From a virus: a stretch of 38,902 nucleotides of DNA. The notes under the pieces were generated by a model. That model did no database searches. It saw only the letters and a list, made by a program, of their open reading frames with translations, and was not told the origin of the DNA. The stretch covers positions 1 through 38,902 of IMG/VR virus record IMGVR_UViG_3300025526_000059. One strand, 5' to 3'. Shown here piece after piece: positions 1 through 38,902 of the stretch. Numbering within the stretch: the stretch's first letter is position 1; every line of letters begins with the position of its first letter. The translations under genes were made by a program, and so were the position numbers.

Positions 1-96
1 ATGGCTTTAGCAGAACGACATCGAGTGTGGGGTTGGGGTTTCGTGTTCGGCATCATGGTAGGCGGCGCCGCAGTTATGCTGCTGGCTTACATCTAA
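1..96 (+). CDS. 31-aa single-TM small protein, last gene of the lysis region
   Basis: A 31-codon ORF opens at the first base with ATG and ends TAA at 94-96. After a short basic head (ERHR) it is almost entirely hydrophobic from about residue 10 to 31 (VWGWGFVFGIMVGGAAVMLL), so it would be a single-pass inner-membrane peptide. In a circular map it starts immediately after the stop codon of the 3TM holin-like gene (38576-38902), making it the last rightward gene before the convergent methyltransferase. No clear ribosome binding site is visible in the joined sequence (ccgccggctaa), so translation would rely on coupling. A spanin- or antiholin-like lysis role is possible from position only; it is too short to assign. 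Moderate-to-low confidence. Confidence 0.5.
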   Translation: MALAERHRVWGWGFVFGIMVGGAAVMLLAYI

Positions 97-1145
97 TCGG
101 TAAACGGATCAGGGACCGTCAAGATAGGCGCCGAGTATTTCCGCCGCGATCCACGGGTTGATCGCGTTACCATAGGCGCGCAATCGTCCCACACGCGCGG
201 ATACCCCATGAGCCAGCGGGAATGAGCCGGGTTCAAAGCGCCGCGCTTTTCCGTCTGTGCAGAGCACAGCGAAATTTGGCGTCCCAGGAGGCCATTGATG
301 GGGACATTTGATAAGTCGCTCGCCCCATCCTTGTGATCGCGGCTCGTCGGTGTTGCCCAGCCTGGCAGGCTGGGCAACACCTGTACTACCTGCTGAGATA
401 GCGGAATCCCTGTGTCGTGTGGTCTCGGTGGTTGATTGCCCCGACTCCCGTCTTGTGCTGTCGGTGAAACCCAACCCGCTAAACACGCCACCGCCGCCAG
501 ATCCGGACCCTTCGAGCGCATCGCTTCTCGAATTCCACCCTCCGTCGACCGTACACCCTTGTTGGCCAAGGCTGCCGTTGGCGTTGGCCATCCGACCAAT
601 TCCATTGTCCGATTCATCGAACGATTGTTGCCCGGTTGGTGACTGTCCTTGAACGACAACGCTGTCGGTGTCGGCCAGCCACCAAATTCGTTGCCGGATA
701 TGCGGCGCGCTGACGCCCGCAGCGCAGAGATCGGCGGCCCAGACACCATAGGCCATGTCTTCCAGATCAGTTCGTACTCCGGCGAGCCATACACGGCCAT
801 CCTTGCTCGCAACCTGCTCCCCAGCCACGACAACGGGCCGACAGGCAGCAATGAGACGTCGCATTTCTGGCCAGAGGTGCCTTTCGTCCGCCGTGCCTTT
901 GCGCTTGCCGGCGGCGCTGAATGGCTGACATGGACAGCTTCCGGTCCAAAGGGGTTTATTGTCTGGCCATCCTGCGAGTCTGGCTGCGTAAGCCCACCCC
1001 CCCAGCCCGGCGAAGAAATGGCATTGGGTGTATCCGACGAGATCGATGGGATGGACATCGGCAATACTCCGTTCGTCGACATCGCCGGCGGGAATGTGAC
1101 CCGCAGCGATAAGATTTCGCAGCCATTGGGCTGCGTAGGGATCAA
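93..1145 (-). CDS. Overprinted ORF in the +1 frame of dcm (GWPTPT-repeat protein)
   Basis: A 350-codon open frame lies almost wholly inside the methyltransferase gene, shifted +1. It has the look of a protein annotated in many phages: a GSPEYELIWKTWPM segment, SGPPISALRASARR, several GWPTPTA/GWATPTS repeats, and a C-terminal end with LNPAHSRWLMGYPRVWDDC followed by a basic tail. The GWPTPT repeats are the frame-shifted reading of the LADTD/ADANG repeats of the methyltransferase, and WLMGYP is the shifted reading of its C-terminal motif. It may therefore be a real dual-coded gene or a shadow that inherits conservation from dcm. No ribosome binding site is obvious. Listed for completeness; function unknown. 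Confidence 0.3.
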   Translation of the reverse strand: MIPTQPNGCEILSLRVTFPPAMSTNGVLPMSIPSISSDTPNAISSPGWGGGLTQPDSQDGQTINPFGPEAVHVSHSAPPASAKARRTKGTSGQKCDVSLLPVGPLSWLGSRLRARMAVYGSPEYELIWKTWPMVSGPPISALRASARRISGNEFGGWPTPTALSFKDSHQPGNNRSMNRTMELVGWPTPTAALANKGVRSTEGGIREAMRSKGPDLAAVACLAGWVSPTAQDGSRGNQPPRPHDTGIPLSQQVVQVLPSLPGWATPTSRDHKDGASDLSNVPINGLLGRQISLCSAQTEKRGALNPAHSRWLMGYPRVWDDCAPMVTRSTRGSRRKYSAPILTVPDPFTD

Positions 1146-1170
1146 TCTCGTTGTAGTAGGCGCCGCTCAT
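109..1170 (-). CDS. dcm: DNA (cytosine-5-)-methyltransferase, phage Dcm-like
   Basis: Predicted 353-aa cytosine-C5 DNA methyltransferase that would methylate phage and possibly host DNA, perhaps for protection from restriction. Visible motifs: motif I FFAGLGG (about residues 52-58), motif IV GSCPCQPFSAAG with catalytic Cys at about 81, the motif VI position as GEQVASKDG (about 117-125; EQV in place of the usual ENV, as is common in phage relatives), APHIRQR (about 155-161), and the C-terminal motif GNAINPWIAAEIL. Residues about 165-300 are low complexity with repeated AD/GNT segments, the target-recognition area. The ATG at 1168-1170 overlaps the primase stop as ATGA. It is the last leftward gene and converges with the 31-aa gene 12 bp away. 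A second long ORF is overprinted in the +1 frame (93-1145). Confidence 0.88.
   Translation of the reverse strand: MSGAYYNEIDPYAAQWLRNLIAAGHIPAGDVDERSIADVHPIDLVGYTQCHFFAGLGGWAYAARLAGWPDNKPLWTGSCPCQPFSAAGKRKGTADERHLWPEMRRLIAACRPVVVAGEQVASKDGRVWLAGVRTDLEDMAYGVWAADLCAAGVSAPHIRQRIWWLADTDSVVVQGQSPTGQQSFDESDNGIGRMANANGSLGQQGCTVDGGWNSRSDALEGSGSGGGGVFSGLGFTDSTRRESGQSTTETTRHRDSAISAGSTGVAQPARLGNTDEPRSQGWGERLIKCPHQWPPGTPNFAVLCTDGKARRFEPGSFPLAHGVSARVGRLRAYGNAINPWIAAEILGAYLDGP
349..381. repeat. Perfect 14-bp inverted repeat (hairpin) inside the 3' half of dcm
   Basis: Bases 349-362 and 368-381 are exact reverse complements around a 5-nt loop (tggca), the arms beginning GGTGTTGCCCAG. No T-tract follows on either strand. 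It is 253 bp inside the convergent end of the early and late transcription units. Confidence 0.6.
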
Positions 1171-3347
1171 TCCGGCCACCGCACGCCGTGGCCGATGAAG
1201 GTGGACCAGGCCGTGCGGCACTGTTCCAAAGTGGGCAGCTTGTAGACGTAGCCGGCACGGCTGGTCTTGGTGTGGAAAGTGCCAGGGCAGGCGTCGCGCA
1301 GCTGCTTGCCGATCGTGCGGTCGTCCGGCAGACGGCTGCGCACATGGCGTTCCTTGGCATAGCGGCGGAAGGCGTCGCGGAAACGGTTGCAGTCCACCGC
1401 CTCGGGCCATTCCTCGCCGAAATCGGACAGCAGGATCCGGCCTTCGCTGAGACAGTCCAGCCAGTATTGGTGGAACGGTTCGAGCGAGGCCAGCTTCTGG
1501 TCCAGCAGCGCGTCGGTTTCCGGCGCCCCGTTCAGATCGATCCCCGTAAGGTCGACATTCTGGAGATGGCTCAGCAGCAGGCGATAGCCGCCAGCTTCCA
1601 TGCCTTCCCGCATGGCCTTGAAGAATGCGCGGTCCTGCTTCCGGCCGTCGCCGACATCAAACACGGCGTACCGACGTTCATCGTGGCTGGCCGGGACCAG
1701 CCATTCCTCGTTGCCGATGATGATCACCCGGGTCCGGTTGTCGACCTTGTAGGTCTCCTTGCCCTTGTGCTCGATGACGTGCTCGGTGCCCGTGATCAGG
1801 TCTTTCAGCGTGCCCTCGGCCTGCTTGTCGCCGGACCAGAACGCTTCGTCGAGCGCGAACATCAGGCAGTTTTCCAGATGGCCGTTGAAATTGCCGATCA
1901 GGTAGCGGCGGTTCGATGTCAGCAGGAAATGGCCGCCCAGCAGCCGGCCGACGGTTTCGATGAAAGCGTTCTTGCCGACACCCTTGGCGCCGCGGAATAC
2001 CAGCGAGACCAGCGGTTTTTCCCACGGGCGCTGCACGATATGAGCGCAGTAGGCCAGCAGCCAGCGGAACAGCACGCGGTCGCCGCGGCAGACGTTCTGC
2101 AGACCATGCTCCAGCCAGGCATCCAGCGCGGCCTGCACTGGCGGCGGCACCGGTTCTTGCCCCCAGGGCTCGACCTGGAAGCCGCGCCACAGGTTGTAAA
2201 ACCGGTCGGGCACCGGCTGGCAGGGCGCGAACACGATGCCATCGTAGGATCGCCGGCCATCCCATTCCATCCATTCCTCGGTAACCGGCACGGTCTTGCG
2301 ACCAAGCTGGATCTTGTGCGAGGCGAACTTGCCGTTGAAGGCTGACATCGTCAGATGTTCCAACTTCCACATCCCCTTGGCATCGGTGGTTTCCCAAAGG
2401 ATGTGGCAGCCGCCGCCGGCGATGACGAAAGCGAATTCCCGGTTGATCTTGACGTAGGGGTGGATGCCGGTATCCGGTGTGTCGCCGTCATCTGTCGGCG
2501 CGGCAGGTGTGAAATCGGCTTCCGGTGCCGCAGTGCCCGGCGTCTCAAATCCGTACCGGTAGGCATGGGCCACCTTCTGGCCCAGGCGATCGTAAGACCA
2601 GCCGGGCGGGCAGCGCGGATTCCAGTGCTCGAACATGGCGTCGAGGCAATCCTGCTGCGACAGGCCGAAATCCTTGACCCGTGCGGCGACCTTGTAGGTA
2701 GTCTGGTCGCCACCCTGGCCCTTGATCGCTAATGGCGCGTCGGACTGCAGATACGCGGTTGCGCGAGCCAGAGCACGGGCACGGTCAACCCGAACTCCGT
2801 CCTGATCTGGCTGTTCACCACGTCGATCAGTGCCTGTGCCGAGACGGTCGACAAGCCATTCAGGAGCGGATGCCACGGGTAGATTTGCACCCACCACATA
2901 CCGTCCGGCGTCAACGGATGATCCAGGGCCGACAACGTAACCGCCGCGAGATCGAATATCGAGGCCGCTTCCGAGCACGTCGACACCCTGCCGAAGCGCA
3001 GCAGGTACGCGCAGGATAAGATGCCGACCACCTGTTGGTGTTTCCGTTGTACGGGTGTCAGGGATGTCATAACCGTCGAGCTCCAATGCCAGCAGGGAGG
3101 CCCGACCGTTCTTGCCTTCCTTGTTGTCTTCATCGATGACCAGCAGGGCTTCACTCTCGGCGAAACGGCCAGTGTAGATGCCAATGTTGGCATGGCCTTC
3201 GCCAAAGAATTCGGCTATCCGCGCCGGATCCCGGGTGGCCCGCTCCTTGAAGTGCATGCCCTTTGGCGGCTTCTTCTTGCCGGGCTGCAGCGGGAAAACG
3301 TAGAAACCATCCGCTGCCAAGGCCAACGCAGTTTCGAGAATACTCAT
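1167..3347 (-). CDS. Bifunctional prim-pol primase/replicative helicase
   Basis: Predicted 726-aa replication protein. The N-terminal part (about 1-170) is a Bif-prim/pol (AEP-type primase-polymerase) domain: FPLQPGKKKPPKG near 18-30, metal-binding acidic motif VIDEDN (about 70-75), GGRHL with His at about 109, and SRGGYVVGPGS (about 133-143). The C-terminal part (about 440-650) is a DUF5906/SF3-type ATPase: Walker A GAKGVGKN (about 453-460), Walker B LMFALDEA (about 495-502), then a VIIIGNEEW segment. It should prime and unwind phage DNA together with the PolA-type polymerase two genes upstream. The ATG at 3345-3347 overlaps the stop of the zinc-finger gene (ATGA), fixing the start in preference to longer frames. 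The 3' end overlaps dcm. Such fusions also occur in plasmid replication modules. Confidence 0.9.
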   Translation of the reverse strand: MSILETALALAADGFYVFPLQPGKKKPPKGMHFKERATRDPARIAEFFGEGHANIGIYTGRFAESEALLVIDEDNKEGKNGRASLLALELDGYDIPDTRTTETPTGGRHLILRVPAALRQGVDVLGSGLDIRSRGGYVVGPGSSVDAGRYVVGANLPVASAPEWLVDRLGTGTDRRGEQPDQDGVRVDRARALARATAYLQSDAPLAIKGQGGDQTTYKVAARVKDFGLSQQDCLDAMFEHWNPRCPPGWSYDRLGQKVAHAYRYGFETPGTAAPEADFTPAAPTDDGDTPDTGIHPYVKINREFAFVIAGGGCHILWETTDAKGMWKLEHLTMSAFNGKFASHKIQLGRKTVPVTEEWMEWDGRRSYDGIVFAPCQPVPDRFYNLWRGFQVEPWGQEPVPPPVQAALDAWLEHGLQNVCRGDRVLFRWLLAYCAHIVQRPWEKPLVSLVFRGAKGVGKNAFIETVGRLLGGHFLLTSNRRYLIGNFNGHLENCLMFALDEAFWSGDKQAEGTLKDLITGTEHVIEHKGKETYKVDNRTRVIIIGNEEWLVPASHDERRYAVFDVGDGRKQDRAFFKAMREGMEAGGYRLLLSHLQNVDLTGIDLNGAPETDALLDQKLASLEPFHQYWLDCLSEGRILLSDFGEEWPEAVDCNRFRDAFRRYAKERHVRSRLPDDRTIGKQLRDACPGTFHTKTSRAGYVYKLPTLEQCRTAWSTFIGHGVRWPE

Positions 3348-3547
3348 GCGCCTCGCTTCTGCCTGCGCTGCCAGTCGTCCCGACAGCCCGCGTCGCACCA
3401 GCGCCGTTCGCCTTCGACATCCTCGCCGCAGGACAGGCACATTCCGATGCCGGATGGTGGGTCTTTAGCAGATTGTTGCCTTTTAAGCAACGACGAACGC
3501 AGAAACAGGTCGGCGGTGTCGTTCGCCTGATCGATGATGTCAGCCAT
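3344..3547 (-). CDS. Small TraR/DksA-like zinc-finger protein
   Basis: A 67-aa protein starting MADIIDQAND. The C-terminal half carries CLSCG...RRWCDAGCRDDW, the four-cysteine zinc finger of TraR/DksA-type small phage proteins. Such proteins can bind RNA polymerase, but many phage copies of this size are uncharacterised. The start ATG (3545-3547) overlaps the last base of the polymerase stop (TAATG) and the 3' end overlaps the primase start, so it is translationally coupled in the replication operon. The gene contains a perfect 17-bp operator-like palindrome (3475-3491), the only perfect copy lying inside a coding region. Confidence 0.8.
   Translation of the reverse strand: MADIIDQANDTADLFLRSSLLKRQQSAKDPPSGIGMCLSCGEDVEGERRWCDAGCRDDWQRRQKRGA
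3475..3491. promoter_or_regulatory. Operator-like palindrome GTTGC-cttttaa-GCAAC
   Basis: Perfect copy of the 17-bp phage palindrome, inside the zinc-finger gene and about 130 bp upstream of the primase start on the leftward strand. Confidence 0.6.
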
Positions 3548-5661
3548 TATTTCCGATACCTCCGTCCTCTCCAGCCCGCGGCCACCACCGGCAGGCCGAC
3601 GGCCCAGTCCGGAATCGTGGCGCACTTGGCACAGAACTCTTTCAGGTCGCCGAAGCTTTCATCCACTTCGCCAGCGTTTTCGTCATGTGCGTGCAACACC
3701 GTGGGATAGCCGGCGGCATGACAGGTTTCCATGGCGAAGGCCAACAGGTCACGACTGATCGCCTGGTCGTTGTTTTCTACCAGCTTGCCGCCATAGGTCG
3801 AGATGCGCTGCCAGCGGCCATGCGCGTCGGGATCCGGGATAATCTTGTCCCGACCGCCCGCCGACTGGTCGATCTCGGTCATGTATGTGAGGCTGTCTTT
3901 CTCGTCGCCCCACGGCATCTGCAGCCGCATGATCTTCGGATACGGATAACAAAGCGTCCGGCCGCTTGGCAGCAGGCACCACAGGAAGCTGCCTTTCACC
4001 TTGTATTTGACCTGCCGGCCGGGTGCGCCGGCGGCAAAGGTCTTGCCCGGATTCAATACGGCACTGATCGCCGCCCGCTCGGTATCGCGCCAGAGCGAAA
4101 CGGTTTTCGGATGCTCGCCGCGCCACAGACCCTTGATCTCGTTGGCCTGTTCGTCGGGAATCTTGACCAGATACGTTTTGGCCATGGTCTGGAAAGCGCC
4201 AACGCCACCTTCGTAACCGCAGGCCAATTCCGGCACCTTGCCGAAGGTCTGGCGTTCTTCGTCGGTGATTTCTGCCACGGTCTTGTGCAGGATTTTGGCG
4301 GCCATGAGCTTGTAAATGTCCGCCCCGGTGCCGGCATCGAAATCACGGAACGCCTGCAGTTTCCATTCTTCACCGGCCAGCCAGGCGAGAACACGCCCTT
4401 CGATGTTGGAAAAGTCGGCTGTGATCAGGTGCTTTCCCGGTGCTGCCGTCAGCAGACCGCGCAGACAGGATGGCAGCACGTCCATGGGGCTGCCGTAAAA
4501 CAGGTCAATGTAGCGCGCCGCTTCGGCTGTCGGCATGCGCACCAGCGCATCCAGCACATCCTCGATCTCTGCCGGCTTCAGTTTCGGGCGAGGCAGATTC
4601 TGCAGCTGCACCCGACGACCAGCCCAGCGACCGGTCCGGGCGCCGTGATACTGGAACATACCGCGCAGCCGACCATCGGTACTGGCTGCTGAAATCATCG
4701 GGGTCAGCTTGGCGGTGCTACTACGACCCGCGCGCTGCCGCAGTTCTAGCGCCTCGCGCACGTCGGCTGGCAGGTCGTCGCGTTCCAGCAGGTCAGCCAC
4801 GTCAGCTTTGGCCAGCCCATCCTGGTTGAACCCACGCGTCCCCAGCCACTTCTTGATTCGGGCAACCTCGGTGCAGAAACCAACGAAGTTGCCGGTCACC
4901 TCGCGCATGCGAGCATTCAGCCGGTCCTGTTCGGCCTGCACGACGGCGATGGCAGCCTTCACGGCCGGCTGATCGACGAAGACGCCGCGATTATTGATCT
5001 GCTGGTCCAGCACCCAGAGGCGCTGTTCGGCATCGGAGAGCGGCATCAGCCGCTTCTCCAGCTCGCGCTCGACACGCACGTCCTGTCGGCAGTATTCACC
5101 CAGCTGGCGGCGCTTCTCCGGTTCGTCCCACCAGATGATCGTTCCGTCCGGCTTGATTTCACGCGGTCGGGCCATCTGCAGCATTAGCCGGCGGCCGACC
5201 ATGTCCTTTTGCTGCTGGATGCCGACGGCAGCAGCGGCCATTTCCAAGCTACCGGGCAGCGCCATGGCGTATGCCATCGCCATGGTGCAGCGGCATTGCT
5301 CGGGCTTCAGCGCCGGCCAGCCGTGGCGTGGCGCCATGATGTTGTTCCAAATGGCGAGCTCAAACGCCGCGTTGTGGATGACCACCAGGCCGCCGGCGGC
5401 GACATGCGCCAGCACGCGGTCAGTATCGTCGCTCCAGCCGGTGTTGAAATCCGCCGGTTCCAGCAGGCCGACATCTTCGTCTCCGAAGGCGAAAGCCATA
5501 CACCAGACGCCGGTATCGGGGTGCCGTGAGTAATTGTCGACACCAACATCGGCCAGTTCAACCGTACCGCGGGTCTCGAAATCGATATGAAGGATGACGC
5601 GCGGCGGGGGCGGTACCACCCAGCGACCGTCTAAACCCAGAATGGGAGTCTGGTCAGTCAT
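3547..5661 (-). CDS. polA: DNA polymerase I, family A (3'-5' exonuclease + polymerase)
   Basis: A 704-aa family A DNA polymerase that would replicate the phage genome. The exonuclease domain shows Exo I HIDFET (Asp27, Glu29), Exo II VIHNAAFELA (about 94-103) and Exo III YCRQD (about 190-194). The polymerase domain shows TGRWAG and LQNLPRP (about 343-359), motif A ADFSNIEGR with Asp at about 416, motif B FGKVPELACGY (about 473-483), and motif C HAHDEN (His659-Asp660-Glu661). All catalytic carboxylates are present. It resembles the short phage PolA type (Bcep22/BPP-1-like) and lacks a 5'-3' nuclease. The start MTDQTP is chosen because its ATG overlaps the previous stop by 8 nt. Confidence 0.92.
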   Translation of the reverse strand: MTDQTPILGLDGRWVVPPPPRVILHIDFETRGTVELADVGVDNYSRHPDTGVWCMAFAFGDEDVGLLEPADFNTGWSDDTDRVLAHVAAGGLVVIHNAAFELAIWNNIMAPRHGWPALKPEQCRCTMAMAYAMALPGSLEMAAAAVGIQQQKDMVGRRLMLQMARPREIKPDGTIIWWDEPEKRRQLGEYCRQDVRVERELEKRLMPLSDAEQRLWVLDQQINNRGVFVDQPAVKAAIAVVQAEQDRLNARMREVTGNFVGFCTEVARIKKWLGTRGFNQDGLAKADVADLLERDDLPADVREALELRQRAGRSSTAKLTPMISAASTDGRLRGMFQYHGARTGRWAGRRVQLQNLPRPKLKPAEIEDVLDALVRMPTAEAARYIDLFYGSPMDVLPSCLRGLLTAAPGKHLITADFSNIEGRVLAWLAGEEWKLQAFRDFDAGTGADIYKLMAAKILHKTVAEITDEERQTFGKVPELACGYEGGVGAFQTMAKTYLVKIPDEQANEIKGLWRGEHPKTVSLWRDTERAAISAVLNPGKTFAAGAPGRQVKYKVKGSFLWCLLPSGRTLCYPYPKIMRLQMPWGDEKDSLTYMTEIDQSAGGRDKIIPDPDAHGRWQRISTYGGKLVENNDQAISRDLLAFAMETCHAAGYPTVLHAHDENAGEVDESFGDLKEFCAKCATIPDWAVGLPVVAAGWRGRRYRK

Positions 5662-5956
5662 CGAACGGATCTGGGCTGGCGTTCGGCTCGGCAGTGGTAG
5701 CCAGCACCGCAACAGGCTTCGGCTCACGGATCCACGACGGCTTCTCGCGCTTCATGAACCCTTTGGCGATCGCCTTTTCGACGGCATCTTCCAGCGCCCA
5801 GTACATCGTTGCACCGGTGCCGAACTCGGCGACATCCGTGCCGTTGCCGATGTTCGCCTGCCAGCCATTATGGTTCTGGAACAGGTTGCGAATGTTGCAC
5901 TGGTGCTGGTTGACTAGCAGGATCAGGGCGTCAATGGGGTGCGGGGCATCGGTCAT
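5654..5956 (-). CDS. Conserved hypothetical phage protein, 100 aa
   Basis: Begins MTDAPHPIDALILLVNQHQ and contains NIRNLFQNHNGWQANIGNGTD. The C-terminal third is rich in Pro/Ala and ends in an acidic tail (PDPFDD), as in proteins that interact with replication machinery. It is predicted soluble with no membrane segment. The gene overlaps the deoxyribosyltransferase-like gene upstream (ATGA at 5953-5956) and the polymerase downstream (8 nt), so it belongs to the replication/nucleotide operon. Function unknown. The acidic tail resembles the C-terminal peptide of SSB-type proteins, but that is only a resemblance. Confidence 0.75.
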   Translation of the reverse strand: MTDAPHPIDALILLVNQHQCNIRNLFQNHNGWQANIGNGTDVAEFGTGATMYWALEDAVEKAIAKGFMKREKPSWIREPKPVAVLATTAEPNASPDPFDD

Positions 5957-6366
5957 GCGGCCCTCGCAATCAAAGCACGGGTTTGTTCGATCGACAGAAC
6001 CTCGATGGGCATGTGCTTTGACCGCCAGATATGGCCATCCATATTTGGCGGAATCGAGATAGCCCAGACCGGCTTGTCCCAGGCAAAGGCTTCCAGCACC
6101 TCGACTGCCACACTCGCGCCAACGCTCTTGCCGCCTGGATTAAACAGGAAGGCGACGGCATCGCACTCCTGCACCAGCTTGCGGAAGAAGGCCATCGGGT
6201 CGCTGTTGCGGGTCGGCGAACCCTGGAAGGCGCCGCTGATTGCGGGCGCGCTGGGATTCACGATCTCCCAGCCAATATGGAATTTCTCTTTCAGCAGCTT
6301 CAGCGCGGCACGCTCACGCTCGTTACCGTAGTCCGCCATGCAGTGGGCGAAGTAAATCTTTTTCAC
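5953..6366 (-). CDS. Nucleoside 2-deoxyribosyltransferase-like protein
   Basis: A 137-aa protein opening IYFAHCMADYGN and continuing with NPSAP, FFRKLVQECDAVAFLF and GASVAVEVLEAFAWDKPVWAI. This pattern fits the nucleoside 2-deoxyribosyltransferase/DUF4406 (SLOG-like Rossmann) group, in which an Asp and a Glu (here probably in ECDAV and VAVEV) serve nucleotide hydrolysis or transfer. It could act on nucleotides or nucleotide signals, but the substrate cannot be read from sequence. The start codon is GTG (6364-6366) preceded by AGGAG. It lies just downstream of an operator-like site and overlaps the next gene by ATGA. Confidence 0.72.
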   Translation of the reverse strand: MKKIYFAHCMADYGNERERAALKLLKEKFHIGWEIVNPSAPAISGAFQGSPTRNSDPMAFFRKLVQECDAVAFLFNPGGKSVGASVAVEVLEAFAWDKPVWAISIPPNMDGHIWRSKHMPIEVLSIEQTRALIARAA

Positions 6367-6418
6367 GGGTATCTCCTGCGTCTGGAAGAAGCGCCCGACA
6401 TTGCTGCCGGGCGCTGAC

Positions 6419-6435
6419 GGTGTGAAATAAGCAAC
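6419..6435. promoter_or_regulatory. Degenerate operator-like site GGTGT-gaaataa-GCAAC
   Basis: The right half and spacer (gaaataaGCAAC) are identical to the perfect site at 9544-9560; the left half has two mismatches. It lies between the SSB gene and the deoxyribosyltransferase-like gene. Confidence 0.4.
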
Positions 6436-6438
6436 AAT

Positions 6439-7023
6439 TTAGTCGAAGACAGAGCCCGCTCCGGCGCCGCCAGCTGCAGCGCCAGCACCTTCGACCGGCT
6501 TGAAGTCGTCGGTCGGACGGCTGCGACCGCCGAGCGGATCGCCGTCGCGCGTCTTCTGGATGTTGTTCAGGCCGAAACCCGCACCCTTGTTGCCCTTCTT
6601 GTCGAAGGCATAGGCGTTGTAGGAAATCTTCGCGTAGCAGCCCGAGTAGAAGTGCTGCGGTTCGATGATGTCCATCACGTTGTGGTCGACGACACCGGGC
6701 TTGCCGTTCTTCGCCGCCTTCTTGAAGGTGATGAAGACGTCGTCGCCGTTCTCGTAGCCGGCCGGAATGACCTGCTTGCCGTCCTTCATCGACCACCGTT
6801 CCTTGCACTTGCGGAACGGATTGCGAAGATTCTCGGGCCAGTTCTTCTTGTCGGCGCCAAACTTCTTGACCAGGGCTTCCTCGGCATCCTTCTTCATCGA
6901 CGTGAAGTCGGTGTTGGCCGGGAAAATGCCGACGACGGAATATTCCATTTCGCCGGACAGGTCGTTCTTCTGCGCCTCGAAAACGTGAACATACGAGACG
7001 CGGCATTCATGGGTGACAGCCAT
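6439..7023 (-). CDS. Single-stranded DNA-binding protein, DUF2815 family
   Basis: A 194-aa protein with the DUF2815 (phage ssDNA-binding, T7 gp2.5-like role) pattern: RVSYVHVFEAQK near the N-terminus, KYSVVGIFP-like MEYSVVGIFPANTD, NPFRKCKERW, and GCYAKISYNAYAFDKKGNKG(A)GFGLNN near residues 128-156. It ends with a Gly/Ala-rich linker and a short acidic tip (SVFD). It would coat single-stranded DNA and help the polymerase and helicase. It lies 14 bp downstream of the DUF2800 nuclease gene; an SSB/nuclease pair like this is common in phage recombination-replication modules. The start ATG (7021-7023) follows gaaaggatacccgc, a good ribosome binding site. Confidence 0.85.
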   Translation of the reverse strand: MAVTHECRVSYVHVFEAQKNDLSGEMEYSVVGIFPANTDFTSMKKDAEEALVKKFGADKKNWPENLRNPFRKCKERWSMKDGKQVIPAGYENGDDVFITFKKAAKNGKPGVVDHNVMDIIEPQHFYSGCYAKISYNAYAFDKKGNKGAGFGLNNIQKTRDGDPLGGRSRPTDDFKPVEGAGAAAGGAGAGSVFD

Positions 7024-7037
7024 GCGGGTATCCTTTC

Positions 7038-8243
7038 TTACGGTTGGGGGATGGCGGCGAAGTCTTCCTTGGCCGACTTGGTGATCGCCGGCCGTTTGTC
7101 GTCCAGCGGTACGAGCGTGCTACCGCTCGATTCAGAAATGATCAGGCGCACCGGCGGCGCGTCGTCGCCCAGCAGTTCGCGGCGCTTCTCGGTGAGCTCG
7201 GCTTCCAGTTTCGGGAAAAAGGTTTTACCCAGATCCTTTTCCAGCTGGGCCGGCGACCGCAGGCTGCGCGGTTCGAAGATCGTGTCGTCGGGAATGGCAC
7301 GCGCCTGCAGCGCCTCGATCACGTCGCCTTCGCTGGCATAACTGCGGATCGCGCGCTTGGCGACCAGCTTGTGGCCAAAGGACGCACCACGACCAGCCTC
7401 GGCCTCGGCATAAGCGAACTCGTCCAGCGCCTTGATCCAGGCTTTCAGCGGTTCGCGGCTTTCCAGCGCCTTCTGCAGTTCCGCCGGGTCGTAGGGTTGT
7501 CCCTTGGTAAACTCCAGCTTGGCCATCTGCTGTGCGCGGTCTTTCAGGCCGGGACACAGGGCGGCTGCCGGACAGAACCGGCAGTGATTGCCCGGCACCA
7601 GCGGTGCGTCCGGTGCCTCGGTCGCCACGGCGAACGCCTTCAGGTCGGTCTTGAAATCCAGCAGGTCGATGGCGTCGATGTCGTAGTGACGGATCGGGCC
7701 GTCCGCGTGTTCACAACGTGGCTGGCAGATTTCCATGCGCACGGTCTTGGCCGGCAGGTTCAGCGCCAGCAGGGCGCCGAGCGCGTAATACTTCAGCTGG
7801 CTGTTTTCGACCACGTTCACCGGGACGCCGGCGCCATGCTTGTAGTCGCGCACGATCAACAGGCCCTTGGATGCCCGCCAGCGCACATGGTCGGCGGTGC
7901 CAAAGCAGCCCGGATGTACGGCGGACAGATCGAAACGCTGCTCGATGAAGTCCTGGTCCTCGGCTTCGAAATCGGCCCAGATATGCCGAACATAGGTATC
8001 GACGGCATCGGCCATCTCGCGGTCAACCTTGAAGGTCCGACCGTCGAGACTGACTTCCAGGCCGACATATTTTCGCGGGTCTGTACGCTTGGCCAGGCAT
8101 TCGGCGGCAAGCGCATGCGCGTCGCTGCCTTCCTCGGCATAGGCGCTGGTGGTCTTGGCAACGCCCTGCGACAGCCGGACGGAACCGGGACAGGCGCTCC
8201 AGCGATACATGCTGCTGGCGCCGATACGGGAATGTGCGCTCAC
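7038..8243 (-). CDS. DUF2800 PD-(D/E)XK nuclease, Cas4/RecB-like
   Basis: A 401-aa nuclease of the phage DUF2800 group. Landmarks: SACPGS (Cys18), EEGSDAHALA (about 37-46), GTADHV with Asp118, RDYKHG giving the D-x-K pair Asp133/Lys135, SQLKYYALG (Gln149), and a cysteine cluster CRFCPAAALCPG (Cys221, Cys224, Cys230) that with Cys18 could ligate an iron-sulfur cluster as in Cas4/AddB. It probably resects DNA ends for phage recombination or packaging intermediates. It is coupled to the GapR-like gene upstream (ATGA at 8240-8243) and to the SSB gene downstream. Confidence 0.87.
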   Translation of the reverse strand: MSAHSRIGASSMYRWSACPGSVRLSQGVAKTTSAYAEEGSDAHALAAECLAKRTDPRKYVGLEVSLDGRTFKVDREMADAVDTYVRHIWADFEAEDQDFIEQRFDLSAVHPGCFGTADHVRWRASKGLLIVRDYKHGAGVPVNVVENSQLKYYALGALLALNLPAKTVRMEICQPRCEHADGPIRHYDIDAIDLLDFKTDLKAFAVATEAPDAPLVPGNHCRFCPAAALCPGLKDRAQQMAKLEFTKGQPYDPAELQKALESREPLKAWIKALDEFAYAEAEAGRGASFGHKLVAKRAIRSYASEGDVIEALQARAIPDDTIFEPRSLRSPAQLEKDLGKTFFPKLEAELTEKRRELLGDDAPPVRLIISESSGSTLVPLDDKRPAITKSAKEDFAAIPQP

Positions 8244-8503
8244 CCGAACACCTCCATATAGCGTTCGAGAAGTGCTTGCTGTTCGGCCAGATCGGCGCTG
8301 TCCAGCTTGCGCAGGCGCACGACCTGGCGAACGATCTTGGGGTCGAAACCGTGGGCTTTCACTTCGGCATAGATTTCCCTGATATCGTCAGAGAGCCCCT
8401 TCTTTTCTTCCTCCAGCCGCTCGATACGAGCGACGAGGGATCGAAGTTGATCGCCGGCGACACCGCCGGAATTATGGCCGGGTTTGGCAGGCGTATCGGT
8501 CAT
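8240..8503 (-). CDS. GapR-like DNA-binding protein (DUF2312)
   Basis: An 87-aa protein with the DUF2312 pattern: a flexible head (MTDTPAKPGHNSGG), a long helix LRSLVARIERLEEEKKGL, then IREIYAEVKAHGFDPKIVRQVVRLRK and a C-terminal helix. Chromosomal GapR of Caulobacter and relatives belongs to this family and binds overtwisted DNA as a coiled-coil oligomer ahead of polymerases, stimulating type II topoisomerases. A phage copy may support replication or transcription of its own DNA, or interfere with host GapR. The family is essentially alphaproteobacterial, one of the main clues to the host. It overlaps both neighbours by ATGA. Confidence 0.85.
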   Translation of the reverse strand: MTDTPAKPGHNSGGVAGDQLRSLVARIERLEEEKKGLSDDIREIYAEVKAHGFDPKIVRQVVRLRKLDSADLAEQQALLERYMEVFG

Positions 8504-8802
8504 GCGACACCCATGAAGTTCGCGGTGCTGTGGCCGCGCTGCATACGAGCCAGGAAAGCGAGACGCTCACTGCGGTCCCGTTTGGCTGGCGCCTTGGTGA
8601 TCCCGCGCTTCTTGCCGGGTGTGCGGTAGCCCTTCGGATTGATCGACGCGGCCACGCTGTGCAGATTCCTGCGGGCGACAAATGCTTCCGGCGATGTGTC
8701 TTCCGGACGGATGCCCAAAGGCAGAGCGAGCGGAGCGATGAAACGCATAGGCTTGAAAGCGTCAAACACCATCGGAATGAAAGTGGCTTCACGGCGATTC
8801 AT
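8500..8802 (-). CDS. Hypothetical basic phage protein, 100 aa
   Basis: Starts MNRREATFIPMVFDAFKPM. The second half is strongly basic (GKKRGITKAPAKRDRSERL), suggesting nucleic-acid binding. The start is set by the ATGA overlap with the gene upstream (8799-8802), and the 3' end overlaps the GapR-like start. Family not recognised. Confidence 0.65.
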   Translation of the reverse strand: MNRREATFIPMVFDAFKPMRFIAPLALPLGIRPEDTSPEAFVARRNLHSVAASINPKGYRTPGKKRGITKAPAKRDRSERLAFLARMQRGHSTANFMGVA

Positions 8803-8981
8803 GCGGTGTTTCCTGTTTTGCGAAAAAGATGGACCGTGTCTTCCTCGATCCACGACCGGCCATTCTGGACCTGTTCCCAGCCTTCGAACTGGGCAGCCCC
8901 ATCAGGCACCGGCTTGGCGCCAGGCTTTGTGGCATACCGGTTCAGCCGGCCGGTCGCGGTATCGAGGGAGACCAGATGCAC
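8799..8981 (-). CDS. Hypothetical small phage protein, about 60 aa
   Basis: A short protein HLVSLDTATGRLNRYATKPG...EGWEQVQNGRSWIEEDTVHLFRKTG. Two GTG starts are possible: 8979-8981 (just after the upstream gene's TAA, used here) or 9009-9011 (ten residues longer and overlapping that gene). Neither has a clear ribosome binding site. Its stop overlaps the next start (ATGA). The W-rich and charged composition suggests a small folded protein. Function unknown. Confidence 0.55.
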   Translation of the reverse strand: MHLVSLDTATGRLNRYATKPGAKPVPDGAAQFEGWEQVQNGRSWIEEDTVHLFRKTGNTA

Positions 8982-8986
8982 GACGC

Positions 8987-9505
8987 TTACGCGGCGATCT
9001 TGGCGCGGCACTTCAGCGCGATGGCGCCGAAATGCTCGGGATGCTCGGCGAGCTCCTTCACCTTCGACATGCCGTGTTCCGCCAGGATGGCGCTGACCGC
9101 TTCCAGGCCGGCATTGCCGCCGATCTTCGCGTTCAGATCCTGCAGCAGCTTCTTCACGTCTTCGAAGGTGAGGGTTTCTTCCGCCGGCTTGTCGGCTGAA
9201 GAAGGACCGGCCGAAGTCGCAGCATCGGAAGACGACGCGGCTTCGGCCGGCGCAGATTCCCCGCTGTTGGGTTCAGGGGAAGGAGCGGCAACGGGGGTCT
9301 CGGATTCTGCAGGTTTGGTGCGCGGGCGGCCCGGCTTGCGGGCGGCGCCGGTTTCGGCCAGCTGCGCGGGCGGGATGACGCCGGGGGCAGGCAGGTCGAT
9401 GGTCGGAGCGCCGCTGATTTCGGTGACCGGCTGGCCCAGCAGGACAGCCATTTCGCGGCGGGCGTCTTCAGCGGTTTCAGCGTCAATCGAGATATGGACA
9501 GACAT
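8987..9505 (-). CDS. AT-hook-containing phage protein (Rrp5-like C-terminal domain)
   Basis: A 172-aa protein. The N-terminal 45 residues (MSVHISIDAETAEDARREMAVLL) look like a small folded domain. Residues about 57-70 contain RKPGRPRTK, an AT-hook core that would sit in the minor groove of AT-rich DNA. An Ala/Pro/Ser-rich acidic linker follows, then a C-terminal domain (ETLTFEDVKKLLQDLNAK ... VSAILAEHG) like that of phage proteins often annotated as Rrp5-like. ATG at 9503-9505 follows AAAGGAAT. A perfect operator-like palindrome lies 39 bp upstream, so this gene probably begins a regulated unit. Confidence 0.72.
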   Translation of the reverse strand: MSVHISIDAETAEDARREMAVLLGQPVTEISGAPTIDLPAPGVIPPAQLAETGAARKPGRPRTKPAESETPVAAPSPEPNSGESAPAEAASSSDAATSAGPSSADKPAEETLTFEDVKKLLQDLNAKIGGNAGLEAVSAILAEHGMSKVKELAEHPEHFGAIALKCRAKIAA

Positions 9506-9543
9506 GGATGATTCCTTTCGGGTTGTTGCCACGGTACGCCGAT

Positions 9544-9560
9544 GTTGCGAAATAAGCAAC
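9544..9560. promoter_or_regulatory. Operator-like palindrome GTTGC-gaaataa-GCAAC
   Basis: Perfect copy; the symmetry extends to GATGTTGC/GCAACATC (9541-9563). It lies exactly between the SNF2 gene stop and the AT-hook gene. Confidence 0.7.
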
Positions 9561-9561
9561 A

Positions 9562-10974
9562 TCAATCTTCAGAAAAAGGATCGGCAGGGGTGTCAAAGAG
9601 CTCGGTCAGGTCGCGGGTCTTGCGTTTCAGCACCTGCTGAACGCGCTCGTCGACACTGTTGGCCATCGAGAAAAACCGCACGGTGACGGGCTTTGTCTGG
9701 CCGATGCGATGCACCCGCATCACGGCCTGCTGGTTGTTGGCGGGCACCCAGTCAGCTTCCACCACACCGACATGGTGCGCCGCGGTCAGGGTGATCGCCG
9801 TGCCTGCCGCCACAGTCTGGCCAACGAAAACACGGCAGCGCGGATCTTCCTGGAACCGTTTCACAGCCCGGTCGCGGCGCTTGGGGTCGGTACCACCGTA
9901 GATCGACACGGCGCCAAAGTCCTTCAGGCCCTCCTGCAGTTCTTCGATCACGCAACGATGAACCCCGAACAGCACAATCTTCTCGTAGGCGCCGGATTCG
10001 AGCTCACCGCGCACCATGTCCAGCACCGAATAGACCTTCTGCAGACCGATCCAGCGGCGAAGGGTCTTCACCTTAGGGTCCAAACCTTCCAGGATCTTCA
10101 TGCCATCGTTGCCCAGTCCGAGATCGGCAACCAGGGTTTGCAACGCACGCTGCTGCGCATCGATATCAATGCCGAACTGCTTGGGCTGGATGATGTAATT
10201 GGCAAAGTGCTTTTCTTTCACCTCGATCGGCACGTCTCGCGGCTCGACCACGACATCCTGATAGAAAATCTTCGGTAGTTCGGTCATCACCTGGTCCTTC
10301 TTACGACGCAGCATCACGGGCTGCAAAATGGCCTTCAACTCGTCAACGTTGCGGTTCCCGCGGACCACCATTTTCGACCGCAGATGCCCGCCCCCACCCC
10401 GGAACTGCACTTCTTCCTCGACTGTGTAACGCTCCATGAACTGGCGGTCGGTCAACGTCGTAACGCCGAACACATACAGCAGAATCCACAACTCACCCGA
10501 ATGGTTCGGCGCCGGTGTGCCGCTCAGCGCCCAGACCCGATCACAGCGATGGATGATGCCGTTCTTCCCCATCACCGCCTTGGCGCGGCCAGCGCCGGCA
10601 CTTTTCAGGAAGTGGCATTCATCGAGAAAACAGGCGGCCCAACGCCGACGCGAGAGTTGCGCCATAACCGCGTTGTTTGCGGTCAAGTCGTAAGAGCAGA
10701 TCGTCACGTCGGCGGAGGCAATCGCGCTCGCGTCGGCTGCCTGGATCACTACAGCAATATTCGAGGTGCGCGATGAAAACTTCTGCCACTCCCGCATCCA
10801 GTTGTAGCGGGCCACCGCTGGGCAAAGGATCAGAACCGGCCTGGCGTTCAACAGGTCCGAGGCGACGACGGCCTGGGCCGATTTGCCCAGTCCCATCTCG
10901 TCTGCCAGTAACGCGTATCGTTTCGATGCCAGCCATTCGCTTCCCCCTTTCTGGTACGGGAACAACGTGTTCAT
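9562..10974 (-). CDS. SNF2-family DEAD/DEAH-box helicase
   Basis: A 470-aa SNF2-type superfamily 2 ATPase. Motif I DEMGLGKS (about 25-32), Ia LILCPAV (about 48-54), motif II as LDECH (about 117-121, DECH rather than DEAH), motif III LSGTPAPN, then in the second lobe IVLFGVHR, motif V GTAITLTAAHHV and motif VI AVMRVHRIGQT. Compact phage SNF2 proteins of this type accompany replication genes; they may remodel protein-DNA complexes or help origin use. The ATG at 10972-10974 is preferred to an upstream TTG. The leader is about 130 bp with a possible promoter, so this is likely the head of the leftward replication operon. Confidence 0.9.
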   Translation of the reverse strand: MNTLFPYQKGGSEWLASKRYALLADEMGLGKSAQAVVASDLLNARPVLILCPAVARYNWMREWQKFSSRTSNIAVVIQAADASAIASADVTICSYDLTANNAVMAQLSRRRWAACFLDECHFLKSAGAGRAKAVMGKNGIIHRCDRVWALSGTPAPNHSGELWILLYVFGVTTLTDRQFMERYTVEEEVQFRGGGGHLRSKMVVRGNRNVDELKAILQPVMLRRKKDQVMTELPKIFYQDVVVEPRDVPIEVKEKHFANYIIQPKQFGIDIDAQQRALQTLVADLGLGNDGMKILEGLDPKVKTLRRWIGLQKVYSVLDMVRGELESGAYEKIVLFGVHRCVIEELQEGLKDFGAVSIYGGTDPKRRDRAVKRFQEDPRCRVFVGQTVAAGTAITLTAAHHVGVVEADWVPANNQQAVMRVHRIGQTKPVTVRFFSMANSVDERVQQVLKRKTRDLTELFDTPADPFSED

Positions 10975-11013
10975 GAGAACTACACGCAATTATGAACGGT
11001 TATACTAGGGACA

Positions 11014-11030
11014 GTTGCAGCCTAAGCGGG
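11014..11030. promoter_or_regulatory. Weak operator-like half site GTTGC-agcctaa-GCGGG
   Basis: Perfect left half and spacer of typical form (ending taa), but the right half keeps only GC. It lies in the leader of the SNF2 gene. Weakest member of the set. Confidence 0.25.
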
Positions 11031-11081
11031 TAGTCAGCTTGGCCGCAAATAATTCCATAACTAAAAAGAACAGGAGCGAAC

Positions 11082-11109
11082 ATTATATGACCGTTATCCT
11101 AAGTTCAAA
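11082..11109 (-). promoter_or_regulatory. Candidate leftward promoter for the SNF2/replication operon
   Basis: On the minus strand a perfect TATAAT (11082-11087) lies 16 bp downstream of TTTGAA (11104-11109). It is about 110 bp upstream of the SNF2 start, in the only sizeable gap of the early block. The -10 is strong, the -35 weak. Inference only. Confidence 0.35.
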
Positions 11110-11626
11110 CGATTTCCCTTGTGGATAACCACTGAATCGGACGGTCATCGCCCTCCCGATAGGTGGTTTCGAACAGAGCGAGCATGACCAGGTTGCAGGC
11201 AACATGGCCGCGGTGCGGCAGACCACTTTCCGGATCGTTCTGTTCACCGCGCAGGATCGCCAACAGATGACGGACCGCGCAGGCGGTTGGCACGGACCAG
11301 GCCATACCCTTCGCCCAGTTCCATTCAGCATACTTTTTCCGGCCGTAGTCGAAGATCAGGGCACAGTCGGTCCAGACATCCACCGGCATCTCGGCCAGCA
11401 CCTGGGCCGCCGACCGCGTGCCCGCCTGCCACTGACCCAGAAGATCGAGGACATGCACCGCCCACCGGGCCGGCACGCCGCGTTCACGCTCGGCAGCGGC
11501 GATCACCGAAACCGGAATCAGTTCCATTGGCGGCTTGCCGGTGTTGAACCGCGCACCGCTGCCGCGGGCATCGCTTGTTACATCGCCGACGGCAGACTGA
11601 TCACGCGAGTTTAATGTAGCGACCAT
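11105..11626 (-). CDS. dATP/dGTP diphosphohydrolase-type protein (dGTP_diPhyd_N, DUF5664)
   Basis: A 173-aa protein matching the DUF5664/dGTP_diPhyd_N pattern: RFNTGKPPMELIP (about 26-38), FDYGRKKYAEWNWAKGM (about 92-108), AVRHLLAILRGEQNDPESG (about 116-134), and HRGHVACNLVMLALFE. The paired His/Asp/Glu residues (RHL, GExxDPESG, HxxH) are the expected metal- and nucleotide-binding positions. It probably hydrolyses a purine deoxynucleotide, changing the dNTP pool during infection. ATG at 11624-11626 follows GGGAG. It overlaps the HD-hydrolase gene by 26 nt, so the two are coupled. Confidence 0.78.
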   Translation of the reverse strand: MVATLNSRDQSAVGDVTSDARGSGARFNTGKPPMELIPVSVIAAAERERGVPARWAVHVLDLLGQWQAGTRSAAQVLAEMPVDVWTDCALIFDYGRKKYAEWNWAKGMAWSVPTACAVRHLLAILRGEQNDPESGLPHRGHVACNLVMLALFETTYREGDDRPIQWLSTREIV

Positions 11627-12152
11627 GCGTCAACTCCCTGTAGCGGCGAAGAAAAGCGTATTCAGCGACCATCGGCACCATGCCAAGCGTCCCAACATCA
11701 GGCACGGCGCCCCGCGGCTGAATCGCCCAGTCCATGGGCGGCGGATGTTGGAACAGCTGCGCCTTCTCGGCGAACAGCATTGCGTAATCGGCGTCGTGAA
11801 CCGACTGCGGCAGATCCGGTGACAGACTGAAATGCTCGGCGATCGCCAGCCAGTTGCGGGCCTCGGCTGCCTTGTAGTCCGGCAGATGACGTTTGAACGG
11901 GCTGGCCAGGTCGTTGCAATAGGCTTCCGTGCCGTCATGCAGCAGACCCGCCAACGCGTCTTCCGGCGGCACCAGGTTCGAGACGTGAATGCTATGCTCG
12001 GCCACACTGTAGAATCGCGTCACATGGCCGGTATAACGGCACAGCATCGATAAGGCGTGCGCGATGTCGCGGATATCCACGTCTTCCGCCCGCGGTGCAG
12101 CCGGAAAATAAGCACGACCGGTGTAGGTCTGGATCCAGTCATTGCGGGTCAT
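11601..12152 (-). CDS. HD-domain phosphohydrolase (YfbR/DatZ-like nucleotidase)
   Basis: A 183-aa HD-superfamily hydrolase. It begins MTRNDWIQTYTGRAYFP with EDVDIRDIAHALSMLCRYTGH, then SVAEHSIHVS (about 48-57), the HD pair in GLLHDGTEAYCNDLASPFKRHLP (about 70-92) and HDADYAMLF. These are the metal-binding histidines and aspartates of YfbR-type 5'-deoxynucleotidases and of DatZ, the dATP triphosphohydrolase of Z-genome phages. The reaction here is probably dNTP or dNMP dephosphorylation; specificity is not visible. An upstream GTG (12168-12170), 1 nt after the MazG stop, would add six residues and could be the true start. It forms a cassette with MazG and DUF5664. Confidence 0.82.
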   Translation of the reverse strand: MTRNDWIQTYTGRAYFPAAPRAEDVDIRDIAHALSMLCRYTGHVTRFYSVAEHSIHVSNLVPPEDALAGLLHDGTEAYCNDLASPFKRHLPDYKAAEARNWLAIAEHFSLSPDLPQSVHDADYAMLFAEKAQLFQHPPPMDWAIQPRGAVPDVGTLGMVPMVAEYAFLRRYRELTHGRYIKLA

Positions 12153-12171
12153 GTCCGTGGCGGCCAACACG

Positions 12172-12510
12172 TCACACCACCAGCCGGGTTTTCAGCCCGT
12201 ACTTCTCAGATGTGGTGTTGAACTTGCGCTGCACCACGTCAGCCAGATCAAGACCCAGCGACATGGCAATCAGGTCAACGCAAATGACCACATCAGCCAG
12301 TTCGTCGGCCGCGTCTTCCAGCGAAGCGCGCGAACCGCGAATGCCAAGTCGCTCACGCTCCAGCTTTTTCAGGACGTTGCAGGCTTCGCCAACTTCACCG
12401 GCAAGCTCGTTGCCGCGGTAGGAGAGCGTCAGTTGATTGCCGACGTCCCATTCCTGCTGTCGAACCTCGTTGGCGATCCGCAGGTCGGCGAAATTGATGT
12501 GCTTTTTCAT
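12172..12510 (-). CDS. MazG-like nucleotide pyrophosphohydrolase
   Basis: A 112-aa all-helical protein with the MazG signature: GNELAGEVGEACNVLKKLERE (about 33-53) followed by LEDAADELADVVICVDLIA (about 64-82), giving the ExxE...ExxD/DExxD metal-binding acids. It would convert (d)NTPs to (d)NMPs and pyrophosphate, so with the HD hydrolase and DUF5664 it forms a dNTP-remodelling cassette. The ATG overlaps the pentapeptide gene's stop (ATGA at 12507-12510). In Z-genome phages the MazG-like MazZ partners DatZ and PurZ; no PurZ is seen here. Confidence 0.85.
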   Translation of the reverse strand: MKKHINFADLRIANEVRQQEWDVGNQLTLSYRGNELAGEVGEACNVLKKLERERLGIRGSRASLEDAADELADVVICVDLIAMSLGLDLADVVQRKFNTTSEKYGLKTRLVV

Positions 12511-13289
12511 ACCGAAATCCTCTCGGCACGCTCGCGTAGATCCGCCATCGCTTTTTCGTTGCTGCAGTAGAAATCCGGCACCGGCAGGTCCGGAGCCGAA
12601 GCCGCGTATATCAGCGCACCGGCCGCTGCGGACCCGATGGCGGCTTCAAGATCGTAACCTGCCTTACCGGCCAGGTGGATGTGCCAGCCTGCACGACAAT
12701 GGGTCGTTTCGCAGACATGCCACCCGCCCATTTCCAGTTCGCCGCCTGCTTCGATGGCGGCAAGGACTGCCTTGTCGATATCCGGAACAACCGGGATCGG
12801 GGGCAGGACGGCGCCACTCAGGACGGCGCCACTCAGGTCGGCGCTCCTCAGGACGGCGCCACTCAGGTCGGCGCCACTCAGGACGGCGCTCCTCAGGTCG
12901 GCGCCACTCAGGACGGCGCGGCTGAGGTCGGCGCTCCTCAGGTCGGCGCGGCTGAGGTCGGCGCGGCTGAGGTCGGCGCTCCTCAGGACGGCGCCACTCA
13001 GGTCGGCGCCACTCAGGACGGCGCTCCTCAGGTCGGCGCCACTCAGGACGGCGCGGCTGAGGTCGGCGCTCCTCAGGACGGCGCCACTCAGGTCGGCGCC
13101 ACTCAGGACGGCGCTCCTCAGGTCGGCGCCACTCAGGTCGGCCTTGGCCGCGATAGCCATTTTCACCGCCGCGCCGAGCTTCACGCCCTCGCTCGCAGAT
13201 TCGAATTTGGCTTCCAGATCACATTCGAAGACCGGATTGCCGGTCCAGCGGCTGCGAATGGTGAACTTGAACGTTTTCACAGTTGACAT
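12507..13289 (-). CDS. Pentapeptide-repeat protein
   Basis: A 260-aa protein. Residues 1-49 form a distinct head (MSTVKTFKFTIRSRWTG). Residues about 50-159 are about 22 tandem A(D/V)LXX pentapeptides, which would build a right-handed quadrilateral beta helix. The C-terminal domain contains GGWHVCETTHCRAGW and SNEKAMADLRERAE. Some pentapeptide proteins (Qnr, MfpA) mimic DNA and shield gyrase, but the C-terminal domain here is that of common phage pentapeptide proteins of unknown role. The repeats are almost identical at DNA level (12805-13141), so copy number may drift. ATG at 13287-13289 lies just downstream of an operator-like site, making it the first gene after cro. Confidence 0.88.
   Translation of the reverse strand: MSTVKTFKFTIRSRWTGNPVFECDLEAKFESASEGVKLGAAVKMAIAAKADLSGADLRSAVLSGADLSGAVLRSADLSRAVLSGADLRSAVLSGADLSGAVLRSADLSRADLSRADLRSADLSRAVLSGADLRSAVLSGADLSGAVLRSADLSGAVLSGAVLPPIPVVPDIDKAVLAAIEAGGELEMGGWHVCETTHCRAGWHIHLAGKAGYDLEAAIGSAAAGALIYAASAPDLPVPDFYCSNEKAMADLRERAERISV
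12805..13141. repeat. Nearly identical 15-bp tandem repeats within the pentapeptide gene
   Basis: About 22 copies of 15-bp units, mainly of three types: GGCGCCACTCAGGAC, GGCGCTCCTCAGGTC and GGCGCGGCTGAGGTC, differing at few sites. A higher-order block encoding ADLRS-AVLSG-ADLSG-AVLRS-ADLS occurs three times, a sign of recent internal duplication. Confidence 0.85.
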
Positions 13290-13300
13290 TTTCTCGCTCC

Positions 13301-13317
13301 GTTGTGGTTTTAGCAAC
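13301..13317. promoter_or_regulatory. Operator-like palindrome GTTGT-ggtttta-GCAAC
   Basis: One mismatch in the left half. It lies between the Cro-like gene and the pentapeptide gene, 12 bp upstream of the latter's start. Confidence 0.6.
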
Positions 13318-13324
13318 ACTCAAA

Positions 13325-13627
13325 TCAACGCGGAAACAGGTCTTCGGGCGTCAGAACGATGCCTTCCAGCCGCGCGGCGGCAAGAATGTCGTTCATGGCT
13401 TTGGCCGGGATCAAACCGCCGGTGCCCCCGTTCTTTGCGGGCAAATCCCAGCGGTAAATCGTCGAGATGTCGCGCACAGGGCGACGGTCGCGGCGAAATT
13501 CCTGCAACGCTTTCAAAGCCTGGTGCAGCTTCGGCACACCGCCGAATCGGGCGAACACACGACCCGCCTGGGTCGTTGCTGCGTTCGGGGCCGAGGGAAC
13601 CAGATTCGATTGCTGTGCGTTGCGCAT
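13325..13627 (-). CDS. Cro-like transcriptional regulator
   Basis: A 100-aa protein divergent to the repressor. The central part VFARFGGVPKLHQALKAL...VRDISTIYRWDLP (about 24-63) fits a short HTH, and it ends LIPAKAMNDILAAARLEGIVLTPEDLFPR, the typical tail of phage Cro/YdaS-type proteins (GxIPxxxxxxILxxAxxxGIxLTPxDLFP). It probably represses or tunes the repressor promoter and starts the leftward early programme. ATG at 13625-13627 sits only 10 bp from the operator-like palindrome 13638-13654, with no recognisable Shine-Dalgarno sequence. Confidence 0.78.
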   Translation of the reverse strand: MRNAQQSNLVPSAPNAATTQAGRVFARFGGVPKLHQALKALQEFRRDRRPVRDISTIYRWDLPAKNGGTGGLIPAKAMNDILAAARLEGIVLTPEDLFPR

Positions 13628-13637
13628 AAGTCGAGTT

Positions 13638-13654
13638 GTTGCAGTTTACGCAAC
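13638..13654. promoter_or_regulatory. Operator-like palindrome GTTGC-agtttac-GCAAC
   Basis: Perfect copy, immediately upstream of the Cro-like gene; the symmetry extends by one base each side (T...A). It lies 3 bp downstream of a TTGACA on the minus strand, where a bound protein would block the leftward promoter. Confidence 0.75.
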
Positions 13655-13657
13655 ATA

Positions 13658-13663
13658 TGTCAA
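13658..13663 (-). promoter_or_regulatory. Consensus -35 hexamer (TTGACA) of the leftward early promoter
   Basis: Perfect TTGACA on the minus strand 31 bp upstream of the Cro-like start. The matching -10 is poor (an AACAAC-like hexamer overlapping the operator), so the exact promoter is uncertain. Confidence 0.4.
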
Positions 13664-13760
13664 CCGGAAAAACGCAAAAGGTGGAAAACATGATGCCGCA
13701 TACAAACAAAACTAGGGCTATCCGAAAGGTTGTGATACCGTCGGTTGTGGTAGATTCACG

Positions 13761-13777
13761 GTTGCATGATAAGCAAC
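13761..13777. promoter_or_regulatory. Operator-like palindrome GTTGC-atgataa-GCAAC
   Basis: Perfect copy 62 bp upstream of the short repressor start, overlapping the -35 and spacer of the candidate repressor promoter, consistent with autoregulation. Confidence 0.75.
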
Positions 13778-13790
13778 AAGCCTATAGAAT
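13762..13790 (+). promoter_or_regulatory. Candidate repressor promoter
   Basis: TTGCAT (13762-13767) and TAGAAT (13785-13790) are spaced by 17 bp; the -10 has five of six consensus bases. The operator-like palindrome covers the -35. Transcription would start near 13797, before the ATG at 13840 but inside the longer possible reading frame. Confidence 0.45.
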
Positions 13791-13839
13791 TGTTGAACTT
13801 CATTCGCAAACGACGAAATCGAAAAACCGGGGGACCAAC

Positions 13840-14508
13840 ATGGCAAAGGGGAAAGCGCGGGCGAAAGTCGAGCGCACCAGCCGCAAAGCGAGAGACGAAG
13901 AAGCCAAGATTGGCGAGGTCGACAAGACCTGGTTTGAAAGCCGGGCGCGGGATATGGGAATCAATTTCTCCCGAATCGCTGAAATGCTCGGTATGAACCG
14001 ATCGATCGTCAGCCGGATGATGTCCGGCGAGCGCGAAGTGTCGAATCAGGAAGCCAACGAGCTCGCCACCATCCTGCAGGTCTCGTTTGACGATGTGGTC
14101 GCGCATCTTGGCGTGAAGCCCAAAACAGACCCGAATGACTTCCTACCGGTTGTCGGCGCCATATCGGCGGACGGCATCATTCACCCGAAGCTGCCCCGCG
14201 GGGCGTTCAAATCGACACGGCGCATCCCTGGTTTACCGCATGACTGTTCCGGCCTCTGGGTGGACGCTCCAGGATCCTGGCTTGACGGTTCTGTGCTGTA
14301 TTACGTCACCGGCTTTACGGTGGAACCGAACGCGGTAGGCCGCGCCGCGGTGATCGGGCTGAAGGATGGCCGGAAATTCGTTCGCATCCTCATTCACGGC
14401 ACCAGATCGAACCGCTGGCGCACACAGCCGCTTAACGGCCCGCTGGACCCGCAGGATTACGAGGTTGCCTGGGCAACGCCAGTCCGGGCTATCGTCCTGC
14501 CGACCTAA
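13840..14508 (+). CDS. HTH repressor with degenerate S24/LexA-like C-terminal domain
   Basis: A 222-aa regulator, probably the lysogeny repressor. After a basic head (MAKGKARAKVERTSRKAR) it has an XRE-type HTH (about 31-90; INFSRIAEMLGMNRSIVSRMM holds the two recognition helices). The C-terminal part (about 100-222) runs LPVVGAISADG, SGLWVDAPGSWLDGSVLYYV and KFVRILIHG...WATPVRAIVLP, resembling the S24/LexA fold, but I see no clear catalytic Ser-Met/Lys pair, so self-cleavage is doubtful. The start follows GGGGGA. The frame stays open upstream to an ATG at 13690 with its own ribosome binding site (AAGGTGG), giving a possible 272-aa form. Its likely targets are the GTTGC-N7-GCAAC sites. Confidence 0.82.
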   Translation: MAKGKARAKVERTSRKARDEEAKIGEVDKTWFESRARDMGINFSRIAEMLGMNRSIVSRMMSGEREVSNQEANELATILQVSFDDVVAHLGVKPKTDPNDFLPVVGAISADGIIHPKLPRGAFKSTRRIPGLPHDCSGLWVDAPGSWLDGSVLYYVTGFTVEPNAVGRAAVIGLKDGRKFVRILIHGTRSNRWRTQPLNGPLDPQDYEVAWATPVRAIVLPT

Positions 14509-14790
14509 TCTGTTGCCGTTCTAGTTAAAAATCCCGGCAATCAGCAGTTATTCTAGTGTGTTCTAGTGTGCCAGGTCGCAACTGGAACCGTAAGCCTCTG
14601 TAATTGCAAGGCGTTCTAGTTACACCAGTCATTCTAGTGTGAATCTGCGGTAGGCTACGGAAAAACCAATAGGGTGAGGGCGCCGCGCGGCCCGCTATTA
14701 GATTATATAAGGTATATAGTATTCTTTATTCTCTATAGAATAACTAGAACACTAGAAAACATAATTGAAAATAAGGGCTTAAAATACCCT

Positions 14791-14807
14791 GTTGTGAAAA
14801 TTGCAAC
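14791..14807. promoter_or_regulatory. Operator-like palindrome GTTGT-gaaaatt-GCAAC in the candidate origin
   Basis: One mismatch in the left half. The right half overlaps the third inverted TTCTAGT-type repeat, so an operator protein and an origin protein could compete here. Confidence 0.5.
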
Positions 14808-14825
14808 TAGAACACACTAGAACGG

Positions 14826-14853
14826 AAAAGCCCTGCCTCGCGGCAGGGCTTTT
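14826..14853. terminator. Bidirectional rho-independent terminator
   Basis: Stem GCCCTGCC (14830-14837), loop tcgc, stem GGCAGGGC (14842-14849), flanked by AAAA and TTTT, so it can work on both strands. It would end the repressor transcript rightward and the 14889-15849 operon leftward. Confidence 0.85.
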
Positions 14854-14888
14854 GGATTCTGATCAGGTTTCAAGCGGATAAAACCGCT

Positions 14889-15269
14889 TCATTGCTGTTG
14901 GAACGCCGCGCCACTTTTTACTGCTGCCAGACCGGCGCGCAGTAAGGCCAGATATCGATCCGACACATATGCGTGTGTTGTGGCTTTTCCGAAATGAAAG
15001 GTATTCAGGCTGCCGCCGATGACGGCGCCGAATCCGGGCACGAATTTACGGTTTCGATCGGCAACCCAATGGCCGAGAAACGCGCCCACTTTGGCCGTGC
15101 AGGCGTCCACCCACTCGCAAACCATGGCGCCCGGCAACCGGATGGTGATGTGAAACCCCCGGCCGTCGGGTCGGGCTTCAAAATCGGCGCCATACTCCGC
15201 GGCAAGTGCCCGCATTTGGCTGACCAGGGTTTTACGGGCTGCAGCTCTTGTCATTTCGTGGGGCAACAT
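14889..15269 (-). CDS. Hypothetical phage protein, 126 aa
   Basis: Soluble-looking protein with LVSQMRALAAEYGADFEARPDGRGFHITIRLPG, DACTAKVGAFLGHWVADRNRKF, and TFHFGKATTHAYVSDRYLALLRAGL. No catalytic motif is recognised. It is the last gene of a leftward four-gene operon beginning at 15849 and ends before the bidirectional terminator. The ATG at 15267-15269 follows GGAGG at a rather long spacing; a second ATG five codons on is possible. As it borders the candidate origin, a replication or copy-control role is conceivable but unsupported. Confidence 0.6.
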   Translation of the reverse strand: MLPHEMTRAAARKTLVSQMRALAAEYGADFEARPDGRGFHITIRLPGAMVCEWVDACTAKVGAFLGHWVADRNRKFVPGFGAVIGGSLNTFHFGKATTHAYVSDRYLALLRAGLAAVKSGAAFQQQ

Positions 15270-15275
15270 GGCTTT

Positions 15276-15371
15276 TTAAACCTCCGCGATGATGTGAAGC
15301 CAGACCAGCACGACGCCCAGGGCGCCGAGAAAAGCCAAAGCCTCGCCAATGAGTTTCAGAGCGGTCAGCAC
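15276..15371 (-). CDS. 31-aa single-TM protein
   Basis: A tiny gene starting at a GTG (15369-15371) that overlaps the end of the upstream gene and ending TAA at 15276-15278. The translation (LTALKLIGEALAFLGALGV then VLVWLHIIAEV) is one hydrophobic helix. Seven bp after the stop the next gene begins, and its ribosome binding site (GGAGG) lies in this gene's last codons. Tight packing supports it as a real gene. Small membrane peptides in temperate phages can act in superinfection exclusion, but nothing here proves it. Confidence 0.5.
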   Translation of the reverse strand: MLTALKLIGEALAFLGALGVVLVWLHIIAEV

Positions 15372-15703
15372 TGGCAGCCGTCCACCCGGGCGACGGTCTC
15401 GGCCGGTGATTCAAAGCGCGCGTGATAGGTCGCGTGTGTCTTGGCGGCACGTTCCGGGAGATCACGGTCGGAATTGACCCTTTCTTCTCCGAACACAGAT
15501 ATCAAAAGATCAGCCGCATTTTTGGCGCCAGCCAATCCGCCAAGTTGTGTAACGCAGCAACCGTGTTTGACCAGATCCCATTGGCCTGGGATGCGGTTGA
15601 AGATTTGGAAGCTGCGATATTCGATCGGCTTGGCGTCGCACCAGTATTCAGCGGCCATGCCGCGACCCGGGCGCCACCATGGGTTCTTGTAGGTATGTGT
15701 CAT
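15365..15703 (-). CDS. Hypothetical phage protein, 112 aa
   Basis: Starts MTHTYKNPWWRPGRGMAAEYW and continues CDAKPIEYRSFQIFNRIPGQWDLVK, then LGGLAGAKNAADLLISVFG. The YRSFQIFNRIPGQWDLV part looks like a small beta-rich substrate- or nucleic-acid-binding fold with an aromatic face. It overlaps the upstream TM gene by ATGA at 15700-15703 and the 31-aa TM gene downstream. Three late cysteines (CC, CQC at the very end) are unusual for a phage of this type. Function unknown. Confidence 0.6.
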   Translation of the reverse strand: MTHTYKNPWWRPGRGMAAEYWCDAKPIEYRSFQIFNRIPGQWDLVKHGCCVTQLGGLAGAKNAADLLISVFGEERVNSDRDLPERAAKTHATYHARFESPAETVARVDGCQC

Positions 15704-15849
15704 GGCTGCACCCAACCAAGTTGGATTGCAGCGCCCCAGAAAACCGGCGCACACATCAGCAGCATGCTAGCCATAAGGCCCACGCCGCAAATCAGATGGT
15801 GGCGCTTCTCGGCGCGCTGTTCTGCTTCGATCTTCTCTTTGAGTGTCAT
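15700..15849 (-). CDS. 49-aa single-TM protein, first gene of the leftward small operon
   Basis: Encodes a charged head (MTLKEKIEAEQRAEKRHH) followed by a hydrophobic helix (LICGVGLMASMLLMCAPVFW, about 19-38). The N-terminus is therefore probably cytoplasmic and the rest is in the inner membrane. ATG at 15847-15849 follows GGAGA. The TGA overlaps the next start (ATGA at 15700-15703). It lies just downstream of three operator-like palindromes, so the operon is probably controlled with the lysogeny switch; an early or lysogenic-expression membrane gene is a fair guess. Homology not recognised. Confidence 0.6.
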   Translation of the reverse strand: MTLKEKIEAEQRAEKRHHLICGVGLMASMLLMCAPVFWGAAIQLGWVQP

Positions 15850-15862
15850 GGCGGTTCTCCAT

Positions 15863-15879
15863 GTTGCGTAACTAACAAC
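15863..15879. promoter_or_regulatory. Operator-like palindrome GTTGC-gtaacta-ACAAC
   Basis: One mismatch in the right half; closest of three sites to the leftward small operon start. Confidence 0.55.
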
Positions 15880-15891
15880 AAGGTACAGAGT

Positions 15892-15908
15892 GTTTCAAAA
15901 AACGCAAC
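15892..15908. promoter_or_regulatory. Operator-like palindrome GTTTC-aaaaaac-GCAAC
   Basis: One mismatch in the left half; symmetry extends to TGTTTC/GCAACAT. Middle site of the divergent region. Confidence 0.55.
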
Positions 15909-15910
15909 AT

Positions 15911-15927
15911 GTTTCTTAAACCGCAAC
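15911..15927. promoter_or_regulatory. Operator-like palindrome GTTTC-ttaaacc-GCAAC
   Basis: One mismatch in the left half. It lies 2 bp from the preceding site and about 20 bp upstream of the terminase small-subunit ATG, so it would cover the late rightward promoter. Confidence 0.55.
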
Positions 15928-15946
15928 GTGCTATTCTGCCACCGCT

Positions 15947-16492
15947 ATGCAGACAGACGCCCAGACACCCTTGCGAGGGAAAGCCGCCATTCGAGATAAG
16001 ATATTGAACGCCTTCCAGATTTATGCGGAAGGCGGCACGATAAAGCGCGCGGTCGGCGAGCAGAAAATATCAAACCTGCAGTTTTATCAGGGCTTGGACG
16101 CGCATCAGGATTTGAAGGCGCTCTACTATCAGATTCAGGCGTATCGCGCTGACATGATGGCAGACGAGGCTTACGAGCTCAGCACCGATACGAGCATAAC
16201 ACCCCAACAAGCGCGCGAACGGGCTTCTATCCGTCTGAAAATTGCCGGCCTGTATGACCGCAGCCGATTTGGCGAGAAGGTCGACATAACCATGACTGGC
16301 CAGGTGGACATCACAGCTGCGCTTTTGGAAGCGCGGAACCGATCCGGGCGACCTGTTAGCGACCTAGTTTCAACTGCCGTGCCGCAAGTGCTTGATGTAT
16401 TGGCCCTGCCGGTACGCGAAGCAACAGATAAGGAAACTGTTGCGCCACCGAATGAGGCGGCATTTCAAATGCAGAGCCCCTTCGATGACTGA
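15947..16492 (+). CDS. Terminase small subunit (probable)
   Basis: A 181-aa helical protein directly before the terminase large subunit. The N-terminal part (AAIRDKILNAFQIYAEGGTIKRAV) looks like an HTH for recognising the packaging site, followed by LDAHQDLKALYYQIQAYRADMMADEAYEL and QQARERASIRLKIAGLYD, the terminase small-subunit type oligomerisation helices seen in relatives. It would bind pac/cos DNA and recruit the large subunit. The first rightward late gene, only 20 bp from an operator-like site. No Shine-Dalgarno sequence is seen before the ATG, so its mRNA may be leaderless or weakly initiated. Confidence 0.75.
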   Translation: MQTDAQTPLRGKAAIRDKILNAFQIYAEGGTIKRAVGEQKISNLQFYQGLDAHQDLKALYYQIQAYRADMMADEAYELSTDTSITPQQARERASIRLKIAGLYDRSRFGEKVDITMTGQVDITAALLEARNRSGRPVSDLVSTAVPQVLDVLALPVREATDKETVAPPNEAAFQMQSPFDD

Positions 16493-16639
16493 TCGATCAA
16501 GCTTTTTGACCCCGGGGGGTGGCCGGGGGGTGGGGGCCAAGAATCCGCCGCCCACCGAATTGAAGCGGGCCCCATGCGCCAATTTTTTTGAGTTTGGAAA
16601 ATATAATTTTTCAAAATTTGAAATATTCGAGGCCGGCCG
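16493..16639. other. G-rich then AT-rich spacer between terminase genes
   Basis: No gene. It contains runs of six, six and five G on the plus strand (16514-16519, 16525-16530, 16532-16536), then an AT-rich stretch with TTTCAAAATTTGAAA symmetry (about 16609-16624). Two such contrasting tracts between terS and terL could be a packaging (pac/cos) site or quadruplex-type structure. Confidence 0.4.
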
Positions 16640-18178
16640 ATGAAATACTCGCCGAAGGACGAACAACGACTGATGACCGAAATCTGGGATCCGGCTATTG
16701 CCGACGATCCCTATGCCTTCGTCATGTTCGCATTTCCCTGGGGCAAGCCAGGCACACCGCTGGAAAAGTTCACCAACCCGAGAACCTGGCAGTGCGAATA
16801 CCTCCAGGAGATGGCCGATCACATCAAGGATCAGAAGGCGGCCGAGGCCCGCGGCGAAAAACCGAAGGTCTGGCGGCATTCGACAGTGTCTGGTCGCGGT
16901 CCGGGTAAATCGGCACTGGTGGCGATGCGGACCCTGTGGTTCCAGTCGACCCGGTTGGGCGGCACAACGATTATCACGGCCAATACCGAGCTGCAGCTGA
17001 AAAGCCGAACCTTCGCCGAGGTTACCAAGTGGCACACCATGGCGATCAACAGCCATTGGTTCGATACCACGGTGCTCAGCCTGAAGCCGGTTGCCTGGTT
17101 CGAGAAGCTGTTGAAAGACCAGCTGAAAATCGATACCGGCTATTACTACGCCCAGGGTCAGTTGTGGTCGGAGGAAAATCCGGACGCCTTCGCCGGCGCG
17201 CACAACATGGCCGGCATTCAGGTGGTGTTCGACGAGGCATCGGGTATTCCGAAACCGATCTGGAATGTGACGGAGGGCTTTTTCACCGAGCCTGTTGTGC
17301 ATCGTTACTGGGATGTTTTCTCGAATGGTCGACGCAACAGCGGCCCGTTCTACGATTGCTTCAACGACGACGCGGCGTTCTGGCGTAAAAAACAGATCGA
17401 CAGCCGGACCGTTGAAGGGACGGATACGGACAACTTCAACCGGATGATCGAGCAGTATGGCGCGGACAGTGACACGGTGCGCGTCGAGGTGCTGGGCATG
17501 TTCCCGAAGCAGGGCGACCGGCAGTTCATCTCGAACCAGCTGGTGGTTGACGCGCAGCAGCGCGAGTTGCAACCGGACCCCGGCGCCCCTCTGATCATGG
17601 GCATCGACATTGCCCGGTTTGGCGGTGATGAAACTGTGTTTCGCTGGCGCCAGGGTCGGGATGGCCGGAGCATCCCGCCGTTCCGCCTGAAGGATCGGGA
17701 CAACATGGTGGTGGCCAATGCAGCGGCCGAGTGGATTGACCGGACCAATCCGGATGCGGTCAACATCGACGCCGGCAATGGTACCGGGGTGATCGATCGG
17801 CTGAAGGAAATGGGTTACCGGGTCAACGAGGTGTGGTTTGGCAGCACCAAGGGCGTTGACCGTGAATGGGCCAACAAGCGGACCGAGATGTACGCCGAGG
17901 TGCGAAACTGGTTGCCGGGCGGATGCCTGACGGCGGGCGACAACCGCCTGTTCCGGGATTTGACCGCGGCCGAATACGATTTCTTTGGCAAGGCGAAGGA
18001 CCAGGTCATGCTTGAATCGAAAGAAAGCATGCGTGGTCGTGGCTTGCCCAGCCCCGATGATGGCGACGCCTTTGCTCTGACCTTTGCCGTCAAGGTAGCC
18101 CGGCGCGACAACATGACATCGCGGTTCCGTCGTCGGGCTCGGCAGGTAGACGGTCTTGACTATAATCTGTTTGGCTAG
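16640..18178 (+). CDS. terL: Terminase large subunit
   Basis: A 512-aa packaging motor. ATPase: Walker A SGRGPGKSA with Lys at about 90, Walker B VVFDEAS (Asp198-Glu199), coupling segment ITANTELQ. Nuclease: MGIDIARFGGDE with Asp323, NIDAGNGTG with Asp377, and SPDDGDAFAL with Asp476, the RNase H-like metal-binding acids. It translocates DNA into the procapsid and cuts at headful or cos ends. It follows the terminase small subunit and precedes two small proteins and the portal. An operator-like palindrome begins 4 bp after its stop. Confidence 0.93.
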   Translation: MKYSPKDEQRLMTEIWDPAIADDPYAFVMFAFPWGKPGTPLEKFTNPRTWQCEYLQEMADHIKDQKAAEARGEKPKVWRHSTVSGRGPGKSALVAMRTLWFQSTRLGGTTIITANTELQLKSRTFAEVTKWHTMAINSHWFDTTVLSLKPVAWFEKLLKDQLKIDTGYYYAQGQLWSEENPDAFAGAHNMAGIQVVFDEASGIPKPIWNVTEGFFTEPVVHRYWDVFSNGRRNSGPFYDCFNDDAAFWRKKQIDSRTVEGTDTDNFNRMIEQYGADSDTVRVEVLGMFPKQGDRQFISNQLVVDAQQRELQPDPGAPLIMGIDIARFGGDETVFRWRQGRDGRSIPPFRLKDRDNMVVANAAAEWIDRTNPDAVNIDAGNGTGVIDRLKEMGYRVNEVWFGSTKGVDREWANKRTEMYAEVRNWLPGGCLTAGDNRLFRDLTAAEYDFFGKAKDQVMLESKESMRGRGLPSPDDGDAFALTFAVKVARRDNMTSRFRRRARQVDGLDYNLFG

Positions 18179-18181
18179 TAT

Positions 18182-18198
18182 GTTGCCAAATTAGCAAC
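18182..18198. promoter_or_regulatory. Operator-like palindrome GTTGC-caaatta-GCAAC
   Basis: Perfect copy; symmetry extends to ATGTTGC/GCAACAT. It lies between terL and the next small gene. Confidence 0.7.
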
Positions 18199-18222
18199 AT
18201 CCTCGATCTGACGGAGTATTCC

Positions 18223-18381
18223 ATGGACGATACCGAACCTGCGGAGAAGCCGGTTGCCTTCCACGGCAAGCTGAACCTGATCGGCGCCCAATTCCTGAAC
18301 AGCCTGACGGAATCCGATGTTGCTGCCCTGCGGCAGATCATCGATCACGTCAAGGCCGATCCGGCGCTGCAGAAAGGCTGA
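18223..18381 (+). CDS. Hypothetical phage protein, 52 aa
   Basis: ATG at 18223 follows GGAG. The protein reads MDDTEPAEKPVAFHGKLNL and then FLNSLTESDVAALRQIIDHVKADPALQ; the latter half is one amphipathic helix. It lies between terL and a second small gene before the portal, where podoviruses often carry small head-completion or regulatory proteins. It is led by an operator-like site. Function unknown. Confidence 0.6.
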   Translation: MDDTEPAEKPVAFHGKLNLIGAQFLNSLTESDVAALRQIIDHVKADPALQKG

Positions 18382-18386
18382 CCGCG

Positions 18387-18632
18387 ATGGGTGCGATTGC
18401 CAAAGCCATCACCAGTGTTTTCACCGGCCCGCAGGCCGCGCCCAGTCCGACGCCGGCGCCGCTTCCGCCGGTGAACGATCCCGCGGCCCAGGAAGCAGCG
18501 CAGCGCGCGGCAGAAGAAGAACGTCGCCGGGTTATGTCTGGCGGCCGGGCGGCCAACGTGCTGACCAGCCCGCTGGGTGACACTTCGCAAGATGCCCAGT
18601 CGGCGCGCAAGCTGCTGCTTGGCGGGGGTTGA
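18387..18632 (+). CDS. Hypothetical Pro/Ala-rich protein, 81 aa
   Basis: Starts MGAIAKAITSVFTGPQ, then a Pro-rich linker and AAQEAAQRAAEEERRRVMSGGRA, a charged helix, and ends KLLLGGG. It sits 3 bp before the portal gene, a position in BPP-1- and T7-like phages often occupied by a small protein of this type (short hydrophobic head, Pro-rich linker, charged helix). Structural or membrane-ejection roles are guesses. Confidence 0.6.
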   Translation: MGAIAKAITSVFTGPQAAPSPTPAPLPPVNDPAAQEAAQRAAEEERRRVMSGGRAANVLTSPLGDTSQDAQSARKLLLGGG

Positions 18633-18635
18633 TTT

Positions 18636-20300
18636 TTGCCCGAGCGCCGGTCAAAGGCTGAGATCGCAAAGGATACCAAGCGCAAGTTTGATCGCGCGGT
18701 ATCCAATCGCGGTACGTTGGAATCGCACTGGGAAGAAATCGCCCGTCGCGTCCTGCCGTCCTATGCCGGTTCGTTCACCAACAAGGGTGTGACGACTGAA
18801 GGGGAAAAGCGCACCGAAGACATGATCGACGCAACGGCGGCCCTCGCGCTGCCGAAATTTGCCGCGGCCATGGAATCGATGCTGACGCCCCGGAATCAGA
18901 CCTGGCATCGGCTGCAGCCGATGGACAAGTCCCTGATGCGCAACCGCACGGTGCGCATGTATTACGATGATGTCACCGAGATCCTGTTTCGATATCGCTA
19001 CGCGCCGCGGGCGAACTATGCGAGCCAGCAGCACGAAACGTATATGGGCCTTGGCGCCTTCGGCACCGGCGCAATGTATGTTGACCAGTTGAAATGGTTC
19101 AACGAACGTGGTCTGCGGTATCGCGCCATCCATCTGTCCGAGATTGTTTTCCTGGCCAATCACCAGGGTATCATCGATACCGCGCTGCGCCGCTTCGAAC
19201 TGACGGCCCGGCAGGCTGTGCAGAAGTTTTCCCGGCCGGATGGCAGTACCGACCTGCCGAAGAAAATCACTGACGCCAACGCGGATGAAAAGAAGTGCGA
19301 CGACAAGTTCTGGTTCATTCACTGCGTTGAACCGCGCACCGAGGAAGACGGTTACGATCCGCAGCGCGTTGATATCGAAGGTATGCGCTTCGCGTCCCGA
19401 TATGTCAGCGAGGAAGAATGCACCATCGTCGAGGAAGGCGGTCACAACACCTTCCCGTACCCGATCAGCCGTTACGTCGTGGCGCCGGGTGAAATCTATG
19501 GCCGCAGCCCTGCCATGCTGGCGCTGCCTTCGATCAAGGTACTGAACGAAGAAAAGAAAACGGTTCTGGAACAGGGCCACCGCACGGTGCGCCCGGTGCT
19601 GTTGGCCCATGACGACGGCGTGCTGGATAGCTTCAGCATGAAGCCGGGCGCGATGAATTACGGCGGTGTGTCGGCGGAAGGCCGGCAGCTGGTTCACGCT
19701 TTGCCGGTTGGCAACATCATGATCGGCAAGGATCTGATGGATGACGAGCGGCTGGTGATCAACGATGCCTTCCTCGTCACCCTGTTTCAGCTTCTGACCG
19801 AGACGCCGCAGATGACGGCGACCGAAGTGCTGGAGAAGGTGCGCGAGAAGGGTGCCCTGTTGAGCCCGACCATGGGCCGCCAGCAGTCCGAATTCCTCGG
19901 CCCCATGATCGAGCGGGAAATTGACGTGCTGTCGATGCAGGGGCTGCTGCCGCAGAAGCCGCCGATCTTGCGTGAATTCGAAGCTGAATATGAAACGATC
20001 TATGACAGCCCGTTGTCCCGTGCCCAGCGCGCCGAGAATGCGTCCGGTTTCATGCGCTGGATCGGCAATGCGATGGAGTATGTCAAGATGACGGGTGACG
20101 CTCGCCCGCTGGACTGGGCGAACTGGGATTCGGCGCAGCCGGAGCTCGCCGATGTCATGGCAGTACCCGCCCGCTGGGTCAACGGCATCGACCAGGTACT
20201 GCAGTTGCGCGCTGCCCGCGACGAAGCAGCAAACGCACAGCAGATGATCGAAGCTGCGCCGGCTGTCGCCGGTGTCGCCAAAGCCGTTCAGGGTGCCTGA
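18636..20300 (+). CDS. Portal (head-tail connector) protein
   Basis: A 554-aa T7-type portal. It begins at TTG (18636) behind a GGGGG ribosome site as MPERRSKAEIAKDTKRKFD and shows RGTLESHWEEIARRVLPSY, AALALPKFAAAMESMLTPRNQTWHRL, AFGTGAMYVDQ and YGRSPAMLALPSIKVLNEEKKTVL, the segments typical of podovirus head-tail connectors (PF12236-like). Twelve copies would form the ring through which DNA enters the head, and the internal virion proteins dock on it. It follows terminase and precedes a Bbp19-like and a scaffold gene. Confidence 0.9.
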   Translation: MPERRSKAEIAKDTKRKFDRAVSNRGTLESHWEEIARRVLPSYAGSFTNKGVTTEGEKRTEDMIDATAALALPKFAAAMESMLTPRNQTWHRLQPMDKSLMRNRTVRMYYDDVTEILFRYRYAPRANYASQQHETYMGLGAFGTGAMYVDQLKWFNERGLRYRAIHLSEIVFLANHQGIIDTALRRFELTARQAVQKFSRPDGSTDLPKKITDANADEKKCDDKFWFIHCVEPRTEEDGYDPQRVDIEGMRFASRYVSEEECTIVEEGGHNTFPYPISRYVVAPGEIYGRSPAMLALPSIKVLNEEKKTVLEQGHRTVRPVLLAHDDGVLDSFSMKPGAMNYGGVSAEGRQLVHALPVGNIMIGKDLMDDERLVINDAFLVTLFQLLTETPQMTATEVLEKVREKGALLSPTMGRQQSEFLGPMIEREIDVLSMQGLLPQKPPILREFEAEYETIYDSPLSRAQRAENASGFMRWIGNAMEYVKMTGDARPLDWANWDSAQPELADVMAVPARWVNGIDQVLQLRAARDEAANAQQMIEAAPAVAGVAKAVQGA

Positions 20301-20585
20301 TTGTCTATTTCCGATCTGGTTCAGCGCACAAGGCAGTTCGTATCCGGAAGGGCCGGTGCGTATCGCAGGGTTTTCAATCTGGAAAGCCTCGATGTCGAAA
20401 CGGTTCTGGTCGATCTGGCGCGGTTCTGCCGGGCACATGAAAGCACTGGTTCCCAGGATCCGGCGATTGCCGCCCGGCTCGATGGCCGGCGTGAGGTGTG
20501 GCTGCGTATCCAACAGAACCTGAAACTGACCGACCAGCAGCTGTGGCTGCTGTACGGCGCCAACAGTCCAAACGTGAAAGGATAG
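20301..20585 (+). CDS. Bbp19-like phage protein
   Basis: A 94-aa protein beginning at TTG directly after the portal stop (SISDLVQRTRQFVSGRAGAY). It contains YRRVFNLESLDVETVLVDLARFCRAHEST and ARLDGRREVWLRIQQNLKL, the pattern of the Bbp19 family named from Bordetella phage BPP-1. These proteins lie between portal and scaffold in such phages; their role is unknown, probably in head assembly. Downstream the scaffold begins 3 bp after the stop. Confidence 0.78.
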   Translation: MSISDLVQRTRQFVSGRAGAYRRVFNLESLDVETVLVDLARFCRAHESTGSQDPAIAARLDGRREVWLRIQQNLKLTDQQLWLLYGANSPNVKG

Positions 20586-20588
20586 TTT

Positions 20589-21527
20589 ATGCGAACGATT
20601 TTCGAGCGTTATTCGCTTGCCGGTGCCATGCGTGAAGGGGAGGGCGCAGCAACCACGGCGGCCACCACTGCCGCGACTACCGCAGCAACCACGACTGCGC
20701 CTCCCGCTGCGACTGCGACTACGACTGCGACTACGACTCCGACAGCTTTCGATTTCAGCCAGCATGGCGTGGCGGGCGAAGACCTGGCTTACGTTACGAA
20801 CAAGGGCTGGAAGGGTCCGACCGATATTGTCGCATCATATCGCAACCTCGAAAAGCTGCGCGGCGTTCCCGTTGAACAACTGCTGCAGTTGCCGGCCGCT
20901 GATGCTGCGCCGGAAGCCTGGAGCGATATCTGGACCAAGCTGGGGCGCCCAGCCGCGGCGGACGGGTACCAACTGACCCTGCCGCAGGGTGATGACGGCG
21001 CTTTCGCCAAGGTTGCAACCAGCTGGTTCCACGGCGCCGATCTGACCCAGGGACAGGCGACCAAGCTGTACGAGAAGGTCATGGCCTGGGCGGGTGAGCA
21101 GCAGAAGGCCGGCGAGACCGTTAACGCCGATGCTGTCAAGGCCCAGATGGCGGCACTCGACAAGGAATGGGGTCCGAACCGGGACACCAATCTGGCGATT
21201 GCACAGCGCGGCGCCAAGGCGTTTGGCCTGGATGAAGCGACGGTCGACAAGCTGCAGGGTGCCCTCGGCTATGACGGTGTGATGAAGCTGATGCACAACC
21301 TTGGCAGCAAGGTTGGCACCGATGCCGGTTTTGTGACTGGCGACGGGAAAGGTGGCTTCTCCGGCACCGTGACCCAGGAACAGGCGCGGGCCGAGATCAC
21401 CCGGTTGCGCAAGGAGAAGTCCTTCGCACAGCGGTTCAATTCGTCGGATCCGACGGTCCGCAGCCTGGCCCGCAATGAAATGCGCAAACTGGAAGAAATC
21501 GCATTCCCGGGCAATCAGTCTTCTTGA
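20589..21527 (+). CDS. Scaffolding (capsid assembly) protein
   Basis: A 312-aa protein between Bbp19-like and major capsid. It starts MRTIFERYSLAGAMREGEG and has a Thr/Ala low-complexity tract at about 20-50 (simple-sequence DNA of ACG/ACT repeats), then FDFSQHGVAGEDLAYVTNKGW and YRNLEKLRGVPVEQLLQLP, followed by helical charged sequence and a C-terminal basic, helical end (QARAEITRLRKEKSFAQRF...RNEMRKLEEI) of the kind used by scaffolds to bind capsid subunits. Expected to assemble inside the procapsid and leave on maturation. Confidence 0.8.
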   Translation: MRTIFERYSLAGAMREGEGAATTAATTAATTAATTTAPPAATATTTATTTPTAFDFSQHGVAGEDLAYVTNKGWKGPTDIVASYRNLEKLRGVPVEQLLQLPAADAAPEAWSDIWTKLGRPAAADGYQLTLPQGDDGAFAKVATSWFHGADLTQGQATKLYEKVMAWAGEQQKAGETVNADAVKAQMAALDKEWGPNRDTNLAIAQRGAKAFGLDEATVDKLQGALGYDGVMKLMHNLGSKVGTDAGFVTGDGKGGFSGTVTQEQARAEITRLRKEKSFAQRFNSSDPTVRSLARNEMRKLEEIAFPGNQSS

Positions 21528-21535
21528 AAATAGGT

Positions 21536-21552
21536 GTTGCCAAACAGGCAAC
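21536..21552. promoter_or_regulatory. Operator-like palindrome GTTGC-caaacag-GCAAC
   Basis: Perfect copy, 8 bp after the scaffold stop and upstream of the capsid leader. Confidence 0.7.
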
Positions 21553-21570
21553 GTCAGGTTATAAGAGCAA

Positions 21571-21605
21571 CCGTCGAGGCCGCTTCCGGGCACAAGCCTC
21601 GACGG
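21571..21605 (+). promoter_or_regulatory. Stable hairpin in the capsid gene leader
   Basis: CCGTCGAGGC (21571-21580) and GCCTCGACGG (21596-21605) form a perfect 10-bp stem with a 15-nt loop, without a following T-tract. It begins about 20 bp after the operator and about 200 nt before the capsid start, so it could stabilise or attenuate capsid mRNA. The rest of 21528-21767 shows no gene. Confidence 0.5.
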
Positions 21606-21767
21606 GAAACCGATCAAACCGAAGCCGACAACTGCTTAACGGCAGCCGGCTGACAGCAGGAAAGGACTGCCGAGTGCGCCGCCCGTAAGCGGTGAAGAAG
21701 CCGGCCCCGGCCTTCAGGTTGGACAAGCCCTTCGAAAGCAAGAACCACGCTTTCCTGGAGGGACATC

Positions 21768-22664
21768 ATGTCCGTAAATATCCCTAATCATTATGTGCAG
21801 TCCTACAGCACGAACATCGAACTGCTCCTGCAAACGCGTGGTGGCAAGTTCCGTTCGGCAGTGACGACCGGCAGCTACGTCGGCAAGCAGGCTTCGCCTG
21901 TCGACCAGATCGGTTCTGTCGAAATGCAGCCGGTGACCACCCGCTTCGCGCCGATGGGCCGCGTTGACGCGCCGACTGACCGGCGCTGGGTCTTCCCGTC
22001 CGACTTCGACCTGCCGCAGCTGATCGACAGCTTCGACAAGCTGCGCCTGATCACCGATCCGGAATCGGCTTATGTCCGGAACGCCGTCATGGCGGCCGAT
22101 CGCCAGTACGATCGCCTGATCGTCAATGCCTTCTTCGGCACGGCGAAGACCGGCGAACAGGGTGCGACCAGCACCAGCTTCACCGCGGCCAACGAGGTCG
22201 ATGTGGCGGAAGGTGGCGCCAACAGCCGCCTGAACGTCGCCAAGATCAAGGCCGTCAAGGAACTGATGGAAACCAACGATGTCGATTTCGAGGTCGAGGA
22301 AGCCTTCATTGGCATCACGGCCAAGGATCATTCGGCCCTGCTGAAGGACATCGAGATCATCGGCAAGGACTTCAAGAACGGCGAAGCGCCGGTTTTGATC
22401 AGCGGCCGGGTGACCGAGTTCCTGGGCTTCAAGTTCATCCAGTCGGAGCTCATTGAGCGTCACCTGGCGGGCACCAACGAGGTGACCCTGCCGGTCTGGG
22501 TGAAGTCCGGCATGCACCTCGGCATGTGGAACGAGATGAACCACAAGGTCAGTCAGCGCGACGATCTGCAGGGTCTGCCCTGGCAGGTCTACACCACGAT
22601 GACCGGCGGCGCGACCCGTGTTGAGGAAAACAAGGTCTACGCCATCGAATCCTACCGGGCGTAA
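21768..22664 (+). CDS. Major capsid protein
   Basis: A 298-aa major head protein. Recognisable stretches: MSVNIPNHYVQSYSTNIELL, RGGKFRSAVTTGSYVGKQASP, GRVDAPTDRRWVFPSDFDLP, and the C-terminal half with FIGITAKDHSALLKD and LGMWNEMNHKVSQRDD. It matches the N4/T7-side podovirus capsid type (HK97 fold by family knowledge). ATG follows GGAGGG, the strongest ribosome site of the late region, in keeping with high expression. It follows scaffold and a 240-bp structured leader, and is followed closely by a small virion protein. Confidence 0.88.
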   Translation: MSVNIPNHYVQSYSTNIELLLQTRGGKFRSAVTTGSYVGKQASPVDQIGSVEMQPVTTRFAPMGRVDAPTDRRWVFPSDFDLPQLIDSFDKLRLITDPESAYVRNAVMAADRQYDRLIVNAFFGTAKTGEQGATSTSFTAANEVDVAEGGANSRLNVAKIKAVKELMETNDVDFEVEEAFIGITAKDHSALLKDIEIIGKDFKNGEAPVLISGRVTEFLGFKFIQSELIERHLAGTNEVTLPVWVKSGMHLGMWNEMNHKVSQRDDLQGLPWQVYTTMTGGATRVEENKVYAIESYRA

Positions 22665-22677
22665 GGAGAACTGACCC

Positions 22678-23178
22678 ATGGCAAATGTTAATTCCACCTG
22701 GATCGGCAACGCGGTTGCCTCGCCCAAGGTCTTCACCGATGCAAACCAGAGCGTGGGCACCGGCAGGGTCGCCAAGTCTGCGGCTACCGTATCGGCGACG
22801 CAGGCTTCCGGCGACACCATCCGCCTGGTGCGGGTTCCGTCGAATGCCCGTATCGATGCGGTGCTGCTTACGACCGCTGACGCGACTACCGCCGGCGCCA
22901 TCAACATCGGCGTCTGGCAGACGTCTGAGAATGGCGGCGCGGTGGTCGATGCGGACCTGTTCGCCTCGGCCCTGGCCCTGACCGGTGGTCCGTTCACGCG
23001 CAGTGATCAGACCTTCGAAAGCGGTGAATACACCTATGCCGAAACCTGTCTGCCGCTCTGGCAGGTGCTGGGTCTGACGACCGATCCGAAGCGCGATTAC
23101 GACATCGTTGCCCAGGTCAGCACGACCGGCGACGGCATGGGCACCGTCATGGTGCTGGAAGTGCATTACACCACCTGA
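22678..23178 (+). CDS. Virion protein (possible head decoration protein), 166 aa
   Basis: Starts MANVNSTWIGNAVASPKVF after AAGGAGA, 13 bp behind the capsid gene. Beta-rich, Thr/Ala/Gly-rich sequence: SATQASGDTIRLVRVPSNARID, TTADATTAGAINIGVWQT and MGTVMVLEVHYTT. Short beta-rich proteins right behind the major capsid gene are often capsid stabilising or head completion proteins, but homology is not certain. A perfect hairpin follows its stop. Confidence 0.6.
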   Translation: MANVNSTWIGNAVASPKVFTDANQSVGTGRVAKSAATVSATQASGDTIRLVRVPSNARIDAVLLTTADATTAGAINIGVWQTSENGGAVVDADLFASALALTGGPFTRSDQTFESGEYTYAETCLPLWQVLGLTTDPKRDYDIVAQVSTTGDGMGTVMVLEVHYTT

Positions 23179-23187
23179 CCTGTCATT

Positions 23188-23211
23188 CGGAGGCGGCCAA
23201 TGCCGCCTCCG
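23188..23211 (+). terminator. Hairpin terminator or mRNA-processing stem after the head genes
   Basis: Perfect 10-bp stem CGGAGGCGGC (23188-23197) and GCCGCCTCCG (23202-23211) around loop caat, followed by TTTCC. The short T-run makes it a weak or partial terminator, likely to reduce read-through into the tail genes. Confidence 0.6.
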
Positions 23212-23229
23212 TTTCCTGCGAGGTAGAGC

Positions 23230-23424
23230 ATGGCCGATCGTTTCTATTCTGTCGTCAAGGGTGAACAGTCCGCGGTCCAGGTGACCGAGGGTTCGTCCAC
23301 GTCGAGCGAGGCGATCGAGCTTCGTGTGAATGACAGCGTGTACAGCGACAAGCTGACCGTCATCCACGGTCTACGAGCGATCCTCCGCTATCTGGAGACC
23401 GTCGAAACCAACCCGATTGCGTGA
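23230..23424 (+). CDS. Hypothetical virion-region protein, 64 aa
   Basis: MADRFYSVVKGEQSAVQVTE is followed by SSTSSEAIELRVNDSVYSD and an amphipathic helix (KLTVIHGLRAILRYLETVE). ATG follows GAGGTAGAGC. Lies between the hairpin and the next structural gene; probably a head-completion or head-tail joining protein. Function unknown. Confidence 0.65.
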   Translation: MADRFYSVVKGEQSAVQVTEGSSTSSEAIELRVNDSVYSDKLTVIHGLRAILRYLETVETNPIA

Positions 23425-23434
23425 GGCGAGGATC

Positions 23435-24004
23435 ATGAAAATCCATCGCCTTCGCAGCACTGTCGCCCGGCCTGCCGACAACACGGCATACGCCGCCGGC
23501 GACGAAATCAGCAATCATGCCACCGCTGCCAGCGTGGTGCGCCCGATCTTCAACATGGCCGGGTTCCAACAGGGCCGTATCCTGTCAGCCGAAATCGATC
23601 TGGTGGCGGCGTCGGGCAACGTGGTTACCACGGCGCTTGACCTTGAACTGCTGTTGTTCCCCACCGATGACGTACCTGCCGCAGTTGGCGACAACGTCAC
23701 CCATCCGATTGCGGCCGACATTCGCGCCAAGGCGCTCGGCGGGTTCCGCTTCGATGATACCGGCTGGACCGGTCCGCTGGGTACAGTGGCCGCCGGTACG
23801 TCGCAGTTCCAACCGGTCATGGCACATCTGGTGCAGCCGCTGGCCAGCCCGGTTGCGCAATTCCCACATCCGCCGGGCTTCCTGTTCAATCTGGAAAGCA
23901 AAACCACCAAGAGCCTGACCGCCGTTCTGCGGGCCCTCGGTGCCTGGACCCCGACCGGCGTGGTCAACACTTTCGGCATTACGCTGAACCTCGAAGCGAT
24001 TTAG
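23435..24004 (+). CDS. Hypothetical structural protein, 189 aa
   Basis: Starts MKIHRLRSTVARPADNTAYA at the ATG behind GAGGCGAGG (a longer frame exists but lacks a site). Beta-rich: GDEISNHATAASVVRPIFNM, LVAASGNVVTTALDLELLLF, and PPGFLFNLESKTTKSL. Located just before tail tubular protein A, where podoviruses encode head or stabilising proteins. Family not recognised. Confidence 0.65.
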   Translation: MKIHRLRSTVARPADNTAYAAGDEISNHATAASVVRPIFNMAGFQQGRILSAEIDLVAASGNVVTTALDLELLLFPTDDVPAAVGDNVTHPIAADIRAKALGGFRFDDTGWTGPLGTVAAGTSQFQPVMAHLVQPLASPVAQFPHPPGFLFNLESKTTKSLTAVLRALGAWTPTGVVNTFGITLNLEAI

Positions 24005-24014
24005 GCGACGGTTC

Positions 24015-24578
24015 ATGGCGGTCAGTGAAGTCGCCCTCGTCAACCTCGCTCTCCAGAAACTTGGTGCGGCCCGCATCACGTCGCTGAGCGAGGACAGCCG
24101 CAACGCGCGCAGCGTGAACGCCTGTTACAAAATGATGCGCGACCGCGAGTTGCGCGCACACAAATGGCATTTTGCGCGGAAGCAGCAGGTACTGACACCC
24201 GATACCGCGGCCCCAGCTTTCGATTACAGCTACCAGTTCACTTGGCCAACCGATTGTCTGCGCGTGCTGAAGCCGCGGAACGGTTACGTCGACTGGCAGC
24301 TGGCCGGTCGCAAGATCATGACCAATATGAGCGATACGCTCAACTTGGACTACATCGCGCGAATCACCAACACGACGCTGTTTGACCCGACATTCGATGA
24401 CGGTCTGGCTTGCAAAATCGCCTGGCACTGCTGCGAGGAAATCACGCAGTCGAACCAGAAGAAGGCCGACATTATGACCGAGTACCGCATGGCGATTGCC
24501 GAGGCGCGTCGCACCAATGCCATTGAGGTTTCCCCGGAGGAATTCCAGGAAGATCCTTGGCTTTCGGCCCGGCGGTGA
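24015..24578 (+). CDS. Tail tubular protein A-like (gatekeeper/adaptor)
   Basis: A 187-aa protein matching T7 gp11-type tail tubular protein A: MAVSEVALVNLALQKLGAARI, SLSEDSRNARSVNACYKMMRDREL, HKWHFARKQQ, and YQFTWPTDCLRVL. It would form a dodecameric ring below the portal. The ATG lies 10 bp after the preceding stop and the next tail gene follows by 3 bp. Confidence 0.85.
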   Translation: MAVSEVALVNLALQKLGAARITSLSEDSRNARSVNACYKMMRDRELRAHKWHFARKQQVLTPDTAAPAFDYSYQFTWPTDCLRVLKPRNGYVDWQLAGRKIMTNMSDTLNLDYIARITNTTLFDPTFDDGLACKIAWHCCEEITQSNQKKADIMTEYRMAIAEARRTNAIEVSPEEFQEDPWLSARR

Positions 24579-24581
24579 GTC

Positions 24582-26885
24582 ATGCCGAAGGTCTCCCCCA
24601 TCCAGACTGCGTTTAATGCCGGTGAAATATCACCGCTGATGTATGGCCGTGTTGATTTTGAAAAGTATGGTCTGGCTCTGGCTCGCTGTTTCAACTCAAT
24701 TCCGATGGTGCAGGGCGGCGTTACGCGTCGGCCGGGTTTCGCTTTTTCGGCGGAAGTCAAGGACAGCAGCAAAAAGACGCGGGTTATCCGGTTCGAGTTT
24801 TCGACCACCCAGGCGTATGTGATCGAGCTCGGTGACCAGTATATGCGCCTGTATCGCAATAACGGGCCGGTACTGGAGACTGCGCAGAATATAACGGGCA
24901 TCACCAAGGCCAACCCGGCAGTGCTGACCTACAGTGGCGCCGATAACTATGCCAATGGCGATCACGTCATGCTGTCGTCGATTGGGGGCATGACCGAACT
25001 GAACGGCCGGCGGGTTAAGGTGGCCGGGGTGGACACTGGCGCGAATACGTTCCAGCTTCAGGATCTGGCCGGCAATAATATCGACAGCACGAATTTCACC
25101 ACATATACAAGCGGCGGCACGGTAGAAGAAGTCTACACGGTGTCGACGCCCTGGGTGGAAGCCGACCTGTTCGCGCTGAAATTCGCGCAGTCGGCCGACG
25201 TGCTGTACGTCGTGCATCCGAGTTATGCGCCGCGCAAGATTTCCCGTACCGGTCACACCAGCTGGTCGATCAGCCTGCACGATTTTATCGATGGTCCGTA
25301 CCTTGTGACCAACTCCACGACCACGACGTTGACCCTGGGTGCGACCAGCGGGACGGGTGTGAGTTTGACGGCGTCGTCGGCGACAGGCATTAACGGGGGC
25401 ACAGGCTTCCGAGCAGGCGATGTCGGCCGGCATGTCCGCATCAAGCATTCCAGCAAATGGGGCTGGGGCAAGATTGCCTCGGTGACCAACAGCACCACGG
25501 CGACGATTGATATCGTCAGCGCCTTTGGCGCGACGACGGCCAGCGCATCGTGGCGCCTCGGTGTATATAACACGGTGGACGGTTACCCCGGCGCCTTGGC
25601 GTTTTTCGAGGATCGACTGGGTTTCGGCGGTGCGGGCGGCGCACCCCAGCGCGTCGACCTGTCGATGAACGGACTATACGACACCTTCTCGCCTACAGTT
25701 CTTGAAGATGGCACGGTGAAGGACGACAACGCGGTCTCGGCAACCTTCAACTCCGGCGATGTGCAGCTGATCCGCTGGATGTCGGATGACGAAAAAGGTC
25801 TGCTGGTTGGCACTGTGAGCGGTGAGTGGGTTCTGCGCCCGTCGACTCTCGGCGAGGCATTGTCGCCAACCAATGTGAAGGCGTCGCAAATCACAAAGCG
25901 TGGCAGTTACAACATCCAGGCTGCCCGCGTTTCCAAGGCCACCCTGTTCGCCCAGCGAGCGGGTCGCAAACTGCATGAGATTGCCTACGACTACTATTCT
26001 GACGGGTTCAAGTCTCCGGACATGACCGTACTGGCAGAGCACATCACCCGTGGCGGGGTCAAGGAGATGTCCTTCCAACAGCAGCCGCAAAGCGTTTTGT
26101 GGGTTGCCCGGCTGGATGGCGATCCGATCGGCCTGACATATGAACGCGAACAGAATGTGATCGCCTGGCACCAGCACGAACTGGGCGGCTTCTCGGATTC
26201 CGGCCACACGGCTGCGGCACAAATCGAATCGGTGACCACCATCCCGTCTGCCGACGAAACCCGGGAGGAAGTCTGGGCTGTCATCAAACGGTACGTTAAT
26301 GGCCGAGCGGTTCGCTACGTCGAGTACATGGCCAAGATGTGGGAAGACGGAGACGACCAGGAAGACGCATTTTATTTCGATTGCGGCGCGACCTATGACG
26401 GTTCGCCGACTACGGTTGTCAGTGGCCTGTGGCACCTGGTCGGCGAGACAATATCTATCCTGGCTGACGGTGCGGCGCACCCGGACAAAACGGTAGGGTC
26501 GAACGGTCGGATCACGCTTGATCGTCAGGCGTCGGTGGTGCAGATCGGGTATGGTTACTATTCGGAAGGTCAGTTGCTGCGTAACAACGCCGGCGCGGCC
26601 GACGGCACGGCGCAGGGCAAGACCCAGCGTGCGCACAAGGTTGCCGCTCGATTCCACAAATCGCTGAACTGCAAGGTAGGGCCAAGCTTCGACAAGCTGG
26701 ACGAAGTGATTTTCCGCACCGGCGCCAACCCGCTCGGGGCCATGGTTCCGCTGTATTCCGGCGACAAGGTCTTGCCTTACGAGGGTGATTACACGACGGC
26801 GAACCAAATCTGCTGGCGATTCTATGGCGGCCTGCCGGGTACGATTCTCGCTTTCATGCCACAACAGCACACGCAGGATGCCTAA
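24582..26885 (+). CDS. Tail tubular protein B-like (nozzle)
   Basis: A 767-aa T7 gp12-type tail nozzle protein. Typical start VSPIQTAFNAGEISPLMYGR, then RCFNSIPMVQGGVTRRPGF, LEDGT and FNSGDVQLIRWMSDDEKGLLVGT with LRPSTLGEALSP, and ARVSKATLFAQRAGRKLHE. A segment at about 215-335 (GATSGTGVSLTASSATGIN ... RVGRHVRIKHSSKWGWG) looks like an inserted beta domain. Six copies would form the tip of the short tail below the adaptor. Confidence 0.87.
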   Translation: MPKVSPIQTAFNAGEISPLMYGRVDFEKYGLALARCFNSIPMVQGGVTRRPGFAFSAEVKDSSKKTRVIRFEFSTTQAYVIELGDQYMRLYRNNGPVLETAQNITGITKANPAVLTYSGADNYANGDHVMLSSIGGMTELNGRRVKVAGVDTGANTFQLQDLAGNNIDSTNFTTYTSGGTVEEVYTVSTPWVEADLFALKFAQSADVLYVVHPSYAPRKISRTGHTSWSISLHDFIDGPYLVTNSTTTTLTLGATSGTGVSLTASSATGINGGTGFRAGDVGRHVRIKHSSKWGWGKIASVTNSTTATIDIVSAFGATTASASWRLGVYNTVDGYPGALAFFEDRLGFGGAGGAPQRVDLSMNGLYDTFSPTVLEDGTVKDDNAVSATFNSGDVQLIRWMSDDEKGLLVGTVSGEWVLRPSTLGEALSPTNVKASQITKRGSYNIQAARVSKATLFAQRAGRKLHEIAYDYYSDGFKSPDMTVLAEHITRGGVKEMSFQQQPQSVLWVARLDGDPIGLTYEREQNVIAWHQHELGGFSDSGHTAAAQIESVTTIPSADETREEVWAVIKRYVNGRAVRYVEYMAKMWEDGDDQEDAFYFDCGATYDGSPTTVVSGLWHLVGETISILADGAAHPDKTVGSNGRITLDRQASVVQIGYGYYSEGQLLRNNAGAADGTAQGKTQRAHKVAARFHKSLNCKVGPSFDKLDEVIFRTGANPLGAMVPLYSGDKVLPYEGDYTTANQICWRFYGGLPGTILAFMPQQHTQDA

Positions 26886-27313
26886 TGCAGACAGTTCCGT
26901 TTAAAGCGGCGCATGCGGCCCGCCTCCGGATCCAGTCCGCACAGGCATGGATGGGCGACATGCTGTGTGCGCCCGACATGGCAACGTTGGAACAGCCGCA
27001 CGCCACCACGATTCTGGACGGCGACACGGTGTTGCTGTGCGCCGGCGCGATCGAGCTCTGGCCAGGTCGTGCATACATCTGGTCCGTACTGTCCGCAGAA
27101 TTTACGCCGCGCAAATTCCTGCGGATGCAAACGATTGCGAAAGACTGGGTTGCTAACCTGCCGTTTGACCGGATCGAAGCGGCTGTGGAAGCGAGTTTCG
27201 AAGCTGGACATCGCTGGGTCATTTCCCTCGGTTTTACGCGAGAGACCGAAGATGTGATGCGCAAGTTCATGGATGGCCGGGATTTTGTGCTTTATGCGCG
27301 GGTCAAGGAGTAA
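26885..27313 (+). CDS. Internal virion protein A-like (T7 gp13-type)
   Basis: A 142-aa protein overlapping the nozzle gene stop (TAATG). Sequence VPFKAAHAARLRIQSAQAWM, GDTVLLCAGAIELWPGRAYIW, and FEAGHRWVISLGFTRETEDVMRKF is the gp13-type family, with a GNAT-like fold in some annotations. It would assist assembly of internal core proteins. The next virion gene starts 3 bp downstream. Confidence 0.78.
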   Translation: MQTVPFKAAHAARLRIQSAQAWMGDMLCAPDMATLEQPHATTILDGDTVLLCAGAIELWPGRAYIWSVLSAEFTPRKFLRMQTIAKDWVANLPFDRIEAAVEASFEAGHRWVISLGFTRETEDVMRKFMDGRDFVLYARVKE

Positions 27314-27316
27314 GAA

Positions 27317-27859
27317 ATGGCGCAGGCAGCACCGTTCATCATGATGGCCGCGACGGCAATGAAGGCGATTGGTACGGCGAACCAGTTGCGTGGCGAAGCC
27401 CGTGCGTCGAAGCAGAACGCCGAGCTTGCCGATCAGCAGGCATTGATTTCCCGTCAGCAGGCCGATGCGGATGCCGTGCTGCAGCAGCGGCGCGCCCGGA
27501 AGGTTATCGGCAATATGCGGGCCAACTACGGTGCTTCCGGCCTCACGATGGAAGGTAGCCCGCTCGACGTGCTGGAGGAAAGCGTGTCGAATGCCGAGAT
27601 GGACCGGCAGACGATCCTGTACCGCGGTAATCTGCGGGCGATGGGCTTCGAAAACACGGCGGCCCAATACCGCGCCCGTGCGAAGAACATGCGGAACGCA
27701 GCCTATCTGACCTTGTTGACCGGGTTCGCGGAAGCCGGTGGGCAGGGTGCGCAGAGTGGCGTCTTTGATTCGAAACCAGACTCCGATCCGCTGCGCGGCT
27801 TCGATCCTGGTCCGGCCACCTATCCGTCGCGCACCTATGAACCGTTCGGGGGTGTCTGA
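27317..27859 (+). CDS. Internal virion protein B-like (T7 gp14-type)
   Basis: A 180-aa protein: hydrophobic head MAQAAPFIMMAATAMKAIGTA, then helical EARASKQNAELADQQALISR, NYGASGLTMEGSPLDVL, and AAQYRARAKNMRNAAY. This is the gp14/internal virion B pattern, with a helix that inserts in the outer membrane at DNA ejection. Overlaps the next gene by TGATG at 27857-27861. Confidence 0.78.
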   Translation: MAQAAPFIMMAATAMKAIGTANQLRGEARASKQNAELADQQALISRQQADADAVLQQRRARKVIGNMRANYGASGLTMEGSPLDVLEESVSNAEMDRQTILYRGNLRAMGFENTAAQYRARAKNMRNAAYLTLLTGFAEAGGQGAQSGVFDSKPDSDPLRGFDPGPATYPSRTYEPFGGV

Positions 27860-29382
27860 TGCCGAGAATTCGTGAATACCAGCCGGCGGAAAGTTCGGCG
27901 GCAGCGGTCCCTTACCGGCAGGTTCAGGGTACCGACCTGGTGCCGCCGGGCGCCAGCTTGGGCGATGGTCTCGCGCGTTTCGCCGAAGGCATGATCCGGG
28001 CACAGGAACGCGACGAGGTTTCGGACGTGCAGACGAAACTTGCGAAGGCACGGGCCGAATGGACTGTGGCCTTGCAGGATCAGGAAGACCGGGCGCCTAC
28101 CGGTGATCCGAAATTTGCCGAGAATTTCCTGAACAAGTTCAACGGATCGATTCAGGCGATTGGCGACAACCTGGAAACCAAAGCCGGACGGGAGGCTTTC
28201 AAGCAGGGCAGTGCCGCGCTGGGCGCGCAGTTTACGCAGGCCGCTGGTCTATACCAGGTCCGCGCCGCCGGCGCCAAGGCCAAGCAGGACTTCCTGACGG
28301 CGCTGGACGCCAACCGTAACACCCTGCTGCGTGATCCGACGCAGTTCGAAAGCGTGCTCGCCAGTTCCCAGGCCGCGCTGACCGATCCGAACGGTCCTTA
28401 CGCTCGCATGCCGGTGGCAGAGCGCGAACGGCTGGCACGACAGACGAATGTTGATCTGGCCAAATCGGCTGTTCAGGGTGTGATCGACATCGATCCGCAG
28501 GAAGGGCTGAAGCAGCTGGAAGCCGGCCGCTGGGGAAAATGGCTTGACGCAGACAACACGACGCAGTTGCGGGCGCACGCCAAGCAGGCGATCCGTGCCG
28601 AAGAAATCGAAGGTGAGCGTCGTGAGCGGGCAAAGGAAAAGGCGGAATCCACCGCGCGTGAAAAGACCAAGTCCGATTTTATTTCCCGTCTGTCCGATGA
28701 CAATGTCGGCCTGACATCGAAGGACATCATCAATTCGAACCTGTTGGCGGCGGAAAAGGAACACTATCTGAATGTTCTGAAAACCCGCATGAACGAGGGC
28801 ACCAAGCCGATCCGTACCGATCCGACAACCTTCCGCGACCTATTCACGCGCATCGGTCTGCCTGATGGCGACCCCCGGCGGATTGCCAACGAGGATCAGT
28901 TGAACCAGGCTTTTGTCGACCAGAAACTGTCATTCGAAGACCTGTCCCGGTTGCGCAAGGAATTTGTCGACTACCGCACACCCGACGGCGAGAAGTTGTC
29001 GAAGCGCAAATCGGATTTCCTGAAAGGAGTCGGTCCGAGCATCAACAAGTCGAACCCGATGATGGGTCGAATTGATCCTAGCGGGCAGATGCAGGAGTAC
29101 GAGTTTGGCATTTTCGTCGAGAACGAAATCGAACGGATGCGGAAGGAAAACCGCAACCCGTATGATCTGTTCAATCCGGCCAAGCCGGACTATCTCGGGC
29201 GGCCCGAAGTGCTGACGAGCTACCAGAAGACGCTGAAGCAGTCCATCGACGACTTCTCGTCTCAGCTGCGGAGCGCGCCGGGGATCAAGAATCCTTCCGG
29301 GGGAGTGCCGGATGACAAGGTGCGCAAGCCTGGTGAGACGCCGCAGCAGTATCTGGATCGCATGAAAAAGGCGGCCAATTAA
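27859..29382 (+). CDS. Internal core protein (T7 gp15-like)
   Basis: A 507-aa helical protein. Segments: MPRIREYQPAESSAAAVP, RFAEGMIRAQERDEVSDVQT, ALQDQEDRAP, and long charged helices (RAEEIEGERRERAKEKAE). Length and place fit a gp15-type core/ejection protein that forms part of the trans-envelope channel. No lysozyme motif is seen. TAATG-type overlap with the next gene (29380-29384). Confidence 0.72.
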   Translation: MPRIREYQPAESSAAAVPYRQVQGTDLVPPGASLGDGLARFAEGMIRAQERDEVSDVQTKLAKARAEWTVALQDQEDRAPTGDPKFAENFLNKFNGSIQAIGDNLETKAGREAFKQGSAALGAQFTQAAGLYQVRAAGAKAKQDFLTALDANRNTLLRDPTQFESVLASSQAALTDPNGPYARMPVAERERLARQTNVDLAKSAVQGVIDIDPQEGLKQLEAGRWGKWLDADNTTQLRAHAKQAIRAEEIEGERRERAKEKAESTAREKTKSDFISRLSDDNVGLTSKDIINSNLLAAEKEHYLNVLKTRMNEGTKPIRTDPTTFRDLFTRIGLPDGDPRRIANEDQLNQAFVDQKLSFEDLSRLRKEFVDYRTPDGEKLSKRKSDFLKGVGPSINKSNPMMGRIDPSGQMQEYEFGIFVENEIERMRKENRNPYDLFNPAKPDYLGRPEVLTSYQKTLKQSIDDFSSQLRSAPGIKNPSGGVPDDKVRKPGETPQQYLDRMKKAAN

Positions 29383-32300
29383 TGTCGGCTACGCAAGAGA
29401 TCAACGACCTGAGGGCAGCCGGTTTCACCGATGCGGAGATTGGCGAATGGGCTGTCGGTAAGCGCAAGGAACTGTCCGAAGCCGGCTTTGCCGAAGGTGA
29501 AATCGACGAATGGTTTGGCGCCGAGAAGCCGGCAAAGGCATCACCGGGTCTGATTGAACGCCTGAAGCAGGGTAACGCCCTTGGCCGTGTGCTTGCCGCG
29601 GCACAGGAAGGTGCGTCCAACGCCTTTGGCAGTGAACAGATCGGCTTTTCCCCGGATAGCGAGAAATGGCTGCGTGACGCCGGTATCTTCGCTGATCCGG
29701 AGACCGGACGTGCCGGTCCCATCCGCTTCTTGAACGAAGCGATGCTTCGACCGGCCGCCGTGGGGCTTGATGCCGTGGCGCGGGCATTCGAGGCTGGCCT
29801 GGGTGGTTTTTCCGCTGCCGCCGGGCAGATCGCTACCGAAGCTGGTTCCGACCAGGGCAAGGCGCTGGAGCGTGATCTGAATATGATGGGCCAGATTGCC
29901 GGCATCGAGCTGGGCAAGGCGCCGTTCACCCGTGTCCAGCGGCTGCCGACCGGCGAAGTCCAGGATGTCGTCGTGGCGCACGGTCTGCCGACCAAGACCG
30001 ATTTTGAAGGGGCCGCCGTTACCGTGGCGTTGAAGGCCGACAAGAACGTGAAGGCCAAACTGGAGCGGCTGTATGAAGAACGGGGCCTGCACCCGGCCGA
30101 GGTGGCGCATGATGCGCTTGCCGATCCGGTTCTGCTGCAGGAACTGCTGGCCGACAATATGGAAATGCCGGCACGATACCGTGGCCAACCGAAGAAGGTT
30201 GAGGTTCCGGAACCGCAGGCGACGGTGGCGCTTGCGGAAGGCAGTCTTGATGCCGCAAAACAGAAGGTGCTGGAAAAGATCAGCGTGGGTGACAGTGACC
30301 CGCGCAAGAAGATCACCTTCCAGGATGTTTATACGCAGATGATCGACGACCTGAATCCGATCAAGGAACTGGAAAAATCGGTCGACAAGACGCTGCCGGC
30401 CTCGGAAAGCCCGTACCAGATCACGCGCCTGTCGCGGGGCACGTTTGGCAAGGCCGATCAGATGCTGGAATACGGCACATACGATTTCAACACCTACGCC
30501 ACCAACGGCAAAGGGCTGCGACAGGTGCTGGACCCTGTCCGTGACGACCTGAACGGATTGCGGGCCTATGCCGCTGCCAGCCGTGCCGTCGAGCTTGAAG
30601 GCCGTGGCATTAAATCCGGGCTCGATCTCGATGCCGCGAAACAGGTCATGGCCGGAGGCAAGAACCGGTATGAACCGGTCATGCGCGAACTGGTCGAGTA
30701 TCAGGATCGCGTGGCGGCCTATCTTCGTGACAGCGGCGTGTTGTCGAAGGAAGCCTACGACGCCATGCGCGAGGCGAACAAGAACTATGTGCCGTTTTTC
30801 CGTGTCATGGACGACGGCGCCGGCGGGCCGGGTGTTGGCAGTGGCGTGCGCAACCCGATCAAGGCGATCAAGGGCAGCGAGCGCGACATCGTCGACCCGC
30901 TGGAATCGGTCATCAAAAATACTTACGTCTATACGGCCGTTGCAGAACGCAATGCGATTGGCAAAGCTTTCGTCGACATGGCCGCCAAGTCGGGTCGCAT
31001 GGATGACCTGGCGAAGAAGATCGACGCCCCGGTAAAAGCCACCACGGTCACCGACGGTGAGATGGCCGCATTCCTGAAAGCACATGGCATCGACAAGATG
31101 CCGGAGGATTTACTGACGGTGTTCCGCGCCGCGCGGCAGCCGTTGCGCGACAACCAGATTGCCGTATTCCAGAACGGCAAGCGTAGCGTGTATGAGCTTG
31201 ATCCAGATGTGGCCACTGCGTTGAAGAACGTTGATGCCCAGACCGCCAGTCTGATGACGAAGATCCTGGCTTTTCCTGCCCAGACGTTGCGCGCTGGCGC
31301 GGTGCTGTCGCCGGACTTTATCGTGCGTAACGTGACCCGCGATTTCCTGACCGCCTTCGTCAATTCGAAAGGGGTTTTCACGCCTCTGGATACGCTGAAG
31401 GGCGCCAAGTCTCTGCTGACCAAAGACGCCGATTTCCAGAATTGGCTGAAATCCGGCGGGGCCAACTCGGCGCTGGTGTCGGTGGACCGGCAATATCTGC
31501 AGAACAGCATACAGTCGCTGACGGCGGAAACCGGTCTCGGTACCCGCGCCTGGAACGTGGTTAAAAGCCCGGTTGACGGGCTGCGTGTTGTGTCTGAACT
31601 GATGGAAAACGCCACCCGTCTTGGCGAATTCAAGAAGGTTGCAGACGGGGTGGTCGACAAGGCGACGTTGCAGCAGGCGGGCATGGCATCGCGCGAGGTG
31701 ACGCTGGATTTTGCCCGGATCGGCGCCAGCATGCGCGCTTACAACATGATCACGGCGTTCGGCAACGCCAGCATTCAAGGTATCGACCGCACGGTACGGC
31801 AGTTCGGTGAAAAGCCGCTGGGCACGACCGCGCGTGTTGCCGCAGGTGTTACCCTGCCGTCAGTGCTGCTGTGGTGGGCGAACCACGACGACCCACGCTG
31901 GAAGGAAATTCCCCGCTGGCAAAAAGACCTGTTTTGGATTGTCATGACGGAGGACCACGTCTTCCGTATCCCGAAGCCGTTCGAGCTCGGCTTGGTTTTC
32001 GGGTCGGCAACCGAGCGTGCGTTGGACGCATGGTTCGAGGAAAACCCGAATGCGTTCAAAGACTTTGACCGGTCCATGTTGCAGGCATTCCTACCATCCA
32101 CGCTGCCGACTATTGCGCAGCCCATTGTCGAGCAGTTTGCCAACCGGAGCAGCTTCACGGGTGCGCCGCTAATCCCCCAGCGGCTGGAGAAGCTGCTGCC
32201 CGAATACCAGTACACGGAATATACCACCGAGACGACCAAGGCGCTGGGCGCGTTGGTAGGCGCTTTTCCCGGGGTCAAGGATCGCGCCGTATCTGACCGC

Positions 32301-32840
32301 GATTCTCCCCTCGGCTCGGTGGCCCGGGCGCTGACAACGCCGATCCTGATGGAAAACTACCTGCGGGCCTGGACGGGCGGACTGGGCATGTATGCGCTGC
32401 AGATCGCCGACAAGGGGCTACGCGAGGCCGGCGCGGTCCCGGATCCGGTCAAGCCGGCTGCCACTCTGGCTGACATTCCGGTGGTGAAGGCGTTTGTGGT
32501 GCGGTACCCCAGCGCGTCCGCTCAGTCTATCCAGGATTTCTATGACCGGTTCGAGGCAAAAAAGACGGTATGGAGCACCGTCATGGCAAAGGCAAAGGAC
32601 GGTGATGCCGTTGCAGCGGAACAGGCCGCCGGATACATGCCCAGCGCCCTGGTGCAGCTGGACGGCATTCAAGACGCCTTGTCCCAGCACGGCCAAATTA
32701 TCCGGCTGATTTCGAATAACCCCGAGATTCCGGCCGGCGAAAAACGGCAACTCATTGATACGCTTTATTTTCGGATGATCGAAATCGCCCAGAGCGGAAA
32801 CGCCGCGCTGGATCAGGCTGAGAAAACGCTTGGAAAGTGA
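29382..32840 (+). CDS. Large internal/ejection protein with LPD38 domain (T7 gp16-like position)
   Basis: A 1152-aa protein, the largest in the genome. The N-terminal 50 residues repeat AGFTDAEIGEWAVGKRKEL / AGFAEGEIDEWFGAEK, a duplicated motif. The C-terminal third has AYNMITAFGNASIQGIDRTV, TLPSVLLWWANHDDP and PFELGLVFGSATERALD, matching large polyvalent protein-associated domain 38 (LPD38). It is probably ejected with the DNA and spans the envelope. I see no transglycosylase catalytic motif, unlike T7 gp16. An operator-like site follows its stop directly. Confidence 0.82.
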   Translation: MSATQEINDLRAAGFTDAEIGEWAVGKRKELSEAGFAEGEIDEWFGAEKPAKASPGLIERLKQGNALGRVLAAAQEGASNAFGSEQIGFSPDSEKWLRDAGIFADPETGRAGPIRFLNEAMLRPAAVGLDAVARAFEAGLGGFSAAAGQIATEAGSDQGKALERDLNMMGQIAGIELGKAPFTRVQRLPTGEVQDVVVAHGLPTKTDFEGAAVTVALKADKNVKAKLERLYEERGLHPAEVAHDALADPVLLQELLADNMEMPARYRGQPKKVEVPEPQATVALAEGSLDAAKQKVLEKISVGDSDPRKKITFQDVYTQMIDDLNPIKELEKSVDKTLPASESPYQITRLSRGTFGKADQMLEYGTYDFNTYATNGKGLRQVLDPVRDDLNGLRAYAAASRAVELEGRGIKSGLDLDAAKQVMAGGKNRYEPVMRELVEYQDRVAAYLRDSGVLSKEAYDAMREANKNYVPFFRVMDDGAGGPGVGSGVRNPIKAIKGSERDIVDPLESVIKNTYVYTAVAERNAIGKAFVDMAAKSGRMDDLAKKIDAPVKATTVTDGEMAAFLKAHGIDKMPEDLLTVFRAARQPLRDNQIAVFQNGKRSVYELDPDVATALKNVDAQTASLMTKILAFPAQTLRAGAVLSPDFIVRNVTRDFLTAFVNSKGVFTPLDTLKGAKSLLTKDADFQNWLKSGGANSALVSVDRQYLQNSIQSLTAETGLGTRAWNVVKSPVDGLRVVSELMENATRLGEFKKVADGVVDKATLQQAGMASREVTLDFARIGASMRAYNMITAFGNASIQGIDRTVRQFGEKPLGTTARVAAGVTLPSVLLWWANHDDPRWKEIPRWQKDLFWIVMTEDHVFRIPKPFELGLVFGSATERALDAWFEENPNAFKDFDRSMLQAFLPSTLPTIAQPIVEQFANRSSFTGAPLIPQRLEKLLPEYQYTEYTTETTKALGALVGAFPGVKDRAVSDRDSPLGSVARALTTPILMENYLRAWTGGLGMYALQIADKGLREAGAVPDPVKPAATLADIPVVKAFVVRYPSASAQSIQDFYDRFEAKKTVWSTVMAKAKDGDAVAAEQAAGYMPSALVQLDGIQDALSQHGQIIRLISNNPEIPAGEKRQLIDTLYFRMIEIAQSGNAALDQAEKTLGK

Positions 32841-32857
32841 GTTGCTATTTAAGCAAC
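32841..32857. promoter_or_regulatory. Operator-like palindrome GTTGC-tatttaa-GCAAC
   Basis: Perfect copy, starting at the base after the stop codon of the large internal protein and 19 bp before the tail fibre ATG. Confidence 0.7.
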
Positions 32858-32876
32858 AACGAGGCAGAATGGGTCC

Positions 32877-34016
32877 ATGACGGTCAACACCACCGATAAT
32901 CGCGTTTCCTACACCGGCAACGGCACGATCCCGTCGGTCCCGATCCCGTTCTATTTCCTGGAAGACGAAGACCTGGTCGTCGTCGAAGTGGTTATCGCCA
33001 CCGGCGTTGAAACGGTGCTGTTGCTGACAACCGATTATTCGGTGACCGGTGCCGGCGATCCGGTTGGTGGTACGGTTACCGGGGTGGCGACGTTGCCCAG
33101 CACGAAACGCTGGGAAATTTACCGCGATCCCGACATGACACAGGAAGTCGAGCATGTGGATAACGATCCGCTGCCGGCTGCCTCAATCGATCAGCCGCTG
33201 GACAAGCTGACCATGATCGCCCAGCGCACGCGCGAACTGACAGAACGTTCGCTGCGGCAGCCGGATGGCGATTCCGACACGATCGGGTCAATTCCGGCAC
33301 AGGTTGCCCGTGCCTCCATGTATCTGGCCTTCGATGCGGATGGCGATCCCATCGCGGCAACCGCGCCGGAAGGCGGGAATGTCGTGTCGGCGTTCATGGC
33401 TACGGTCCTGGACGACGCCAATGCTGCCGCGGCGCGTACAACGCTGGGCGCTCTTGGTGCCGGTGATGATGGCACTGTACTGACCGGATTGCTGAAGACC
33501 GGACTACATTCCGTTTTCGTACCGGCGCGCGCAATGATCCCGGCGAGCACCAGCGGCTGCGCCGATGTAGCCCAGGCGGAAAGCACCACCAACAAGGTCA
33601 ATGACGAGTTTCTTGCTTTCGATGCTGCCAGCATTGAATACGCAGGCTTTCATTTCCGCGCCCCGAAATCGGCCGACGAGACGGCCGGCTTCACAGTCGA
33701 GTTCGAATGGAGTGAGACGGCCGGTGCTTCGTCGCACGATTGCGTGTGGCAGGTCGAGATGCAGGCGCAGGGTGACGGCGACACGATCGACAGTGCCTGG
33801 GGCACGGCAGTCACAGTCACGGATACCGGAACATCCGGCACACGCCGCAAGGCTGTGACCGCCACGGTGACCCTTGGTGGTAGCTGGGCAGAAGGCGATG
33901 TCGTCCATGTCCGCCTGAGTCGGAAGGCCACCGATGCCGCCGACACGCTCAATGTCGATGCCAGGCTGCACGGGGTGCTGCTCGGCATGACGTTAGCCGC
34001 CGGCAACGACGCCTAG
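32877..34016 (+). CDS. Tail fibre protein with T7-type N-terminal domain
   Basis: A 379-aa protein. The N-terminal 140 residues (NRVSYTGNGTIPSVPIPFYF, LLLTTDYSVTGAGDPVGGTV, LPSTKRWEIYRDPDMTQ, QPLDKLTMIAQRTRELTERS) are the T7 gp17-type tail-attachment domain. Residues about 180-210 contain AAAARTTLGALGAGDDG, a shaft repeat. The rest is a Thr/Ala-rich beta region that may be the receptor-binding head or a joint for the lectin-like protein downstream. It starts a tail-fibre unit behind an operator-like site. Confidence 0.84.
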   Translation: MTVNTTDNRVSYTGNGTIPSVPIPFYFLEDEDLVVVEVVIATGVETVLLLTTDYSVTGAGDPVGGTVTGVATLPSTKRWEIYRDPDMTQEVEHVDNDPLPAASIDQPLDKLTMIAQRTRELTERSLRQPDGDSDTIGSIPAQVARASMYLAFDADGDPIAATAPEGGNVVSAFMATVLDDANAAAARTTLGALGAGDDGTVLTGLLKTGLHSVFVPARAMIPASTSGCADVAQAESTTNKVNDEFLAFDAASIEYAGFHFRAPKSADETAGFTVEFEWSETAGASSHDCVWQVEMQAQGDGDTIDSAWGTAVTVTDTGTSGTRRKAVTATVTLGGSWAEGDVVHVRLSRKATDAADTLNVDARLHGVLLGMTLAAGNDA

Positions 34017-34032
34017 GAAGGACGCATTGGCC

Positions 34033-34554
34033 ATGTCAACCTTTGCCCTTGTTGATCGTACCGGCCGCATTCTGCGACGTGAGACCATGGCGGATGCCCC
34101 GCAGTTGTCGCCGGAGAAGGGTCTGCGATGGCTGCCGGACGACCCGCCGGATTGCAATCCGGTCACCCAAATCGTGACGCGGATGGACTCGATTCCGGTT
34201 GAAGCCACCAGTGTTCCGTATGGCGTTTCGTTCCAGCCTGTCGGGGCTGTTGCGCAACGTATCCGCGACGAAGCCTATCGTCGCATCATCAAGATATTCA
34301 GTGCCAGCGGCAACGCGCGAGACGCCGAAGCCAAACAGCGTAATCTCATAGCCCAGGCGACGCAGTTGCTGCGCAAAGGCGAAACGAACTGGTTAGTCGA
34401 GGAAGCGGCAGCCTGGGCGGCTGGTCAGGCGTTGTGGGATCGTGTCGCAGCTCTGCGTGAAGACAGCAATCAGCTTGAAGGCGCTTTTGACGCTATGGAT
34501 GACACCGCCAAGGCTGCGTTCGATCCGGGCGCCAACGAGCACTGGAGCGAATAA
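34033..34554 (+). CDS. Hypothetical tail-region protein, 173 aa (possible fibre assembly or tail protein)
   Basis: ATG at 34033 (a TTG two codons earlier is possible). N-terminal STFALVDRTGRILRRETMAD is a small beta domain. The C-terminal part AEAKQRNLIAQATQLLRKG, EEAAAWAAGQALWDRVAALRE is the helical KQRNL...W..RI..IR pattern of proteins found next to phage tail fibres. Likely a minor tail or fibre accessory protein. It lies 16 bp after the fibre gene and is followed directly by the lectin-like gene. Confidence 0.65.
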   Translation: MSTFALVDRTGRILRRETMADAPQLSPEKGLRWLPDDPPDCNPVTQIVTRMDSIPVEATSVPYGVSFQPVGAVAQRIRDEAYRRIIKIFSASGNARDAEAKQRNLIAQATQLLRKGETNWLVEEAAAWAAGQALWDRVAALREDSNQLEGAFDAMDDTAKAAFDPGANEHWSE

Positions 34555-35304
34555 ATGCTGGCGGTCAACCAGTTTGCGGGGTTTGGCGCCGGCGGCAAGA
34601 AATACGTTGCCAACGCGGCCAAATTCGATGGCACCAACGACTATCTGCGCCGGACCATAGATTGGACCGGTGGCGCGTTGAGTAGCAAGGTCGGCATCCT
34701 TTCTGCCTGGATCAACTTGAAAGGCGGCGACGGCAGTTTGATGAATATCAATCTGCAGGATGGCGGCTTTCTCGGTTTCACCAGGACGGCGGCGAACAAG
34801 TATCGAGTGGCTTTTTACGATACTGGTGGTGGCACCATATCTCTCGATCTGCTGTCTAACTCGACGTATCTCAACGGATCAGGCTGGAAGCATATTCTTG
34901 CGTCCTGGGACGTGGCTGCGGCAGCGGCGCACCTTTATGTCAACGATGTTAGCGATCTCGCTGGAAGTCCGACGATCATCAACAACACTTTGGAATATGG
35001 GCGCGAGGTTTTTTCCTTTGGCGCTGATCAGGCTGGTGGAAGCAAGCTGAATGCCGATGTTTCCGATTTCTATTTCAACACCGATACCTACCTCGATTTC
35101 AGCAGTTCGGCCAACCGTCGGAAGTTTATCTCCGGTTCCGGCAAGCCCGTGTTTCTGGGCCTCGACGGCAGCGTTCCGACGGGCGCTAAGCCTCAAATCT
35201 GTCTGACAAACGCCTTCGCTACCTGGCACCAGAATGTAACCGGTTACGGCGATTTCACCGTCACTGGCGCGCTGGCCGCTGGCAGCAACAGCCCCAGCGA
35301 CTGA
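34555..35304 (+). CDS. LamG/concanavalin-like tail protein
   Basis: A 249-aa protein with AAKFDGTNDYLRRTIDWTGG, LSAWINLKGGDGSLMNI, and HILASWDVAAAAAHLYVND, the jelly-roll pattern of LamG/concanavalin A-like domains (FDGxNDYL, xSxWI, WxHxxxSWD). Such domains on tails bind host-surface polysaccharide. ATG directly follows the previous stop. The variable sequence and lower GC in places (for example 34790-34880) fit a receptor-binding part under selection or exchange. Confidence 0.75.
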   Translation: MLAVNQFAGFGAGGKKYVANAAKFDGTNDYLRRTIDWTGGALSSKVGILSAWINLKGGDGSLMNINLQDGGFLGFTRTAANKYRVAFYDTGGGTISLDLLSNSTYLNGSGWKHILASWDVAAAAAHLYVNDVSDLAGSPTIINNTLEYGREVFSFGADQAGGSKLNADVSDFYFNTDTYLDFSSSANRRKFISGSGKPVFLGLDGSVPTGAKPQICLTNAFATWHQNVTGYGDFTVTGALAAGSNSPSD

Positions 35305-35323
35305 AGCAGCGGTGAAACGAATC

Positions 35324-35500
35324 ATGGTGCAGGAAAAAATAGAACTTGCCAAGCAGATGCTGGACGCGCTGTCGATCACCGCGCTGCTGGCTGTGTTCTT
35401 CCAGTGGCTGCCGCACGCCACCGCGTTGCTTTCGTTCATCTGGGTCTGCATCCGTCTCTACGAGACCAAGACCGTTCAGCGGTGGCTTGGCCGCCGATGA
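35324..35500 (+). CDS. Small membrane protein, possible holin
   Basis: A 58-aa protein MVQEKIELAKQMLDALSITA then LLAVFFQWLPHATALLSFIW and VCIRLYETKTVQRWLGRR. Two hydrophobic segments (about 17-28 and 31-46) and a basic C-terminus resemble small class II holins of podoviruses. A GTG four codons upstream (35312) is possible. It overlaps the next gene by ATGA at 35497-35500. Together with 38365-38574 and 38576-38902 it is one of several lysis membrane candidates. Confidence 0.6.
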   Translation: MVQEKIELAKQMLDALSITALLAVFFQWLPHATALLSFIWVCIRLYETKTVQRWLGRR

Positions 35501-37065
35501 AACCTCTCTGCCCGAAATGTGGCAAGCCCGTTGTGAAAGCCGGTAACGACAGGGGCCGGCAGCGATACCAGCATGGCGAACGGAATCGGACCTGCCGCTG
35601 GCACGGCACGGCCCCGGCCGGTCTGGAAGCTGACCAGGCGATAGGGATCGACGCCAAGGCGTCAAAGGCCCTGCACCGCAAGGTTAAGTCGGCCGGCGTG
35701 CAGCGGTTGGTAATCACTGCCGCGCAGAATGCCACGCCGGTCAACAAGGCTTTTCTGGCCTCGCTGCTGACCTACTGCAAGGCGCGCAAGGCGCAGCTGG
35801 TGGTCATTCCGTATCGCTACAAAAACCCGACCAGCATGTGGTCGGAGAAGGCAGAGCATGATGACTGGTGGGCGCCGGAGCTCGCGCCGTACATCCTTGA
35901 TGTGCGCACTGACCTTAATCCGAATCTGGTTCTTCTTGCGGACATCAAAACCCAGCCAACAGCCGGTTCTCCGCTACAGGGTTTCGAGACGCTGACAGGC
36001 TCGAAATCAGCGATCATCGGACACCCGAAGCTGGAATTGACCACCGTTCCGACACCGCAATCGAAGATGGCCAAGCTGCTGACCAGCACGGGCGCGGTGA
36101 CCGAGAAGAATTACATTCCGTCCAAGGCCGGCAAGAAGGCCGAGCACCACCATACCTTCGGCGCCTGTGTTGTCGAACTGTGTGGGAAACGTTTCCATTT
36201 GCGCCAGATAAACGCGACACGGCAGGGCACGTTCTGCGATCTGGATGGCGAATACCGCCCTGACGGCTATGAGACGGGGCTGCAGGTTGAAGGTCTGGTC
36301 ATGGGTGACGAGCATGTGAAGTTCGTCGATCCCGGCGTCGAGCGCGCCACCTTCGGTAAAACCGGGATGGTCCACGCGCTGAAGCCGAAGCGGCTGGTCT
36401 GGCACGACGTGCATGATTTCTACAACGCCAACCACCATCATCGCGGCGAAGTGTTCATCAACTACGTCAAGCACCACGCCGGCCACGACAACGTGCGGCA
36501 GGAACTGGAAGAAACCTTCGCGTTTGTGGACCGAGTCACGCCACCCGGCGTTGAGAACATTTTCGTACCGAGCAATCACCCGGATGCACTGGCTCGCTGG
36601 GTGAAGGAAACCGATCCCCGCCAGGATCCTGAAAACTGCGTGTTCTGGGCCGAGACGTTCAAGGCCATGTGCGAGGGGGCGGCCTGGACTGACACCGGCG
36701 CCCGCACCATCGATCCCTTCGCGTATTGGGGCCAGCGCATGCTGAAGACAGCGGCACAGGCGCGGTTCCCCGATCGAAATGATTCCGTGCTGATCGCTGG
36801 TATCGAAGTGAACAACCACGGCGATGCCGGCCCCAACGGGGCGCGCGGCACCCGCAATGGCTTCACGCGTATCGGCGTCAAGACCGTGATCGGTCACAGC
36901 CATAGCCCTGGCATCAAGGATGGTGCCTATCAGGTCGGCACCTCGTCGCGGCTTGGCCTTGAATACCAGAAGGGGCCGAGCTCCTGGATGCACACCCATT
37001 GCGTGATCTATCGAAACGGCAAGCGCAGCCTGATCAACATCATCGAAGGAGAATGGCGGTTATGA
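35497..37065 (+). CDS. Zinc-ribbon plus metallophosphoesterase-like protein
   Basis: A 522-aa protein of unusual make-up. N-terminus: LCPKCGKPVVKAG...YQ...RTCRWHG (Cys5, Cys8, Cys33, His36), a zinc ribbon of the transposase InsA kind. Middle: VQRLVITAAQNATPVNKAFL and VVIPYRYKNPTS. C-terminal half: GDEHVKFVD (about 270-278), WHDVHDFYNANHHHRGE (about 302-318), VPSNHPDALARW (about 357-368), VNNHGDAG, and TVIGHSHSPG (about 463-472), the His/Asp/Asn set of calcineurin-like phosphoesterases (DxH, GNHD-like, GHSH). It may cut DNA, RNA or nucleotides. An odd gene for a tail/lysis region; it may be a moron. Confidence 0.72.
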   Translation: MKPLCPKCGKPVVKAGNDRGRQRYQHGERNRTCRWHGTAPAGLEADQAIGIDAKASKALHRKVKSAGVQRLVITAAQNATPVNKAFLASLLTYCKARKAQLVVIPYRYKNPTSMWSEKAEHDDWWAPELAPYILDVRTDLNPNLVLLADIKTQPTAGSPLQGFETLTGSKSAIIGHPKLELTTVPTPQSKMAKLLTSTGAVTEKNYIPSKAGKKAEHHHTFGACVVELCGKRFHLRQINATRQGTFCDLDGEYRPDGYETGLQVEGLVMGDEHVKFVDPGVERATFGKTGMVHALKPKRLVWHDVHDFYNANHHHRGEVFINYVKHHAGHDNVRQELEETFAFVDRVTPPGVENIFVPSNHPDALARWVKETDPRQDPENCVFWAETFKAMCEGAAWTDTGARTIDPFAYWGQRMLKTAAQARFPDRNDSVLIAGIEVNNHGDAGPNGARGTRNGFTRIGVKTVIGHSHSPGIKDGAYQVGTSSRLGLEYQKGPSSWMHTHCVIYRNGKRSLINIIEGEWRL

Positions 37066-37502
37066 CCGGCAAGTTTTTCATTCGTGAAGTTGACACCGCC
37101 GACAGCGAGATCAGCGAGACGATCGAGAAACTACACCGCATAACCCTCCGGGAAGACGAAGTGCCCGATCTTCTTCGCGGTCATTGGTGGCTGGTTTACA
37201 ACGGTGTTGGCCAGGCTGTCGGTTATTGCGGGCTCTACCCATCGTATCGCTACGCCAATGCCGGCTACCTGATTCGCGCAGGCGTGGCAGCGAAACACCG
37301 CGGCAATGGGCTGCAGAAACGCATGATCCGGGTACGCGAGGCCAAGGCCCGGCGGCTGGGTTGGGACTGGCTGTTCTCGGATACCTGCGAAAATCCCGCC
37401 AGCGCCAACAGCCTGGCAGCCTGTGGCTTCCGGATGTTCGAACCGAAATTGCCATGGAACAGCAATCACAAGCTGGCGCTCTACTGGAGGAAGCGGCTTT
37501 GA
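37062..37502 (+). CDS. GNAT-family N-acetyltransferase
   Basis: A 146-aa protein starting at the ATGA overlap (37062-37065). GLYPSYRYANAGYLIRAGV, then VAAKHRGNGLQKRMIRVRE (about 75-93), the acetyl-CoA-binding motif R-x-x-G-x-G/A, then DTCENPASANSLAACGFRMF, the N-P-x-S-x-x-x-Y/C-G-F end segment. It would acetylate an amine on a protein or small molecule; target unknown. It sits between the phosphoesterase and endolysin, overlapping the endolysin start (TTGA). Confidence 0.83.
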   Translation: MTGKFFIREVDTADSEISETIEKLHRITLREDEVPDLLRGHWWLVYNGVGQAVGYCGLYPSYRYANAGYLIRAGVAAKHRGNGLQKRMIRVREAKARRLGWDWLFSDTCENPASANSLAACGFRMFEPKLPWNSNHKLALYWRKRL

Positions 37503-37957
37503 CCGAAGACCGCGCCTTCGCGCTCGATGTCCTGGCGCGCACGCTCTGGGGCGAGGCACGCGGCGAGGGTGAGACTGGCCAGAAGGCTGTTGCGGCGGTC
37601 ATCTGTACGCGCGTGATGCGCGGCGCCCGGTACCAGGCCAAATGGGGCACGCCGCATCCGCTGTTTGGCGACGGCACTTTCAAACAAGCCTGTCTCCGGC
37701 CGCGACAGTTCAGTTGCTGGAACGCTGGTGACCCCAATCTGCCGAAGATGAAGGCTTTGAATCTGACCGATCCGGCGCTGGCCGGTCTGCTGCGCATTGC
37801 GGAGGACGCGGTCGATGGCCGGATCATTGACCCCACCGGCGGTGCCACGCACTACCTGACGAAAGCAGCCTACGACAAGGTCGCGGCGGATCACTGGTGC
37901 AGGACAAAGCCATCGATCTGGCAGCACGGAAACCACCTTTTCTTTAAAGACCCGTAA
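37499..37957 (+). CDS. SleB-like cell wall hydrolase (endolysin)
   Basis: A 152-aa endolysin. Hydrolase_2/SleB pattern: RTLWGEARGEGETGQKAVAA with catalytic Glu at about 19, VICTRVMRG, RQFSCWNAGDPN, and GATHYLTKAA...W. The start is the TTG at 37499, overlapping the GNAT stop, because AGGAGG lies at ideal spacing; a longer frame from ATG 37454 lacks a site. It would cleave peptidoglycan after holin action. No signal peptide, so a canonical holin-dependent enzyme. Confidence 0.87.
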   Translation: MTEDRAFALDVLARTLWGEARGEGETGQKAVAAVICTRVMRGARYQAKWGTPHPLFGDGTFKQACLRPRQFSCWNAGDPNLPKMKALNLTDPALAGLLRIAEDAVDGRIIDPTGGATHYLTKAAYDKVAADHWCRTKPSIWQHGNHLFFKDP

Positions 37958-37964
37958 CCAGTGT

Positions 37965-37981
37965 GTTGCTAAAAAGGCACC
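37965..37981. promoter_or_regulatory. Operator-like palindrome GTTGC-taaaaag-GCACC
   Basis: One mismatch in the right half. It lies between the endolysin and the secreted protein gene, 22 bp before its ATG. Confidence 0.5.
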
Positions 37982-38003
37982 ATCATCCTGAAAGGATACC
38001 GCC

Positions 38004-38363
38004 ATGCGCATTCTATTCGTGACCATTTTCACCCTTGGCCTGCTGGTTGGCATCGGCCGCACCCACGCCGCTCCGGCCTGTTCGCAGGGTACGGCAGAAG
38101 CCTTGGTGGCCGACCTGAAGGCCGAAGTGCCGGAAGCCGAAGTCGTTCTCTACGTTGGCCCCGAGGCCAAAAAGATGGTCGACCAGTACAACGCTGCGCC
38201 GCCGGCATCCGCTTTTACCGGTGACGCGGTCACCGTCGTCATCCACCCCCAGGCGCCAGTCATGGTGGTGATCATCGAACAGAAGGGCTGCGTGGTTGAG
38301 GCGGGTCTGTTCCCGGTCAACAACATGCGACTCCCCCCGCCTGCACGCGGTAAGGGGATCTGA
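38004..38363 (+). CDS. Secreted small protein with signal peptide, 119 aa
   Basis: A signal peptide MRILFVTIFTLGLLVGIGRT with likely cleavage after HA (about residue 22), then a mature domain with ALVADLKAEVPEAEVVLYVG and VTVVIHPQAPVMVVIIEQKG. Periplasmic location is expected. ATG follows GAAAGGAT. It is next to the lysis genes, so a role in lysis or periplasmic exclusion is possible, but no lipobox or spanin signature is seen. Confidence 0.65.
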   Translation: MRILFVTIFTLGLLVGIGRTHAAPACSQGTAEALVADLKAEVPEAEVVLYVGPEAKKMVDQYNAAPPASAFTGDAVTVVIHPQAPVMVVIIEQKGCVVEAGLFPVNNMRLPPPARGKGI

Positions 38364-38364
38364 C

Positions 38365-38574
38365 ATGCACGGCGATTACGCACAGATGATCCTGCTGGTG
38401 CTCGGCGTCATTGCCGGCACCGGCCTTTCCGTCATCCTTGGCCTGTGGCTGATCGCTGCCCTGATCTGGGGTCAGCCGGGTCTGACGCTGTGGTTCTTTG
38501 GTGGCCTGTCCTGGTTGTGGTGGGTGCTGATCGCCATACGTCTCGTCTGGCTGCAGATTTTCCCGGAGGTGTGA
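38365..38574 (+). CDS. Two-TM small membrane protein, possible holin or antiholin
   Basis: A 69-aa protein MHGDYAQMILLVLGVIAGTG then LSVILGLWLIAALIWG and LTLWFFGGLSWLWWVLIAIR: at least two strong hydrophobic helices and few charges. It starts 1 bp after the preceding stop and precedes the 3TM protein by 1 bp, so the three form a tight lysis set. Holin-like by position and topology only. Confidence 0.65.
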   Translation: MHGDYAQMILLVLGVIAGTGLSVILGLWLIAALIWGQPGLTLWFFGGLSWLWWVLIAIRLVWLQIFPEV

Positions 38575-38575
38575 C

Positions 38576-38902
38576 ATGGGCCTTGGCATCCCGATTATCG
38601 ATCGGCTGCTTGGTATCGGCGAAAAGGTCTTCGACCGTGTCGTGCCGGACAGCAATAAGCGTGCCGACCAGGCGCATGAGCGCAGCGGCAAGCAGGCCGA
38701 TGCCACGCTGGAAGGCGAGCGGAACAAGAACTACTTTACCCCGCGCGCCATCCTGCTGTACGGCCTGACCTTCATCATCCTTTACGGGATTGTGATCCAG
38801 CCCTTTGCCAAGGCTTTCGGCCTCGACCTGCCGACCGTCGACTTCACGCCAGCGCTACGGATTCTGCTGGGCCTGCTGGGGCTTGACCTGACCGCCGGCT
38901 AA
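38576..38902 (+). CDS. 3TM-type holin family protein
   Basis: A 108-aa protein. Amphipathic head MGLGIPIIDRLLGIGEKVFD, charged linker (NKRADQAHERSGKQADATLE), then PRAILLYGLTFIILYGIVIQ and a C-terminal hydrophobic stretch ALRILLGLLGLDL. This is the pattern of the Holin of 3TMs family known from gene-transfer agents and alphaproteobacterial prophages. ATG follows GGAGGTGTGAC, a strong site. It ends on the last base of the window, with the 31-aa gene (1-96) next in a circular map. Confidence 0.78.
   Translation: MGLGIPIIDRLLGIGEKVFDRVVPDSNKRADQAHERSGKQADATLEGERNKNYFTPRAILLYGLTFIILYGIVIQPFAKAFGLDLPTVDFTPALRILLGLLGLDLTAG

Follow-up and report, generated by a model that had tools for sequence, protein, structure and literature searches.

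To our knowledge, phages whose repressor operators are dispersed over the genome are few and mostly infect actinobacteria. The operators of the Streptomyces phage phiC31 are 17-bp inverted repeats. Between them, phiC31 and L5 are given 18-30 dispersed repressor sites in the available part of PMC4557955, which places the phiC31 repressor downstream of the structural genes and confines the operators of lambda to OL and OR. In the same part of that source, and in the corresponding part of PMC4351075, the L5 (Cluster A) stoperators are described as asymmetric sites bound by monomers and oriented with transcription. The sections of PMC4351075 available on Cluster O report dispersed 17-bp palindromes, TGTTCGG-N3-CCGAACA (34 in Corndog, many of them intergenic); no function is known for them there, about one in three falls within a coding sequence, and these phages have neither stable lysogens nor an integrase. 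Repressor gp33 of phage BPs, as presented in the available text of PMC4557955, has extra intergenic operators beyond the immunity region.

Here we analysed a 38,902-nucleotide stretch of viral DNA (IMG/VR record IMGVR_UViG_3300025526_000059), referred to throughout as the window, which resembles each of these systems in part. With phiC31 it shares one repressor and many dispersed sites, a likeness of layout and not of site letters, while its host belongs to another phylum and its repressor is divergent from the early genes. With L5 it shares the dispersal of sites, but the window dyads are often placed over promoter-like elements. Dispersed intergenic palindromes are likewise common to Cluster O, and operators outside the immunity region to BPs, where, however, the repressor is another one and the half-site units are of 12 bp (PMC4557955, available text). 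The window repressor combines a helix-turn-helix (HTH) with a LexA-like C-terminal fold in the manner of phage 186 CI and lambda CI, but in contrast to lambda its candidate sites are prophage-wide. Very probably, the CI-like repressor that the prophage itself encodes uses the window's palindromes as operators and acts on promoters through them.

Results

The window covers the greater part of a prophage integrated in a host chromosome: a 60-bp direct repeat in a tRNA-Leu flanks the prophage as att, an integrase-like ORF lies at its right end, and the flanking ORFs are host-like (both named by eye from the sequence). The phage also encodes a GapR-like protein.

An earlier note on this DNA had read 15 copies of a palindrome, GTTGC-N7-GCAAC, seven of them perfect, and had called for a comparison with shuffled sequence. 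All seven were exact (left ends 3475, 9544, 13638, 13761, 18182, 21536 and 32841), against a mean of 0.04 and a largest count of 1 in 100 dinucleotide shuffles. When up to one mismatch was allowed, matches rose to 15, where 2.35 were expected and no shuffle exceeded 7. The eight one-mismatch matches comprised six from the note's list (13301, 14791, 15863, 15892, 15911 and 37965) and two absent from it, 5697 and 33092, neither of which the iterated matrix recovered. At up to two mismatches the excess was only modest (46 against 28.6); one such copy, 6419, was recovered by all four matrices. The copy read at 11014 (GTTGCAGCCTAAGCGGG) was rejected, as it has three mismatches and ranked 4511th by the mixed matrix, leaving 14 credible copies. 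The spacing had been described as constant, and the enrichment is indeed specific to the 7-bp gap: over gaps of 0 to 30, exact arms occurred seven times at 7, three times at 26 and not more than once elsewhere.

While the 17-bp core proposed in the earlier note is real, matrix analysis showed the whole site to be a wider, 21-bp dyad, ATGTTGC-N7-GCAACAT. Its arms are symmetric at positions ±6 and ±8 in 14/14 window sites and at ±5 and ±7 in 86%, falling to 0.14-0.29 at ±1 to ±3. Two further iterated matrix matches are doubtful, 8806 because it falls within a coding region and 16583 because it is an AT-rich run adjoining the candidate at 16606. Two other palindromes, GCGCC-N9-GGCGC and GGCGC-N11-GCGCC, rival the motif in number with 11 copies each in the window, but they are unrelated to it: they stem from 15-bp repeats in the coding sequence of the pentapeptide-repeat gene, 10 copies of each falling in 12810-13130.

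Sites for a host regulator, or for DNA architecture (partition, packaging or the GapR-like protein), carried along by the phage would offer another explanation, and the presence of a GapR-like gene speaks for it. However, the exact motif occurs six times outside phage contigs in a host assembly of about 4.8 Mb, compared with seven times in 38.9 kb of phage, and the dyad arms vary between phages, which renders this explanation highly improbable.

All 14 dyad cores are noncoding, compared with 5.3% of window positions, on our gene calls, in which starts were chosen partly with the dyads in view; the earlier note had placed the sites between genes or at gene-group borders. On the left, a dyad with an exact core (3473-3493) is found upstream of the prim-pol gene (1167-3440, minus strand), one with two core mismatches (6417-6437) between an SSB-like gene (6439-7023, minus) and 5953-6366 (minus), and another with an exact core (9542-9562) upstream of gene 8987-9507 (minus), whose ATG at 9505-9507 is accompanied by ribosome-site-like sequence. 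A one-mismatch dyad (13299-13319) precedes the pentapeptide-repeat gene (12507-13289, minus). Two exact cores lie close to the repressor gene (13840-14508, plus strand), one (13636-13656) upstream of the leftward gene 13325-13627 and adjoining a TTGACA hexamer, the other (13759-13779) upstream of the repressor, where it would supply the -35 element (TTGCAT-N17-TAGAAT). Downstream of the repressor, in an AT-rich repeat region, a one-mismatch dyad (14789-14809) has no obvious target gene. The next, also with one mismatch (15861-15881), is upstream of a small leftward gene called by eye (15701-15849), and a tandem pair with one mismatch each (15890-15910 and 15909-15929, 19 bp apart) is upstream of the small terminase gene (15947-16492).

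A weak fifteenth candidate (16606-16626) precedes the large terminase gene (16640-18178), a dyad position shared with four related contigs, L014, L034, L035 and L068. Among the late genes, an exact core (18180-18200) lies 2 bp past the terminase stop, with a promoter-like TTGACT-N17-TATGTT overlapping its left end, and a second (21534-21554) occupies the gap between a protease-like gene and the major head protein gene (21768-22664), with TTGCCA-N17-TATAAG. A third (32839-32859) touches the stop codon ending at 32840, upstream of a tail-fibre-like gene (32877-34016), and a one-mismatch dyad (37963-37983) follows the endolysin-like gene (37184-37957) and precedes 38004-38363. Two candidate dyads, with one and two mismatches, are found close to the integrase-like gene, a short way beyond the window's end.

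The proposed binder, the 222-aa product of 13840-14508, matched Pfam PF01381 (HTH_3) at 25.7 bits against a cut-off of 23, and also PHROG repressor families. Its fold model (pLDDT 86.7) resembles the lambda, 186 and LexA repressors. The modelled C-terminal domain is LexA/CI-like, aligning with that of 186 CI (Z 8.8, rmsd 3.2, 104 residues) and with LexA (Z 8.5-8.6, rmsd 3.1-3.4); these Z scores are modest, but Foldseek supports the likeness, matching the model to fragments of lambda CI (E below 1e-3). Lambda positions Ser149 and Lys192, which we take to be the self-cleavage Ser-Lys dyad, were unmatched in the repressor by eye, this domain being covered by a 4-bit lambda alignment only. The earlier note had named a Cro-like partner, the 100-aa ORF divergent from the repressor (13325-13627, minus strand), an identity that was not confirmed: searches of Pfam and PHROG gave no family match, its JC1 counterpart, JC1_8, gave no alignment, and its single-sequence model was poor (pLDDT 53).

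A matrix scan of relatives, which the earlier note had proposed, revealed that phages with a homologous CI-like repressor carry dyad networks too, their register unchanged but their arms diverged. These phages include the Burkholderia phages JC1, BcepMigl and BcepIL02, each of which has a dyad between its annotated repressor and the divergent gene. Matrices were built from hand-chosen subsets of the iterated matches (8/11 for L035, 8/12 for G008, 10/14 for the Nitrosovibrio prophage Nv4, 9/12 for JC1, 11/20 for BcepMigl and 11/19 for BcepIL02). The top 13 window matches of the L035-only matrix were 13 of the 14 sites; a G008 plus Nv4 matrix placed 13/14 within its top 14 matches, and a Lessievirus-only matrix 7/14 within its top 15. 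The sole site missed by matrices from other phages was 13759, before the repressor's own gene. Matches in coding sequence (6/19 in BcepIL02 and 3/20 in BcepMigl) are probably due in part to chance.

Co-occurrence of dyads and repressor was then counted in two steps, the first covering 16 of 29 loci fetched via the repressor and 38 of 70 terminase loci together with the Manatee Spring phage, and the second adding the remaining 13 and 32. Of the 29 loci obtained through the repressor, 27 had at least four dyads; 24 of the 29 are neither from the matrix phages nor window copies (L001 is a window copy, L080 and L081 are in matrix phages, L079 is BcepMigl and L089 is L035); near copies occur among the 29, for example L084/L085, L090/L104, L091/L092 and L093/L094. 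The two exceptions, L088 and L100, are loci of 4-5 kb with three dyads. Among the first 39 terminase records, at least four dyads were found in 4/5 with the repressor versus 1/34 without (Fisher p = 3e-4), and among all 71 in 5/6 versus 4/65, where a missing repressor in the last 32 means little because most of these are 4-8 kb fragments. One of the six repressor-bearing terminase relatives, L002, is a window copy, and L013 and L078 are one Nv4 prophage.

The dyads of L014, L030 and L068 had been spotted before a search turned up the repressors of these contigs, L068 having three dyads. In L034, dyads are present and a repressor went undetected; about 1.5 kb of sequence precedes the terminase in this contig, and the L035 repressor is placed further upstream than that. 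The short fragments L008, L061 and L065, which lack a repressor, gave 4-5 matches, compared with 4, 1 and 2 in their reversed controls. This co-occurrence test by matrix had unsuccessful forerunners, automated dyad searches upstream of repressors: in one, chance palindromes of GC-rich genomes swamped the signal, and in another the criterion was too strict, giving a dyad in 1/14 loci.

The association could also arise if the binder were another phage regulator, either the 13325-13627 product or an Ogr-type late activator, with the repressor only linked to that regulator. An uncharacterised ORF does lie divergent from the repressor, and activators can use dispersed dyads too. However, while the repressor is shared, the ORF neither matches a family nor aligns with its JC1 counterpart, and many dyads lie on -35/-10 elements, an unusual place for an activator. 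We thus consider another regulator unlikely, and the CI-like repressor remains the preferred binder.

Many dyads coincide with sigma70-like -35/-10 elements of consensus geometry pointing at the downstream gene. The strand reading towards the gene outscored the other strand of the same palindrome as a promoter in 13/13 window sites (p = 1.2e-4) and in 47/58 sites pooled from five sets, the window, JC1, BcepIL02, BcepMigl and L035 (p = 1e-6), although not significantly in L035 (4/6, p = 0.5). Sites in coding sequence or lacking a clear downstream gene were omitted (1/14, 0/12, 7/19, 5/20 and 5/11, respectively). Close dyad pairs were spaced at 19-22 bp in 17 of 20 cases, counting all iterated matches except window matches 8806, 16583 and 16606.

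The fit is not uniform. Sites 3473, 6417, 9542 and 37963 scored poorly, at 4.6 to 8.3 against a mean of 3.6 (sd 2.8) for random windows, which are mostly coding and thus a lenient control. Site 18180 matches neither promoter geometry; at 13299 the best -10 runs into the start codon, and at 32839 it stops 6 bp short of the start codon. The lack of good hexamers at some sites, the dispersal itself, and the location of 18180, 21534, 32839 and 37963 directly past a stop codon in apparent operons would suit stoperators of the L5 type, at which repressor halts elongating RNA polymerase within transcription units and does not act on initiation. The earlier note had taken L5 as its closest precedent. 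As a mechanism this was not supported: L5 sites are asymmetric, oriented and elongation-blocking in the available parts of PMC4557955 and PMC4351075, whereas the window sites are symmetric, and promoter-like hexamers overlap them in the gene direction. Elongation block is therefore improbable here.

The arms could alternatively pair in RNA, as hairpins with a 5-bp stem and 7-nt loop controlling translation or termination. The loss of symmetry towards the centre of the window sites is compatible with a loop, and z was below -3 in three of eight 37-nt stretches folded (9534, 13628 and 21526). In the other five, however, z lay between -0.75 and -1.86 (eight of the 14 sites were folded), and Rfam at gathering scores gave no match in the window. 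Symmetry reaches ±2 and ±3 in 55-82% of sites in Nv4, BcepMigl and BcepIL02, too tight for a loop, and is lower in L035, G008 and JC1 (12-62%). Furthermore, the sites overlap hexamers that would stay untranscribed, and tandem phasing of 19-20 bp matches turns of the DNA helix. Hairpins are thus a very unlikely explanation.

Discussion

The window holds many near-identical symmetric sites, a repressor in the same genome and a site at the repressor's gene. From sequence we infer binding by the repressor, repression and the promoters themselves, and we refer to the dyads as candidate operators. The earlier interpretation is partly supported: a dispersed operator regulon under the CI-like repressor is favoured by the co-occurrence of dyads with homologous repressors and the overlap of many with promoter-like elements. 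Each 21-bp dyad would be occupied by one repressor dimer, and many dyads would be built into promoters, with the TTG of the left arm forming part of the -35 hexamer or the AT-rich centre serving as the -10; since these dyads would be part of the promoter, bound repressor would keep RNA polymerase off. Tandem dyads 19-20 bp apart would cover both hexamers of one promoter. The predicted targets are the replication, terminase, head, tail-fibre and lysis-region promoters and the repressor's own gene, and probably the integrase. The best reading is thus of one CI-like repressor directly silencing many transcription units, including late ones, nearer to phiC31 than to stoperators of the L5 type.

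A wider reading, which we hold to be evenly poised between right and wrong, is that this plan is common to phages of two structural lineages or more (epsilon15-like and Bcep22-like): one CI-type repressor would silence most transcription units directly through promoters made of operators, with a dyad on the -35 and, at a distance of 19-20 bp, a dyad on the -10. Repressor and arms would drift together, and each lineage would therefore have a private, genome-wide immunity code that outlasts exchange of capsid genes.

Here the dispersed plan appears in phages of proteobacteria, among them cultured Burkholderia phages, whose repressors are of the lambda type. A literature search returned no account of such a plan in proteobacterial or Burkholderia phages; the Bcep22/BcepIL02 genome paper might describe such repeats. 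The presence of a repressor could be guessed from noncoding dyads, correctly for three of four contigs (L014, L030 and L068, not L034). The findings suggest a testable rule tying repressor sequence to operator sequence, which could predict shared immunity.

Dyads in the window and its prophage setting

The earlier note had listed 15 copies of the palindrome GTTGC-N7-GCAAC as candidate sites for the phage repressor or a Cro-like protein. Fourteen of these hold, while that at 11014 fails, and seven exact copies were counted against 0.04 in shuffles. The spacing of 7 nt, described there as constant, stood out among the gaps compared. Likewise, the proposed location outside genes was confirmed, as all 14 17-bp cores are noncoding against 5.3% of all 17-bp windows, a count resting on our own gene boundaries, with some starts picked near sites by ribosome-site-like sequence. 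The complete dyad is 21 bp wide; its centre is AT-rich, and positions ±4 to ±9 hold most of the information.

The same note had raised the alternative that the dyads act as RNA hairpins, and the window's own sites, which are without symmetry close to the centre, would be compatible with this. However, z was below -3 in just three of the eight window sites folded, and symmetry does extend close to the centre in the Nitrosovibrio prophage Nv4 and two Burkholderia phages; RNA hairpins are thus disfavoured. Membership of a host regulon is also disfavoured, since only six exact copies occur in ~4.8 Mb of the host assembly outside phage contigs.

The virus record (38,902 bases, 60% G+C) carries genes for DNA polymerase A, prim-pol, a SNF2 helicase and nucleotide metabolism on the minus strand of its left part, followed by the repressor (13840-14508, plus strand) and, to its right, terminase, connector, head, tail, fibre and endolysin-like genes. 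Its large terminase is ~35% identical to those of epsilon15 and phiV10 and 59% identical to that of an environmental phage. A GapR-like DNA-binding protein (PF10073) is encoded at 8240-8503, and the 15-bp coding repeats at 12804-13142 belong to a pentapeptide-repeat gene.

The window was located in an alphaproteobacterial genome assembly, on JAGXRD010000061.1 and one further contig, and continues at either end into ORFs that are host-like by eye. The 3' portion of a tRNA-Leu gene occurs as a direct repeat of 60 bp, starting 120 bp to the left and ~1.29 kb to the right of the window, and an integrase-like ORF, also named by eye (10808-12139 of contig L117), overlaps its last 48 bases and extends rightward. 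Thus, the window is most of an integrated prophage of ~40.3 kb; the virus record ends before reaching the att sites. A one-mismatch dyad, ATGTTGCTCCTTAAGCAAAAC, lies at L117:12036-12056, ~46 bp upstream of the likely internal start codon of the integrase-like ORF. A third contig of this assembly, 98.7% identical over 12877-14789 (pentapeptide-repeat gene start and repressor), is a second, diverged copy or a related prophage.

The repressor has an N-terminal HTH_3 domain and a C-terminal domain which, in a predicted model (pLDDT 86.7), resembles 186 CI and LexA; 186 CI is not known to cleave itself. The AT-rich stretch 3' of its gene (14517-14830) holds numerous direct and inverted copies of TTCTAGTGTG / ACTAGAACAC, among them 17-nt inverted arms at 14551-14567 and 14806-14822, and may be an origin of replication or hold another family of binding sites.

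Dyad networks in relatives

Searches with the terminase fetched 70 viral loci and those with the repressor 29; among phages, tblastn with the repressor gave six records, five from Burkholderia and one from Mesorhizobium. Symmetric matrices were iterated for each genome, with ~1 chance match expected and reversed sequence as control. Matches numbered 17 in the window (reversed control 1), 12 in the first 50 kb of JC1 (3), 20 in BcepMigl (2), 19 in the first 50 kb of BcepIL02 (0), 12 in G008, the contig of locus L080 (0), 11 in L035 (1) and 14 in Nv4 (2). The terminase locus L035, with a repressor 25% identical to that of the window, has six GTTGM-N7-KCAAC sites, where the reversed pattern occurs once. 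Noncoding dyads made up 12/12 in JC1, 17/20 in BcepMigl and 13/19 in BcepIL02, the three cultured Burkholderia phages.

The 21-bp register is shared and the arms have diverged (ATGTTGC in the window, TGTTGA in L035, TGTTGTG in G008, ATGGTTCGAT in Burkholderia). With the L035 matrix, built on no window data, the top 13 window matches were 13 of the 14 window sites, the single site missed being the repressor's own upstream site at 13759; the Burkholderia matrix placed seven window sites within its top 15. The recognition-helix regions read NRSIVSRMM (window), DKSSLSRTL (L035), DPSALSRTL (L080) and QHSQLSLTL (BcepMigl), suggesting that helix differences may go along with arm differences. Two terminase relatives devoid of GTTG dyads, L018 and L024, each contain three copies of a different palindrome, TGTATC-N6-GATACA, perhaps the sites of another repressor, and L071 has five GTCTC-N5-GAGAC copies in 21 kb.

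Such dyads are unreported in the parts of the literature covered by our searches on stoperators, phiC31-type repeats, epsilon15 operators and Bcep22/BcepIL02 repressor, repeats and promoters (PMC4351075 and PMC4557955 included), a scope beyond which the Bcep22/BcepIL02 genome paper lies. The available text of the JC1 paper (PMC9144972) does not contain the terms "palindrom-", "operator" or "promoter", and the literature search found no stoperator account for a podovirus or operator account for epsilon15.

Co-occurrence with the repressor

Dyads of the window, G008 and BcepIL02 were combined into one matrix, and a cut-off of four matches to it was reached by 16/16 of the repressor-fetched loci first tested and 27/29 overall; L088 and L100 fell below it, with three matches each in 4-5 kb. 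Among the first 39 terminase relatives, at least four matches were found in 4/5 with the repressor against 1/34 without (Fisher p = 3e-4), and among all 71 in 5/6 against 4/65, the sixth repressor-bearing relative being L002, a copy of the window. The four without a repressor were L034, L008, L061 and L065 (reversed controls 1, 4, 1 and 2); the L034 contig stops short of the position of L035's repressor. L068 has the repressor and three matches. In L014, L030 and L068, dyads were noticed before the repressor was found.

Conserved positions and promoter-like geometry

Seven loci, their genes unannotated outside the window, were compared at a fixed cut-off by coordinates relative to the terminase stop, and dyad position appears to be conserved among them. 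Dyads occur near -2290, the small terminase promoter in the window (window, L013, L014, L034, L035), near -1560 to -1650, before the large terminase (window 16606, L014, L034, L035, L068), and near 0 (window, L014, L030). A fourth group lies near +3.1 to +3.9 kb, which in the window is the border of the major head protein gene (window, L013, L014, L034, L035, L068). Some position-conserved dyads score low, e.g. window 16606 (10.6), L034 -2293 (9.2) and L068 +3314 (9.5). The weak window dyad before the large terminase spans 16606-16626 and has a dyad at the corresponding position in four relatives.

The best sigma70-like hexamers near sites often used the left-arm TTG as -35, with a -10 16-18 bp further, or the dyad centre as -10; neither geometry fits certain other sites, such as window 18180 and the JC1 and BcepIL02 sites between the repressor and the divergent gene. 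As TTG belongs to the motif, the opposite strand of the same palindrome was taken as the fair control. The gene direction scored higher in 13/13 cases in the window, 9/12 in JC1, 9/12 in BcepIL02, 12/15 in BcepMigl and, without significance, 4/6 in L035 (47/58 for the five sets pooled). Of 20 neighbouring dyad pairs within 60 bp, 17 were spaced 19-22 bp, ten of them exactly 19, against a mean of 2.5 and a largest value of 8 in a rough simulation. At BcepIL02 30195/30215, TTGTAA in one dyad and TAGAAT in the next together form one promoter-like element.

Direct promoter repression by one CI-type repressor is the simplest account of the dyads, with binding, repression and promoter activity as inferences. 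A single repressor of this type would then directly repress many promoters in the lysogen, those of the late genes included.

Follow-up and report, generated by a model that had tools for sequence, protein, structure and literature searches.

The window, that is, the whole stretch of 38,902 bp of viral DNA that we analysed, carries a minus-strand replication block (PrimPol-DUF5906, PolA, an Enc34-type SSB, a DUF2800 exonuclease and an SNF2 helicase) and plus-strand terminase and portal genes starting at 15947. At the divide between the two sits an array of short repeats, flanked by convergent gene ends because an HTH gene ends on its left (14508) and a minus-strand ORF on its right (14889–15269, ending at 14889); this position also confirms an earlier note on this DNA in calling the segment non-coding. 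Both GC skew and gene orientation change direction near the array. A GapR-like DNA-binding protein (PF10073, E 1.6e-30) is encoded within the replication block at 8240–8503 on the minus strand, and Rfam and tRNA scans of the window gave zero matches. The features used below are the following.

1167–3440, minus strand: PrimPol-helicase (PF09250 + DUF5906/PF19263), the proposed initiator (family searches, structure model, fold search)
3547–5727, minus strand: family A DNA polymerase (PolA), in the replication block (family searches)
6439–7023, minus strand: Enc34-type single-stranded DNA-binding protein, SSB (family search)
13849–14508, plus strand: Cro/C1-type HTH regulator, immediately preceding the array and a rival binder (family and homology searches)
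14519–14638, plus strand: left iteron half, five TTCTAGT at 14519, 14551, 14561, 14614 and 14632 (word count, cluster statistics)
14696–14775, no strand: AT-rich core, a candidate DNA-unwinding element that includes the AT maximum of the window (AT-content scan)
14743–14822, minus strand: right iteron half, four TTCTAGT read as ACTAGAA at 14743, 14751, 14806 and 14816 (word count)
14826–14853, no strand: GC-rich, terminator-like palindrome bounded by A and T runs (sequence, inverted-repeat search)
14889–15269, minus strand: small ORF of no known family, converging on the array from the right (ORF list, family searches)
15947–16492, plus strand: terminase small subunit, TerS (family search)
Prophage ends: positions 1 and 38902 of the window, 13047–13194 of L247 and 5807–7201 of L286

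The same virus, with 100% identity over the compared stretches, is present in the alphaproteobacterial assembly/MAG CROMO_A_67, where it is split into two contigs at the pentapeptide-repeat gene (12507–13319). This gene holds in-frame tandem repeats, where the virus varies from sample to sample (L005) and where assemblies break. In the DNA flanking the window, a 60-bp direct repeat occurs on either side; it is the 3′-terminal part of a tRNA-Leu(CAA) gene and marks both attachment sites. Because this repeat occurs at both ends and an ORF resembling a tyrosine recombinase (integrase-like, identified by eye) crosses the right end, we take the window to be most of an integrated prophage, of which about 1.4 kb is missing.

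Nine exact copies of TTCTAGT were counted, all inside 304 bp (14519–14822), with zero elsewhere in the window (9 against 0.83 expected; the maximum over 100 shuffles was 4). The recount returned exactly the positions of the five plus and four inverted cores listed in the earlier note, as well as its 63-bp spacing of two pairs (14551 to 14614 and 14743 to 14806). That note had also remarked that CTAG is rare here and its clustering striking, in agreement with 18 occurrences observed in the window versus 45 expected, half of them (9/18) inside the array. The cluster score (log10 p approximately −24, versus −7.3 at best among 30 simulated genomes) indicates that chance does not account for the cluster; several short repeats thus lie in a non-coding segment beyond chance, as in iteron origins. 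A perfect 17-bp inverted repeat, TTCTAGTGTGTTCTAGT, links the two halves of the array (14551–14567 with 14806–14822).

The mirror layout about an AT-rich segment was likewise borne out, five forward copies being followed by four reversed ones around the AT maximum of the whole window, 60 bp from 14713 with 80% AT. The strand order (+++++−−−−) taken alone gives p of about 0.03 and is by itself weak evidence. An AT-rich element beside the repeats, here the candidate unwinding element, is also a feature of iteron origins. Two minor claims of the earlier note fared less well. The bidirectional terminator it placed at the end of the segment corresponds to a GC palindrome with A/T runs (14826–14853), but this is absent from the list returned by the terminator scan, and we found no support for an operator-like site within 14509–14888.

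An exact-word search of viral contigs returned six stretches. The nine-site array was present in one of them, L005, which is the same virus, and the other five had one pair each. L005 is a near-identical contig that differs from the window only at the pentapeptide repeats, and it is therefore uninformative on conservation. We collected relatives by TerL and scanned them for clustered words, and strong clusters of other words were found upstream of the terminase genes in many of them. Different words occupied the same genomic place in L084 (GACCCAA, also the word of L048), L071 (ATCCGAA), L068 (TGCCGAA), L080 (ACCCACA), L030 (GCTAACA), L013 (CTACCAA), L014, L015 (CTGTTAC), L089 (ATTTTGG) and L022 (GTGTAAC), usually between early and terminase genes, and the copies often formed direct pairs 8–11 bp apart, with an AT-rich stretch separating opposed halves. 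The check that the earlier note had suggested, a look for the repeats in related phages, had this outcome: the order is kept in many of them, but the word is swapped, and the TTCTAGT array recurs only in the same virus. A word-cluster scan found no convincing array in L012, which TerL and PolA identify as the closest named phage.

Other repeats were seen in this survey. L014, the named phage DSL-LC05, carries ACCCAGTGGGTCA-type repeats at 33446–33965, upstream of its terminase genes. The classical DnaA box is TTATCCACA, from which the iteron word TTGTCCACA of L056 (9111–9420), L053 and L070 differs by one letter, and a perfect TTATCCACA is also present in L056; we set aside a reading of TTGTCCACA as a DnaA box because the likeness is confined to the word of one group and the other words do not have it. 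In the PrimPol group of the window itself, arrays are less regular and too few or irregular for covariation to be scored. Among phages with a window-type PrimPol, L189 (14546–14813), L191 (14679–15076), L192 (12960–13202) and L234 (14073–14339) have TGCGACC(A) pairs about 11–13 bp apart, downstream of PrimPol, perhaps an alternative layout of the same origin.

Covariation between repeat word and replication protein was scored in a large sister PrimPol group, with 86 loci obtained from a search with the L080-type PrimPol-like helicase plus earlier loci. Word definitions were fixed, and a locus was scored when it had at least 4 copies of a word and at least 2 more than of the next word. Since both the words and the wing classes had been defined by eye on the first ~16 loci, the later loci are the cleaner test. 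At all 71 scorable loci (71/71), the repeat word matched the wing peptide of the PrimPol in one fixed pairing; of the 15 unscored loci, 13 had an LLKSR wing and low counts, and the two contigs L153 and L176 gave no array. The pairs were as follows.

Wing LLKSR, word GAC[CT]CACA: 24 loci
Wing RLKSR, word TGTCCACA: 22 loci
Wing RVASGD, word TGACCCAA: 21 loci
Wing RVGT, a CCTAG-type word: 3 loci
Wing RLASRQHTT, word GCCAACA: 1 locus

On the PrimPol tree the word changed 3 times, which is the minimum, compared with a mean of 33 for shuffled labels, whereas on the trees of TerL (25 vs 29 shuffled), TerS (26 vs 31) and PolA (15 vs 19.5) it changed nearly as often as shuffled labels do. TerS is the gene nearest the array, so that linkage should favour it over PrimPol. 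The wing columns of PrimPol alone needed 3 word changes and residues 1–250 needed 17, placing the word signal in the C-terminal part of the protein. L138 and L144 illustrate this, their PrimPols being 93% identical over the first 700 columns and 69% identical in the winged helix, and their words differ. Ten columns fully separate the TGACCCAA and TGTCCACA groups, and 8 of the 10 fall at residues 726–748, predicted to lie in and just after the strand-wing-strand of the L084 model, a sister-group model that is poor overall (pLDDT 50) and usable in its winged-helix part alone. The covariation of word and winged helix points to PrimPol as the probable reader of the repeats.

The layout of the array recurs in the same group. 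In 68 sister-group arrays, 122 minus and 20 plus sites lay to the left of the AT core, and 405 plus and 60 minus sites to its right; the window array, with ACTAGAA in its right half, has the same polarity. The sister-group core, defined as the most AT-rich 60 bp chosen within the array span, had a median rank in the top 0.04% of its own locus for AT.

The PrimPol of the window matches the sister-group PrimPol partially, at about 24% identity. Its structure model (mean pLDDT 88.5) is predicted to fold at the C-terminal end as a winged helix, at about residues 624–703 of the 726-aa form starting at 3347, the modelled elements being helices 653–666 and 676–686 and strands 691–695 and 699–703. In a fold search, the nearest solved structures were the helicase region of NrS-1 (E 7.7e-16), AsfvPrimPol and the SaPI5 primase-helicase/PriRep1. 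The protein thus combines Prim-Pol, DUF5906 and a predicted C-terminal winged helix, as an initiator of the PrimPol-plus-D5-like-helicase kind does.

The array could also consist of operators for the adjacent Cro/C1-type HTH regulator, controlling transcription or tuning the origin. The array begins 11 bp past the end of the HTH gene, and HTH homologues precede the arrays of L020, L089, L029 and L040, with recognition helices that differ as the words do; a search for relatives of the window's HTH protein returned the same virus only. An autoregulator should bind upstream of its own gene and of the leftward operon, but TTCTAGT is absent from both places, and the array is not at the promoter of the regulator or of its target operon, as the sites of a repressor would be; it lies between convergent gene ends, in a segment where the promoter scan found no sigma-70-like promoter. 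Moreover, ORF maps inspected by eye for L080, L084, L049 and L030, where the word follows PrimPol, show the arrays without a neighbouring HTH gene in the regions mapped. We therefore regard operators as an unlikely explanation.

Less likely still, the initiator or replisome organiser that binds the repeats would be a host protein or a small phage protein not recognised as such, and the link to PrimPol seen in relatives would not apply here. The heterogeneous arrays of the window clade and several window ORFs without a family would fit such a binder; no candidate small initiator protein was seen beside the arrays across relatives, however, and covariation with PrimPol is complete wherever it can be scored. 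Finally, it is very improbable that the array serves partition (as a parS-like site) or packaging (as a pac site) and is near the terminase genes by coincidence, for although the array is 1.1 kb from TerS and L012 has a gene annotated as a possible streptomycin-operon (StrR)-type regulator in the corresponding region, the word of the relatives tracks neither TerS nor TerL, no ParA/ParB families were found among the window proteins scanned, and an integrated prophage has no need of partition.

Taken together, the position of the cluster, its opposed halves, AT core and recurrence, and the covariation of word and replication protein support the candidate origin put forward in the earlier note, and the repeat cluster is very probably the site where the phage starts DNA replication. 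We consider it likely that this is a bidirectional origin, with opposed iterons that flank a melting element and are bound by the PrimPol-helicase through its winged helix. Counted against an origin are that the covariation was seen in the sister PrimPol group and not in the window's own, that L012 lacks an obvious array, that 11 kb separate the PrimPol gene from the array, and that an HTH gene adjoins the array in the window and in several relatives. The pairing of TTCTAGT with the PrimPol of the window is one that we infer by homology. The PrimPol-helicase (1167–3440) would use its C-terminal winged helix to bind the TTCTAGT iterons, assembling on both opposed halves. In the further steps that we infer, this assembly would open the AT-rich core, one helicase ring would be loaded in each direction, and the PrimPol domain would prime synthesis for extension by the phage PolA and SSB.

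With somewhat less confidence, we favour the view that, in a widespread group of environmental tailed phages, a few residues of the PrimPol C-terminal domain, in the wing and around it, determine the iteron word, and that the origin changes in concert with the wing against a background of free recombination elsewhere in the genome. If true, such a pairing would be a lock-and-key code for origin identity that can be read from sequence, and sequence alone would assign origin and initiator to uncultured phages. The paired iterons and winged helices would also form a natural set for decoding DNA recognition by self-loading primase-helicases, and phages that share a word might, as the pairing suggests, use or compete for one another's initiator.

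Among known systems, SaPI Rep recognises its iterons by a C-terminal domain (PMC7581432), and an AT-rich region between two sets of iterons is a constant feature of PICI origins (PMC6092414), one that the window shares. Also alike are the element-specific iteron sequence and a D5-like helicase with a C-terminal DNA-binding domain (PMC6092414, PMC7581432), and the fold search placed the window protein near the SaPI5 primase-helicase and PriRep1. In contrast, PICI/SaPI origins lie directly downstream of rep, while the window array (14519–14822) is 11 kb from the PrimPol gene, and these satellites use the capsid of a helper, while the window has its own terminase and portal genes; the window helicase is fused to an archaeo-eukaryotic-type Prim-Pol, and the element is a full-length tailed phage encoding its own PolA and SSB. 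NrS-1 PrimPol, the best structural match, likewise combines a Prim-Pol with a ring-shaped helicase region, but its descriptions give just two recognition sites of 8 nt and do not mention an iteron array (PMC7102993, PMC8718748). In the SCCmec Cch2 origin, a D5-type helicase, Cch2, binds its own direct repeats with its C-terminal domain; this origin differs in its three 5-nt iterons and separate primase-polymerase and is not of a phage (PMC7581432). Phage P4 alpha, as described in PMC4234260, is a single multidomain primase-helicase that binds its origin repeats with a winged helix, as proposed here, although its primase is of the Toprim type and there is no evidence of common repeat words. Because the element is a full phage with its array far from the initiator gene, it is not a member of the PICI/SaPI family, and the best reading, by analogy, is that its origin works like those of PICIs (SaPI/PICI Rep) and P4.
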